Origin: Polymyxa betae | Lineage: Eukaryota; Endomyxa; Phytomyxea; Plasmodiophorida; Plasmodiophoridae | Reading direction: 5' to 3' | Length of the DNA stretch: 64,000 bases | Assembly: GCA_003693705.1 (NCBI GenBank) | Contig: RBZT01000500.1 | Coordinates: 103,725-167,724, forward strand | Shown: positions 1 to 64,000 of the stretch, piece after piece | Position numbering within the stretch: the first letter of the stretch is position 1 | Layout of the letters: each line of letters opens with the position of its first letter | Notes under the pieces: generated by a model | Databases searched by the model: none | Told to the model about the DNA's origin: nothing | What the model saw: only the letters and a program-made list of their open reading frames with translations | Translations under genes and position numbers: made by a program

Positions 1-208
1 CTTCAGGGACTGACTCTTGGACGCAGCCGATGTTTGCGCCATTTGTATGATGGAAATTCTTGAGGACGTTGAATCGCAGGTGGTTCCGGACGAAGGCAAC
101 ATCATGGTGACTCCCTGCTCACACAAATTTCACAGCGTCTGCTTGATAACGTGGATGGAGCAGAAGATGGAATGTCCCAATTGCAGGATGTCGCTGCCGC
201 CGATATGA
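1..208 (+). CDS. RING-H2 finger protein, 3' end only
   Basis: The C-terminal exon of a gene that begins left of the window. The exon probably starts after an AG acceptor within the first 30 bases, because the frame is closed upstream. It encodes a complete RING-H2 finger: a Cys-x2-Cys pair (CAIC), then CSHKFHSVC giving Cys-x-His-x2-His-x2-Cys, then CPNC. The protein ends six residues later (stop at 206-208). RING-H2 fingers bind two zinc ions and recruit E2 enzymes, so an E3 ubiquitin ligase is likely. The substrate and N-terminal domains are not visible. It converges on the PIG-M gene, with about 60 bp between the two stop codons. Confidence 0.75.
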
Positions 209-268
209 CGAACAACATTTCATTTCCGTCTATCTATGCAGATCGCTTTCACGTAAAGCTATAATATA

Positions 269-1942
269 TTAATCAGACTTTATCGATTTACTATTCGGCG
301 TCCATATCACGAGCTCGCCATTGCTGTCGAGACATGGTGTCAGACGATGATGCAGGATGATATCAACAAGGACCAGACAGTTGGCCCAGAAGAACACCAG
401 GCTTGAGAGCCAGACAAGGAAGAACACCGGCCTAAACATGATCAAGATCCAAACCGACCCGCTCCAAATGCTTACTGAGCCTGCATCTCAAGCTGATACG
501 CCCAATACAACCAGAGGAGCTGGCCCGCAAACCAGGTTCCGATTAGGAATAGGCCGCGACGTATGGAGAGGCGTGTGGACGGCAACAGGAGCGGCATTAG
601 GCTGAACAGGAGCGGATCAGCACAACAGCAATTGACTGAAAGTAGAACTACCTCCAATACCAGATGAAATACTGAGCTGTTGAAACCTGGAAACAGATCA
701 GATGTGGATGGGACAGCGAACTCTCAATCAACCTTGTTGAACGTGACGAACAAGACGGTTTGGACGAAACAAGCGAACGGAAGATCGGTGCCGAAGCGCA
801 GCGCGGCGAACGCGACCGGCACCATTTGTGGCAGGAATGCGAGCAGCCCGCCCAACACCGATGATGGCGACATGAAGCTAATCGCGAACACAGGTCAGCA
901 CACCCGATGAGTCGACACCAGATGTCTCACCTCAAGTACATCGTGTAAAAGTAGGGCGAGAAATTATGGCGATTGTCGCGTCGTATCAGATGGTACAGAT
1001 ACGTCTCGTAGACAAACGTCCAACCATAGATGCGGTATAAAACAGCCAGTAGGCCCAGAAATACAGATGCCGAGACGATGAAGAACACGAACCTCGCAGA
1101 CCAGCGACTTTTCAGCCAACTCGACCGATGAACCGTATAGTTCGAGTTGAGGAACATCAAGATGGAGGACGAATACACAATCGGGTAGATCTTGAAATGG
1201 ACCGCCAACCCGAACCTTGACAAACCGGATTCAGGTGCAGCCAGTAACGCGATGCTGGCCCTTGCGACTCACATGATCGAACCCAGGATTAGATGATGGG
1301 TTAGGAATAGGTAGATAGTTAGGATCACCATGGCGCAGATCAAGACGTCGCCGTTCCCTGACGAAATGATACAGTTCGGCGATCATACAACAACAATCAC
1401 GCGAACCTCTCGTTGAAACAGTGAATGACATTGGATTGAATAGCCAGACGCAGGCGCATAACAGCGCCGTCTGCTTAGGGACGCCTCTCAGCACGACCAG
1501 CTTCTCAATTAATCGCCCGACGAATAGGTCCAAAGCAGCAAACAAGACTTTGCCGAATGAGAAATGGACGATGTGGCATGGAATCAGAACGAACGCCCTA
1601 CATTCGAACATGTCAACGATAAGAAACAGGACAGATTGAACCGAGGTCTAACAATAGTGGAGTATATCGATACGTATGACGCAGGAATGGCGATTCACCA
1701 TTCAGAACGTGTCGTGCTGCATCCATATAGACATAATAATCGACGTCGGTGAATGGGACTTCCACTAACCAGCAGGTTCATATCACAGCGAAGCAGTACT
1801 GAACCAATGGCCGCCTACAGTTGGCGTCCTGCCATTCGCCATACAGCAGGAATACAGCACGTAAAGCGGCGGCCAGCGTCCAGATCGCTGCCGATGACAC
1901 CTTGCGACCAAGAATCGGTTCCATCGACACCGTCGTCGCCAT
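269..1942 (-). CDS. PIGM: GPI mannosyltransferase 1 (PIG-M / GPI14)
   Basis: Catalytic subunit that adds the first alpha-1,4-mannose to the GPI-anchor precursor, from dolichol-phosphate mannose, on the ER lumenal side. The start at 1942 opens a short N-terminus followed by a hydrophobic segment ending LLYGEWQD. The next exon carries the GT-C family DxD-type motif ([12 protein letters not shown]) and then the TYRYTPLL block. Further exons carry the SSRG-like STRGS segment, HFKIYP, and the diagnostic [17 protein letters not shown] block (about 940-1010). The last exon (269 to about 430) gives a hydrophobic helix matching the C-terminus of animal PIG-M. Several introns are 45-50 bp GT-AG, such as one near 430-476. 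Multipass membrane protein of roughly family length. The stop lies about 60 bp from the RING gene; the DENN gene lies 70 bp upstream on the same strand. The exon count between 1000 and 1700 is not fully resolved. Confidence 0.85.
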
Positions 1943-2013
1943 CCCAAACCCGAGACTCTCAGGTCCGTGGTCGGCCGGTACTACCGCCTGATTTTGCAGG
2001 AAATGTTTATTTA

Positions 2014-5000
2014 TTAGTCAACGGCCGCCATAGCTTGTGCTGCGTTGATAATGAGTTTCTTGAGCTCGTCAATTCGTTGCAGAGGCAAATCGTGCAGCTT
2101 TGCAATTCGTATAACGGTTTGCGTAACGCTCTCCGGCGACAGGCCCAATGTCAGCATTTTGTGGGACGTATTCATGAGCCAGTTGGCTGTGTTCTCTTGG
2201 TGCTTGTTAACATTAGCGTCAGTCTTCAGCAGCGCAAACTCTGTAAATTTCTCCCAGAATGCCTCCTTCGTCCACATCGAGTGATCACGAATTACTGATT
2301 CGATGAAGATTTTCCCGCCAGAATAGTCTTCGCAAAAGAACCGCGTTGAAGCGTCCAGAACGCCTATACACGAATTATTATAACGTTAGATGATGACAAT
2401 TCGGAAATAATACTGGCTGCATTGACATAGTCTTCAACTTGGAGGCAGCATTCCAGCATCTGCTGAAGAGTGGCAGCTAGAGCAGCGAACGAAGAATCGG
2501 AAAGACATAGATCGGAACCTTTCACCAAGGGCTGCTTTAAGATTGAGGACAGACATGTCCTGGCTGACTCATGACGAAGCAGATGCGAAACCTGACGCTT
2601 TGTAAACTAATGACTTTGCTCCATGAAGACATTGCTTACTGAAAGAGCATCTTTCTCACTCAGTCCCTCATTTGAAAAGATTTGCGACATATAATACTGC
2701 ATCTGGTCGTGCTGGCCAGCAAGAGCATCTTGCTGTGGTCTGCACTCATTGATCAAAAGGACTGAAAGAACCCTAGTTGCGCCAAACCGTTTTTTGTGAA
2801 TTTTTCTTGTGCTGGCTGTCATCTTATTTTGGGCCGGCGCTAGAGGAACCCTTTGAACCGGATGCATCAAATCAAGACGAAGAGGCTTGATGAAGGCGTG
2901 TTCTGATTGTGACCACTTCGATTCGGGGACGGATTTTGGCAACTTCATCTGATAGCATTCGACCTTGCGACCTTCAATTTCGTGGATTTTCTCTGCGTGA
3001 AATAATGTTAGCAAAGCTCAAAATCGACTTAAGAGCATACCAAGAATTCGGGCATCGCCAGTGGCAAGAAAATCATTGTATAAAGAAGGTTCCGATTCTT
3101 GTTCAAGGAAGCCATCAAATGCTCTTGATTCGATGACTTTCGCCATGAATTCATATGATCCATCTTCCAAATTTTTCGATTTTAGGAATCCAGTTCCATT
3201 GAAGAACGGGACATCGTTAATAAAAAATAGGAACCGGCGAAATCCAGTCATCAGGTCAGCATGGAACATCAAAAATGCATTCATAACATCTTTGTCAAAT
3301 TTCGCTGACGGTGATTGGTTGTAGGGATCTTCTGATCCGAGTAAGACATAATCACGTTCGCTACTCCGCCTTTCCATGATTTCACCTAACCGAGTCCACA
3401 ATGCGCTTCCTAAACTAAGTCAATAAGGATTTTTAAAAATGGAATGCTTAATAACCAGCTTGTTGGGGCAGGCGAGGCAAAGGAGACGAGCAACGAATTA
3501 AATCGTGGTCGAGGTCCACGAGGACGATGTCGTTCAGGTCGGTGAATTGCGATAGATACTTCGTATGGACACCTTGAATGTATGGTTGTGGGCATTGATA
3601 GGCGTCCAGCATAAGTTCTGCCAGAACTGGAACATAGACGGATGACCATTGGAAGGGATAAAGCAATCTGAAGCTTTGTGAAAACAGTTCTAGTGTGTAT
3701 GGGAAAGTCTTACTGCAGCATAGTTTGACAGACAATCGTCAAGGCAGAGAGAGAATTCGAATGCAGTAGAATTCTCTGTTCAAACATCATGGCAGAGAAC
3801 ACGCCAAGAACAGAGTCCACAGTGAGAATATTGAAAAGTAAATTCAGTGGCAATCGCGAAATAAGCGGATCTCGCAGCGGCGATGCATAGAGCTCAATGG
3901 GGTCATTATTATCGTGAATAATCATCGAAACACCCATTTTATCTAAGAATAATTGTCAGAATCTAAAAGCCCAACAACAAAGCAAATAACCTGGAACGGG
4001 AAGAGGAAGTTCCATTGTGAATTGAGATATGAATCGTTCTACAGGAATATGATATGACTGAGAGGATGCTACCGAATACAGCTGCGACAAAATCTTCCTA
4101 TACGTTGCCAGGTGAGGATATTGAGAAACGATGCAGATCGCCTTTGGCGTATAGCTGATGGATTTTCAGTTAAAATCAATTGTCAAACAAATCGATACAG
4201 TTCTTTTCCACCGGTTTTGGCCGGGGCGTCCAATAACGCTGATATCGGCTGATCGAATTGCAGAAAAGTTAAGAAACATTTTCGTCCATCAGCGAATGTG
4301 ACGACTGCGAAATGCGATTTCGGTTGACGACGAGTCCAAGATAGCAGGATCCCAGTTGGGAAAGCCAATGACGTCCAAACGTCACTTACTGGACAATCTT
4401 TATAGTCTTCGCGAGGATATCTGTTACGCCTTTCAGTTGAAGGAAAGTAGAAAAGTCCATATATATGTAAGCCTAAGAACAAACAAGAAAGGTACTTAAC
4501 GAGACCTGTCAATAATTCCAGCAAATACTTGAGCTCGTCGTAAGATTGATTCGATCTGCGATTCATTCCAGTGCTGGAAGTCAACGTCACGAAATTCTTT
4601 GGGTGGGTGCACCCCGAACACTATAAAGTAGTCGATAGGTCGTGAGCACATCGCTCCTTGCTCGGAGCGTTCTGACGATTCCGACGCCTTTTCGGCTTGT
4701 TTCGATTCGCGCTCAGCAGTAATCCTCCGAAGCTGTTTGATCTTCTTCACAGCCTCTCTCCATCGAAGCCGGATCTAATTAGTATTCAAAACCTCACACC
4801 GATCCAGGAAAACACCAGAACCTGAGCGCGACTTAACGAATAACTAAGGTTGGAGATGTCATTCAAGTCGGGATCGACTCCTAGACCGTTTGGAGACAAT
4901 TTCCTCAGAGGTGATGGCTCGAGATTCTTTGCATCGCCGAGGTTTGTATCGAGAATTGGCAAAGTATCCATTAGAATAACAGACCCGCGCCTGCTCATGG

Positions 5001-5424
5001 AAGAATGTTTCGTGACCGAACGGCGACGAGGACTGGTTAATTCATCAAGCTTAGTCTGGTCGTTTAGCTTACGAAGTGATTCAGCATCGACAATCAGCGA
5101 CCTATGTCGGCTTTGTGGTCCCGAATGATGACTTTTCGGCGTCAGCTTCGTTTCACTTATGTTCATATTGCTGAAATCGATGGACAGCTGTCGAGAGCTA
5201 ACAGGCTCTTGAACAGAAGCTGACAGCGACAGCCTAGATCGAGTTTTTTTGTCATGCCAGCGAATAAATGAGACATGAAGCGCCCGCTGGCGCAGCGACC
5301 GAAGAATCCCAGCCGCCCGACAAAGTGTGATGATTTGCTGGACGCTGAGCTGACGTCCTCCAATCTCTTTCTCATTGGTCGTTTGGGCGGCGGAAATCAC
5401 CAGGCCAACGGCCGTGGCTTTCAT
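2014..5424 (-). CDS. DENN-domain protein with C-terminal SBF2-like domain (Rab GEF)
   Basis: Putative Rab guanine-nucleotide exchange factor. The N-terminal exon (5424-4800) encodes a low-complexity, Ser/Arg-rich region with several RRRSV/RRGS-type basophilic phosphorylation sites. Then come the upstream DENN part (PIDYFIVFGV at about 4640; RYPREDYKDCPV and FPTGILLSW at about 4420-4330), the core DENN (about 4150-3450, including EQRILLHSNS and LYPFQWSSVYVPVL) and the downstream DENN (3400-3020, FLFFINDVPFF). The last exons (about 2620-2014) read EDYVNAAS...FFCEDY...FWEKF...NTANWLMNTSHKMLTLGLS, resembling the SBF2 domain that follows DENN in MTMR5/MTMR13. No myotubularin phosphatase domain follows. 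I resolved two introns of 50 bp near 2586 and 2390. The start is the first in-frame ATG of the long first exon; an upstream exon cannot be excluded. Confidence 0.8.
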
Positions 5425-5979
5425 GATGGCCCGCTTGGGTCAAACCTGTTCACACGACACGTGCCACAATGATTAAGATATTATCTTAGCAAGGCATTAT
5501 TCGTCTATCTGGAATCGCCTATCGCTGCCTGCCGATCATTTGAAATGGACTCTGGAAGTGGCCTGCTACCTCATCAAAGGAGCGACACATGTTTCATGTT
5601 ACCAAAGTATGGATGCGGCCTCCCTGCATTTGTCATCTGTTCATCCCATTTCTGCAGTGGCAAGCGCAAATAGCGATTTTACCTGCGAGAAAACACAAAG
5701 TCTCATATGATCGCTTGGCCGTCAGCGATCGTTGAAGTGGGTTTCGAGCAACCATGCAAATGAGTTATCGTGACTGTCCTGAGCTGAATCAAAATTCGAC
5801 CTTACGTCTGCTCTTTCAAACATTAAATGTCAGAACAAATTGCATATTGCTGGCTTATCAGGCATCTGTGTTGCTTATAATTAACCCATCAAATTGATAA
5901 GTGTATCCGTCAAAGCAGGGCGATTCACGGTTACGATTAATAGCAGTGATTCTGTATTATTAAAATACGGATATGAGAA
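5425..5979. other. Intergenic, no gene seen
   Basis: Lies between the start of the DENN gene and the stop of SF3B1, both on the minus strand, so it holds the DENN promoter and the SF3B1 3' region. No convincing reading frame or repeat was seen. Confidence 0.5.
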
Positions 5980-8900
5980 TTAAACCATTAAATAAAGGTC
6001 GTAACGAGCGTAGGTATTGTGCTCATCATCTGGTAGCCTTGGATACGCGGGAATCAATGCGTCTTGTGAGCCGATGTACAAAGCATTGTACATCTTCCAA
6101 TATATATTACGCACCCTTCGTGCAGGATGCCAAAGACCCTAATGTAAGTGAGCGTTGCAGGTTCAAGCAGAGACCAACACTTGACAGACCTGAAATAGAT
6201 AAAGCAATATGATGGTTGGGCCAAGAGCAACACGTAGTCCATCAACAGCATCAGTGACAGCGTTAATCACGTGAGGAGACGTCTCGAAAATGTTAGGCCA
6301 TAGAATATTGAGAAGGTGATGTAAAGGTTCTTCACAGCCTAATCCAGGGACACCCAAAGCCATGTGCTTTACACATGATGCTGCTGTCTGCAAGCAAATG
6401 TAAACATTCAATCAGGATAAAGCCATTAATTCGAATACCTGTCTGTGAACCAGATCCCGATCCATAAGAGCATCCTCGAGTAAAGGCGTTACAGCATGAA
6501 TATAATCTTTGCCCATCTCTCCGATATATTCGAAAAGGAAAGATAGCGATTTCAGCACACCATTTTGCACATTTAGTTCTGGGACGCGATATTCGTTCAT
6601 CAAAGCCGGAAGAACAGTGAACGGTGCACAGGTTTCGGCAACAATGGCGATAGCAACCGTCGTACATACACGATTCTGTCGCTCTTGAACCTAACAGATT
6701 TAGTCAGGGAAAACATCGACACCAAATGCGAAATCATCACCTTAAGATTGTTCAGCAGAGTAACCAAGACGTCTTGGGGACCGATCGCCTTAGCGATATA
6801 ACCGAAAGTGTTTACAGTGGCACGTCGAATTCCCTTTTTATGGGCTTTCAACATTTCCAGCAGCTCGAAACAAATCCTCATCCATTCACGAGGACTGACG
6901 AATTCGGCACCACGATCGGCAATACGGCCGACAAGATCGATACAATTTTCTTGTACCTAAACAATTTAAAACGCTAGAAAGGGATGCAGATATTACCGCG
7001 AACCTTTTCATGACGGTTTTTCAAGACTGGAGTCAGGCGAGGCAAAAGGTCCTTAATCGGTGGCGTCATCTTGGTCATACCAATAACATTAACAATAGCT
7101 TTCAGAGCACCCAAGATGGATCCTGAGAACATGTAAAACACAGCACCAGATATTCAATTATGATAGTACCTAAAACTTCGGGGTATTCTTCACCAAGATA
7201 TTCGTAAAGAATGACACCAAGATGCCCAAGTAAGGGCTCGGCACCGCATTTGACAATGACGACAGCAATACGGGAAATTAGATCGGCAGACTGTTGACGA
7301 ACTCGCGCCGATTTGTTATTCAGACGCCATTTGATGATACCACAAACTTGGGCAAGATAAGGCTGCATTCGCAATCCAAGAGCGTTGACAACCACCCCGA
7401 ATCCATTCAACATGACCTAAACACTTAAGTGAACTGGCATCGCATGATAACCGAGGGATTACTTGTGAATCATCGGTCTGCTGCTCCTGGAAGGCAAATA
7501 GAAGACCATCGATAAGTTGCTCTTCCAGTTTCTGATCGATGTCGGCGGCACCAAGTTCTGAAAGAATCTGTTCGATCGTCTCCATCACCATTTTGCGGTA
7601 AAATTCGTTATCGTCCTAAGAGAATAATTACAATTGGATATTCACAGAAAAACAGAAACAAAACACTGACCTTGAGGTCGTCAACGATTCGAGCGACAAT
7701 GTCGCGGCCACCGACTTTGCAAGCCAACGAGACGGTGGTCTCTACAAGCTGTTTATAGTTCCTGCGATCCAGTGCCATTCGTCGAATCCCTGTAACAAGA
7801 ATCAGAACCTAAACAACAAAGCGAAGCGCATCTGTGGCTGACAAAAGTTTCGGAAGAATTCAGGCAGGATCTCATTTTTTACATAATCAACCTCGACTCC
7901 TTCCGTTGTAACACATTGTTTGACCACCTTCAGAACAATCTTTTTCATTTCTTCATCGGGCGAGGCGAATTCCCGGATAAGAGTCTACACATAGCATCAA
8001 TATCGTCGAGCAATCAGTTCAGGTTGAGCAATAACGGGCTCGTACCTTCATGACATTCTGAGTATAAAAGTGTGCATATTTGGCGTCCATCAGAGGGATA
8101 ATGAAACCGATGGCTTTCAAGAACGACGCTAGCGTTTTGCCACGATGCTGCGAAATGCCTTTCCATAACGGCTGCAAAACGGGATCGAAAGATTCAATAC
8201 CGTAGGGGGCGGCTGCTTCGGCCAGTGCTGCAAGTGATAAAGCTGTAATAGTCCGCACCTGAAAGACACATTAAAGAGCACGAATTTAGGTTAAAAAGCT
8301 CAAACCTTTTGCTGTTCATCATCAAGACCATGCGCTATGATCTCTACCAAACTGGTCAGCTGTGGCAATACAGCACATCCCATCAGAATAGCGATCTGCT
8401 GCACGATTTTGATACCGGTATGGCGAGCTTGCCACGATTTCTTTGATTGACAGACGGCTTTTAAAAACGGCAGAAGCGATGGGATGCCAAGCGCTGACGC
8501 TACAACTGAAAATCTGTGCAAATTAGCAAAGGAACGGGATGATGAACAGAATGTCTTACGCTCGAGCGGTGGTGTTTCGAACGTATTCATCGACATTGTC
8601 AATATCGGGTCGCATCGTGGCGATCATGGTTGCAAGACCAGCTGCTTTTGCCAAATTCGAGATAATTTCACGACCTTCGACACGGGCATAATAATCTTCG
8701 TCGATTAACAACGGCTCGATAACGACCAAAATTTTGTGAACATATGGTCGAACGAGATCGTCGAGCTTGAACAAAACACGATCGATAACCTCGAGAAGAG
8801 TTCAGACCGATGCCGACTGCATTTACAGGAAAGTAAACGGACCTTGACAAGTAAATGTCTTTCTTGATCTTCAAGCGTCGGAGACATCAGCAACGGCAGA

Positions 8901-10327
8901 ATTTGATTGAACAAAGGCCCCGGGCCGAACTCTCGAGCTTTGTCTGTGATTTGACGGAGAGCAGTCTTTCGCTGCGGTGGAGTCCCGTTCTTCACTTTAA
9001 GAAGCAGTTTCATGATTGTCCTGGACAAAATTGTCATGTATCTGATGAACCAGAAAAAAGGAAGACGAACCTTTCTTTCTGCGCTATTTTATCAGTGACT
9101 TCTTCGTCTTTCTGATCCAGTAATTTCCCAAAGAATTGGTAATCTTCTGCTTTTACGAACGGCAACTCTGGATCTTCAGAGGATCCCTGAGAAAACGATG
9201 GTCAGAGTAACCTCTAACTAATGTCAGCAAATGATCCTACAACTATAGGCTGGACACCATGCAAATCTTTTGACTCTTGCTGGATCATAAATCCGCCCGC
9301 AGCACCCGCTGCACCAAACGGCGTCGGTGTCGCCAGCAACCGTCTGCCAGGTGTTCGAACTGGAGCATAACCTGGAGGAGGTGGCACGATCTGAACATCA
9401 TCTTGAGTTAAGATTTGCACGATCATAAAGCTCCCAGACCTCGTAACCGGTCTCTGGGAACATTTCGTCCAGCTCGGCATCAGTTAATTCACGATTACGG
9501 TATTCCATTTCATTTTGATAGCGAGTCATATTCGCTTGCTCAGGCGTCATGGGGACACCCGCCAGCTGCGAGGGCAACTTACCTGATACAGAATGAAAAT
9601 CTGAGACAAACTTTGACGAAATTCGAAAAATACCCATCATGAGTGGAGTCTGGGCCGGCGTAGCGCCATCGAAATGTTTCGGTGTCTGGTCCCATCGCGA
9701 GCGCCGTGATGGAGTCGGTGTCGCCCCGATATCACCACTACCGATGTGTTTAGGGGTTTCGTCCCAGGCGCTGGTCGACTGGCTGTGGTCCTCCATATCC
9801 TCGCGTACAGGAGTCGCGTCCCAGCGGGAGCGTCGCGGTTCTGAGGAAAGTGATTCCGGGGCCTCAGCATCGCCGTCGTCATCCCAGCGACGACGGCGTT
9901 GTTTTTTCGCCTGAACCGCTTCGGCAGCGGTTTTTTCGGCTTCTTCCCGAAGCTCATCGGTTTCCTTCATGACCTCGGCGAAGCTGCGCCCAGCGCCGTT
10001 CGAATCGTCTGCGAATTCGTCTCGACGTTCGGGCGAGATAATTCTCTGCAAGCGCCGAGCATGGTAAGCGCTCTCTCGCTCGGCGATATTTTTCCGCATA
10101 CGTCCTTCGAACGGATTCACATCGTCACCATCCATTTCAGCGGCTTCCTGAAATGCTTCACGTTGCTGTTCGTATGCGCTAGCGGCGCGCTGCGCCAACG
10201 TGCTATCATCAGCGAAATCATCGTCGTCTGCAATATGTTCATCATCCATGACAACATCGATCTCGGTGTCATAAAGATCGGCATTCGGCTTCAGACGGCT
10301 GGGGCCGTCGTGCACTTGGTCGGTCAT
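5980..10327 (-). CDS. SF3B1: Splicing factor 3B subunit 1 (SF3B1/SF3b155)
   Basis: HEAT-repeat scaffold of the U2 snRNP SF3b complex that clamps the branch-point helix. The N-terminal exon (10327 to about 9600) is acidic and then holds repeated R-W-D-x-T-P units ([25 protein letters not shown]), the cyclin/CDK-phosphorylated and PPP1R8-binding region of SF3B1. A further exon gives the [19 protein letters not shown] segment that contacts p14/SF3B6. The HEAT region runs over about 15 short exons. It includes [16 protein letters not shown] and DEQQKVRT (8300-8420, the segment around human K700) and [20 protein letters not shown]. The last exon ends [14 protein letters not shown]...[13 protein letters not shown]...[13 protein letters not shown] with the stop at 5980-5982. 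Introns are about 50 bp. Very strong conservation and nothing broken. Confidence 0.95.
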
Positions 10328-10351
10328 GATGGCCTCAAGTTACGCCCAGGA

Positions 10352-10702
10352 CTAACCTCTCGATTTGGATAATAACCAATCAAAGAAGCCGCGAGCGAGC
10401 CGATTGCGATCTTGGACAGAGCGTGGCCTCCACTCATTGTGAAAATAAACAGCGTTAACTTCGGACTTCGGCACACGAAATTTCTTTCTAGTTTTCATGC
10501 TTGGGATGTTGTGCAGGTGTTCCGTCATTGGTTGGCAGTTTTGAATGTCTGACGGATTCGACAGAAAAATTCCCTGTAGCAATTGATTCTTTGCGGCGTC
10601 TTCGGTTTCCGCTCATTTTCATGGTAGAAATCCATCTCTGTTGCTCCTATTATCATACTCCACTCGACTGTCGCCATCAATGTAAAAAGTTATCGATGCC
10701 AT
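10352..10702 (-). CDS. Small conserved-looking protein, unknown function
   Basis: Two exons can be joined: a short one starting with ATG at 10702 (MASITFYIDGD) and a second after a 57-bp GT-AG intron that stays open to the stop at 10352. The product is about 97 residues, basic in its second half (MKTRKKFRVPKSEV, then NEWRPRSVQDRNRLARGF), with no signal peptide or membrane segment. The frame-preserving intron of typical size supports a real gene. It ends 24 bp before the SF3B1 start on the same strand. I do not recognise the family. Confidence 0.5.
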
Positions 10703-10885
10703 GGCTTGCTACGGGAACATCGTAGCTTTCGCGGTCTCAGTCTGGCTCGGGGTAAGTCCATATGGGTTTCTTTTAGAAATTCCGAAATTGTCGTTTTGGA
10801 TGTTCCACTATAATCGAAATATGCTCCGAAAAGTTCTGTCGCTGAAATCAAGGAGTTATTTATGAGTTTAAATACGATAAGTTAA

Positions 10886-11617
10886 CTATTCATCACATGT
10901 TTCGGCCTCGTTGTCATAATGATTCACAATCGGAATCGACCGACGAATCAGCCTGGAGAAAGGCATCGCTGCAATTGAATCCGGCATTGTTGCCGGTGGC
11001 AAAACGGCGGACGCTGGCGGCGTTGTGGCATAACCAGGGGGCGGCTGCGTCGTGGAATAGGACGGTAATGGAGTCGTCGTGCTGGCCGGCGCTGGCGTCG
11101 TGCTGTTTGTACTGTTTGCCGTGGGCGCCAACGTGGTGGTATTGCCCGACGACTTTCCATAATGACATACCCAGACCTGCATAACGCTCTGTCCTGAGAC
11201 TTGACTTGATGGGCAATTGATGGCGGTTGCGCACCCCAACGCCCCAATTGAGTTTGAGACTATTTCCTGGTAATGGCCACATTGCTTTCCAGGGTTGCAG
11301 ACACCATTGACAAGGTCGGCTTTCTCGGCGATCCAGGCAGCGACGACGGCGCTGCCGTTCATGGTCGGCCATCCCCAGCCGAGATTTTCAGCAGCGCCTT
11401 TTCGTAGGTCGTCTGAGGAGTGCCCATTCGGGCAGGTGTTCGCCCATTGTGTGGCGGATCCTTCTAAACCGGCGTCCCAGACGAGTGCACCCAGACTGGA
11501 GAGGGAACGTTCGTCGTTGTGCATCTTCAGCAACACGCTGACGTCTTCTGGGCCCAGATTGGCCAAAGAAATCGAAAACAACAGAATCGTGATTGGGATT
11601 AGAGCTTTGATCGACAT
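10886..11617 (-). CDS. Secreted CAP-superfamily (PR-1/SCP-like) protein with Ser/Thr/Pro-rich tail
   Basis: Single exon of 243 residues. It begins with a clear signal peptide (MSIKALIPITILLFSISLAN), followed by a complete CAP domain to about residue 160. Visible CAP hallmarks are HNDERS, ATQWANTCPNGHS, AAENLGW, CGHYQEIV (the cavity His and Glu) and the closing QVWVCHYG. A mucin-like linker rich in Thr, Ser, Pro and Ala follows, with repeated TTP/NST units likely to be O-glycosylated (several N-S/T-T sites too). It ends in a basic then acidic tail. CAP proteins bind sterols or lipids and are common secreted proteins of oomycetes, fungi and nematodes; the role here is unknown. I prefer the second in-frame ATG (11617), because the upstream one adds ten residues before the signal peptide. 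Confidence 0.85.
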   Translation of the reverse strand: MSIKALIPITILLFSISLANLGPEDVSVLLKMHNDERSLSSLGALVWDAGLEGSATQWANTCPNGHSSDDLRKGAAENLGWGWPTMNGSAVVAAWIAEKADLVNGVCNPGKQCGHYQEIVSNSIGALGCATAINCPSSQVSGQSVMQVWVCHYGKSSGNTTTLAPTANSTNSTTPAPASTTTPLPSYSTTQPPPGYATTPPASAVLPPATMPDSIAAMPFSRLIRRSIPIVNHYDNEAETCDE

Positions 11618-11892
11618 ATTAGGGATATAAGTCGGGATGCTAAACAATAATAGATACCCGGTTATAGAAATAATTAAGTATGGCTCAAGTGGGTCAATGG
11701 GCCATGGTCCCCATGACTTGACTCATACTGAGTTTGAGTCATTGGTCGAGAGGTGACTATGTTGGCTGCTCTGGACACTCGAAATGGTCGGAAAATTTCA
11801 GTTAACATTTAGCATTAATTGTCAGCGCTGGTGTCACATCAATTGCATTCTAGCAATGCAGTATCGGAAAAGGAGTCCAAAACGTATTTTTA

Positions 11893-14715
11893 TTATACAA
11901 ACGACTCTTTTTTGGCAGCGATCGCCATGATCGATTCCAGCTTGGCAATCTCCTGCTCTTTCTTGATATCTTTAACGGTCTTGGCAGAAATACGGCGTAA
12001 GTTAGGTGATAGCTTCAACGACATAACGCTGCCGCGATCATCACCGACTAATACAATCGGTTCGACCATATTGAAAACTACATGTGTTAATTTTCCCTTT
12101 TTCACGAGCCTTTGCTGTCCAATTGCTTCGTTTTTGTTGACATTGAGATCGAAGAGGAATATCTGGTAGCAATGACAGCAATCAGAGCCAGAACGATTAC
12201 GAGTCCGGTTGAAAGCACCAAACCTTTCCTTCCGAAGTCACGGCAACGAAGACTGTTGAAGAGTACGGCGCCCAAGCAATATCCCCAACAGGCGATCCGA
12301 GATCAAACGTTAGAAGGGGCTCGGAGTTGCTTGATTCCCAGAGACGGACAGTCCAATCTGCCGAACACGACAAGAATACACCCCTATGATATGGGTTCCA
12401 TTTCACAGCATATCTGAGAACCAAATGTTAATAATAAGGTCAGCCTTTCACGGGTTACATACACAGCCATATGGTGACCGGCGAACGTATTTAGGTACTG
12501 AGAATTGTATGCTTTAGAGCAGGTGTGAATGGACCCTAGGTCGTGTTCAGTAGGCTTAGGAGAGAGAGAGGAAAACAAAAAAAACGAGAGGAAACCGAGT
12601 ACTGGAGCAGACCGGAAACAGATTTTAATGATTACCTTCGTCTGTCCCAATGACGAATAAGTGCTCAGCAAATGGATTGAAATCGAAACAGGTTCCACTA
12701 GCTAATCCGCCAATGGCTCTATAAAAACGTCAGCTTTAGCAGTTCCATTACTGAAAACGATTACCTCTCGTCGTCAAAGACCTGGCCAGCCCCTGCCTTC
12801 CTCGAAATCAACTTCAACTGCATGATCTGGTTTATGGATATCAGAAGAATCAATGCGCTTGGGATAAGCAAACAACCTCTTCGTTAATTAGCTCATTCTT
12901 ACTCATTAACCAATCAGTAACTCGCCCGTCCGACGAGATCGAAAAGAAGTTAATCTCTTTGCCGATATCGTCATCGGAATTTTGCCAATAGACGCCCCAA
13001 ACTGGATCAGTATGCTTAACTTTCGGATCTAAGCTCTATTACAAACACAATTGATGCCACCATGTTCAATGAAGGCTTTCCAAGCACCTGGTAAATTGGA
13101 CGGTTCTCTCTCGACCGAATGTCGTAAACGCATACGGATCCATCGTAAAGCCTTACACGAAACTTATACACAGAAAATTTAAAGCATGGTCGTAAGATTT
13201 TACCCGACAGCAAGTAACGCCGGATGTTGCGGGTGGAATGCGATACACACGACACCCGAGGTCGTAGTGAAACTGAATTCAGGATGTGACGGATTCTTCA
13301 GCGTGTAGCAGCAGATCACGCCGCTGCCTTGTTGCGACATGAAATCGTAGGACCCATAAGCAACCGCAAACAGATCCGGATAGTGCATGTTCCATTTGAT
13401 ATCGGTCACAGTCTTACGCTTGGTTTTGGCATACGAGAACTTCCATAGCGCTGAAAACGACCCAACGCCATCGTCGCGCGCCTTATCTTTGTCTAGCTCC
13501 TCTTCCAGATATTTGAAATCGTAAAAGATTTCCTCATCGGCGTTTAGGCTCACAATCCGTTCCATCAGCTTCACAGCTCGCGCCATATTCGGTCCATTCA
13601 TTACCTCATTATAAATTTTAGTTGCAATTGTGATGGTAAGGAGTGAATATTGTACCTTGTGTGAAATATCATCGCGTTTATCAACATCAGCTAATATTAA
13701 GTCATTGACGGGATCACCCTCATTTTCGCTTCGCTGCTTTCGCGTTGTTGTCTTTGATCACTTCTCAATAGTCGAAAGTGACACAGAAAATGCAAAAGTC
13801 ACCTGATCTTTCTGAGCTTTGGCTTCTTTTCCTTCACGGAATGCAGCCAGGTAGGCATCGAATAGAATATATTGAGTGCACAGGCCGTTCAAAGATGCTG
13901 TAGGTGGCGGTTCGGTTGCCACCATTCGATCCCTATCCATGTTTCAGGGTTTGGATATATTTCTACAAGTGATCGACCTGGAAGGATTGTTGAAAGTTTG
14001 CGAAGCTCGCTCTGAGAAGTTGAACTGATTCTTCAAAGCTTTCGATCTCTGAGTGTTAGGGCTATCAGGAGGCACTGGAGCAGCTTGTTGAATTGCCGTC
14101 AAAGGCGCCCCTTCTTCTTCCGCCTTGGTCTAATAAATTGCTCATTAATTATCATAACAAAAGGCGTCGCAAATCAATTACCTCTGAATTTGCATCGGGA
14201 GCCGCTGCACCACCATTTTCATGGCCCTAATTGATCAGCGTTGAGCTCATAATTCTTCAAAAATAACATGAGTTACAGGTGCTGCGGGAGATGGTAAGGA
14301 TTCGGAAGTCTCTTCCGATTGCTGATGGGTCGGATTGCCAACATAGTTTAGGTTATCGTCCATGGAAAACAGCACATTGATATGGTCGGTTGGGGGCATT
14401 GGCTGAAACTGGCCTGAAGCGAAATCGAAGAGAATCAGATTAGCGGGCGCTTGGGGATTGTTTGCGTTCAGAGCTTTGGTGAACTCTTCGTTGAGTTGCT
14501 CCTCAGTGAGGCCTTTGATTTGGTCGTCAGAAACCATATGCACCTCGATAGGTTCGAGATCTGCCACTTCGGACATGGCGTCTTCCTCGACTGGAATATC
14601 CTCATCTTTACGTGGCTGATGAGAACGATCAGCATCGAGGTGACAGATTCTTTCAACCGACCTTCTCTACTTTCTCTTTTTTTTTCGCTTTTGGGGCTGG
14701 AGAAGTGGCTACCAT
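11893..14715 (-). CDS. DNAI1: Axonemal dynein intermediate chain 1 (outer arm, DNAI1/IC78-like)
   Basis: WD-repeat intermediate chain that anchors the outer dynein arm to the axonemal microtubule doublet. The first exon (ATG at 14715) encodes a Lys-rich start ([13 protein letters not shown]). After a roughly 50-bp intron comes an acidic segment, then [22 protein letters not shown] (about 14500), the most characteristic DNAI1 segment, then [21 protein letters not shown]. Middle exons hold the [12 protein letters not shown] and [21 protein letters not shown] region. The WD repeats follow (13400-12200): [66 protein letters not shown]. The last exon reads [20 protein letters not shown] and stops at 11893. 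It means the organism builds a motile flagellum. Divergent from the mitochondrial RNA polymerase gene. Confidence 0.9.
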
Positions 14716-15352
14716 GATTGAAACCAAAAAAAAATATATGTCAGCGGCCGTCATAGAGCCATGATCTATTTCAGGTACCCAATGCATGCTGTCAGCGATT
14801 TCCATGAAATCAGGTCCTGTATATAGAGCGTTCTGATGTAGATTGCGGTTGAGGAGGCGAGCTTGACATAAGAATTATACAGCTATATCTGTGTGCGGTT
14901 GGTTTATTGCAGATACCATACTGGACTGGAGTTGACAATATAAAACAAAAATTCAACAAAGTAAATAGTTGGAGCAAAATGATTTGTACGTAGAAAGCTA
15001 CAGCGGGATCTGGTCTGGCCACGACCAAGCTTGTTTCACTTACCTGAGCAAACGGCGCTGTGCTTGTTTCACTTACCTGAGCAAACGGCGCTGTCACTTC
15101 TTGCTACAGGAAGTTCATAGACGCTTCCAGATTCGGCCGAATGCCATCACAGTCACCTTGAAATGAAGTTTTGATTCCAGATCATTCTATCGACAGAGCG
15201 TTCTGTAAATGGGCATGGGCCTTGCAGGCTGGATGGAATGAGAGGAGCCACTTCGAACGTAACATTAACCCCAAATCGAGGTCCCGCAGATGTAACGTAA
15301 TTCCCCAAACCGTGACTCTAATGCGTGATCCCTCTGATCTGCCATCAGAGTC
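14716..15352. promoter_or_regulatory. Shared upstream region of DNAI1 and POLRMT genes
   Basis: 637 bp between two divergently oriented start codons, so both promoters must lie here. It contains a perfect 33-bp tandem duplication (see 15029-15094). No gene or conserved reading frame was seen, and no specific factor site is claimed. Confidence 0.5.
15029..15094. repeat. 33-bp perfect tandem duplication
   Basis: Two adjacent identical 33-bp copies (15029-15061 and 15062-15094), each starting GCTTGTTTCACTTACC. It sits in the divergent promoter region between the DNAI1 and POLRMT genes. The perfect identity indicates a recent duplication or selection on the unit. Confidence 0.9.
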
Positions 15353-18300
15353 ATGAGGCGGCGCCTTCTCTCCAGCCTTGCTGCTGCTGCATCTGCATCC
15401 AAAGCTGCCAGCGTTTCGATTAATCGACATGTCGTTGCTAGTGTTCCGATAGCATTAGCGGAACACCTGCCTGTGTTTCGTCAAAAAAACTTTTCAAGTG
15501 ATGCAGTCGACCATCGAGCTGCTCTGGCCGTTCTAGTTCATGGTCTGTTTTATAGTAATTGGCGCCGAATGGGAAACGATGCCTTTCAAAAACATATTTC
15601 GTCTATATCTGGTATACTGGGGCTTGGTGCTCTAACAACGCGACTCTCTGTTGGACTTCCCACATCAGCAAGGGGCAGCACCAACGACGACGAAGTTCTT
15701 TTATTTTTCCAGAAAATCTTAACTCGAGTCAAGGAGCAGAACCTAGACATCAATGACGCCAACGCTGATGAAGTAATGAAAATCGTCGTCGATGTCATTT
15801 CTAACGACGATTCCCACGTACAGCCATTGGATTTACATTGAATTCGAGACGTTGATATGCTGCATTTAGATTTACAGCAAACTTCGAAATGTGACGGATC
15901 AGGCCTATGAACATTACTGTCAGGTCACTGGATTTAAAAACGTCGACCGAAATCTAGTCGAAGAGCAAGTACGACTGGAGACCATGGCTCGTGAACTATC
16001 GGCTTCTAAATACCGACGTTTAAAAGAAGAACTTGCTGTGTGTGGCAAACTTGGTATTCACTCGGATTTGTATGGTGACTTTTGGTACTTAATCTGTGTT
16101 TTAGCGAATCTGAAAGTCACCCAACGTATCCTTCTTGATTGGTATAATCCACTAGTAACTGCTATCGAGCAGGAACAGAGACAGATCGAACAAGGCGTCG
16201 ATGTAAGAGAGCTTCAAAAACCAGAGTGCAGCTCTTATCTGTTATTAGAAACACATCGATCGTCGCGGCTACGAAGTGGAAATGCTGCTGTTGCCGGCTG
16301 AGTTACTCGCAGTTGTAACATTACACGAGGTCCTCAATATGGCTGTCAAATGCCCGGAGGTTGTGTTCGTGAAAATCGCCCTCAGCGTTGGGCGGGCTGT
16401 TAAGCACGAATTTCAGCTTCACCAAGCTAGATTGAACAGCAGCGAATTGAAAAAGGTTTGATCTATGATGAAAGGATGGATGATCAAATAACTTTGTATA
16501 GCCGACTACCACTCGGCTGGCACTTGCACGAAATGAGCTGCTACGAAAGGATGCGTGGTCGACGTCGAGCTATATAAAATTAGGATCGCGTCTAGTTCAG
16601 CTTTTAACGGAGACAGCGCGTATGCCGAACCAGCCGGATCAGTACGCCTTCACACATTCAATCGCAATGGTGTCTGCTGTGAAGAAACGCGGCCTGCTTT
16701 GCATGAACCCCGACCTTTTGGCGCATATCAACATGTCCCATTTAAGGCAGGAATCCTTAGGAACGCAGTACATGCCGATGGTTATCCCACCCATGCCTTG
16801 GGTGACAAACGAATATGGAGGTTGGCTGGTTTCCTTTCTAAAGATTTTGCATTCAACATGAATTAGGGTATCTGTCAACTAGGTCGACAGTTATGCGCGT
16901 TCGAGGCTCTAAAGGTAATCACGCTCTATTTCAGCGCCTTATTCGCATTGTAATATGATCTAGATCAAGTCAAGTGTGTTCAGCTTGGCGACTTGAGTAA
17001 AATCTACGAGGCTCTAAATGTTCTCTCAAGTGTCCCATGGAGGGTTAATTCACGGGTGTTTTCCGTCTTGCAAACGGTTCGCTGATAATCGCACGATCCT
17101 CGTCATGCGGTGTTGATAGTTGAGATACAGTACTGGGACAACGGTGGCGGCGTGCCATCATTACCAACCCGACAGGATGCGGAATTTCCCGAGCTGGTTA
17201 AGGGCGATCGCCAGTCCCAGCGTAGATACAATGCTGTCGAGAAGTACAATCGTGAATTGCATTCACTGAGATGTGATTTGGAGCTGAAGCTGGAAGTAGC
17301 TCGGTAAGCTGCTAGTCTGTACTGCTTTCCAGTTTGTTAAGCGTTGTGTGCAAGTATGTTTCAGGATAACAACATGTACCTACCGCACAATATCGATTTC
17401 AGAGGAAGGGCGTATTCTATACCGCCACACCTACAACATATGGGCAATGACGCGTCTCGAGGTCTCCTGATGTTTGCTGAGAAGAAGCCTCTGGGTCTTA
17501 AAGGCTTGTTCTGGCTAAAAGTTCAAATTGCGAATCTTTTTGGTTGGTCGATTTTCATTGCAATGATTTTCTCTCAGAAGCAGTTTAGGCAATGACAAGC
17601 TGAGTTTAGAGGATCGTGCTAAATGGGCAGAATCTATTAGCGATAAAGTTCGTCCTCGATCGTTCTGGTTTCGTTCTATTACTGACAATGTCTTATTAGA
17701 TCAATCAAACAGTTAAGGATCCCGTTGGGTACAAATGGTGGTTGGAAGCAGATTCGCCATGGCAATTTCTGGCTTGTTGTTACGAATACGTCGACGCCAT
17801 GTCCTGTCCTGATGGACCTGAGGTGATAATAGCAAGTGTTGCTGTAGTGTCGTCTTACAAGCCTCACAGAATTACAAATGCGGCCTACCTATACACATGG
17901 ATGGCAGCTGCAACGGATTGCAACATTACGCCGCTATGGGTTTGGACGAACACGGGGGTCGCGCTGTAAATCTGTCTCCTAGTGACGACGGCTTGCCCGC
18001 TGATGTTTACATGCGCGTTTGTGATCTCGTTAACGAACTGGTTTGTCAAAAATTCCAACTCTCTACTCTTTGATAATAATTCTGGTCGCAAGATCAATTC
18101 AGACGCTGCGAGTGGTAATCCGCTGGCAAAGAATCTACAGGGCCGCGTGGGAAGGAAGATCGTCAAGCAAACTGTCATGACGTCTGTCTACGGGTGAGGT
18201 CAAAAGTCAGCTGTTTATCCACACTAATTCTGCGATCCAGTGTTACTTTCATCGGTGCTCGTGAACAGATTGAACGAAGGCTGAGAGAACTGGGTCAGCG

Positions 18301-19104
18301 GTTTGAAACAGTTTGGTCTCCCTTGCTTAATGTCTGTAGATGTATTTGAGAATATGGAGTCAGCGGATTTGTTCCAGCATAGCGCATATCTCGCAACTCT
18401 GACGTTAAAATCGTTGGGCAATATGTTCAGCAGTGCACAGAAGATCATGGATTGGATGGTGAAGTCGGCGAGAATCATCGCCAATTCGACATCTCAACCT
18501 GTATATGGCCGGCCATCGCATTGCTCGATTGCTGAAATTATTGGTAGGTGACGTGGATAACGCCTTTGGGTCTGCCGATCGTACAACCGTATCGACGTCC
18601 ACACAATTACATGGTCAAGACCGCCGTCCAAACCGTCGTGCTCGTCGATACGGAGTCGTTGCTCCCAGTCAGCGGCCAGAGGCAGTGCTCAGCATTCCCG
18701 CCCAATTACGTACATTCTCTGGATTCAACTCACATGATGATGACGGCCTCTGCTTGCCACAAACGCCAAATCACGTATGCTTGACATTTTCCATTGTGGC
18801 TTTATTATCAAGTCCTTTCCTCTTTTAACGTTCTAAATGGGCTCGCTGAAACTGATTTCGTGGTTTTTACGTTTTTCGTAGGTTTGCAGCTGTTCATGAC
18901 AGCTACTGGACACATCCTTGTTCGGTCGATGAAATGAATCGGATCCTGCGAGAGCAATTCGTCGAGCTCCATTCACAGCCTTTGCTGGAGACTCTCGCCG
19001 AATCTTTCAGGAATCGATTCCCGACGTGCGAATTCCCAAACCTACCTGGTCGTGGTACCCTTAATCTACAAGACGTTCTTAAATCACCATATTTCTTTAA
19101 TTAA
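15353..19104 (+). CDS. POLRMT: Mitochondrial DNA-directed RNA polymerase (single-subunit, T7-like)
   Basis: Transcribes the mitochondrial genome. The N-terminus ([20 protein letters not shown]...) is Arg/Ala/Ser-rich without acids, fitting a mitochondrial targeting peptide. The linker region carries [14 protein letters not shown]. The polymerase domain then runs through [10 protein letters not shown] (16770), [26 protein letters not shown] (17370-17440), motif A with the first catalytic Asp ([16 protein letters not shown], about 17890-17940), motif B ([20 protein letters not shown], 18130-18195) and motif C with the second catalytic Asp (VHDSYWTHP, about 18890). It ends in the family-typical aromatic C-terminus SPYFFN, stop 19102-19104. 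Many introns of about 50-60 bp. All key catalytic residues are present. The divergent neighbour is DNAI1. Confidence 0.92.
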
Positions 19105-19386
19105 CTAAATCTATTCCATATGCGAATAAGCTTGGACTCTCCATAAATCAGTAGGGCATCAACCAGTATCTCAAATCTTCGCACGTTGTTGAAATTCAGC
19201 ATCAATCCTGAAAAGTCCATGATCGGTCTGTGTGATAATTCGTTCAGAAAATAACCATACTATAGTACGGTAGTGCAGCTGGGATTGCGATTCTACCAAG
19301 ACAGAAGAAGGGTGTCATGAAGGCTGCGCCATGGGCGTTGTTTGCGCGCCATTTCCCATTTCATCCGAATCGGTGAGTCTTCTCCG

Positions 19387-22300
19387 ATGTCGGCGTCCAG
19401 GCCGCCACCCCATTCCCGGGCCATACAATCGGCCGCCCAGCGCGGCGCCTTCTCGTCGTCGAAATCGCATCGCGACCTGGTTCGATCGTTGCGGGCACTG
19501 TCTACGTCCCTCGTCGCTTCGGCCGGCGAGTCCATCCCGAGCGCCGCCATCGCTCGCGAGCTGGCTGTTGACCACATTTTGAAGACATCGCGTCCCGATA
19601 TACATTTGAACGCCTCATTATGCGTCGTGGAGCTGTTCAAGCTATCAGCACCGACGCCGCCCTGGCACGGGCAGACGCTGCGTGACGTCCTGCGTATGCT
19701 CGTCAAGCAGGTGGCGCTGATCGGTGACACCGAATCGGCGCAGGTCATGCTGGACCAGTTCCACATACTGGAATCGCTGGCCGTCGTCAAGATCCCGATC
19801 GTCCTGCTCAATGACGAAGGCGTCGTTGATGACGATGACGCCGAGGCCAACTTGGGTGTCCTGGTCGAGCTATTTCAGACGTCGATGCAGGTCGGTGTGA
19901 TCGGGGATGGTCGTACCCGCCCTCTCGCGAGAGAAACCTGCCAGTGACGCTTGTGCTGTGATGGTGTAGATCGCATCGCGAGGTCTTCCGCAACAGTTTG
20001 AGAACTGTATCCGTGATATGCTGTCATGTGTGCTGGAGGAGGCCGATCCGGTCCCGAAACCGCTCGTCATCGTTCTCTGTCAGACACTCGTCGATCGATC
20101 CACCGGTGATACGCGCCTGTTCCATCTCGCTTTTATCACACATTTCAGTTTTGCGATTTTGTTCGGTTTTGTTCCAGGAATGATTTCCAATAATTTTGTT
20201 GCCACCGCCGATCTCGTCGTAGACAGGCGCTTGTTGTATTTCGCAAATGTTCACATTACTCTGGTTTAGGGGCGCAACGAAGCTGCGATCTATCGAAGCG
20301 CGTCATTCGCGAGTGCAAAGTCGTCCTTGAACCGGCCATCGCCGAAATCATCGTAATGCGATCGTATTCACCGTGTAATCGATTTTGAAGGCGATATTCT
20401 GTGCATAGTCCGAAATCGCCACAAAAAACGGCACTGAGACCACCAAGCTGCTCGGCTCGCGGTCGCGCCAGACCGAACTCATCTACGAGCTGGCCATACT
20501 GGACCCGGGTCTGGTGCGCGGCTCCATGCACCACCTGCAGGATGCGCTCGAGTCTCCCGATGAAGACGTCCGTCTGCTGTTCGCCAAATTGTTCGGCCGG
20601 ATATTCTCCAGCCCGGATTGCCAGCAGGTGGCCAATGAGGTCGTCAATTCGTTGGTGTTGCGATAGCCCATTGCGCTGACCGTGTGTGATGATCGCAGTT
20701 CTCGCTGTTGCTGAACGCGTACATGAAACGGGCCACTGATATATCGGGACGAATTCGTGAGGAGATCGTGGCGCGATCGGGGCAGATTCTGGCCCAGGTA
20801 AACCCTAAACCCTAACTCTTCTTTAGACCCCGCGTGATGGGAGCTTCGTGTTAGGTCCCGGAAGTACGAGTCCAACTAACAGCGATTTTATCGGAGCGGG
20901 CTCTTGATCCATGCGATAAAGTCCGCTGTGTCCTTGTGCGTGCCGAAGTCCATAATGTCGAGACCCTCTTGCAGTAACGTGCCTGTGCTGGGCTTTATAG
21001 GTGCGATCCATCTGCGATTTGGCTCTAAACAGTCCGGAAGCCGTCGAATACTCATTGCTTGATGCCATTGGAGGTGAATCAACTGACGTTTCGGTTCTGG
21101 TTCTTGCCTATCGCTTCACTGAATAAGTTTTTTAATGTGGTGTTGGTCGTACTGCTCAATGACTGACTTCTTTTTTGTAGGGAGGCTTTTAGACAAGAAG
21201 GCATCGGTTCGCCAGGAGGCGATTCAGGGCCTTTCGTCGTTGTTTAAGGCGCACTGTAGCAGGTCAGTGATATGTATGGGGTGGTGGGGTGCCTCTCTTA
21301 CTCATTCTATACAGGTACTGGAGCGAGTCGAAACCCGTTCCTGCCAATCTCAAGAAATTCTCATGGATACCTAATAAGCTCATCTCGCTGTTTATGGTAT
21401 CGCTTCCAGACAAGAGGTAACGTATTATTCCAACTTCCGTCATCTTCGTCAATGATTCGACTGGTCCTTCCACATTCACATTTCATTAATTCCGATTCAT
21501 ACTGTGGATGGTTTTTCTATTCTTTCTCTTTGTTACCACATTGATGCCTTGTGCGCATGACAACCTGTCTCTGAGTTCATGTTACAGCCAATCTGTCGAT
21601 CATGCCATTGACTGGACAATCATTGATAAATCACTGGACGCGCGTGCTCGCACTCTGCTGTTGGTGGCCACATTCGCTACCTGTGACCAAATCCATCAGA
21701 AAGCCTTCATCAAGTAAATCCGATTCTTTTCCAAAAATATTTTTTATGATTTCTAGCTACTCTTAATTTGAAAATAGAGAGGGAGGTTTTTAATCTTTTC
21801 AAACCTCTTTCGTTTTCCTCAATTGGCGTTTCAAATTTGGTTATCTGTATGGCTGAATGTATCTGTCAGGCATTACGTTACCGATAAACGTCAGGCGGCG
21901 TCTCTGTTGGAAGACGCCCTCTTCTTGCGAGACCGTCTTCGCGCCGCTGACAGCGATGAGGAGACGGCCTCGAAACTGTCTCTGCAACGCGATCAGCGCC
22001 TGCAATCGCTGACCTCGTTCTTGCCCGCCTTTATCGATGTCAAATCGTTACAGGTTTGCACTGGCTGGAGACCGCAATCCCGGTTTTACTCTGACGTTAC
22101 ATAGCTGCTATTCGAGGAACGAGACGGGAACATCTTCAAGTGGCTACGCTTCTGTATCGATACTGCTCGCGATACCATCGAGGTCGATTTAGCTCTTTTT
22201 ATGGATTTGTTCTGTTTTTCACTTTATTTCTATAATGTAACGAGTATTTTCTTCAATTTTTGCTTCATATGACTTTTTTCACTGGGCGGCAGCATCTAAT

Positions 22301-25300
22301 TGTGTATGCAGGTGCGAGGTGCAATTACGGAACTGCACGGCGCCCTATCGACCTCGAAGAAAGTGCAAGCCGTGGCGGATGCCGTCGCAGCTGCAGTCTC
22401 TATGGTGACCCTGGGTCGAGATAACATCCCGCACTTGTTCGATATTACCGCCAATCATTGTCAGAAGAGAATCCCCCTCCAAACCCTCAATAATTTTAAC
22501 CCCATTCACAGCGAATCGGAAATTAACTGCCGACTCTATGACACTGTTGCTGGCTATTGCCGAGCAGGCGCCGCTTTGTTTCACCGGTCATCTGCAGCCG
22601 ATCGCGAACGCCGTCAAGTTCGACAAGAAGCCTTCCGAACTGTCGAATTTTGCTTTGCATGTCATAGCGCTCTGTTCGGCTGCAAAAGTATACTCGATTA
22701 CGGCTCTTTCTTTCGCTTGAGATCACTTTTTCCATTAATAATCAATTTTTCGGCTGTTCTTTTGGGGCGCAACAAACCTCTTTGCCCCTCGGAAGTTCGA
22801 GGTGGTTTCCGGAAATTATTCTGAATCGGGGCTGTTTTCCTTCAGATCTCTGGTAGCCCGAAGGCCTCCGTCCTGGAGCGATTCTGCCGTTCAGGTTCCG
22901 AGTCGCAATCAGTGTGGGCCGCCACCATACTCTGCAACACGACATCGGCGACGAAATCGTTGCGCAGCCTCCTGGATGCAGCAGGCGCTGAAATCGGCCA
23001 TACCAGCCCGGACGATATGGTCGCGCTGCTATCGGCCTGTGCCACGATCGCCCGCCTCCAGCCTCAACTGTTCCATGATCACGAACTGTCGACAACCATC
23101 ATTGATTTCACTCTGGAGAAGTTGCGGGATCTGAAATCGACCAATCTCGACTGCATCGGTATAATGACAGTTTTCTCGATTTCTTTTCTGGGGTTCATGT
23201 TTTGTTTGTCGCTGGTTTGACACTGACTCCTGTGCGTAGCTTTACGTCTTGTAACGGACTACGTCGTGGGCCTGGAGGAACGTGTCACCTCCCGCGATGC
23301 TACCGCTCAGACCGGTCCGTATCGTGAATCGGTCTTGACGATACTCTGGTCGCTGCTCTCAAACCCGACCAGGACTCCGGCCCCATTATTCATCGAATCG
23401 ATCAGCGCCGTCCTCAGCCTGATCGCCATTCCGCATATTGAGAGTGCGCCCAGCTTTGCCGTGCTGGTCCAAACACACTTAATGACATCGGTTGCAGGCT
23501 CGATGTGCCCGAATGAGTTCGCAATTCTCGCTGGTGTAATGCTACATTCCACTGACAATGCCGTTCGCACTGTTGTGGTCGACCAGCTCTGGAAGCGGCT
23601 TGTTGTGCTGCGGCTGCCGTTTCGATACGCGGTCGTGCTGGCCCTGGTCCCCGATTCCGGTCCGCATCCCCTGTCTTATCTCTCGTCGACGTTTGTTTGA
23701 CTTCAAGGTTCAGACCTTGGACGTCGCGCCAAGAAGCTGCTCGGCGTTCTGGTGAGTCGGCTGCGTCAGGCCTCTGCGATGGCGTCGAGGTCTGCATCCG
23801 GATCGAAGACGGTGACGCCGGCCCAGATGCCCGAATACGCGCTGGCCTATCTGCTGCACGCTTTGGCCGCACAGGACGATTTCGACTCGTGTAACGCCGC
23901 ACATCTGCGCTCACGTGTCAAATACATTGGCACATTTGTGGGTGAGTTTTGTATCGGGTCCTGCACGATCGTTCGGCTACTGATTGTCTGTTCATGTGCA
24001 GATGCCCTACTGGGCAGCCATCATCATAACTTCGCGTTCATCATCGCACTCATGACACAACTACGCAGTTGCATTCCTCTTTCCGGAACGGATCGGCCCC
24101 TCCCTCCTGAACGACTCTACGCTCTCGTCGATCTCACTATGATGCTCATTAAGCGGAAATACCAGGGACAGGTAACGTGTTCGCTACTTAATCGTTCAGC
24201 ACTGCTCCGTTGCTCACCGTATTACGTTACCGGTAGGAATGGTCCACGCTGGGTGAAGACCGAGTATTGAAGAAGATCCCGTTACCATCGGCCTGGTTCC
24301 GCATGTTACCCGGCCCGGTCGAAGGGTCGTACCTGCCCGCCGGGTTCGTCTTGAAGCTGGCGCCCACAGAACCCGCTCCAAGTCCGCACAAGACGCCGTC
24401 GAAAAAACAATCGACACCGAAACCCGAACGTCAGACCCCGGGTCGTAAACGCCGGAAATCAATTGAGCCGGGGTCGGCTTCACCGCGTACTGTTGCTCTG
24501 TAGCAGGTCTCCATTCGAGTGCTGAACTTGTTTTGTTCGCAGCGAAGGCGTCTCGACAGTTGCCACCACGGCGTGCGAAGAGATCGCTGCAGTCTATATC
24601 ATCATTACTTGATAGTGATGAGGACAGTGATGCCATTTGTCACGAATACGAACAAGCTCTTGTACGTCCTTTCGTTACGTTGTGTTTATGTTTTAGACAC
24701 TTAACTGCGAACTGTACTGTTCCGTATCGAACTGATGTTCCTATCCCTTAGTTCGATAAGACATCCTCTGCCAAGGCCAGTACGAAGCCGCACTCGCCGA
24801 TGGAAGTTGACAATGTCGATCACGTTGAGCACGAGGGTTCGCCGCGGTCCGCATCTGAGTCGTCTCCGTCTGATCCCGTACGCTTCTGTTTCGGTTTCAT
24901 TGCCCGGTTGATGACAGTATGCTTGACAGATGCTCATCGCAAGTCCGACATCTCCATCCCCATCTCTGGTCCGCCGTTAACGTTTTCTCTACCTATCACG
25001 TTTAGTTGCTAATCGATGTTTCGTTTAGAAACGTCCATCGGGGTCTCCGTCAGCCGAACAGGTTGCTGAGAAGCTATCAGTACGATCTCAGGAAGGTGTT
25101 ACGACCTTCGTCACTGACTTTGTTCTAGACTGGCTCGGATTCCGAGAGACCGGTGCCGGACGACCCAAAAACGTCGCCTACCAATCGTGATGTTAGCTCG
25201 GTGGTGGTGGACGAGGGCGCTGATTCCGTACATCCGAGCTCGCAAAATGCCGCATCCGGCAGCGTTGTGGTCATTGCAGATTTTTGGGCCAGTACGGAGG

Positions 25301-25560
25301 TTTCGCTGATGTGATGGCTGATAGGAATCATTAGACCTGATTGATATTATGATGAACGGTTCTGATGGCAGGGCAGATGAGAATACGGCCCCCGAGGTTG
25401 ATGCGGTCACCACGAACAAGGTGGAGACTCGACAGTCAGCGATGCGGGTAGGTGGTGCTGGTCCCTGGGCCCCTTCGCTCTGTCGCTGTTGCTGATCTGA
25501 CGACTGGTCCGTTTCTTGTAGAGCACCTTTCGAATGACACGATCCAGACGACGGACCTAG
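19387..25560 (+). CDS. PDS5: Sister chromatid cohesion protein PDS5
   Basis: HEAT-repeat regulator of the cohesin ring. The start at 19387 (MSASRPPPHSRAIQ) follows an in-frame upstream region without a better ATG. Early exons match the PDS5 signature that opens the HEAT array: NASLCVVELFKLSAPTPPW (19605-19660), LRDVLRMLVKQVALIGDTES, and ILESLAVVKIPIVL. Later exons give DVRLLFAKLFGRIF, LDKKASVRQEAIQGL (about 21190), a segment YWSESKPVPANLKKFSWIPNK whose split over two introns I infer, EDALFLRDRLRAADSDEE, and the C-terminal HEAT block to about 24200. The tail (KKIPLPSAWFRMLPG, then Ser/Pro/Lys-rich and acidic stretches, then a basic end MTRSRRRT) is the disordered chromatin-binding type region. 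I count about 15 or more introns. One (20798-20882) carries telomere-like repeats. The stop is the TAG at 25558-25560. Confidence 0.85.
20800..20815. repeat. Interstitial telomere-like repeat inside a PDS5 intron
   Basis: Reads AAACCCTAAACCCTAA right after the GT donor of the 85-bp intron 20798-20882. This is the complement of the TTTAGGG telomere unit, a little over two copies. Flanking exons join in frame across it (GQILAQ to AILSERALDP), so the repeat is truly intronic. Confidence 0.85.
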
Positions 25561-25938
25561 TTGAAATCAGCACTCAGGAATATATATGGATGGCACTCTC
25601 ATATAATATCTGATCTGAGCAGCACACCCAATCCTGCTCCCATCTTCTCATGTATTAATTTATATCAATCGAATTAAATTACACCAACATATCTCTGGCA
25701 TTGTCATCGTTCCATTGGCCTGGTCATACAGGCATGCCGTGGTAATATACTACTTAATATCTCACTCTTCGTAACGTTTCATCTACTGTACTGGTGGTCA
25801 TCACGTTACACAATAGAAATGGTAACATGACGCGTTACAGTGGCGCGAATCTCGTTCAGTGGTGCGGGGACTCCGCTAGCAGTCGTTTGTGTTACCCCTC
25901 TCTGCTATTGTCGGGTCAAAACCATTAAGTAGTTCGCC
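25561..25938. other. Intergenic between PDS5 and glycine C-acetyltransferase
   Basis: No gene seen. The stretch is AT-rich and carries several GTAAC/GTTAC words (for example near 25771, 25804 and 25836) that also recur in introns of both flanking genes. It presumably holds the promoter of the downstream gene. Confidence 0.45.
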
Positions 25939-27855
25939 ATGCTTGTACGACGCCTGGGCCAGCAGGTCACTGTCCGGTCCATATATAGTAATGCATTCCG
26001 CGACCAGCTACAGACCCAGATGGAGGAGATGAGAGCGGCGGGCACCTATAAATCCGAACGCGTCCTAACATCACCTCAGAGCGCGCATGTCACGGTCCAG
26101 GACGCCGCCAACGCCGACCGAACGAATCCGCCCGTCCTCAATTTCTGCGCCAATAACTATCTGGGCCTGTGCAACGACCCGGCCCTGGTTCAAGGTGCCA
26201 AACAGGCTCTCGATGAACGCGGGTTCGGCCTGTCTTCGGTCCGATTCATCTGTGGCACGCAGGTATTGCTGGGAAAGGGGCCAGTATGTCCTGATGGGGG
26301 GATCTGACCCCGGTATAGGATCTGCATAAGGAGCTCGAGGAGAAGATCAGTAGATTTCATGGTACTGAAGCTACGATATTGTATCCGTCATGTTTTGATG
26401 CCAATGCTGGTCTATTCGAGGTACTCTCTCTGTATGTGTTATATCATCGCTATCTATGGATAACATGTTGTATTAGGCATTACTCGGACCTGAAGACGCC
26501 ATCTTCAGTGATGCACTGAACCAGTACGATCCAAACCGTTTTTCCATGTCATAATTCGGCTTTCTGTTGATACCATGTTTTCTGCTCTGTCAATATGGAT
26601 CGTTATATCTCTATCATTGCTTGCTCTGTATGACCAACACCTAATGCTAACGTTTCACGACACAGTGCCAGCATCATCGATGGAATTCGGCTGTGTCGAG
26701 CACAACGTTACCGTTACACACACATGGCCATAGACGATCTCGAGCGGCAGCTGCAATCTGCCGCGGACACATCTCGTTTCCGCCTGATCGCCACCGATGG
26801 ATCATTCAGCATGGATGGTAACGTGGTCATACTGGGTCGTCGTCGTGCTCATCTCTGCGAACAGGTGATATCGCCCCATTGGCCGAGATCGTCGCCCTGG
26901 CCCGCCAGTATTCGTCGTTGGTGTTCGTGGATGATTGTCACGGGACGGGACTGCTGGGTGAGACTGGGCGCGGTTCCTTACAGGCTCAGGGCGTACAGGC
27001 CACCGACGTCGATGTCCTCAATTCAACGCTGGGAAAGGCGCTCGGAGGTAATTGCTTTACAGTGCTATTTTTGCCATTACGTTACTGGTTCCGATTAAGC
27101 GTTACCGCCTCCGCTTACCCATCTGTCTGCAGGGGCAACGGGCGGCTATTCCACCGGCCGTAAAGAGATCGTCGAATTGCTGCGGCAGAAATCGCGCCCG
27201 TATCTGTTCTCGAACGCTCTGGCGCCGGCCGTGGTCGGGGCCGGTACGGACGCTGATGACACGTCTCTCCAGATACGTTGCTGATTCGGTGTTCATATCG
27301 GTCAGGTATCGCAGTGTTCGATATGCTCATGAGATCATCGGATCTCGTACAAAAGCTCGCTGATAATACTCAACTTTTCCGAGCTCGTATGAAGGTCACA
27401 CCAACAAGATGGGTTTTTCCTCGATGGTTTACGTTTCCTCTATGGTTTACGTTTCCCCTATGGTTTTCGTTTCCTCTGGTTTACGTTTCCTCTGGTTTAC
27501 GTTTCCTGGATCGTTACTGGATATTAACTGATATGACAGAAAGCCGGGTTCGAGATCCTCGGTGATGATCATCATCCGATCGCTCCGGTCCTACTTCGTG
27601 ACGCCCGCCTCGCATCTCGTATCGCTGATGAACTCCTGAACCGCGGCATCTACGTGATCGGGTTCAGCTTCCCGGTCGTCCCGAAAGAGCAGGCCCGGTA
27701 CGACCCGCCATCCGTCTCCGTCTTCGAGCGCGCTTTACCCATTTTGTGACTACAGAATCCGTGTTCAGCTATCCGCCGCGCACTCCATCGACGACGTCAA
27801 CGCCGCCGTCGACGCCTTCATCGCTGTCGGCAAACAGTTCCAGGTCATCCAATAA
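25939..27855 (+). CDS. KBL: Glycine C-acetyltransferase (2-amino-3-ketobutyrate CoA ligase), mitochondrial
   Basis: PLP enzyme of threonine breakdown that converts 2-amino-3-ketobutyrate plus CoA to glycine and acetyl-CoA. The N-terminus [20 protein letters not shown] looks like a mitochondrial presequence. The fold type I aminotransferase motifs follow: [51 protein letters not shown], the PLP-binding Asp-His in [19 protein letters not shown], and [18 protein letters not shown], the region around the PLP site. [12 protein letters not shown], then [12 protein letters not shown] and a C-terminal [12 protein letters not shown]...[11 protein letters not shown], complete the family length of roughly 400 residues. 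About eight introns; one (about 27390-27540) is enlarged by a tandem repeat. It is followed 98 bp later by the LRR gene. The family also contains ALAS and AONS, but the [12 protein letters not shown] context fits KBL. Confidence 0.9.
27423..27507. repeat. Tandem repeat in an intron of the KBL gene
   Basis: Five imperfect copies of a 15-19 bp unit reading (ATGG or CTGG)TTTACGTTTCCTC. It lies within the intron between the exons ending RARMK and starting KAGFEILG. The repeat is pyrimidine-rich on the coding strand, so it may have grown from the intron's polypyrimidine tract. Confidence 0.85.
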
Positions 27856-27952
27856 GCAGTAAACGATCCGCTGATAATAAAATCGATCCGATCGAACGCG
27901 ACCGTACTGGCCCACGCCACCCATCATAGACTGGACGACACTCCGGGCCGGG

Positions 27953-29575
27953 ATGCGCGTCTGGGTCTGTTGCGGGAGCGGCCGGACGGTGTCGATCGTG
28001 CCGGGCGGTGCTGGCCCACGGGCCACGGATTTCGGTGTCTCGAATGGGATCCTGGATATGTCCAACCTGGATCTGGATAAAGTCCCGGAACGGGTAGCGA
28101 CCGTCAGATCGCCGCGCGCCGTCGTAAGTTGCTTGCTGCTGCGACGAGATTCTGCACAGCCGTCGTTGCCTTCCCTTACTGGCATGTTTATTGGAGATTT
28201 TTGGCATTTTTTTTTGTTCTGTACCCGAGGAGGTTTGATGGTTGCAGTTTCCGATCGCTGTGTTGACGTAATATGACAGATGGTGCTTAAGCTGCAGGGT
28301 AACCGACTACAGTCACTGACACACATCAATCAGTTCAAATCATTACTACGTATCAATGTCTCATATAATGAACTGGCGGGATTCGCAGAGCTAATTGGCG
28401 ATCTGATCGAGTTCGTGCGTCTCACCGATCTGGTCGCTCATCATAATCGTATTGGAAGTATTGGACATGATATAGCCAGGCTTGTAAAACTCGAGGTTAT
28501 GGACTTCAGCTGGAACGCATTAACCGAGGTCGTACTGGCTCCCGAGGGGGGGGGGCAAATCTACATGGTCGATACTAACTCTAACACAGGTGGACGCGGC
28601 CGTCTCATCCTTGCATCAATTACGTATCCTGAATCTGTCTAATAACAAACTGGTATCAATATGCAGTTTGCAAGAGTTACCGAAACTCGAACAGCTCGAT
28701 CTGTCGTTCAATGTCAGTTTGGAGTTAGGGTTAGGGTTTAGGGCTCTAGGGTTTCTCATTCCCTGCTGCACAGAGCCTACGCTCGCTGCCTTTGGATTTT
28801 CTGCGCGGCTGTGGAGCCGTAACCCGCGTTGTGCTGGCCCATAACAACCTGGTCACGATCCCGGACGGGATCTGCGGCCTCGGGTCCGTACAGGCTCTCG
28901 ATCTGGGCTACAACGCGCTGGGAGGCGTCCCCGAACGGATCGGCGAAATGCGTCTGGTCCAGCTCGACCTGCAGCGCAACCGGATCGGTGCTGTACCGGC
29001 CCGCAAGATGATCCGCATGCAGACGCTGCGGGTTCTGAATATGAGCCATAATCTCATCTATCTGCCAGGCAATCTGCGTGCCGTCACGGACTCCGCCCCG
29101 ATCCTCGCATATCTCGTCGACCAGGATGAACAACATCGCCGAACAGGTACAGAACAGTAACAGTATGCGTGCTGACGACTGAATCGTTGTGTGGCAGCCA
29201 GCGGTTCGGTTATGTCACGTCGTCATTCGATAAGTGAGTTCCGTACGGATAATGTAGAGCAGTCCACGGTGTCCGAGGATGTCGCCGGAGATATGCCAGC
29301 AGATGATCATGATGATCGTGATGATGATGACGACGATGATCGCACATCGTCCTCACTATCGACCAAGTCCCAGCGGTTACAGCGTAATTTCTCCTTCGAA
29401 CAGAAGATCCGATTCGTGAAGGTCATCGCGTTCGTACTGCATTGCTGCCGTCACTGAATTGAATCGTCAGGGACGGGATCGGTCGGCGCACCTGCAGGCC
29501 GTACTGGAGCACGACGTGGTTGGGGTGATTCCAGGACCCCAGCAGCGTGGTTCAGGCTGGGAATCTCCTATTTGA
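27953..29575 (+). CDS. Leucine-rich repeat protein (LRRC40-like)
   Basis: LRR protein of the plant-type/LRRC40 class. The start at 27953 is tentative; an exon further upstream is possible. After GILDMSNLDLDKVPERV, the repeats run LKLQGNRLQSL, LLRINVSYNEL, LVAHHNRIGSI, LEVMDFSWNAL, LRILNLSNNKL, LEQLDLSFN, VVLAHNNLVTIPDGI, ALDLGYNALGGVP, QLDLQRNRIGAVPA and LNMSHNLIYLPGNL. The C-terminal part is Ser-rich, then strongly acidic (an Asp run at about 29320-29340). A final exon, joined over a 49-bp intron near 29420-29470, ends GPQQRGSGWESPI (stop 29573-29575). The intron 28713-28773 contains telomere-like repeats. The role is unknown; such LRRs are scaffolds. It converges on the secreted His-rich gene. 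Confidence 0.75.
28724..28754. repeat. Interstitial telomere-like repeat inside an LRR-gene intron
   Basis: TTAGGG and TTTAGGG units with one interrupted copy, inside intron 28713-28773. The intron splits consecutive leucine-rich repeats in frame (LDLSFN to SLRSLPLDF). Confidence 0.85.
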
Positions 29576-29687
29576 TGATAGCTGGAGTATAATATATAAT
29601 ACTAGCAAGGATATTGGCATGGCATTTGTATTGAGTTTGGGGATGAGAGGAGCGGTCATGGGGTCACACCCCATCGTGATGATGGTC

Positions 29688-30419
29688 CTAGTCATCATCG
29701 TCATAATCTTCATCGTCGTGATCGTCTCTGTGATGATGCGTGGAATCCAGCTCACCATGACCCTGCGAGGGTGGTTAGGGTTTAGGACTTCGCAACCACT
29801 ATTTCCGCTTACGTCGTCATGATCGTGTTCGTCATGCGAATGGTGCTCGGCCTCATGATTTTCACTGTGAGCATGGCTCTCCGAGTTCTGATCGTTACCA
29901 GTCACTGCATTCATGAAATTTAACAACACGTGACAACACTTTGAAACAAAGAGAAACCCAATTTCTCGCAATGAACATGGTTAGACCCAATCAGGGCCAT
30001 ATGGATGGAAAGGATGTACCTTGGGCATTGATTTGGGCATTGGTAGTCACAATAACTTTATCCTTAGCAGTACCTTCTTTTTCGTGCCTTCCATCATCCT
30101 ATATATGGTTCAGTAATTAGAGTTAGTCGGGTTAAAGGGAGAGACACCGACCCGATGATATTCGTCGTCATGATCAGCTTCATGTGAATCATGATGATCC
30201 AGATTACTCGGGAAATGGTGATGGCCATGACCATGATGATGGTGATCGTGGTCGCCTTCCTCGTCATCATCGTCCTCTTCGTCCCCGTGATGTCCGAAAT
30301 GGCCTGAAACGATTGAATTGGCGTGAAGGGCGCTCTCAATGAATGGTACCGTAACTCCATGCAGAAGCGCCTAATATTAGAAGTGAAAATATTAAAGCGA
30401 TTGATGTCGTCCTATTCAT
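29688..30419 (-). CDS. Secreted His/Asp-rich protein A
   Basis: Five exons join cleanly in frame (30356-30419, 30152-30303, 30020-30098, 29813-29904, 29688-29762) to give 153 residues. All introns are GT-AG. The product starts with a signal peptide (MNRTTSIALIFSLLILGASAW). A dense acidic block follows (GDEEDDDDEEGDHD), then His clusters (HHHHGHGHHHF). Exon 3 carries a KDKVIVTTNAQINAQ segment resembling the Thr/Ala motif of the secreted proteins at 36265 and 41485, followed by VTGNDQ where those have TATDEH. The C-terminus is again His/Asp-rich. No cysteines in the middle and no membrane segment. Probably binds metal ions (Zn, Cu, Ni, Ca) outside the cell or in the wall; this is inferred from composition. 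I do not recognise a described family. The last intron contains a telomere-like repeat. It converges with the LRR gene. Confidence 0.75.
29771..29788. repeat. Interstitial telomere-like repeat in the last intron of secreted protein A
   Basis: GGTTAGGGTTTAGGAC lies within the 50-bp intron 29763-29812. On the coding (minus) strand it reads CCTAAACCCTAACC, about 15 bases before the AG acceptor. Confidence 0.8.
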
Positions 30420-31554
30420 GATACTGATACCGGGTCCTTTAGCCCGGACAAAGATCCAGTAAATTATAGGTTCGCCGTGCAATAAATTACAAAAATGGCG
30501 ATGAGAACAATCATGAACCGACCGATTCATAGTTGAGTCATATTGGATGAGTCCTGCAACAACTGATTATATAGATTCAGAAAAAAATTCAGTGTAAAAA
30601 TATGAAACTATTTTCATTTCATTTTGCGGTTAGAAACATGACTAGATACGTTACTATCACATGAAATCGTTCACATGAAGTCCAAATCGCCACCACAACG
30701 CATATGACGCTTGTTGATTGTTAGAAAAATGAAAGCATTCGGTCTGCGATCAGCAGGGGCGATTATGGATTCGATTTCCGGATTGGAAATTATCGGCTGT
30801 CTACTGATCATACAAGCTCTATGAATACATCCTATGTGCATCATCAAGCACCGATCTCCAGTCGAATGGTGATAAGAGAGAAGGACGGAAACTGATTCAT
30901 ACTGGACAATAGTGAGTTAAGATCAGCCTTGAACTGACGCTGATATGAACATTTTCATAGGATTGCCAGAAAAAATGCGATAATTGCTGCGAACATTCCG
31001 GCAGATATTCGAATCCGCCATTGTCATATGAAGATGTGTTCGACGATGGATGGTGTGTAACGATCATTTTTACTTGTGCTATCAATAATGGTTTCAGGCA
31101 GCTCACCATTCTAATACTGACTGATGCAAGATTAAACTGGATTCGATCATTCTAGATCGCTGATCTTTCCAACAGGGGGCGCTGTGCTCTAAGCGCGGCA
31201 AGATTGGATTGGATTTCACTAGTTCGTAGATTTTTGGTCAACAGGCGGCGCTGTATCCGAAGCGCAAGGCTGATAGTACTCTGGAGCGCTGCAAGATGAA
31301 TGCCATCGGAGCAGCATGCAGCGGTATCCAGAGCTGAATCTGCAGTGGTTCAGGGCTGTGAACAGCCTCACGTCTTAGGATAAAGATATCAAACATCCAG
31401 AACATTCTGAATGTCGATAAATGAAGGAGGGAGGCGACATGATTTACTGCGTTTATAGAGAGAGGTGGCCGCGCTCCATCTCATTCTCATCTTGGAAGTG
31501 GTGCCCGCCTACTAGCTGCCTATCTGGCCTCATTCTGCAATCATTCCATTCACC
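30420..31554. other. Intergenic, no gene seen; two diverged copies of a short segment near 31160-31260
   Basis: 1.1 kb between the divergent starts of the secreted protein A gene and the SGT gene, so it holds both promoters. Two related stretches of about 60 bp occur in tandem near 31150-31270. Both contain CAACAGG-[CG]-GGCGCTGT followed by AAGCGC. No reading frame was supported. Confidence 0.45.
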
Positions 31555-33160
31555 ATGACGACGTCATCGGCAGAGCTATCTCAGGACCAATGCGATCTCA
31601 TCAGAAGCATCTGCATGTACTTGCAGCAAATCGGTAGGCTGAATACCAGGCTCTCGGTGTCGTGGCCTGATCCCATTCAGGCACGATCAAATCGATCGAC
31701 GCTGATGCCATCGAGGTCGCCATTCAATGCATTAGTACGTCAATGTCAATGTTACGACGAAGCAATAACCGATTCAGGTGATTCGACCGGTGTTGATATC
31801 AGCCAGCCATCAAGCAGATACCTTCCGCCATTAGACGAAATTTTCAGAACGTAACCGATTTCAATCTGGTAGTGAAACATTGATTAAGAGATGTTGGTTA
31901 GAGGCATGACGGTTATTAACTCTCAGAATGGGCATCCAGATGGATTTGAGAGGTTTTTAAAAGCACTCAAAGAGAAAGGATTCTTCGAGGGTCATGCTGA
32001 AGGTAGCCCTGAATATCAAGTCAGGCTGCAGCGCGCTCGTGAGAAATTCTTTGACCGATTTGGTCAAGCGGCTACACACGTCACCGCTGAGCAAGTCCAG
32101 CAGTCAGAGGTACTGAAAATGGAAGGTGAGACTGCTTTCGTCTTGCGGTCTGTCAAGTCGTTGAATTATTGTAGGAAACAGGCTGCTGTCGGGTGGCGAT
32201 ACGAACGGTGCCATTGAAGCATACACCAAAGCGATCACTTTGAACCCGACCAATGCGATTCTGTTTTCAAACCGGGCTGCAGCTTATCAGAAATTGGGAA
32301 ATAATGAACAGACGATCGCCGATTGGTAAATTGACAGCACAACGTTGCTGGCGCTTTCGTTGATCGAGATGGGACAGCCATAGGGCGATCGAGCTCGATT
32401 TCAATTATACAAAAGCGCATTATCGGTGCGGTGTCGCTCATACGAACCTGAATCAGAAAAGCAAAGCTAAAGATTGGTTCGTATTATTGCCTTTGCAATG
32501 CTGGATCAACTCACGCTTCGTATAGCTTTAATCAAGCGCTGGCTACATGCACCGACCAATCGTCGCCGCTTGCTTGCGAGATCCGCGATGCGCTGGCCGC
32601 ATTAGACGTATTTGCAAATCGTCATTGTGGATTGTTTGTTAAGACGAGATGTAGGCACCTTCAGTAAGGTCTTCCAGTTCGGGTGCCGCTCCATTTGACA
32701 TGAGCGCATTACTCAACAACCCGATGGTGCAGCAGATGATGCAAAACCCGGAGCTTATGACTGGCGTAAGCTCGCCCTACTCTTCGTTTTGATCGTTTTG
32801 TGAATATGCTGGCTAGATGTTAAGTAACATGATGGGCGGAATGGGCGGCTCTAACATGGGTGGAATGGGCGGCTCTAATCCATCATCGCCAAGCACCCCT
32901 AATCCAATGCAAATGCTGACTGATCCATCCTCTTTCCGAGATTTCATGAATTCGCCTGCAGTGAAAGGTTACGAACAGGTAAATGGTGAGCATTGAGGCT
33001 TCGCTTTGCTAAACAGGTCGTCCAGGACCCTCAGCTTGGTCCCGTAATTGCTGACCTTCGGGAAAATGGCGTTTCTGCCATCATGAAGCACATGTCAAAC
33101 CCGATGCTGATGGCGAAGCTATCTGCGTTAATGAAAGCCAACAATGAATCTTCTCAGTAA
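31555..33160 (+). CDS. SGTA: Small glutamine-rich TPR co-chaperone (SGT/SGTA)
   Basis: Cytosolic co-chaperone that links Hsp70/Hsp90 to the tail-anchored protein and quality-control pathways. The N-terminal exons give a helical dimerisation-type region (QDQCDLIRSICMYLQQI; PDGFERFLKALKEKGFFEG). The TPR domain follows: a first helix split by an intron (EVLKMEG to NRLLSGGDTNGAIEAYTKAI), then NPTNAILFSNRAAAYQKLGNNEQTIADC and HRAIELDFNYTKAHYRCGVAH. The C-terminal half has NNPMVQQMMQNPELM, a Met/Gly-rich stretch with the unit GGMGGSN duplicated, and a second STI1-like helical segment (SSFRDFMNSPAVKGYEQV...DPQLGPVIADLRENG). Stop 33158-33160. Start at the first ATG, 31555. Introns are 45-60 bp. Confidence 0.88.
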
Positions 33161-33630
33161 ACGTTCTGTTTATGTTCGGTCATAATTAATACAACGGTTA
33201 GAATTGACTGAACTCTGTGTAGCTGCAAGCGTAAATTTTGATTGTGGATTCCAATGGTTTTCTGAACATACACGGTCGGCTTCTGGCTGCAGCTCCTCGA
33301 CATCGTTAGTCTTTCACTTTTTACGCTTGTTCACTATGCGCGTGGTAAAATTGGTCTCTCGACAATACTGGCGAAAATTGCTGAACAATGAAACGCTTCG
33401 TCAGTATTTTGATTGGTTATTCATATGAGTGGCTCCAGAGCAATATTAGGATTCTACTTCATACTTTATTGTACAGTCTGGTGTTTCCAAAGCCGTCATC
33501 GACGACAAATCGAGACAGCTTCAATTTTTAAAGAATGTCGTATGTTATGCTGGAGCGCCAACAACGGTCACATTGAGTCAACAGCATTAAGATCATCTTG
33601 ACTCAGCCAAAACCTCGTCTACGTTGAACT
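33161..33630. other. Intergenic, no gene seen
   Basis: 470 bp between SGT and the secreted protein B gene. Contains the promoter of the latter. Reading frames here are short and show no recognisable domain. Confidence 0.45.
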
Positions 33631-34336
33631 ATGTCAATTCGCGTTCTTTACTTGACTGTCGCTCTTGGTATCCTACTTGGTCTGCCAAGCGCTGATGCCA
33701 AGCGCAGATTTCATCCAGACAGTGATGAAGATATGTTCTCAATGAAGGAACATACCGTAAGACCTGAATCGTAGTCACACTGAGCAAAGCATGACATAAT
33801 CCCAGCGACATGATGAAGACGATGATGATGATGATCATTTCGGTCATGGTATCGACCCAAAAGGCTGGGATGGTTGGGGAGAAGCTGATGACGTATGCTG
33901 AGCGATGCCTATTGGCATTCATCAACCATGTTGATAATGCTGTTTAGATGCTACATCAGCGACACCTGAAGCATCTCCATGACAGAGGTCATAACAAACA
34001 TCACGATGATGATGACGACGACGACCATCATAAAAACGATTGGGTAGTAGTAGCGTTTCTGAATTGAAACGATATGCTAAATAAGACGTTTTCAAGTTAC
34101 GTTGGGGAGAGGAAGATGAGCGTGATGATAAGGACCATAATCACCATCATGATCACGGCGAGGTTGGTTCTAAGTTGTGTTCCAACCGGTGATCTAAAAA
34201 AATGATACAGTTCGAAACACCGTTTGATGACGAACACGGTCATCACGGCGATCATCATCACGACAATAAACATCATCACGACGATAAACCTCATCACAAG
34301 CATGGGCATGGGCATGGGCACGGCCACCGCCATTAA
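33631..34336 (+). CDS. Secreted His/Asp-rich protein B
   Basis: Five exons (33631-33756, 33806-33892, 33948-34043, 34097-34162, 34211-34336) join with all four introns in phase 0 and give 166 residues. The signal peptide is MSIRVLYLTVALGILLGLPSADA. Each following exon encodes its own charged module: Asp run plus HFGHG; HHDDDDDDDHHK; EEDERDDKDHNHHHDHGE; and a last exon with HGHHGDHHHDN and a terminal alternating His-Gly stretch. No cysteines. Composition and a lone signal peptide suggest an extracellular metal-binding or polyelectrolyte protein. It lacks the Thr/Ala motif of proteins A, C and E. No described family recognised. It converges with the Elongin A gene. Confidence 0.75.
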
Positions 34337-34445
34337 ATTCTCTGCCAGCTTGGCCATTAGTTTCGTCAGCTACATGCTAAATTAAACAAGGTTTTTTCAA
34401 TCAAAGAGAGAGATGTGTTTTACTTACATAAATACAAAGTTTTTT

Positions 34446-35438
34446 CTATCGTTTAAATTTTCTTTCCATCTTTAGCCTTTTCTTAGCAGGCTCTAAAATT
34501 TTCGCTAATCGACCATTGCTTTTGGTCATGGTCGGCGTCGCCGCAGTTGGCTTTGCCGCTTTCGTACCAGGCTGATCACGGGCCCGAATGATCGTCTTCC
34601 TGACGATATTAGCTTCTGGTTTTATCCTTTTCACTGAGGCCTGAAGCTTGGCGCTTTCTGCTTGCTTGTTTTTTTCAGCAAGACGGGCAGCGTATTCTTG
34701 CGCTTTTTTCTCGCGATCCTGGAGAACGTTTTTGTAGAACTCACGCCAGAAGCTTACGGGCATACTCTGCACTCGAATTGTGAATGATATTGAAGAAATG
34801 ACTAAGCAATTACATACATCAGCGTCTTCAATAGCGGCGTATTGTTCAGGCAGATCCAGCCTTGCTACCCTTCTCCAGCATATGTCCAGATCTTGGACCA
34901 GTTCGGGATTGAGTCTTTCAAGACGCATCAGATCGGTTGCTTTAGCGTTTTGAGCAATCTGTAACAAAATAGGCGTTGGAAGGACACAGTCAAGGCGCCC
35001 CAATCTGGAAATGTTGTGACGAAGAACGGTTAAGCAAAGTGACTGAAGTGAAGAAACGCGTCCTGTCGCTACCAATGGTTCGTTGAATGTTATTGATTCG
35101 CGCCTTTTCTGAGGAGTCTCTTCGGGTGCTACACAACATTGATATTAGCGCCTTATAATCGCTGTGAAGATAGTAATACGTTTTGCCACGACTGCTTTCC
35201 AAATCGTAATCAGCTTTTTAGCCCGATCTTTCAGGGCACGATTTTCAAGCTTATTCCTGGCTGAATTTACAATTTTCCCCGCCTTGGTCGTTCGCAGCAG
35301 CTCGGTCGTCATGGTGATTCGCTCCAGATCCAGCAATGCAGCCGCGATTTGGGTGCCGCATTGTTCCTGGTTAGTCTCCGGGCTGGTTAGGTCCCGAAGA
35401 CGCTGGCACGCGCTGGTGATTCGATCGATCAGCGACAT
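34446..35438 (-). CDS. ELOA: Elongin A (TFIIS N-domain plus BC-box protein)
   Basis: Transcription elongation factor subunit and substrate receptor of the Elongin BC ubiquitin ligase. The first exon (ATG at 35438) encodes a TFIIS N-terminal (LW) domain: four helices ending LKDRAKKLITIWKAVVA. The second part begins with the BC box SLQSLCLTVLRHN, which fits the S-L-x3-C-x3-L consensus for Elongin B/C binding. The Elongin A domain follows (LGRLDCVLPTPILLQIAQNAKATDLMRLERLNPELVQDLDICWRR) with an intron of about 54 bp near 34760-34820, then VSFWREFYKNVLQDREKKAQEYAARL. The tail is Lys/Arg-rich with a nuclear-localisation character (AKKRLKMERKFKR). Shorter than the animal protein because the middle region is reduced. 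A longer start would cross the assembly gap at 35618. Confidence 0.85.
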
Positions 35439-36264
35439 GCTAAATGGCGAGTTCGAGTCAGGAGGGGCACTGGATCGCCGGGCTGCGTCTCCAGTCAGAT
35501 TACCACCAAGTGGACAATTTTCGCCTGTCGGTGACTGATCGGTCGATGGGGCTGCGCCTGGCCAGGAATTTCTTTCTCGAAAGTTCGAGTTGCTGGGGGG
35601 ATCTGGGGCGCCTATATCNNGGGGGGGGGGTTGGCGATGAGAGACGATGATCAGCACTTCGACCATTCGTCAAATCTATCGTCGACCGACACGTGTCAAG
35701 TCGTTCAACGATCGACACGTGCAGCGCGCTGATTGATTTCGTTTGATTTCACTCTCACTCCCGACCATCTTTCTGGGGTTTTGATCATACCTTAGTGAAG
35801 GTGACGCATTGCAATGCTATCTTAATGTGATTCTGCTTCGACACCGGATCTCTCTTTCTCAACTGGTTTTTACTCTTGTCTTCCCTTGAATTGTTATTTA
35901 TAAGCTTATAGCACGGTAGTCAGCGGTAAAGCTGACGTATCGAATAACAAAGGCAATGTTATCCTTGTTGGAGAGCTGCTGACAAAACTTCTACATAGCG
36001 ATTCAACGCTTTGTTCTCTATTCGGTGATCGTTCACCCGTTATTTGCTTTACACAGCTTTATCGCAGAGCGAGGATGGAGTCACCGAAATTCCGATTTTG
36101 ACTCATTTGGTTCTGCCGATGTCCTCCGACTATATGAGTCACGTGTTCTGAGTCAATTACGGTCGGTGCTGAATCGCTGATTCAGGCGAAATTCGTCATT
36201 CTTATATTTCCACTCGATCGAAAGGCATATTATCGTCAAGTTTTCATATCGACGCCTATAAACC
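35439..36264. other. Divergent promoter region with an assembly gap
   Basis: Lies between the divergent starts of Elongin A and secreted protein C. Contains two undetermined bases (35618-35619) followed by a run of G, so the local sequence is unreliable. The pentamer-rich words CGACACGTG occur twice (about 35690 and 35713). No gene seen. Confidence 0.5.
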
Positions 36265-36879
36265 ATGAAGATCTTACCTATCTTGACGTTGGTTTTGATC
36301 GTCGTCTCGCTGGTACAAGCTCAGCGGCATGACGCGTGGAATCGCGCCCAAGGAACCCGAGCGCAGATCGCCAACCATCACGATGAGCATGTAAACGCCA
36401 ATAACAAGGATAAAGGCGAAAACATCATGCAGCACAAGGGCAAAGATAACACCGATGTTGAAACGGCTGCTTCTTTGACTGCCACCGTGACGGCTACCGA
36501 TGAACACAGCGACCAATACTCGCACCACATGGACAATTCTCACGAGTTATCGCATGCTGACGAACAGCTGCGGTTGATCGAAGCAGCCAGTGCTCACCAG
36601 AACATGGAGCACGATGAAGACGAAGCCGCTGAACATTTCGATGATGACCATCACCACGGCCACCACGAGCCTCTGGATGGTACTCATGGAGGGCACCACG
36701 ACCACCATGATCATCACCAAGGCGGCCTCCACGAAGTTGATCACCACCCCGAAGAGTTCAACCGGTTCGAGTTCCACGAACCTCATGATGACCGCCACGG
36801 ACACGATGGTATGCATGGTCACGATGGTTTTCATGGCCACGACGGTATTCATGGTCACGATGATCATCACTTTCATTAA
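36265..36879 (+). CDS. Secreted His/Asp-rich protein C
   Basis: Single exon, 204 residues, with signal peptide MKILPILTLVLIVVSLVQA. The mature N-terminal third is Asn/Gln/Lys/His-rich. At residues 71-81 is the motif LTATVTATDEH, shared almost exactly with protein E (41485) and loosely with protein A. The second half is an acidic His-rich domain with HHDHHDHH, then a near-perfect five-residue repeat HGHDG followed by M, F or I near the C-terminus (36820-36870), ending DDHHFH. No Cys or membrane segment. Metal binding is likely from composition. The single exon contrasts with the five-exon proteins A and B. Unknown family. Confidence 0.8.
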   Translation: MKILPILTLVLIVVSLVQAQRHDAWNRAQGTRAQIANHHDEHVNANNKDKGENIMQHKGKDNTDVETAASLTATVTATDEHSDQYSHHMDNSHELSHADEQLRLIEAASAHQNMEHDEDEAAEHFDDDHHHGHHEPLDGTHGGHHDHHDHHQGGLHEVDHHPEEFNRFEFHEPHDDRHGHDGMHGHDGFHGHDGIHGHDDHHFH

Positions 36880-38685
36880 ACTAAACGATCCTGCCCGAGG
36901 TTTTTCGGACACCGATTCCTTTTATGATAAACCGATCTAATTTCCTCTCATATCGTTCCATTTGTTTTGTCTTTGCAATTCCGCGTGAAATCACTGAAAT
37001 TCACTGAGACCGATTTAGTTTCATTAAGACATGCATGCGGCAGAAATTCAAAACGGCAGCTCAGCAATGAATTAGGCTAGGTGCACGAGAGCCCCATGAC
37101 CGATCTCTGCACTTTGCTAACCAAACAGTTTTTAACAGGACCCTTGGCATGATCGTACTCATATCGGAACCGTTATAGAACATTATGCTGTTGACCAGCG
37201 AGATTTGCATTTCAACTTTTCGAATGGGTTGGAAGCACTGGACAGCAAAAGAAGCCATATAATCTCCTAGCATTCCAGTCGAAAGGTTTGCCCTACGCCA
37301 AGTACACTGAAAGATTGGGCGTGTCGTCGAAGTAGCCATTCGAGGCCTGAAGAACCATTACGCCCTCAAGCGACAACATGAATGAGATCCACAAAGCCTC
37401 ATAGTGCTGTGTATCAAGAGGCCGCTCCCACCTATTCTGCTTCCAGTTTGACGATTGATTTCTCATTCGATTTGTGTGTTTGTGACCTATTAGGCCTCAT
37501 ACACGATCTTTGCGGAAATGACAAGCCATTGAGAATCTGTTGCCGGCATCGTGTTTATCTGCTTAAGCTGCTCACAGTTGGGGATTTTGTGTGCAGTGCG
37601 GTTACATGGATTACACAAGCATTGGGTCTTCTGATCAATGCCGTTTCGCACCTGCCAGCGTTGACTCGATGCAAAGTTGCAGGATCTCATCGTGTGCTGG
37701 CCATCTTGCAGTATCTGGTAAATGCCGTGAAGTTGCTTAGAAGTTTAAACCAATACCTTTAGTATTGCCAAAACGTTTTGATGGTTTTGAATTGTACAAT
37801 ATTCATTGCCGACTATTTATATGTTTATTTCTACCTAGTCAGGTTAATACATTGATCATCAGATTTTAAGACTAATGGCGTCTAATCTGTGATTCTGGTT
37901 TACAGAATCATTTTGAAATGCAATAGGCAGGCGGATAATCCCAGAATTTTTGAGAAAGAGCACTGTGCTGTCTATTCTATATCGCCTTCGCTGCTCAGTT
38001 GGATTGCTTTCCGGCTTGCCTGGGATCCAGAATGCTCGAGTTCACGACTTGTGAATGTAGCATTCTCTCTGGTCGATGCATAGCTTGCTACGATAAAGAG
38101 AAAATATCGAAAACCTAACAAGATGCTACATCATTAAAAGCTCTCTCTTTCAACTGATCAAACAGAAGCCCCAAAGCGATGTCAATTGTCAACCAAGCGA
38201 AGCGAAACGAACAATATGTTTTTTTGACAAAGTTGTTCATTTCAACAATCTCGTTTGGTGCTATCTTTTCTCAATTGACTAAACGATTCCAGATTTGGAT
38301 CATAAAAGCGCTAGTAATCTGATGCTATCGAAAGTGTATTCTGGCAACGCCGGCTGGCATGATTATTCGGGCAGGCGAGAATGCATTGCAGTCCGAGCTG
38401 TATTTGCTTCTAATTAAGATGCATATTATTGTGCTCGAAAGTCCCTGGTGGAAAACGCTTACTCAGAAACTCGCTACTTCTTCTCGATGTTGATTAACAG
38501 ATTGATTAGATAGACTGTAATTTGCAAGCAATATTACAGTCAATTTATCAGCGGATATACAATTATATTAAGAAGGTTAGAACACTCGCTGATGTGTTCA
38601 AGTTCTTAGCTATGCCTAAGAATCTTTGCAGAAGCGTGTTCAGTGGAAGCACAGACCCTGAACAGCTTCCAAAATTGACAAAGGG
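36880..38685. other. 1.8 kb without a supported gene
   Basis: Contains scattered open stretches, such as a 126-codon frame at 37382-37762 and a 64-codon frame at 37889-38083. Neither shows a domain I recognise, and no frame-preserving intron links them convincingly. The region could hold a decayed gene. The right end is the 3' side of the HSF gene on the minus strand. Confidence 0.4.
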
Positions 38686-39519
38686 TCAGGCCGATTGGCT
38701 CTGGAGGATTGTCGGGCGAAACCTTTTCTGGCCGCTGAATGGGATATTGTGGTTATCCTCGGTTGGTTTGGTAAGAAGCGATGAGGGTGATTGCGACTTC
38801 ATCTCCGATTCCCTCCTTTGGGTTTTATGGACCTTAACGAATCCACCATGCATCACATTCTCATCGTCGGCTAAGTTCTTTGCAGTTTGTTTCATTTCCT
38901 CGACGGAGGCTTGAAGTTTGGCGTTTTCCTCTTCGAGTTCCTTGATCCTCTGTTCGAGTTCCTGAATGTGACGTCTCTGGGCTGAGCCCTTTTCATCGGT
39001 TTTACGAACGATCAGCGGCAGCATGTTTGGGTGACCTCTGATGAAGTATGGATGACGGAACTCAACCTGGGTCGCCGAGATTGTGGTCTTGGAGAACCCA
39101 TAGAAATGCATCTGACGAACGAAGCTGCTGAAGTTCGAAGTGTTGAAGTACAGGTGCAGCAGCTCGGACTCGAGCCGGTTTGAATCATAGACGATGAACT
39201 TATCTCCCTCGGGGTTCCAACCGATGATATCTTCTTGTCCTGATTCGACAAGCTTGTAGATTTTCTGCACGAAAGTTGGCGTTTCCATGACGAATTTGTA
39301 ATTCTGCAGCGCATCGGTTGCCATGGATGGACTTATCGGTGATGAAGGTGACCTTTCGGGTAATAGGCTTTCTGAGTGATAACCCATAGCTGCTGATGAC
39401 TTTGAACTCTTCAAATCTGGACCCGTTATTAAACGGAAAACGAACATGGAGTAAAAGGACCAAGCCAGTAAGGCGCGCCTCTCAGAGCCCGAATTAGGCG
39501 CGCAGAAGATGAGCAACAA
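38686..39519 (-). CDS. HSF-type DNA-binding protein, copy 1
   Basis: Single exon of up to 277 residues. The winged-helix HSF DNA-binding domain is complete: METPTFVQKIYKLVE, IIGWNPEGDKFIVYD, LLHLYFNTSNFSSFVRQMHFYGFSK (recognition helix) and FIRGHPNMLPLIVRK. It is followed by a coiled coil (HIQELEQRIKELEEENAKLQASVEEM), shorter than the usual HSF HR-A/B trimerisation region, and a C-terminal tail ending FSGQKRFRPTILQSQ. The recognition helix keeps the SFVRQ core but reads MHFYGFSK rather than the common LNxYGFxK. The start is uncertain: in-frame ATGs at 39387 and 39324 are plausible because the first 44 codons do not look conserved. Paralogues lie at 43311 and 45454. Confidence 0.82.
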   Translation of the reverse strand: MLLIFCAPNSGSERRALLAWSFYSMFVFRLITGPDLKSSKSSAAMGYHSESLLPERSPSSPISPSMATDALQNYKFVMETPTFVQKIYKLVESGQEDIIGWNPEGDKFIVYDSNRLESELLHLYFNTSNFSSFVRQMHFYGFSKTTISATQVEFRHPYFIRGHPNMLPLIVRKTDEKGSAQRRHIQELEQRIKELEEENAKLQASVEEMKQTAKNLADDENVMHGGFVKVHKTQRRESEMKSQSPSSLLTKPTEDNHNIPFSGQKRFRPTILQSQSA

Positions 39520-40058
39520 CGGTGACTAGCGCGGATCATCAATAGCTGATGAGCTTGACTAGGGCATGAGCCCATATAATGGCCGACTCATCCCTGCACT
39601 AAAGCATCGATCTCGACTGTCTTGGCTCATTTTCCACAGGATATGCTGCTATCAGTTGCTAAAAAGTATATTCAGTTTTAAATCATGGTATCAATTACAT
39701 AATCATCGACTCAGATAAGTCAGATAATTGCTGCATTCGTCTACGATGTCGAAAGGGGCAGATTTGCGTCGACTGGCGGCAGTTGTGATCATAATGTTCA
39801 GTCAATATTGTTAGAGTATTGGCCCCAACTTACGCGACGTATCGCATATGAAGCGGAACAAGGACCGCTTAGGGGGCAATGACATTCCTGCTCGCTAATT
39901 CATGACGGGGGTTCTCTGTCCCTTGAACCATTTTGCATTTATAACGTTCTACCCATTAGTTAAGACAACAGATGTGGAATTACATTGAAACTTTAGTAAA
40001 TAATTGCACGTAAACTCGACATTGATACACTGGTCCTAGACGTATCTCGCGATACCAA
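39520..40058. other. Intergenic, no gene seen
   Basis: 540 bp upstream of HSF copy 1 and downstream of the Tyr/Lys-repeat gene. Nothing recognisable. Confidence 0.45.
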
Positions 40059-40664
40059 TCAGTTATATTCGTCCTTCTTCTTTCCGTATTCATCATACTT
40101 CTCCTCCTTGCACTCTGAGGTCTTGCACTCTTTAGGCTTACATTCGCTAGTCTTGTTGCATTTGTCATATTCTTTGCCGTAATCGTCCTTGGAGTACTCA
40201 TCGCCATACTTCTTATCTTTGGAGTACTCCTCGCCATACTTCTTGTCTTTGGAGTAATCGTCATACTTCTTGTCTTTGTACTCCTCGCCGTACTTCTTGT
40301 CTTTGGAGTAATCGTCATACTTCTTGTCTTTGTACTCCTCGTCATACTTCTTGTCTTTGTACTCCTCGCCATACTTCTTGTCTTTGTACTCATCGCCATA
40401 CTTCTTATCTTCGGAGTACTCACCGCCATACTTCTTGTCTTTGGAGTATTCTTCTCCGTAGTTTTCAGGATACGCCTTTTCTTCGTCTTTATAAGGCTGG
40501 CACTTGTACTATAGACAAATATTGAGACGATAGATTTGCAGAGAGCTCTGACTTACATCTTTCTCACAATCAGAGGGTGGTCCACAACAATCTTTTTTCT
40601 TGCCACCATGGGCAGCAACGAAGGCCACCAAGACAGCTGCGAGGATAAAGGATAGCTTCATCAT
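40059..40664 (-). CDS. Secreted Tyr/Lys/Glu-repeat protein D with terminal cysteine clusters
   Basis: Two exons (40557-40664 and 40059-40508, joined in phase 0 over a 48-bp GT-AG intron) give 185 residues. Signal peptide MMKLSFILAAVLVAFVAAHG is followed by a Cys-rich head (KKKDCCGPPSDCEKD, then YKCQPY). The central part consists of about nine repeats of the unit DKKYGEEY plus SK, EYK or a similar spacer. The tail has Cys pairs (DKCNKTSECKPKECKTSECKEEKY) and a short charged end. The Tyr-Lys repetition recalls cross-linkable adhesive or wall proteins (tyrosine cross-linking), but this is only compositional. It has almost no His, unlike its neighbours. No family recognised. Divergent from the secreted protein E gene, 820 bp away. 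Confidence 0.78.
40178..40455 (-). repeat. Coding tandem repeat (DKKYGEEY units)
   Basis: About nine imperfect 24-33 bp units within exon 2 of the secreted Tyr/Lys-repeat protein. Individual units are nearly identical in DNA as well as protein (core AAAGACAAGAAGTATGGCGA), suggesting recent slippage or gene conversion. Confidence 0.85.
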
Positions 40665-41484
40665 GCTCAGATAACGCTCTTGAAGTTGATGTTGAACGAA
40701 TCAAATCAAAACCAGAATGATGTTAAGCCTAAGGCGGTGACACGCTTTAAATACCTTTCTTAGTACAGAGGATCTCATTGAACCGAGCCACGTGGCCGAC
40801 CAGCGCACGTTACGTTCCACAAGGCAACCGCGTCTTTGACAATCTCTTCGACTGAAGAGCCAGTGGAGACGCGCCCACTGGCGTGCGCGTCAGCATTTGC
40901 CGCACTATGCGCGTGTCCATGCCCAACTGGGAAAGTGCAGAGAGATTTGGTACCTTCCACTCAGGAATCTGTTGGTCTGGAAGTTATCTCCAACTGGAAC
41001 ACTAGTGGCGTCGCCGCCGTCGCGACATGCTGCAGTGAGGCCAGGCCATCGATGACGAGATGCTGTTACGCAATACTACACTCGCCACCATCTTTTGATA
41101 TGCTATTGACTGTCTCTCATTCTTACTCATCCTCTCTCTAAGAAGCAGTTGCCAGTCATGCCAGCATTTATCAAGTCAAGCATTTGCAATCGTCAGCGAG
41201 AGATGCACTGGATAGCCACACAGTTCTGGGTGCTCGGAATGGTCCACTGAGCTGGAAATGGATTGCTCGGATCAAAGGCAAGCACATAGGTACGATTGAG
41301 AAATCCCCAGATTGTGTTCTTCCAAATATGAGTCAACGGCGAACCAGAACTGGTCGGATTTTCATGCCAGTTGCGTCACCATGTTAACCGATTTTAAATG
41401 ATGGTTTTCATTTCTTCTATAAAATAACAGGAGTTCAACACGACGATTATCCTATCAAAACGACGTCGATTACCGCTCCGACCG
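40665..41484. other. Divergent promoter region, no gene seen
   Basis: 820 bp between the start codons of secreted proteins D (minus) and E (plus). Short open frames exist on both strands but none shows a recognisable feature. Confidence 0.45.
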
Positions 41485-42444
41485 ATGTCTGGCACAGTAC
41501 CGCTTTTCTTGCTGGTGCTGTTGCTGCTGACATCGGGGGTGAACGTCGCCTCCGCCGAACGATTTATCTATCCGCCGTCACATAACAACGAAGCAGTAGC
41601 TGTGGACCCAATTCTGGTCGCACAGCCGTATGAGGTTGTCCCCCATGGACCTCTTAGTATGAGCGTCGCATATAATGTGCCTCCTCAACATCATCACCAT
41701 AACGAAGTATATGATGGTGTAGTTTATAGACCATCCGCACACGAGGGAGATTTGCCTCCTAATCAGCACCATCATGTTGTTTCTACTCGAGTCGATGAAT
41801 ATGGGCGACCGGTTCCACCTCCTACGGCTAAGCCGGTTGATCCCGATCCGCCTTCATATCTAGATCATCCACAGGCTCATGAAATGGAGACAAGACCAAG
41901 AGCGCATGCAGTTGACCATGCAGGTCAAGCAGCGACTGAGGAAACTGAACCAGTATATGACGATGAACCATTTCTACACAGAGCTTTAGACAAGAGTCAG
42001 GCTTCGACGGATGTTACTAATGCTCTCGATCATGACCTAGGTGAACTGAATGTCAAAGAATCTGGAGACGATTTAACAGTCCATGTCGGCAAGAACAAAG
42101 TTAAGACTGAAACTGTCGCCACGATTACAGCCACGATCACAGCCACCGACGAGCATGAAGATTCTTACATCAATATTCATCGTAATGCTCATGAAGCATC
42201 CGCTGGTCACGAACACGATCATCTCGATGGAAAGACAGTGTATCTTGATGGTGCTAAGCACGACGCTCTGGACCAGCAAGGTGGCGCCGAAGTCGTACCG
42301 GCTGAGACTCCGCCTCCAGATCTGAGCTTCTTGCAAGATGTCGAGGTGCTGAAGGTCCTGTTTCCATGGTTGGAGAAGCACTCAAATGGGCAAGAGCCGG
42401 AACAGTCGCCCCCAGAAACATTGGACCATGTAGCACTGGCGTAA
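41485..42444 (+). CDS. Secreted His/Pro/Asp-rich protein E
   Basis: Single exon, 319 residues. Signal peptide MSGTVPLFLLVLLLLTSGVNVASA. The first half is Pro-, His- and Tyr-rich (PPQHHHHNEVY, NQHHHVVS, PVPPPTAKPVDPDPPSY). At residues 213-224 is TITATITATDEH, the motif shared with protein C (36265) and in altered form with protein A (29688). It is preceded by KNKVKTETVA, the counterpart of the charged-then-Thr/Ala lead-in in the other two. A GHEHDHLDG segment follows. The tail has a hydrophobic LSFLQDVEVLKVLFPWLEKH stretch that looks like a helix, unlike the other members. No Cys. Longest member of the set. Function unknown; extracellular location inferred. Confidence 0.8.
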   Translation: MSGTVPLFLLVLLLLTSGVNVASAERFIYPPSHNNEAVAVDPILVAQPYEVVPHGPLSMSVAYNVPPQHHHHNEVYDGVVYRPSAHEGDLPPNQHHHVVSTRVDEYGRPVPPPTAKPVDPDPPSYLDHPQAHEMETRPRAHAVDHAGQAATEETEPVYDDEPFLHRALDKSQASTDVTNALDHDLGELNVKESGDDLTVHVGKNKVKTETVATITATITATDEHEDSYINIHRNAHEASAGHEHDHLDGKTVYLDGAKHDALDQQGGAEVVPAETPPPDLSFLQDVEVLKVLFPWLEKHSNGQEPEQSPPETLDHVALA

Positions 42445-43310
42445 AACAAGAAAAGCCAAAGTTAACTACCTGAACAGTGGCTTCGTTGTCCAATCAAATA
42501 CCTATATCCCTCAGTTTCTTAATGTACTTAGTAATTCCCTTCAAATTTATCTTTGGGATTCGTGTCGTTGTCGTAGATTTTGATGCAGATCCTCACACAG
42601 GAAATTCGAGATGGATCTAAAATTATTCCGCAATAGTACTATATTTCATCGAAAACGAAGATTTATAGACTGCCTTCTCAAGTTCGATCCTAACGCTGCT
42701 CGGATATTGATTAACACAATCGATACCGAACTTGAATAAAAAGAAAATAAAAAACTCGGTCAGTTGAAGCAAAATAAGAGTGCCGTCCGATGAATAAAAT
42801 GATACTCAGGATGGAACATAGAAGCTTCGTCAGCTCGAGCCATTGATGATCTGTTTTAGAAAAGGAAAGCTCTTCTGAAAGTGTGATACCACTGAATTTT
42901 CGGCCTTGTCAATAGGAATCTAATAGGAATACTTCTCTATACTTTAAAGCTTTTTTCTACTTTAAAGTTTGGAAAGAACAAAAATTTTTTTGCTCGAAGC
43001 AAAACCCTCATCATGTATTTCATGTTTGTTTAATAGCAGAAAAGACAATCCGAACATTTGATAACAGCTTACATTGAATCTCAGCCGGGCAAGATCGCTT
43101 GCAGAATAATACAGTATGAATATTAGAACTTTCAACCTGAGACCAGAGGCCTTGCTCCAAAGGTAGAAATAATCTGAAGCATGGCATAGATAGGAGTCCG
43201 AAACGGTCCAGCTGAAAGCGAGCGCCTTCCCTTGTAAAGAAGGTGCATGGCTCTATAATCGGCTGGTCTGAATTTCTATAGTGCATGATCTTGAATCATG
43301 GAGTTTGAAT
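42445..43310. other. Intergenic, no gene seen
   Basis: AT-rich 866 bp between the convergent 3' ends of secreted protein E and HSF copy 2. Nothing recognisable. Confidence 0.5.
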
Positions 43311-44231
43311 CTAATTGCTCTGGACGATGGTGGGACGGAACCGTTTCTGGCCATTGAATGGTATGTTGGACGAGATCTCATCCGGGATTGCCGTAAGCTG
43401 ACAGGATAGACGGGGCATCGGCCGATTCACAGCTTGAGGTCTGGGTCTATAGCAAACGAATCCAGACGCTTCGACTTTGTCTTGGACTGCAACGCTTTGA
43501 TTAACAGAAACTCTGGAAATCGTAGCACGAAGTTGGGCGTTCTCTTGCTCGAGTACTTGGATTCTTTCTTCTAATTCCATAATGTGGCGCTTCTGGGCAG
43601 AACCCGTCTCGTTTGTTTTGCGGACGATCAATGGCAGCATATTGGGGCGACCTCGAATAAAGCATGGGTGTCGGAACTCAACCCGAGTAGCAGATGATGT
43701 TGTCTTAGAAAACCGATAGAAATGCAGTTGTCGAATGAAACTGCTGAAATTCGAATGATTGAAATACAGCGGCAGCAGCTCTTTCTGCAGGCGATTGGAA
43801 TCATAAACGATGAACTTATCACCATCAGGACCCCAGCCGATAACATCGTTGTCCGATTCGACCAACTTGTAGACTTTCTGGACGAACATCGGCGTCTCCA
43901 TGACAAGCTGGTAATTCTCCAGGATTTCTGTCGGTATTGAAGGGCGGAATGGAAAAGAGCGATGCTTTTCTGCAAATGACCGGGCGGAGCAGCTGCTCAG
44001 GTGAGTCATTGGCATACAAGAGTTCCGGTCTTGGCAGCCAACAGATAGCATCATGATCCTAAACAAGGTGCCGATTCTACCAATCACAGGCGCCTTTCTC
44101 GCCAAGATGGTCTGGCGGAGCCGGCGCAATTTAGAGCGCAATGAGATCTCTGACTTTGTAAATAAATTAGGGCTGGATGTCATATATGGACTGCTGATAA
44201 CAGCCGACCCGAAACAATAGGGCGCTGACAC
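43311..44231 (-). CDS. HSF-type DNA-binding protein, copy 2
   Basis: Single exon of up to 306 residues, paralogous to 38686-39519 and 45454-46200. The HSF domain is complete (METPMFVQKVYKLVE, VIGWGPDGDKFIVYD, LLPLYFNHSNFSSFIRQLHFYRFSK, FIRGRPNMLPLIVRK). Note YRFSK where the copies and most HSFs have YGF: the Gly after the recognition helix is replaced by Arg. A short coiled coil follows (HIMELEERIQVLEQENAQLRA). The tail ends NIPFNGQKRFRPTIVQSN, matching the other copies. The start is uncertain; an in-frame Met-Met near 44054 may be the true start, because the first 59 residues look unlike the rest. Confidence 0.8.
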   Translation of the reverse strand: MSAPYCFGSAVISSPYMTSSPNLFTKSEISLRSKLRRLRQTILARKAPVIGRIGTLFRIMMLSVGCQDRNSCMPMTHLSSCSARSFAEKHRSFPFRPSIPTEILENYQLVMETPMFVQKVYKLVESDNDVIGWGPDGDKFIVYDSNRLQKELLPLYFNHSNFSSFIRQLHFYRFSKTTSSATRVEFRHPCFIRGRPNMLPLIVRKTNETGSAQKRHIMELEERIQVLEQENAQLRATISRVSVNQSVAVQDKVEASGFVCYRPRPQAVNRPMPRLSCQLTAIPDEISSNIPFNGQKRFRPTIVQSN

Positions 44232-45453
44232 ATATATGGTTTTTGTTACTTCCTTGTCAAGGTGTCATGCCGATATCAGCTAGCCATTCGATGGGAAGCT
44301 TAAGTGACTACCGTTTAAACATAAGCGAATAAAAGTTATCACCAATGCCTTGACGTAGAATTATACCTGGGATACTTAGGTTTGTGTAACAATCGAAATC
44401 GACTCGCTTCAGAAGCAAGGCGGACTGGATTAATTGTAGAATGGGTTAATGGGATTGGCTGGACATGGGCAACTCGGTTTCTCTCGTTTCTGAGTCTAGG
44501 GTTTCAGGGTTTGAGGGGCTTGAGGGGTGCGGCCTGTGCTGCGCGGCTGCCCCTTCCCGATGCAGCCCGTTAAATTGACACTTTCCAGCCACCTCAGTGG
44601 ACATGGTCATAATAACAACATTCGTCTCTAGAAGCAGGCGGTGACGTTTTAAACTTGCTGTAGCCGCATGCGCCAGGCATCGATTTAAAGTGCAGCCGAC
44701 TCCCTGCTCCAGAATGACAATCTAAACCTAAAGCTTCAATGGCGACCAGTGTAATTGACGCCGGCTGGACATGAGCGGCCAGATTTTGCTCGTAAGCTGT
44801 TCAGGTGGAAGAAGCTATATCTTAAGCGATTATCTTCGGCGTCACAAGGTGTTGCCTATTAAACGAATCGTTAGGCTTGACATGGTATAATCAGATAGCA
44901 CCGTTTGTTGGTGATGTGAAAGTCCCTATAAATCTTACGTTCATTTCCAGTTAAGGTTACTAGGAAAAGCAGCCATTCCATCTCCAGTTTGAAACTTCGC
45001 CATTCCTACTTCTGTGTAGATCGTTCGATTTCATAGCTGGAGCGATGCCCTGCCTAACAATAAGGAGATTCCACAGCTTCGTGCTCATAGCTACCAGAAT
45101 TCTCGTGACATCCATGAACAAATGATGTCTTATAGGCAGCATTCGCCGGCTTGTGATGGGGAGGGGGTATTGAATTTCCAAGCTGATATCGCGAATCCGG
45201 TCGCTGTTGTTCGTAGACAACGTCAGTCTCCAACAACATCATTGATCAACGTTGAATCTGTAATGGCTAGTTTTTGTTTACAGTGCTGAGCTCGCATTCA
45301 GGTCTGACTATTCAAAACAATTTGTTCGTTACGCTTTTGTTCGTGAAGTTTAAAACGATCGGATTATTGGCTGGATATCTGACGCGATGCATAATCTATA
45401 GGTCTTCCTCAAGGCAATCTATTGGTTGGCTTGATGGAGAAACTTATTAGCTG
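44232..45453. other. Divergent region between two HSF-type genes, no gene seen
   Basis: 1.2 kb containing the presumed promoters of HSF copies 2 and 3. Near 44496-44518 is a degenerate TTTAGGG-like stretch (CTAGGGTTTCAGGGTTTGAGGGG). A 96-codon open frame without an ATG (about 45020-45290, plus) has no known similarity that I can see. Confidence 0.45.
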
Positions 45454-46200
45454 ATGACCTCTTTGGGATGCGATGATTTTCACTGTTTCATTGGATTGAT
45501 CTCAAAGCGACATTCGCTTAGCCCAAATGAGTCACCGCCGCATTCGGCTCACTTCCGAAAGATGCATCCTACTTTGAATGCATTCGAGAACTACCAGGTC
45601 GTCATGGAGACCCCTATTTTCGTCCAGAAATTGTTTAAACTTGTGGAATCCGGTGAGGACATTATCGGTTGGAGGCCGAATGGCGATACGTTTATTGTTC
45701 ATGATTCCGATCGATTGCAAAATGAGCTGCTCCCATTATACTTCAAGCTTTCGAAGTTCAACAGCTTTGTTCGTCAGCTGCATTTCTATGGATTCTCCAA
45801 AACGACACTGTCGAGTTCTCTGATCGAATTCAGTCACCCGTTCTTCATCAAAAATCGTCCAGATATGTTAGCCTTGATTGTTCGGAAAACGAACGAGAAT
45901 GGCAATGCTCAAAAGCGCCATATTCAAGAGCTAAACGAAAGGATACAAAAGCTTGAACAAGAAAATGCCCTACTTCGTGCAAGAGTCGACGTGCTGTCTA
46001 AAACTTCCCGACCACTCGCTGACCAAGCGAAACCTGTTTTAAAACCCTGCAATAGTAGTTCACCTAAGTCTCAGGTGAGTATGAGTGACCAGTCGTCAGC
46101 CTTCTCAGCTTTGCTTTTGGCGCTACCGGGACAAAATCTGGCCAACAGCGCGTTCAAAGCTCAAAAACGGTTTCGTTCATTGGTCGTCCAAAGCCATTGA
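45454..46200 (+). CDS. HSF-type DNA-binding protein, copy 3
   Basis: Single exon, 248 residues; the shortest and most regular of the three. The HSF domain spans residues 46-146 (METPIFVQKLFKLVE, IIGWRPNGDTFIVHD, LLPLYFKLSKFNSFVRQLHFYGFSK, FIKNRPDMLALIVRK). A coiled coil at about 155-185 (HIQELNERIQKLEQENALLRA) is followed by a Ser-rich region and the shared tail NSAFKAQKRFRSLVVQSH. An internal Met (residue 37) just before the domain could also be the start. Probably a nuclear transcription factor; target elements unknown. Divergent from copy 2. Confidence 0.82.
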   Translation: MTSLGCDDFHCFIGLISKRHSLSPNESPPHSAHFRKMHPTLNAFENYQVVMETPIFVQKLFKLVESGEDIIGWRPNGDTFIVHDSDRLQNELLPLYFKLSKFNSFVRQLHFYGFSKTTLSSSLIEFSHPFFIKNRPDMLALIVRKTNENGNAQKRHIQELNERIQKLEQENALLRARVDVLSKTSRPLADQAKPVLKPCNSSSPKSQVSMSDQSSAFSALLLALPGQNLANSAFKAQKRFRSLVVQSH

Positions 46201-46807
46201 GATTGAATGCCATTCTTCGTTTTGGGACATTTTCGACTTCATATGTCTAATGTGCGACAACTTGTAATCACTCGTAAACGCCTTCCTCTTCTTTCTGAAA
46301 ACAACACTGTCATTCTCTTTTTTCTAGAATTGAGTTTGAGCACCATCAAGGCATGTAATTAAACTGATTGCTTTGAAGTGGATTGTAATTTCTGTAACAC
46401 TCAAATAGGCTCCGTCATTTCAATTAGTGAAACATTTCAGTATGTAGTTGAGCGTCATTTTTCATTGGGATTCAAATTAAAAATCCAAAGGAAAAGTGCG
46501 ATGACGAGCACCATCGATTGGTCGGCTCCTCAACGACCGCACGAGCAACCGGCCAGTTCAGTCAAGCATCCTTGCTAAGAATCAAATGTAGCATTGATGT
46601 TTAGATCGGCCGGTATTTCCTTCACTCCTGTAACTTTTTGTTCAAAGATGTAATCTGCGAAACCAAGAGCGAAGGTTTAACGTTTCATGTATGGGCGGAT
46701 AGGGCGTCTGTCGTCTGCTCACACCCAGACCTCCATCTGCTCGTGTCATCGTTCATGTCTGACAATATCCCTGCTTAGTGTCGTCTCATCGTAGCTGTTG
46801 TTTGTGT
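46201..46807. other. Intergenic, no gene seen
   Basis: About 600 bp upstream of RAB3GAP1; presumably its promoter. Nothing recognisable. Confidence 0.45.
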
Positions 46808-49511
46808 ATGTCGGCGGCGTCCTGCCTATCAGCCGATCCCGATGCTGATTCCGATGATATTTTCGAAATCGAGGACTATTACACCGCCTCGGATCTTGAA
46901 GGGTTGCTTTTTATTGGTATTTTGCTATCCTTCTGACCCCTTACAGGCTAATCGTTGTGTTCGAAAAACTTCTGAAGGAATGGAGACCGCTTATTCAAGA
47001 CAAAATCGGGCGACGAACGACAATATCTCGCGGCGAAATCTCTGTAGAAGTCGAGATTATCATTCCCGGGACTGCAGAAGCAGACCCTGATCATCCGATT
47101 GCTTTGCTTGAACTTCCAGTTCATATCAGCTTGGTTCCCCATATCACAACCAGCGTTGGAAGCGAGGCCAGATATGTGCTTTCAGCCGCCTGTATTGCTG
47201 CGTATTCGGTTGGTATCGACGTCCCGTTTATCGCTCCTTGCGACGAGTCACTGTGGACTGGGCGATCCTTAACGTCTCGCCATCAGGTCTTTCAACCGAC
47301 TCTTGTCATTTTCACGTCATTTGACAAATGTATCAGGTGGAAGTTACGGAATGGGATATTCCTGAGCGATTGACGAACCTTTCTGGAATATTATCGTTAT
47401 TTTATGATCTAACTGAGCGGTCGCCGCCAAAACAGCTTCCAACGATTACTGTTGAGTACGCCTACGACTACGACCAGTTCGATATCGATGGTATGGTGTC
47501 CCAAAATCTTCGTACGAATAAGAGCTTGGCCGGTTCCGCCTTGGAATGGGGCTGTAGAGAGAAGCAACGTTTGGTAATGCATCTGTTGGCTCGCTGGAGC
47601 CCCTTCCCTGAAGGAACGTTCACAAGTAGCAGTACCCTCACCGATCTAAACCCTGAAGCTGCTCCGATTTGGAAATTACATTGTCATCTAGGTTAGATCT
47701 TGTATTTGTTTTTTAATTTAAAAATAATGAGTTTCCTTTAAGATTTACATTTAACTGCTGTAAAATGTTGTGTCTTTTCTTATGAGAAACTTTAGCACCT
47801 GGCTCTAAATTTCGTCTCGTCTCCAATGTGAAACGGTTCTTATCGACATGTTCCGCCCTTTCCGATTACTCGACCCTGGAAGCTATCACACGACGCGACC
47901 ACACTTTTGCTCCATCTTTTATGATTCAAGAACAAATTCGTGATGTATTCCGCAGCCATGATTCGGTGCTTTATAGCACTCCTAGAACTAATTCTCCCAC
48001 CAATTCCTGCCCGTTCCAATCATTATTGTCCAGTCTGGTTTTGGCAATGATGCAACAATCTCCTCATGAACCTTACAGAATTGCTCAGCTCTTTGTCGCA
48101 TTTGTTGCCGAACTGCAACGTTATTGGGATGAGGGTCTGTATTCATCATATAATCACCTGAATATGGCTAATAATGCCTTAGGCCACCCGCTTCCCGGGC
48201 TATTAAGTGATATAGAAGCGGCGACTCCCGATCTGAATTGCTGCCTGCTTCATCAAAAGCTGCAAGTTCTGAATCAATGCATCCAGCTACGAACGGTTGC
48301 AGTCGATCGCGGCGCCCAGTTGATATCTCCCGTTGTTGAGCGAGCTAAGCATTGGGCTGATTATGACTATGACGATTTTGAAGATGGCCTTGAAGAATCC
48401 GATCAAGCTACCAACACTGCTAGCAATGCAGAGCAATCGCAGGACGCCGAGCCTGAAGGGATTAATTACGATATCACATTACCAGACGTCTATCTACTCA
48501 ACGGGAAGGCGAAAATGCATGTTCCAATAACATTGGAATCTCCATTACTAACTGAAGATGAGGTAATGAGCATTGTGCTATCGGGTCTTCAAACTATCAA
48601 TTTTGTGATCAGATTCAAGAGCAGCATGAGATTTTAGCAGGTCTTGGGACAGATCATGCATCAAGTACAGTTCGTGCCGAGCTGCAATCGTCATCGCTGC
48701 TTTCAGATATGTCGGCTTTCAAAGCCGCCAATCCCGGGGCAGAGATTGGCGATTTTGTGCGATGGTCAGTTTACATTGATTTCTGCAGAATTCTCACGAG
48801 TTGGTGCAGGTATAGTCCAAATGATTGGATAGATGGAAAAGGTCTTTCCAAACGAATGTCGGGCAGCGATAATCTCTGGAAACGCTGCTGGGCCCGAGCA
48901 GCACCATGTCCCGCTTCACGACAAACGCCATTATTCGATTATGTGGCTCAGGGAGAGCGCATCCTCGATTATTTCAGGACCATCACACCATCAGCGCTAA
49001 TGGAGCAAATCTCTGTTATTGCCATCGTCAATGCAGCATCGGTTATTGCCAGGGCGTTTCCTAATGTGGATGACTTTCCATCTGCCAAAAGCTCTGTCGA
49101 ATCAATGTTCCAGAACGCTAATTACGATGTGATCTTATCTCGAGTATTCGCTCATTCGCATTTCATGATTAACCATTAATCTGGTCATTTTAGATCGAAC
49201 ACGTTGAACAAATCGCAGAGCTTGTAGCAAGATTATCTGGAGGTGTTTTCAAACCATCTGAAATTGATGACATTATCCGCAATGGTACTGCAAATATTGA
49301 ATTCGGGAGAGAACGAGTAATTTCTTTAATGCATGAAAGGGCGAGGTCGCTGGGCTATCCAGATCGTCAGCTTTACATGGTTTCAGCTAAAGACTGCAAC
49401 GATAGCACTTTATATATTGCTGTGCAATTAGATGGCGGGACTCTGATAACAGTTAACGATCGATCTGTGCCATCGCAGATGATTTTCTGCTCAACTTTGC
49501 CCGTTAATTAG
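46808..49511 (+). CDS. RAB3GAP1: Rab3 GTPase-activating protein catalytic subunit (RAB3GAP1)
   Basis: Catalytic subunit of the Rab3GAP complex, which acts as GAP for Rab3 and, with the non-catalytic subunit, as exchange factor for Rab18 at ER and lipid droplets. The first exon encodes DDDIFEIEDYYTASDLE, the family N-terminal motif. Later exons give LLKEWRPLIQD, PFIAPCDESLWTG, EWDIPERLTNLSGILSLFYDL, FVAFVAELQRYWDEG, and DLNCCLLHQKLQVLNQCI. Next come an acidic insert, SAFKAANPGAEIGDFVRW and CPASRQTPLFD, which are the catalytic-region blocks. I resolved a 48-bp intron at about 47286-47333; others lie near 46905, 47700-47795, 48630 and 48815. The last exon ends FCSTLPVN at 49511. Length is near 800 residues, shorter than the human protein. 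Confidence 0.9.
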
Positions 49512-50415
49512 TCGTTACTCAAATTTCTGGTTGAGTCCTTCGCAATCTTTATCAAGGTTTCGAGTCAATGAGCCTTAATAACCTCAGCTGCTCCTACCTC
49601 CATATACAGTAAATTGTCTTAATGCCACGCCAATATCAGAGTTTTCCAACAAGGGTTTATTTTGCAGTTAATCTATTATTCTGCTAATCGCGCCTTGGTC
49701 ACTATGTCTATGGGAACCGAAGAGGTGCTGCTTTGATTAACATCGATCATTGATTGGTGATTGTGATCGTTGCTTATTTCTCAATCGAGCGACCTGTTGC
49801 CTGTTTTGAGTAAAGCAACGATGCAAGCGTTTTGATGCAGAACAGAGAGAGTTAAACAGCTACAAAGGATTCGATGTTTGTTAAACTGAAACTCAGTTGA
49901 ATACACCTCGATGAAATACTGTATTGCTTAGCTGCGTTGCGGTTGCCTCGCTAATTGCCAAACACAACATTTTGGCCTCAAACCTTAGGAATACACGCTT
50001 GAGCAATGTTTACCAATGCAACGATGTAGAGTTTTAAAGCAAGAAGCTATCGCGAATATTTGATCGACAGCATGTTCGATTCCAACAACTTTCATGTTGG
50101 CCCAACTCTATCCTTCATCCTATCTTGTCTGTAATCGCTCACATCTCCCCAGGAATATATAACTATCAAATGAGAACATTTTATGAGACCATTTACATGC
50201 GACGGGAGCAGCGTCAGCTTTACAAACAGCTTTCGTTGATTGCTCCTTTTGACAAGGAATGAATCATCATCTACACCTCGATGACTCATTTGTTCGAGTC
50301 ATGAATCAACGTTTGGAATGACAATATTGTTTCGCTAGCTCGTTGTTCATCATATTTCTATTAGTCGCAGAACTTCAATATCCCTCGATCTAATATTTGT
50401 AACTACCACAACCTA
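49512..50415. other. Intergenic, no gene seen
   Basis: 900 bp of AT-rich sequence between RAB3GAP1 and secreted protein F. Holds the promoter of the latter. No gene supported. Confidence 0.5.
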
Positions 50416-51054
50416 ATGAAAACGTTCCTAGTTGCCGCCTTAGCATTGGTCGGTGTGACCCAGGGCGACCGCCGTATGAACGGTTTCGACGATCATCATG
50501 GCGACCATCTCGTCCATGAATCCCGAATAGACCCGATCGACGTCGGGCATCACCGAACCGTTCCTGATTATATGGGACACGAAGACCGTTTCGATGGGCA
50601 CCGAACAAGCGAGCACCATGACCCAATCCATGACAAGATCCTGCCGCAGGACGTTCTTGAGCACCCTCTTGGAGGCGCTAAGTACGAGGGCGTCCACAAA
50701 GCCGTTAAAGAAGACAAGGGTGTCTGGCATGATGGCCACGATGGATGGCACGGCGATCATGGACATGGCGATCACGGCTACCACGGCGATCACGGCTACC
50801 ATGGCGATCACGGTGACCATGGCGATTACGAACATGGTGATCACGATGGATGGCATGGACATGGCTATGAGCACGGCCATAATGATCATGGTCATGATGG
50901 TTATGAACACGGACACGACCTGCACGCCAATGATTTCTTTGATGGAGTTCATGGATTCCACGGTCATGGCCGGCATGGCGACGACCACCACGAGGACGGC
51001 GTTCGAAAGTCGCTCGAGCACGATGATATCCCTCGCTATCATGGATATCACTAA
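50416..51054 (+). CDS. Secreted His/Gly/Asp-rich protein F
   Basis: Single exon, 212 residues. Signal peptide MKTFLVAALALVGVTQG. The first 100 residues are mixed, with many His and Asp. The middle (about 50740-50920) is a quasi-repetitive array of H-G-D-H-G-Y/D and H-G-H units (for example HGYHGDHGYHGDHGDHGDY), and the C-terminal part has HGFHGHGRHGDDHHED. No Cys or membrane helix. The H-G-x repeat resembles the HGHDG repeat of protein C (36265), but there is no Thr/Ala motif. Likely an extracellular metal-binding protein by composition. It also resembles histidine-rich glycoprotein-like low-complexity proteins, so homology should not be assumed from composition alone. Confidence 0.78.
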   Translation: MKTFLVAALALVGVTQGDRRMNGFDDHHGDHLVHESRIDPIDVGHHRTVPDYMGHEDRFDGHRTSEHHDPIHDKILPQDVLEHPLGGAKYEGVHKAVKEDKGVWHDGHDGWHGDHGHGDHGYHGDHGYHGDHGDHGDYEHGDHDGWHGHGYEHGHNDHGHDGYEHGHDLHANDFFDGVHGFHGHGRHGDDHHEDGVRKSLEHDDIPRYHGYH

Positions 51055-51222
51055 AGCGCTACGCGCAACTAACTATCATAAAATCTAACGTAATCAGTTT
51101 CAAGAACAAAATGATCAATAGGTAGTGCTTAGGAGTTTAAATAAACTGAAGTTCAACAAAGGACATCGCAGTCAATCGTAGCATTTTCTTGGTAGATCGT
51201 TGAGAAATCGCACAGAAGTCAA

Positions 51223-52706
51223 TTAATCCTTCGTTTCTAAGACCGGCAGATTGTCTTCATCGTTAACGATATGGAATTGGATTGAAGCTTTCATAGAATC
51301 GTGCCTACCGACATCGGAAGAAGAAAGACTATTCAAGAATTTGCAGAGCTTAACGGCGGCATCCTGAAGCGGTTTTCGGGAGCGTGTTGGAGGATGCCAA
51401 ATTGTTCTGTCAGAGTGTAGCCGAGTTAACCGTAACCGATCCATAAAGGTGGGAATCAAACGAATATGGCGAAGTTCGCCGTAGACAGGAGAGATATCCA
51501 CAACAATCCAGGCACCAAATTCCGGATACTTCTCATCTCCAGGATTCATGAACCCTTCGTAATCGTTGATGAGATCGCCGGCTCCGTAAACAATCAACTT
51601 TTGCCGGTAGCGCTCAAACCCACGAATATGATGAGACGAATGTCCATATATCAAATGGACGCCACATTCCTGAAATCGCATATCAGAACGCCAATCGGCA
51701 AATAAGCAGCAAAAGCCATACATCAATTAGCCGATGTGCGAACATTTGACGATAGAGTTGGCCATCGTTGTACCTGTAGGCCCAATTAGGACCCCAATGA
51801 ATCGACAGGATGCGAATAACGCCAGATGCCGGATGATCGTGCGGTTCGAAGACGCGTTTGGCGATGGTAAAGGCGCGATCGACATCCTCCTCAGAGCGAA
51901 GCGCAGGCAGATAAATCAAGCCGGATCGGTTCTCCATCGCTGCCCAGGATGAAGGGGTCCCCGAGCTAAGCTGCAACATCAGACCAGAAATTCACGCACC
52001 AGAGTGGACCGTACCAGCCCGTCGCCATCGCGAAGGTTTGCAGATGCGAGTCGCCGATATTCAAGGTGAACGGCCGTGCGGCATCAGCGAAATCAGCGCC
52101 GGCGCCGACCATGTTGAATCGGCCTCGCAGTAGAGGCAGCGATTCCTGCTCGAAGGCGCGCCGCCCGAAATCGAGCGCATGATTGTTGGCGAAAGCGATA
52201 ACGAAGGGCGTCGGGGACGAATCCCCATGCGCTTCAGCAGCAAAAGCCTCGAAAAGTTCGGGAAGATTATCGCAATGCAGATGGTAGTTGATGCCCTTCT
52301 GGAGAGGGACGTCATCATTAAAGATCGAGGTGGTGACGGCAGTCTCCAGATTGAGGATTCGAAGATCGGGAGGTTGGCCGAATTGCAGGCCAAGATAATC
52401 GCCCCAGATATAATGCCCATGGCGGTTCAGGTCGCGAATCTCGTTCAGGCTGGGATCGGTACGCGGATCATGGCCGGGATGTAGAGCTGCCTGAAGATAA
52501 TAGGAAGCGGGCATGGAGTCGTGGATTTCGGCATCACCTGACGTCTGATGCCAACATGACAGCTGGACGCCACGACCAAGCATGTTATCGCCGCCATTGA
52601 GCAAAATTCGAATGGAGCGCTTCGTGGCGGTCATGGAATGAAATGGCGCGGGCTGCATCCTGCAATTTGGACCATTCGGCACAAATGATTCTCTTGCGTC
52701 CGCCAT
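51223..52706 (-). CDS. CapA-like protein (PGA_cap, calcineurin-like phosphatase fold)
   Basis: Protein of the bacterial CapA/PgsA family (poly-gamma-glutamate capsule synthesis, metallophosphatase fold). The first exon (52706 to about 52010) has the metal-site motifs GGDNMLGRG, LNLETAVT and FANNHALDFG, and a glycine motif in MVGAGADF. After a 49-bp intron (GT donor just after ATGWY's Gly-Trp, acceptor before SGTPSSW) the second exon carries LSIHWGPNWAY. The third carries GVHLIYGHSSHHIRGFERY and LIVYGAGDLINDYEG, the C-terminal block of the family. Stop at 51223. Such genes occur sporadically in eukaryotes, mainly fungi, and are mostly bacterial. The introns show it is settled in this genome and not contamination. 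No signal peptide seen. Function here unknown. Confidence 0.85.
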
Positions 52707-53862
52707 CGGTGATAATCCGGCTTGATACGTTTAGTTGAATACAGATAATCTGATGGGCTTGGGCATCCATTGGCCTATTCGAATTCAGATTGGTCTCTCC
52801 TAGATGAAATAGATCCATCCATCCAATCCATTCATGGTCTGTGTCGTTCTGGTACAGCAATAGGATCAAATCATCAGCTCGAGCAGAACCGCCTCGACAC
52901 CGCCAAAGTCGCGTGTAGTCTCATTCATTGATTGAAATGTGATCATGGCTCCGATTTTCTATCACCTCTTTAACTTCGCTTCTATGCTTATGTTACATTG
53001 GCAGTGGAGGAGACAGGAGTGAAGGAGTGACATGATACGGGGTTGCGCTGCGATGAAGAAATCTCCCTATTTGATGGCGCAGCCCTTCCAAACGTAACCG
53101 GCAACCTTCCTCAGTACCAGTCGATAGGTAAGAGCTGACATCTTCCGACCATCAACACTTGGAAATGAAGATGGCCCATAATAGGAATGTCTTAATGTTC
53201 ATTGTGGAGATTAACAATGCGAGCCGAATGACGACGATTTCAAAATGAAGATACCGTTCAACATCAAGGCGGGCCAATCCTCAACAGTGACCGCTTAACG
53301 GCGATTTCCCATATCTTTCCGGTTGACTGTTGCGCGAAGTGGCTGGCGCTATGTGCTGACGATAACGCCATGACGTGAAGTGACAGCATGTGCTACCCTA
53401 TTTTACGTGACCGTTGCGTTACCAAGTGTTAAGTAGCCTTCGAGTACTTGCGGCCGGCTATTCTACGTATATTCGGAACGTTCTCGTTTTGGCCTTGTTT
53501 TCATGTTAAAGCGATCTAGTCCTTATGTGTCTAGATTGTATGCACCCGGGTCCATGTGGAAGCTGGAGACCTTACCTGCTACTGAATGTAGGCAGAATCT
53601 GATCCATGCTCTGAACTCGTTTGCTGAAAATCCCAAAACCATGAATGTTGCACACTCTTATGAGTCCTGATGTTCTCGACGCCAAACCGTCTCCAGATAT
53701 TCAATTAATCGTCTTTCAAAAACATCTATAAAAATAGAAGGCCTGGCACTGCTAGATGCAGCTGGCAAACGATTTAGGGGTAGGGTTTTAGGGTTTCGGC
53801 TCCAAGTTGCAATCCCGCAACCATCGACATCTGTCTGCTCTGTGTCTTTGACGTTACATTCA
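52707..53862. other. Divergent promoter region, no gene seen
   Basis: 1.15 kb between CapA-like and dihydroorotase start codons. Contains the telomere-like stretch listed at 53773-53797 close to the dihydroorotase start. No gene supported. Confidence 0.5.
53773..53797. repeat. Telomere-like repeat upstream of dihydroorotase
   Basis: Reads TTTAGGGGTAGGG and TTTTAGGGTTT, about 66 bp before the dihydroorotase ATG. Imperfect TTTAGGG units, comparable with the intronic copies at 20800, 28724 and 29771. Confidence 0.75.
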
Positions 53863-55292
53863 ATGATGTCTCGTAATTCAATCACTATTCGTAAAGCTGA
53901 TGATATGCATCTTCATGTTCGTGATGGGGACGCCCTAGCCACTACCATCACCATGGCTCTACCGCATACTGCTCGAGCCATTATCATGCCGAATCTGACG
54001 CCTCCCATCACCACCACAGAGATGGCTCGTGCTTATCGCGATCGTGTTCTGTCTCATACAGGCAATCGTCAATTCACTCCATTGATGACTCTGTATTTAA
54101 CAGACCAAACCACGCCCGAAGAGATCCTTACTGCTTCAACATCTGGAATTGTATTTGCCTGTAGAGATTTCTACGCTTTTAGTTGATTCTGCTGAGCTTC
54201 GTTTAGGTAAACTATATCCTTGTGGAGCGACGACCAATAGTGCTTCGGGCGTGACCAACATCGAAGGGAGATATCCGGTCTTCAGAGCAATGGCCCAATG
54301 CCAAATGCTGCTTTTGGTTCATTCGGAAGTCACCGACGCCGACGTCGATATCTTTGATCGCGAACGTATTTTTATCGAGAGGTGACTTTCATCTTATCAT
54401 AATTTATTTGTTCACATTTCTCTTCAGGTACATCGACGGAATTGTTCGGAACGTTCCTGGTCTGAAAATTGTACTGGAGCACATCACTACCAAATTCGCT
54501 GTGGATTATGTACTCGCATCGCCAGCCAATATCGCGGCTACAATCACGCCGCATCATTTATTGGAGAATAGGTTCGTCTTAGGATCTGTTTATGCTCTTG
54601 ACGTGTTTTGATATTTCTGGGTCCAGGAATGCATTGTTTAAGGGCGGTCTACGACCCCATTTCTATTGCTTGCCGGTCTTGAAAACGGAATCTGATCGAA
54701 GAGCCTTGCTGTCGGCGGCCACCAGCGGATCGCCAAAGTTCTTTATGGGCACAGATAGTGCTCCTCATTCAAAGCATAATAAGGTGCAAATTCACTTAAT
54801 ATACCATACGAGTATGGTTCAGTGGAATCTTTATTACTCGAATTATGTCTTTAGTTGAAATTTGGGTGTGTTGATAGCCAAACTTCTTTTTCAACCGATG
54901 TTTCCTTGCGTCGTCCTTTAACTTATGTTCTTCTAATTTGTGATTGTTCGGCCTCTGGATGCTCAATTCTTTCCACAGGAGACGGAGAAGTGTAGCGCTG
55001 GATGCTTTGTCGGATATGCATCTCTTCAGTTGTATGCCGACGTTTTTGATTCGGTTGGAAAGCTGGACAAGCTCCAAGATTTCACCAGCGTATTGTGACT
55101 GCCTCTGTTCTTCATTGTAGCTTAATCACATTGCTTCAGACATTTGGAGCGCTGTTTTACGGTCTCGGCCAAAATGAAGAGCTGGTGACACTCGAAAAAA
55201 AGTCCTGGACAGTCCCGGAATCATTCCCATATCAGGACGGAGTCGTCGTACCATTTCGTTCTGGAGAGAAGCTGCAATGGACAATTGTATAA
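53863..55292 (+). CDS. URA4: Dihydroorotase, PyrC/URA4 type
   Basis: Third step of de novo pyrimidine synthesis: cyclises carbamoyl-aspartate to dihydroorotate. A monofunctional class II enzyme, not part of a CAD fusion. The metal site is complete: MHLHVRDGD (HxH), the carboxylated-Lys segment [31 protein letters not shown], and [13 protein letters not shown] near the C-terminus. The last exons give [17 protein letters not shown] (split over an intron near 54783-54978) and, after a 50-bp phase-0 intron, [22 protein letters not shown]. Start: two adjacent ATGs at 53863/53866; the first is chosen. The stop is at 55290-55292. Family length. Confidence 0.93.
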
Positions 55293-55836
55293 TAGTGGAC
55301 GAAGAAGCTGCAGTTGAGCAAGTCTAGCGAAGATCTCTTGTTTAGTTAAATGAATATTAATTCGATATTGGACAGGTTCGTACTAAAACTTTGCCTTTGC
55401 CTCAGAATTGGTAAATGCTCAGATAGAATTGACTTGATGGGACAAACTGTCCTCTTTTCTTGAAGCAACCCTTTTCCCAAGACTTCAAAAATCTGTAGGA
55501 AGGATTGTTACGTTGCTAAAAACGCACTCGGAGCCGTACGTAGAACTGTTATCAAGAAAACAAAATACCGTATCTGGCGGAAAGGTTGGCTTAGGAAAAA
55601 CATGTCGACATCACAAAATCATCAACGATACAGTCGGTTTTGATTTACCCGTCATTATTGGTAATACATTCTTTTTTCAAATTGAGGTGTTCAATTAGTT
55701 CAATGCTTTTGCAGTCGACTGGAGCCTCAGAATTATCAGATTCCGTGTTGTTGCACCGACCGAATGAAAGCGTCACTGAAAGTGACTCGATGAATCCGTT
55801 TGATTTTTTCTTCGCAGGACTTCTTCGCACGGAAAA
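55293..55836. other. Intergenic or 5' exons of the following small gene
   Basis: Open stretches (for example 55513-55698) exist in shifting frames. One exon ending near 55786 can be spliced in frame, over a 46-bp intron, to the small gene at 55837. Nothing conserved was recognised. Confidence 0.35.
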
Positions 55837-56034
55837 ATGGATGTCATGAAGCTCCCGAGACAAACATTTCCTGATGGTCTCATCGGGAGACCGCTACTGG
55901 GTATTGATCTGAGACCCATCGTCGGGCGAGGAAAATATCTGCAGTACGACCGAGTACAGGAGCTGATGCGAGAAAAGTTTCAGAAATTCAATCAATGGTC
56001 GCTTCAGCTGGACGAGAAACGAATCCGACAATGA
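55837..56034 (+). CDS. Small unknown protein or last exon of one
   Basis: Reading frame ending FQKFNQWSLQLDEKRIRQ, with a GIDLRPIVGRGKYLQYDRVQELM core that looks like real coding sequence. The first Met is at 55837, but an upstream exon can be joined in frame (see the preceding entry), so the true start may be earlier. Its stop overlaps the start codon of the BBOF1-like gene by a few bases, which is odd for separate nuclear genes. The two may belong to one transcript or a more complex exon structure. Family not recognised. Confidence 0.4.
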   Translation: MDVMKLPRQTFPDGLIGRPLLGIDLRPIVGRGKYLQYDRVQELMREKFQKFNQWSLQLDEKRIRQ

Positions 56035-57788
56035 CGGAGTCAACAAAAACCGCCACAGCTGCAAACGAAGGCACGACGCCGATACCGCCAGATCTCGGCG
56101 TCTTTCGTAGCGAAGCTGTTCAATTTTTAAGAAGGTAAACGTGACATCTGGCTGCGAACAGAGAAGATTAATTTAGTGCAATATAGGGCGTTAGAAGAGC
56201 AACAACGATGCAGCGAAATGTACGCCCGTGAGATTCAATTATTACGAAAGGATGTGAAGTCGCGCGAATCTGGAACGGCCAGCATGGTCGCCTTTTTGCA
56301 AAAACGCATGAAAGTTTGCTGAAAACCGACGCCGTTTGGAATCGTAATTGATAGCGATTGTTAGGCGGTCGAGACCGAACATGAAGAGGTTTCCGCAAAG
56401 CTGGAAGCCTTTTTAGCCAATGAATCGGCGCATATCGCAGCGGTCGATGCAGATTGTGCAGGGAAGGTGGCAGCCGCCCAACGCCAAGCAGCCATTCAAG
56501 TCGAAGAGCTGAAGCGAAAGCTCGCCGAAGCCGAAGTAAACTGCCTGCTTTTAGCCTGGGCGCTTTCTGATCCATTACAGGCGCAGCTAACAGCGTTAGC
56601 GACGTTTCGCGACCAGAAGAGTACCGTTGAGGGTGAGATCGAACGTCTGAAGCGCGAACTAATCGCACGCGAGAAGACGTTTCAGCAGCAAACCGAATTA
56701 CTTGAACGGCAACATCGAGCTGAACTCGTCAAGGTAAAGAATGACGACCAAAGGCCCGTTCGCTGACATCGGCTAAAGGGTCGGCAATCATGCTTAGCTG
56801 AAATCGCTTCGGTCCATGAGACGTCACGCCGTATAGCCGAAGACGATCTTAATGCCGAATCGAAACGGCTCCGGGTCGAGAGGGCCCGCCTTCACTCCGA
56901 ACTGCAATTCCATGAGGCGCAGACGGAACGCCTAATGGAGGAGAACGAAAAGCTACAAAAGCAGTTGAGAGTCAGTCAGCTCGGTTCTGAAACGTCGTTG
57001 ACGAACTCGGCGCCTTCAGGAGCTTCGCCAGGAGCTGGACATTCAGAATGAGAAGGAGCGCCATTATGCAGCACGAGGTGCCCAACAGCAACGCAAGATT
57101 CGCGAACTCTCTCGTAAAGTGGAGAGCGCCGAAAACGACGCCGTCCGCCAAGCATTGAATGGAAGGAAAGAGGTCGAAAAGGTGAACGAAAGTAGGTTCG
57201 ACTGGCCAGTTCTGAAGAACGTCGAACCAGGTTCAGAAAACGGTTGAGGCCGAGCTTGCCACCCTGAGGATTGAAGCGGCAGAATGTCGATCGCTGGCGA
57301 CGTTGCGGGAGAAAGAACTAAAACAAATGAGGCAATTAGCTGGGGTCGGTCTTCCTCTCATTCGCTATAACAATTTGCTTGTTTTCTATTTCATCGGTTC
57401 TTAACCTAACTGAACTCAGTTCGTATTTTTTGTTGATAATGTGTGCAGTTAATTGCATCGCAAAACTCTAAATCCAAATTAGGCAATTTTAACGCAAAGG
57501 ACGCAGATCGAGCGGTTCTTCCATGAAGCAGTCAGGGAAGTTCGGGCTCAGAGTCAAAAAGAAACGAAAGAGAAACCGACGAGGCGTCGTGCGACAGGAG
57601 ATGATTATCTGGATTTAGAACCGAGTGAACGGAATCGTATCCTGCATCTGATGTTCGCCAGGCTCAAGGGACGTCGATCGAACCCGACCCAGACCCCGGC
57701 ACACTCCTTCCAAACAACCACCAAAACGCGACTGCCGCCGCCGTATGTCGAGCCCGAGTTTCAGTTCGTCACCGAGAAGGATCATTAG
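56032..57788 (+). CDS. BBOF1/CCDC176-like (DUF4515) basal-body coiled-coil protein
   Basis: Long coiled-coil protein. Exons open MTESTKTATAANEGTTPIPPD, and the first intron of 52 bp rejoins in frame to FLRRALEEQQRCSEMYAREIQLL. Charged heptad-type helices follow (AKLEAFLANESAHIAAV; AAAQRQAAIQVEELKRKLAE; EGEIERLKRELIAREKTFQQQ; RIAEDDLNAESKRLRVERARL). The last exon has QIERFFHEAVREVRAQ and then EPSERNRILHLMFARLKG, which resembles the C-terminal VLRLLFAKMNG-type ending of BBOF1 (basal body orientation, motile cilia). The tail is Thr/Pro-rich. Assignment rests mainly on that ending; generic coiled-coil similarity is weak evidence. At least six introns of about 40-60 bp. Confidence 0.55.
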
Positions 57789-58066
57789 CGATTTTAATAT
57801 AAGAATGAACAAAACTTCGAAAAGTTGAAAAAATTTGAGAAACTCCTTCGCAGTTTATTTTTCGCGCTGTCCGAAAAGTGCAAACTTATAACAAGTTTGT
57901 ATGGCAAATTGGCAATACATAGTTTGTGCGGAGAAACGTGCCAACGCGCGGCAGCTTGTCGTCATCCAAGTCCACGAAAGTCGAAGGTTCCCTGCTGACC
58001 TACCATGCGCAGACTCGAAATGGTGGGCTGAGGCGACGGGCATAGTCGACGTGCAGGATCTTAATG

Positions 58067-59311
58067 ATGGCAGCGTCCGATTTGGGAACGTCACTGGAAT
58101 CCACGCTCACTTGCCCCATCTGTTATGAGCGCCTACAAATCCCGGTTCAATTACCCTGCTCACATTCCTGTAATCAATCGGATTGGTTAATGGCTGTCGT
58201 ACTTATGATATTGTAGTTTGTTCGGTCTGTATCCGAAATTGGTTGAAGAGCGACAAACGCTGTCCGGTCTGTAGCGAACACGCTAAACCTTCCAATCTGG
58301 TTCCAAATCGCATCGCGGAACAGATTTTAGAGCTATTGAAATTGCATGAGTCTGATGTCAAGCAACCCGCTCAAGCAACCGCTCAAGCAACCGCTCTAAA
58401 CTTGAAGCCCGACGAAAATCGCACCTCTTGCCCTATTTGCAGCCAAATTGTCGCATTGGATGACATCAATTCGCATTTGGATAAATGTCCAGGCAAGCAT
58501 GAAGGAAAGAGGTCCCGGCAGAGGTATTAACTTCAACTTTCATGTTTGAAGAAAACCATAAATGCCTGCAGGCTACCGGTTGTCTCTCTGAATATCGTGT
58601 CCGACAAAGCTCTACGAAATCAGCTTATCAGCTTTGGACTAAGCACGAAGGGATCTCGCACAGAGCTAGAAAACCGCTGGTCTTGCTTCGCGATTTTATT
58701 CGAAGCCAACCAAGATCGACCAAATCCGGCTCCCCTAAGCGAGGTCCGTCCTTGCATTAATTGTTGTGACGCTCATAACGATCCGCATGCAGGTATTCCG
58801 GAGAGTAGAAAGCGAAGAACGCGCACGAAATCGTCGCCACAATGAAGCGCCGTCCCCATTCAGGCGGAATGTTAACACTCTCGGTAACCACCCGCCTTAT
58901 GCTGTTGTCGCTGCCTTCGATAATTGATATTTTAGGGACCGGGGACAGTTCGTTCCACAGTTTGGTATCGCAGCTGCAGCAGCAGAAGAAGAAACGGAAA
59001 CTGGCCGAGTCAGTCGATGCTGAATCACGCAACGACGAAGATAAATCGCATCCAAATGAGTTAAAGAATGCCGAGTCGCATGCGAGCGATGCTTCATCAG
59101 GTGGCATTAAGAATGAAGATGATAAGCTGCCTTGGCCTTGGCGGAAAAGTTGGTATTTTGTAACTGTTCCATGATTGGTAATATTGAATCCAGATGGATA
59201 GTTTATCTACCCGCTTATGGACGTCCGATGTATTACAACAGGGATACACGTGAAGGAACATTTCGCTGTCCGATACATTCAGCGAACTGCTCTGATTTGC
59301 TGCGTCCCTGA
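58067..59311 (+). CDS. RAD18: RAD18-like E3 ubiquitin ligase (RING, UBZ4, SAP) with a C-terminal WW-like domain
   Basis: Postreplication-repair ligase that, with RAD6, monoubiquitinates PCNA. The start at 58067 (MAASDLGTSLESTLT) leads straight into the RING: CPICYERLQIPVQLPCSHS, an intron, then CSVCIRNWLKSDKRCPVC. Then LVPNRIAEQILELL, a UBZ4 zinc finger (CPICSQIVALDDINSHLDKC) and a SAP-type DNA-binding helix pair (SDKALRNQLISFGLSTKGSRTELENRW), in the same order as RAD18. The next exons are charged and Gln/Lys-rich. A last 53-bp GT-AG intron (about 59145-59197) joins LPWPWRK in frame to YLPAYGRPMYYNRDTREGTFRCP, which has the Trp, Tyr-Tyr-Asn and closing Pro pattern of a WW domain. Without that splice the protein would end at 59174. 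A WW domain is not part of the RAD18 architecture I know. Confidence 0.8.
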
Positions 59312-59701
59312 ATGGCATTACATCCCCAACTTAAAATAAGGAGATCTTGCGTTCCTATATTATTATTAGCCTTAAGGCTTAAGATGATTAAAACATTTAC
59401 TTTATATATTTACATTACTGATGGCCGGTACTGGTAACAGCATGAGATCACTGCTTAACACAGTATCCTACATTGAACAGCTGACGTCAATATTCTCAGA
59501 ATCGGACTTGAACTGCTTGCGACTATAGACTGATTCTAATCAATGGTAAAGCCATCGAACTTGATTCTCTTTCTAGCACAATTCTTGCACGAGACGTTTT
59601 CTCTCTTTGAAAAACGTAACATAAAGAAGTCAGGCAGACGATCTGCGCAGCCCCCTCCTGCCTCATCATCTCATTTGGCCGTTCTGGGTCCATGATATGA
59701 C
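59312..59701. other. Intergenic, no gene seen
   Basis: 390 bp between RAD18 and the DEAD-box-like gene. Presumed promoter of the latter. Confidence 0.5.
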
Positions 59702-61006
59702 ATGAGCGGATCTGAATGGGATGGCTCGTTCAAGACGTTCCAGGCCATGCGCCTCATTCCCGATGTTGTTCGTGGTCTGAAACGTTCCGGATGTGAACAA
59801 CCCACCCAGGTCCAACAGGAAGCGATCGTCCCGCTGCTCTACCATCGAGATATCATTGTCGAAGCTGACATCGGGTCGGGTGTGACGACCACCTATGGTG
59901 CCGCCGTCCTTCATCTATGTGATCCCAGGACACATTTCGTTCAAGCTGTGATCGCGACAGCTTCTTATCGCTATGCGGAACAAATTTATAACGTCCTGAG
60001 ACGTCTGTCTCACTATTTGAATCTCAAAACGCATCTGTGTGGTAGCGCGACATCTACAGAGATCGAAATGAGAGATCTGGCTGCTGCTCCAGTTCATATA
60101 ATTATCGGGACCGCTTCCAGCATACATTCAATGGCACATCATGGGCAGATTCGCATCTCGAGAGCCACCATCTGCATCATCGACAAGACCAACGAAATCT
60201 TCTCCAGAAACCTTCAGGACTCTGTTTTAGCTATCAGTCGATATGTGTCGTCGCGAGCTCAATATGCCTTCTTCTCCGAAACTATGCCCAAGCAGATGGA
60301 CGCGTTCGCGTCCCAGCTGGGCCTGAAATGCACCCGCATCACGGTTCGGAAGCATCCGACGACATCAGGGGCCAGTTCGTCCTCACCTAGTCAGCAAATA
60401 TCTTTATCTGGCATCCAGCATTTCTATCTGCTTGATGACGATTATACCATTTTCCGACAGCTCGAACAGCTTCTGCCAATGTCGCCGGCGATAGTGTTCG
60501 GCGGCGCTCGTGGGCGTGTGGAAAGTACGGCGGCTACTTTACGGAAGACCATTCGTGAGGTCGGCTCGCTGCATGCAGCATCGTCCGATACCGAGAGGGG
60601 AATTGTCCTACAGCAGTTTCGAGCAGGGATCCTGAAAATCGTTGTCGTTTCTGATGAAGTCCTTAGCGAACCCGATCTGGTTCAATCGCCGCTAATTATC
60701 AACATCGGGCTACCATCTTCGATCGAAATGTATGGGCAGCGAATCTGCCGTCCTGATCGCAAGGAGAAGCAGTCAGTTGTTATTAATATCGTCAGACCTG
60801 ACGAGCTAGGCCTGCTGGGTAAAATTGAGGAGCGATTTGGGATCGAGATCCAAGAGTTGCCGATGACCGAGGAGGAAGTCGAGGCTGAAGAGGACGAAGA
60901 CGTTCAAGTTCGATTGCCGGATCTGATTCAGCCTGTTGCAGTCGAGCCTATTCAGAGCATCGCTCTCGATTCCGATGACGACGCCTTCGGCCTTTATACA
61001 ATGTGA
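59702..61006 (+). CDS. eIF4A-like DEAD-box protein with degenerate catalytic motifs (pseudo-helicase)
   Basis: Single exon, 434 residues, alignable from end to end with eIF4A. The Q-motif is partly kept (PTQVQQEAI). Other motifs are replaced: Walker A reads ADIGSGVTT (residues 55-63, catalytic Lys replaced by Val61), PTREL is gone (ATASYRYAEQ), DEAD reads DKTN (161-164), SAT reads SET (192-194), the ARGxD motif reads LSEPD (321-325), and the HRIGR motif reads QRICRPDR (346-353; first His and the Gly lost, Arg350 and Arg353 kept). The two RecA-like domains are otherwise intact, ending EERFGIEIQELPMT as in eIF4A. A new acidic tail follows (EEEVEAEEDEDVQ, then LDSDDDAF). The open, intron-free frame argues against a decayed gene. 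Probably lacks ATPase activity and acts as a binding scaffold; inference. Confidence 0.85.
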   Translation: MSGSEWDGSFKTFQAMRLIPDVVRGLKRSGCEQPTQVQQEAIVPLLYHRDIIVEADIGSGVTTTYGAAVLHLCDPRTHFVQAVIATASYRYAEQIYNVLRRLSHYLNLKTHLCGSATSTEIEMRDLAAAPVHIIIGTASSIHSMAHHGQIRISRATICIIDKTNEIFSRNLQDSVLAISRYVSSRAQYAFFSETMPKQMDAFASQLGLKCTRITVRKHPTTSGASSSSPSQQISLSGIQHFYLLDDDYTIFRQLEQLLPMSPAIVFGGARGRVESTAATLRKTIREVGSLHAASSDTERGIVLQQFRAGILKIVVVSDEVLSEPDLVQSPLIINIGLPSSIEMYGQRICRPDRKEKQSVVINIVRPDELGLLGKIEERFGIEIQELPMTEEEVEAEEDEDVQVRLPDLIQPVAVEPIQSIALDSDDDAFGLYTM

Positions 61007-63017
61007 TCATAGCCTGATTTATGCTGCAATGTTCGCCGGTTGTTGATCACGATCGTCAGTTATTGCCTCAAGGAGGTATAGTACGTGTTATATTTATCAG
61101 AGAATATATCTAATATTTTCGCCTTAAATTGTGTTGAAGAATGCCTTACTCTTTCCTGTGTCAGGAAAGCTTTGACTGATGAACAGCCTCGATTTCCCGG
61201 AAGCACATATCAATGCAGTTTCAATGTGATATAGGGCTTCTTTTCTGATGTTCGTTCTTAATACTGTACTTATAATAAAGTTATACCTGAGCGATTGTTA
61301 GATTGCTTTCTGAGAAAGTGTACTATTACTGTGTTTTTTTAGACAGAAAATGACTTGATCAACACCATAAGGTATGATGGATATATGATATTCCTAATCA
61401 AAAAGAAATAAAAGGATGTTGCGGGAATCCCCAGGGAGCATATCCCAGAGTTCGAAGAGAGATCCGTGAATACCTTGCGGATATCTACCATATATTGTTT
61501 CGGAGGATGGTCTCCATGTAAGCTTAATGTTGTACAAGATGGCAAATCGGCAGATTCAGCACAGCTACTATCTCCTCAGTTTGTGAAAGTTAATATCTAC
61601 AGCTCATTGTTGATGCCATCCGGAGCAGGTTATTATCAGACGGATAGAACCAACCTACAAAGTATGTGACCTTTTCTCAGCTCTCTGCATTATATTCACA
61701 GAGCTGCTTTGCGGTAGAAACCCAAATCTGAATTGCATTCAAACGGTTGCACTGGTCTATTTTCATTTGTGAGAAATGTAAACTGGTTTGGAAATCTTTA
61801 TTTACAGCTGGGGAATATCGCCGAAAATCACGCTCTGCAATCGCAAAGACAGATCCCGGACCTCCAAAAATGATGCCCAAATTCTGAAGACTGCTCCATC
61901 TAACATGATTTCTGAGGTTGAACCGTCACCGAGAAGCAGCAGTCGCAGGTCTGTCAGATCTCTTCTTAGATACTGTAGCTCAAATCGGATTTCTATTGCA
62001 CTGACCGGAGCCTGCATGCCACGTTGCGAATCCTGCAACTGGTCAAATTGTAATTAATCTCAAACGCCAACATGGGACACTGATCCACTTGAACGGCATC
62101 TAGCAAGGCCACGACTTGCAGAGCCTTTAAAAGCGGATAATTAGAGAAACGGAGGACAGAACGTTGGCAACGGGAAGTATTAATGGCGGTGCGAAACGCT
62201 ATCATCAGAATCACTAACAAATCTATATCGTGTTTGCTTAGTCTTACTGGCAACTGTACACCTGCGCAATACGCTCGCTGCACCGAACCGGCTGGGCGCC
62301 GGACTAATTAACAAGGATCCACGGCCGCTCTCAAACTGCCAGCAGAAGGGATATGCTGTGGTCTCAAGAGCGCTGCAGACATCTTGACGATGTTGGAATT
62401 GACTCCCTGCTTGCCGAACTCCACATCTCCGCCTACGAGAACTCTAGAGCTGACCAGAGTCTCCACCGAGGAGGACACGACTCTTACTTGGTCTTGTTGG
62501 TAAAGATGTTCCCGTCAACAGGCTTGCAAGAGCCTGCCATGCACGTTGCGACCAAATAAAACGGCAACCTTCCCGCGCGGCATCGTAGCTGAATGTGGTC
62601 GATTAAATCGAATCGGGGTGAAGTCATCTCTGTCGACTGCAATCACAGAGCGATATAAACTGGTGGTCTCGGGGATGATTACAAGTATGACCTCAAATAC
62701 AGGCCCGGGCACGCTTAAATAGCGACAGCGGCGCGGGTTCTGAGGCGGCGGTGAACTTGGCGAGGAGACGATTACAGTGCGGCATCGTGCGACGCTCCAG
62801 TCGCTCTGTCGTACTGTCACTTTGCCATGGTCGCACGAGACTTACCGAGAACTGTGCGCGGTCCGTTTAAGGGTTTCGCCGAAGAGGACTGCGCTGATAT
62901 GGCTCTGAAAATACCTGGGCTATACGCGCGCTGTATCGAACCGCCGCGCTACAGCGCCAAAAACAACGGACTCAAAGAGAATGCGGCAGGGTGGAGTGCT
63001 TGGATACCTAACGAATT
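61007..63017. other. 2 kb without a supported gene
   Basis: Only short open frames, none with a recognised domain (for example 62353-62559 plus and 62827-63024 plus, the second ending next to the unknown minus-strand gene). Base composition shifts from AT-rich (61.0-61.9 kb) to GC-richer (62.3-63.0 kb). Confidence 0.4.
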
Positions 63018-63626
63018 TCAATAAAAGATAGAATTATAAAAAACAATTTCAGCCCGCAGCTGGCGCTTGACCCTATCATGTGTAACCATGGCCTCTTGAA
63101 GCTGCAATTCCAAATCCTCCGTCGGCTGGTACCGCGGGTGCTGTTCGATGGGCAGCAGACTCTGCAGCTGCAGTAGTTTGTTATATATAGTACAAGCGAA
63201 ACGCTCGCACGAAACGCTCACGCCGCCGCAATTCTGCGTCTGCGGCCTGGTTTACTAAGGCCAAGTCACGGCGGCATATTTATCAGCCAAATTATTGGCT
63301 GATGTAAAGATATCTGTAGCCAGACGTGTCGGCTCGCCGGAAATCCAGGCGCGAACAGCCGGGATCCACCAACTGTGCTCTTTCGGAACACAGTCAGGGA
63401 TCCCGTGCTCCGATGAAAGTTTCAAGATCGCGGTCCGCGCGAACTTGTCGGTATGAAATGAAGCGAGCGCCAACATAAACGATTTTCGATCGAAATTGGA
63501 GGGCTGGTTGTCCAGTCGTGCCGGCGTCTTCAGGAACTGATGATTGATTGAAATGAAATATCCGTCATCACTTTGGTAATGTGCTTGCTTTGATGTAGCA
63601 TATGGGTCTTTTTCTGTATGTATCAA
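63018..63626 (-). CDS. Unknown protein, two or more exons
   Basis: A first frame (63626-63255) reads MIHTEKDPYATSKQAHYQ... with a Trp/Pro-containing block (IPDCVPKEHSWWIPAVRAW). A second coding stretch (about 63240-63018) reads QAADAELRRRERF, then after a 44-bp phase-0 GT-AG intron LQSLLPIEQHPRY and LELQLQEAMVTHDRVKRQLRAEI, a helical coiled-coil type segment. The join between the first and second parts is not resolved, so this may be two genes. No family recognised. Confidence 0.4.
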
Positions 63627-63923
63627 CTTATATTTTCTCCTAATGAAGTAATAAATACTGCGACACTGCGCACTATTTAAACCACATTGCGATACTACGC
63701 AAATGGTAACATAAGGGTTTCAAGTCAAGACCGCCGGAAGCTGAAGGCCCCCAAGCCCTGAATCACGTTCCGTCGGAATAGCGTCACGGACATGCGTCAC
63801 GGACCGCGGAACTACCCTGGAAGAATTACAGTTTGATTAAATTACCATTACGATTTTACAGCACTAACTCCAACGACTATCACGTTTTAGTAGAAGTGCT
63901 ATAAAGAATTCTTTAACTGCAAC

Positions 63924-64000
63924 ATGGCGAGTCGAGCATCTTCAAGAACTCTCCAAAAGAACAAAGAACAGAAGGCAAAGAATACTGAAGAAAATTCTCA
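63924..64000 (+). CDS. Start of an unknown gene, cut by the window edge
   Basis: ATG at 63924 opens a Ser/Lys/Asn/Glu-rich frame (MASRASSRTLQKNKEQKA...) that runs open to the end of the window. It is too short to identify; it may also be chance. Confidence 0.3.
   Translation, partial: MASRASSRTLQKNKEQKAKNTEENS

Follow-up and report, generated by a model that had tools for sequence, protein, structure and literature searches.

Sequence evidence for an apparently undescribed plasmodiophorid family of secreted-looking proteins with a conserved core

Three of five neighboring genes for secreted-looking proteins in a 64,000-nucleotide stretch of Polymyxa betae DNA (the window) encode a common core of approximately 50 residues, KGxDKSxTxTxAxLTATxxAxDxHxDSYSHxHDNAHE. 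As judged from sequence, these genes, A, C, and E, are members of a real plasmodiophorid family, designated type I, that diverges outside the core. The family is considered real because the conserved segment is also found in the clubroot parasite. It is apparently undescribed, and its biochemical kind is already known. The gene models and the positions of the cores are given in Table 1.

Table 1. Genes and type I cores in the window.
Feature	Position	Strand	Description
Gene A	29688..30419	-	five exons (30350-30419, 30152-30303, 30020-30098, 29813-29904, 29688-29762); 155 aa
Gene A core	29813..30098	-	across exons 3 and 4, interrupted by intron 3; EGTAKDKVIVTTNAQINAQ / VTGNDQNSESHAHSENHEAE
Gene B	33631..34336	+	five exons (33631-33756, 33806-33892, 33948-34043, 34097-34162, 34211-34336); 166 aa; without core
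Gene C	36265..36879	+	single exon; 204 aa; secreted-looking, with GHD repeats in a His-rich tail
Gene C core	36403..36546	+	...KGKDNTDVETAASLTATVTATDEHSDQYSHHMDNSHE
Gene E	41485..42444	+	single exon; 319 aa
Gene E core	42052..42195	+	...HVGKNKVKTETVATITATITATDEHEDSYINIHRNAHE
Gene F	50416..51054	+	single exon; 212 aa; GDHGYH repeats in a Gly/His/Asp tail; without core

The positions and exon counts put forward in the preliminary description of this DNA (five exons for A and B, single frames for C, E, and F) were exact. The gene A model is letter-identical to the final 155 residues of a public protein, P0002, which derives from a 1,055-base contig, and this agreement is the best indication that the gene is spliced and expressed. 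A 93%-identical protein of 136 residues, P0001, was found for gene C. The exon joins of gene B are based on GT-AG sites and an unbroken His/Asp composition, and on nothing else. Simple repeats occur in genes B, C, and F.

Nine core genes were identified in the 24.4-Mb genome, located on three contigs (C216, which is 167.7 kb long and contains the window, C257, and C483). Leave-one-out analysis recovered all ten cores tested, the nine from the genome and that of the P. brassicae orthologue, with scores of 43.4-85.8 bits as compared to no more than 13.2 bits for 2,000 shuffles of each core; the cores were trimmed by hand, and A, C216:1k, and both C257 genes were also hand-spliced. When left out, the cores of A, C, and E scored 50.6, 53.2, and 85.8 bits, respectively, and the best of their 2,000 shuffles scored 8.8, 11.4, and 9.3 bits. 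Among three close paralogues (C216:12k, C216:13k, and C483:7k) the core is under purifying selection, with inner-core dN of 0.046-0.12 versus dS of 0.96-2.37 in three pairs. The conserved part of type I is a Ser/Thr/Asp-rich core and not the His tail.

These data revise the proposal that the five genes constitute one locally expanded, quickly diverged family. The proposal stands for A, C, and E, which have the core in common, and a family built from these three found further members in the same species as predicted (six more genes). It does not stand for B and F, which fail every test made. Expansion is also not local only, given nine core genes on three contigs and a second conserved family described below. 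Core scores were negative for both B and F in all 15 model runs, which rules out a single family of five, and the searches made found no relatives of either gene. B and F resemble the others in composition only; they may have a separate origin, or divergence may have hidden a relationship. Their lack of detectable relatives, together with the simple repeats in B, C, and F, could reflect low-complexity drift in otherwise trivial secreted proteins whose His-rich parts are functionless. Such drift is highly unlikely, since two separate conserved families both have His-rich tails, as do type II proteins from three species.

All five window proteins begin with a signal-peptide-like stretch, as predicted from hydropathy. 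The best 11-residue hydropathy within residues 1-32 was 2.55-3.29 in each of the five, as compared to 1.61 or less elsewhere. With putative cleavage sites set by eye, His made up 23.0% of the remaining protein in A, 25.2% in B, 22.2% in C, 8.8% in E, and 22.4% in F. The claim that each gene encodes a signal peptide followed by a His/Asp/Glu/Gly-rich region holds for the hydrophobic start in all five and for His richness in A, B, C, and F, whereas E is only weakly His-rich. In all five proteins, Asp and Glu together equaled or outnumbered His. His-rich segments, defined as 30-codon stretches containing 6 or more His and 45% or more His+Asp+Glu, numbered 29 across six frames of C216, antisense shadows counted, whereas none occurred in any of 15 order-2 Markov controls; such segments exceed chance on this contig. 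Both His codons are used (CAC/CAT of 26/15 in gene C, 8/18 in gene E, and 22/22 in gene F), so the His-rich stretches are not one expanded trinucleotide. No Cys was present in A, B, and F by count or in C and E by reading. By calculation, the four His-rich proteins change in net charge by 29.9-40.5 units from pH 5 to pH 7.2.

Many HxH, HH, and HxxxH pairs are found in A, B, C, and F. In proteins that look secreted, from organisms described as intracellular obligate parasites (PMC4815078), these pairs could mark soluble metal buffers or scavengers at the host-parasite interface, with tails that either supply the parasite with Zn, Cu, or Fe or shield it from toxic metal in the manner of a zincophore. 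We consider this conceivable but unlikely; a scan of a few window proteins identified no metal transporter next to the genes, and conservation falls on the Ser/Thr/Asp-rich core rather than on the His tail. A His content of up to about 25% also raises the notion of a spore store of histidine or nitrogen. P. brassicae and S. subterranea reportedly have no genes for the biosynthesis of His, Trp, and Thr (PMC4471660), and His-rich secretory proteins could therefore bank His. A conserved core would be needless for this purpose, Asp+Glu equals or exceeds His in all five proteins, and E is His-poor, all of which make storage most improbable.

The suggestion that these proteins belong to no known family was borne out, as no Pfam match above cut-off was obtained for any of the five window proteins and no NCBIfam match for the six type I proteins scanned, which included A, C, and E. 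The Pfam scan of the five likewise showed no known domain for membrane anchoring or wall binding. A collagen-like reading of gene C was rejected (collagen repeat at 13.4 bits versus a gathering cut-off of 27.2), as were cysteine-rich apoplastic effectors, all five proteins being without Cys. A PDB sequence search with the core returned one weak match (E 0.28) and nothing significant. AlphaFold models had a mean pLDDT of 50.1 for gene E (207 of 319 residues below 50) and 58.0 for a type II protein (75 of 156 residues below 50). The low values are compatible with disorder, of which they are weak evidence because the input alignments contained very few sequences (5 and 7). Among the matches listed, the literature contained no description of these families.

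Relatives were found in other plasmodiophorids. The orthologue of gene E in Plasmodiophora brassicae is P0003, with 44% identity over 248 aligned columns; the two proteins have in common VDE[YF]GRP, the core, and a C-terminal PPPDLSFLQDVEVLKVLFP, and the core is almost unchanged between genera. The NCBI name of P0003 is Tetratricopeptide repeat protein 38 (TTPR38), for which there was no Pfam support (0 families). A second secreted-looking His-rich family, type II, is present in the same genome and also in P. brassicae and Spongospora subterranea. Its mature N-terminus reads GDxxxxVxxGDGH[VI]DN and is followed by a similar tail. This motif was present in 10 of 10 aligned rows, representing 9 distinct proteins from P. 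brassicae, Spongospora, the window genome, and further contigs. PBTT_05948, PBTT_08747, and Spongospora A0A0H5QQ93 are type II members and, like P0003, uncharacterized plasmodiophorid proteins; no paper was found by name for these three. An EF-hand or dockerin reading of GDGHVDN gained no support from Pfam, all 10 type II rows being without a match at E 0.01. The type II module gave no match in a PDB sequence search, and Foldseek of the type II model against the PDB gave 0 matches. The motif is absent from the window genes, F by model and A, B, C, and E by reading. Gene F carries GDRRMNGFDDHHGDH, which looks alike, but a diverged type II identity was rejected for it: F went unreported by the type II N-terminal model, which did report 2,874 of 3,000 same-letter shuffles.

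In the two sequence searches with matches, one of which scored the best 7,995 candidates, all matches of named source were plasmodiophorid. This lineage restriction, the secreted-looking N-termini, the divergence outside the core, and a partial grouping on C216 would suit small, rapidly diversifying host-directed effectors acting in or around plant cells. The near constancy of the gene E core across genera is unlike arms-race effectors, the proteins are without cysteines, and no fold was found; we regard an effector role as unlikely.

Our preferred reading, held tentatively and as somewhat short of probable, is that A, C, and E are matrix proteins of the parasite surface or wall that bind metal, contain no cysteine, and are probably for the most part disordered; the function is one that we infer. 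A type I protein would consist of a signal peptide, the conserved core of about 50 residues, and a fast-diverging His/Asp/Glu-rich polyampholyte. The His/Asp tails may bind divalent Zn, Cu, and Ni. The proteins would sit on the parasite surface or in the cyst or resting-spore wall, with the core or N-terminal module as a putative anchor, and the tails could be crosslinked or condensed by metal and by a pH shift across pH 5-7. Chitin-containing walls are described for plasmodiophorid resting spores (PMC4471660). Because gene E, which has a known orthologue, contains so little His, metal binding may not be the ancestral role of the family. A broader proposal is decidedly doubtful: a private plasmodiophorid toolkit, its genes clustered (perhaps in a single large cluster that surrounds a repeat-rich secreted-protein gene), would combine a conserved docking module with a metal- and pH-responsive His/Asp polyampholyte and, through condensation triggered by metal, build or harden an adhesive or the resting-spore wall.

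Metal-hardened or coacervating His-rich structural proteins include NVJP-1 of the Nereis jaw and the squid beak proteins. By description, these are likewise secreted and His/Gly-rich, with Tyr/Gly/His repeats as in F; in contrast, Asp/Glu is as common as His in the present proteins, and types I and II have conserved modules. Histidine-rich proteins of the Plasmodium HRP2 type are also secreted, His/Asp-rich, and parasite-derived, again likened by description only, and differ from type I with its conserved, non-repetitive core. Secreted His-rich metal capture is represented by the fungal zincophore Pra1 and the streptococcal His-triad proteins; they exemplify the rival mechanism, whereas the window proteins are without a Pfam match above cut-off. 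Plasmodiophorids are obligate parasites that include the agents of clubroot and powdery scab and the vectors of beet viruses, and they persist in soil as resting spores. Type I, common to the window species and P. brassicae, and type II, found also in Spongospora, provide candidates, defined by sequence, for proteins that form the wall, mediate adhesion, or handle metals. Their signatures help to annotate unnamed or misnamed plasmodiophorid proteins, and the families offer a way to test whether these parasites depend in any way on metal availability.

The grouping of core genes on C216 is suggestive. The six core genes there leave a 120-kb gap (P 0.0027, with the statistic picked after seeing the data), and the widest gap among nine loci had P 5.5e-5 or 8e-5 in two runs. 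The grouping is lost (widest-gap P 0.067) when a His-rich segment at C216:68868-68996, on the minus strand and by eye without a signal-like start, is counted with all nine loci. Mean nearest-neighbor distance gave P 0.0135 for nine loci, 0.50 for ten, and 0.022 when restricted to the six core genes. No telomere array was present at the ends of C216 and C257 or at the start of C483, only scattered telomere-like words. Genome-wide clustering of HxHxHxH was not significant (4 close pairs versus 1.5 expected, P 0.057), and this pattern tracks the family poorly. It occurs at 38 loci outside the three core-gene contigs, four of which were read: by eye, those on C409 and C74 have no secreted frame and that on C461 looks like type II, and the C322 locus encodes a repeat protein that is Cys-rich and includes a His-rich stretch.

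The group of genes for secreted-looking His-rich proteins in the window is a real observation, and its interpretation is to be split: genes A, C and E are one conserved family, and B and F are not shown to belong to it. When the DNA was re-read, the outer coordinates and exon counts of the preliminary description proved exact. The four introns of A (46-115 bases) and the four of B (48-55 bases) have GT and AG ends, and their short lengths agree with the 60-base average intron of Plasmodiophora brassicae stated in the available text of PMC4471660. A hydrophobic N-terminal stretch typical of signal peptides was found in all five genes. Downstream of this stretch, the His content is 22-25% in A, B, C and F and 8.8% in E; cysteine is absent from all five proteins. 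His/Asp/Glu-rich 30-codon segments number 29 on the 167.7-kb contig holding the window (C216; six frames, antisense shadows included), compared to 0 in 15 Markov controls, and therefore do not arise by chance. G+C is 47.4% in the window (44-54% per 2 kb), as compared to 58.5% in P. brassicae and, from the accessible portions of the respective papers, 45.1% in Polymyxa betae (PMC6328671) and 45.7% in Spongospora (PMC12883290).

Genes of the window and type II loci of the same genome
Feature	Position	Structure or remark
Gene A	29688-30419	minus strand, five exons
Gene B	33631-34336	plus strand, five exons
Gene C	36265-36879	open frame, re-read from DNA
Gene E	41485-42444	open frame, re-read from DNA
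Gene F	50416-51054	open frame, re-read from DNA
Type II	C257:31287-31703	
Type II	C483:28454-28837	
Type II	C483:5533-5922	single exon
Type II	C483:4114-4353	interrupted frame
Type II	C483:92046-92369	known from search match alone
Type II	C461 from about 25827	spliced by eye; looser motif GNIELEVEHGDGHIDH

Genes C and E have the segment LTATVTATDEHSDQYSH / TITATITATDEHEDSYI in common. Secreted-looking His-rich proteins with the conserved core of about 50 residues, which in A is interrupted by intron 3, are called type I here. Searches of the genome (24.4 Mb, 541 contigs) with E as query found the core at C216:12435, C216:13563, C483:7865 and in C (E-values 3.8e-7 to 5.8e-6); a weaker match lies at C257:10162 (0.017). 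P0002, a public match comprising the protein of A, found C257:10156-10506 (4.7e-11) and weakly C216:1480-1943 (0.04-0.26), and the spliced protein from 34 kb of C257 matched C483:7.7k, C216:12.3k and E (2.7e-6 to 2.3e-4); part of such scores may reflect similarity of composition. For a degenerate 27-base pattern of the core, allowing at most two mismatches, 17 matches were found, compared to 11 for the control, and all three zero-mismatch and two of the three one-mismatch matches fall in core genes. In total, nine core genes were counted (A, C, E, C216:1.1k, C216:12.3k, C216:13.4k, C483:7.7k, C257:34.2k and C257:10.3k), with our own gene models for the split ones.

Leave-one-out profiles recovered 10 of 10 cores (these nine and that of P. 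brassicae), each above 2,000 shuffles; with its two closest relatives also left out, A still scored 22.6 bits, compared to 8.8 for the best shuffle. All seven negatives (B, F and a further five His-rich proteins) scored below zero in all 15 profile runs. Thus, of the single family of five first proposed, the part comprising A, C and E stands. Over the inner 38 codons, C216:12k, C216:13k and C483:7k, compared pairwise, have dN of 0.046-0.12 and dS of 0.96-2.37; synonymous sites are saturated in six of the seven other pairs, and C483:7k with E gives dN 0.48 and dS 2.11. These figures demonstrate that the core is a selected protein segment. The His/Asp/Glu-rich tails align poorly.

The P. brassicae orthologue of E (P0003) is 44% identical to it (110/248 columns); the two agree in a VDE[YF]GRP segment, in the C-terminus PPPDLSFLQDVEVLKVLFP and, almost completely, in the core. 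Its NCBI name, Tetratricopeptide repeat protein 38, has no Pfam support (0 families). With type I genes on at least three contigs and in P. brassicae, the expansion is not local only, as had been suggested.

Other secreted-looking His-rich genes on neighbouring contigs are without the core and have a common mature N-terminus (type II; six loci counted). Searching with a profile of three such sequences brought up seven public proteins, of which one is from Spongospora (A0A0H5QQ93), two are from P. brassicae (PBTT_05948 and PBTT_08747) and four come from other contigs, one of these four being identical to C483:5533-5922. The alignment of 10 rows (nine distinct proteins) has 13 invariant columns, mostly in AGD....V..GDGH.DN. 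None of the type II genes read in this genome is identical to the Spongospora protein. By reading, the N-terminus occurs in none of the five window genes; F was tested as a member and failed. The core and the type II N-terminus are both absent from four His-rich, secreted-looking loci: B, F, C216:8209-8547 and C483:18060-18647.

P0002 was retrieved by protein search with the family alignment and derives from a single 1,055-base contig with source code 'lgn', taken as assembled public reads. Its C-terminal part is exactly the full 155-residue spliced model of A, and the 37 residues before it come from the upstream open frame. As the contig has no introns, it is most readily taken for a transcript of A; a splice-aware prediction on genomic DNA is a possible alternative source of P0002. 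A second protein of 'lgn' type, P0004, matches the type II gene C483:5533-5922 without difference; as that gene has a single exon, the identity gives no evidence on transcription. None of B, C, E and F had an exact counterpart in the protein searches (F queried as residues 1-127 only); P0001 (136 residues) is 93% identical to C.

Nine loci on C216 fall into two stretches, 1-14 kb and 133-155 kb, separated by a gap of ~120 kb. Under uniform placement this gap has P 5.5e-5 for the nine loci; when only the six core genes are placed, P is 0.0027. Both tests were chosen post hoc, with the data already seen. When one more His-rich segment is included as a tenth locus (68.9 kb, with no signal-like start by eye), P becomes 0.067. 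Genome-wide, HxHxHxH has 75 matches, compared to 9 in the control, merging to 44 loci with four neighbours within 20 kb where 1.5 were expected (P 0.057). Given the values of 0.067 and 0.057, the grouping is suggestive and not proven. The reversed start of C216 overlaps the start of C483 by 95 bases (97.9%), so the two groups may be one; the overlap lies inside a Pro/Ser/Glu-coding repeat and can also be an accident of that repeat. Each of the two contigs opens in a PSEEPSAEPTSAAP-coding repeat, adjoined by secreted-looking Cys-rich segments (LCKAIDVRxTDxxCxxNCNxNPSFC) without Pfam match, the stretches concerned being C216:1-1100 and C483:1-900.

AlphaFold gave no confident fold for type I E or a type II protein, the alignments being shallow; in the type II model confidence is highest in the signal and C-terminal helices and lower in two short strands around the GDGH motif. 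The calculated charge of the four His-rich proteins lies in the range -7 to +14 at pH 5 and drops to the range -24 to -37 at pH 7.2. From this shift, the absent cysteines and the lack of a confident fold, we infer that the proteins would be secreted polyampholytes offering numerous potential metal sites. Their metal binding and self-association would depend on pH and thus differ between neutral compartments and the plant vacuole or apoplast, with either the core or the N-terminal module as anchor; each functional step here is inferred. A place in the wall or at the surface is the preferred reading, since constraint falls on the core, the tails conserving mainly their composition, and since the core of E has altered little from one genus to the other.

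No description of type I or II proteins was found in the literature covered, and a His-rich secreted family is not mentioned in the available portions of the P. brassicae genome papers (PMC4471660, PMC4815078), an effector paper (PMC8595600), a genome-architecture paper (PMC6823432) or a 2025 secretome paper (PMC12503489). The low-confidence secretome of the last, 26% disordered according to its accessible text, would be expected to contain these proteins. In material beyond that covered here, such as subscription papers and supplementary tables, these proteins have probably already appeared among secreted proteins without a name.

Several other genes were noted in the window and elsewhere in the genome. 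Between C and E, a two-exon, secreted-looking gene (40059-40664 minus) with a few cysteines carries about nine 27-base units encoding a Lys/Tyr/Asp/Gly repeat (DKKYGDEYSK), with no Pfam family at its cut-off. Within 7.5 kb, three open frames similar to one another and placed between His-rich genes resemble heat-shock-factor-type transcription factors, two by eye only (38686-39447 and 43311-44183, both minus) and one with an HSF DNA-binding match in the Pfam scan (45454-46200 plus). A Cys-rich repeat protein with a His/Gly/Glu-rich stretch (C322:70800-72200) is by eye unrelated to types I and II. The window also holds a frame matching bacterial capsule-synthesis PGA_cap (51966-52706 minus) and a secreted-looking CAP (PR-1-like) protein (10886-11617 minus).
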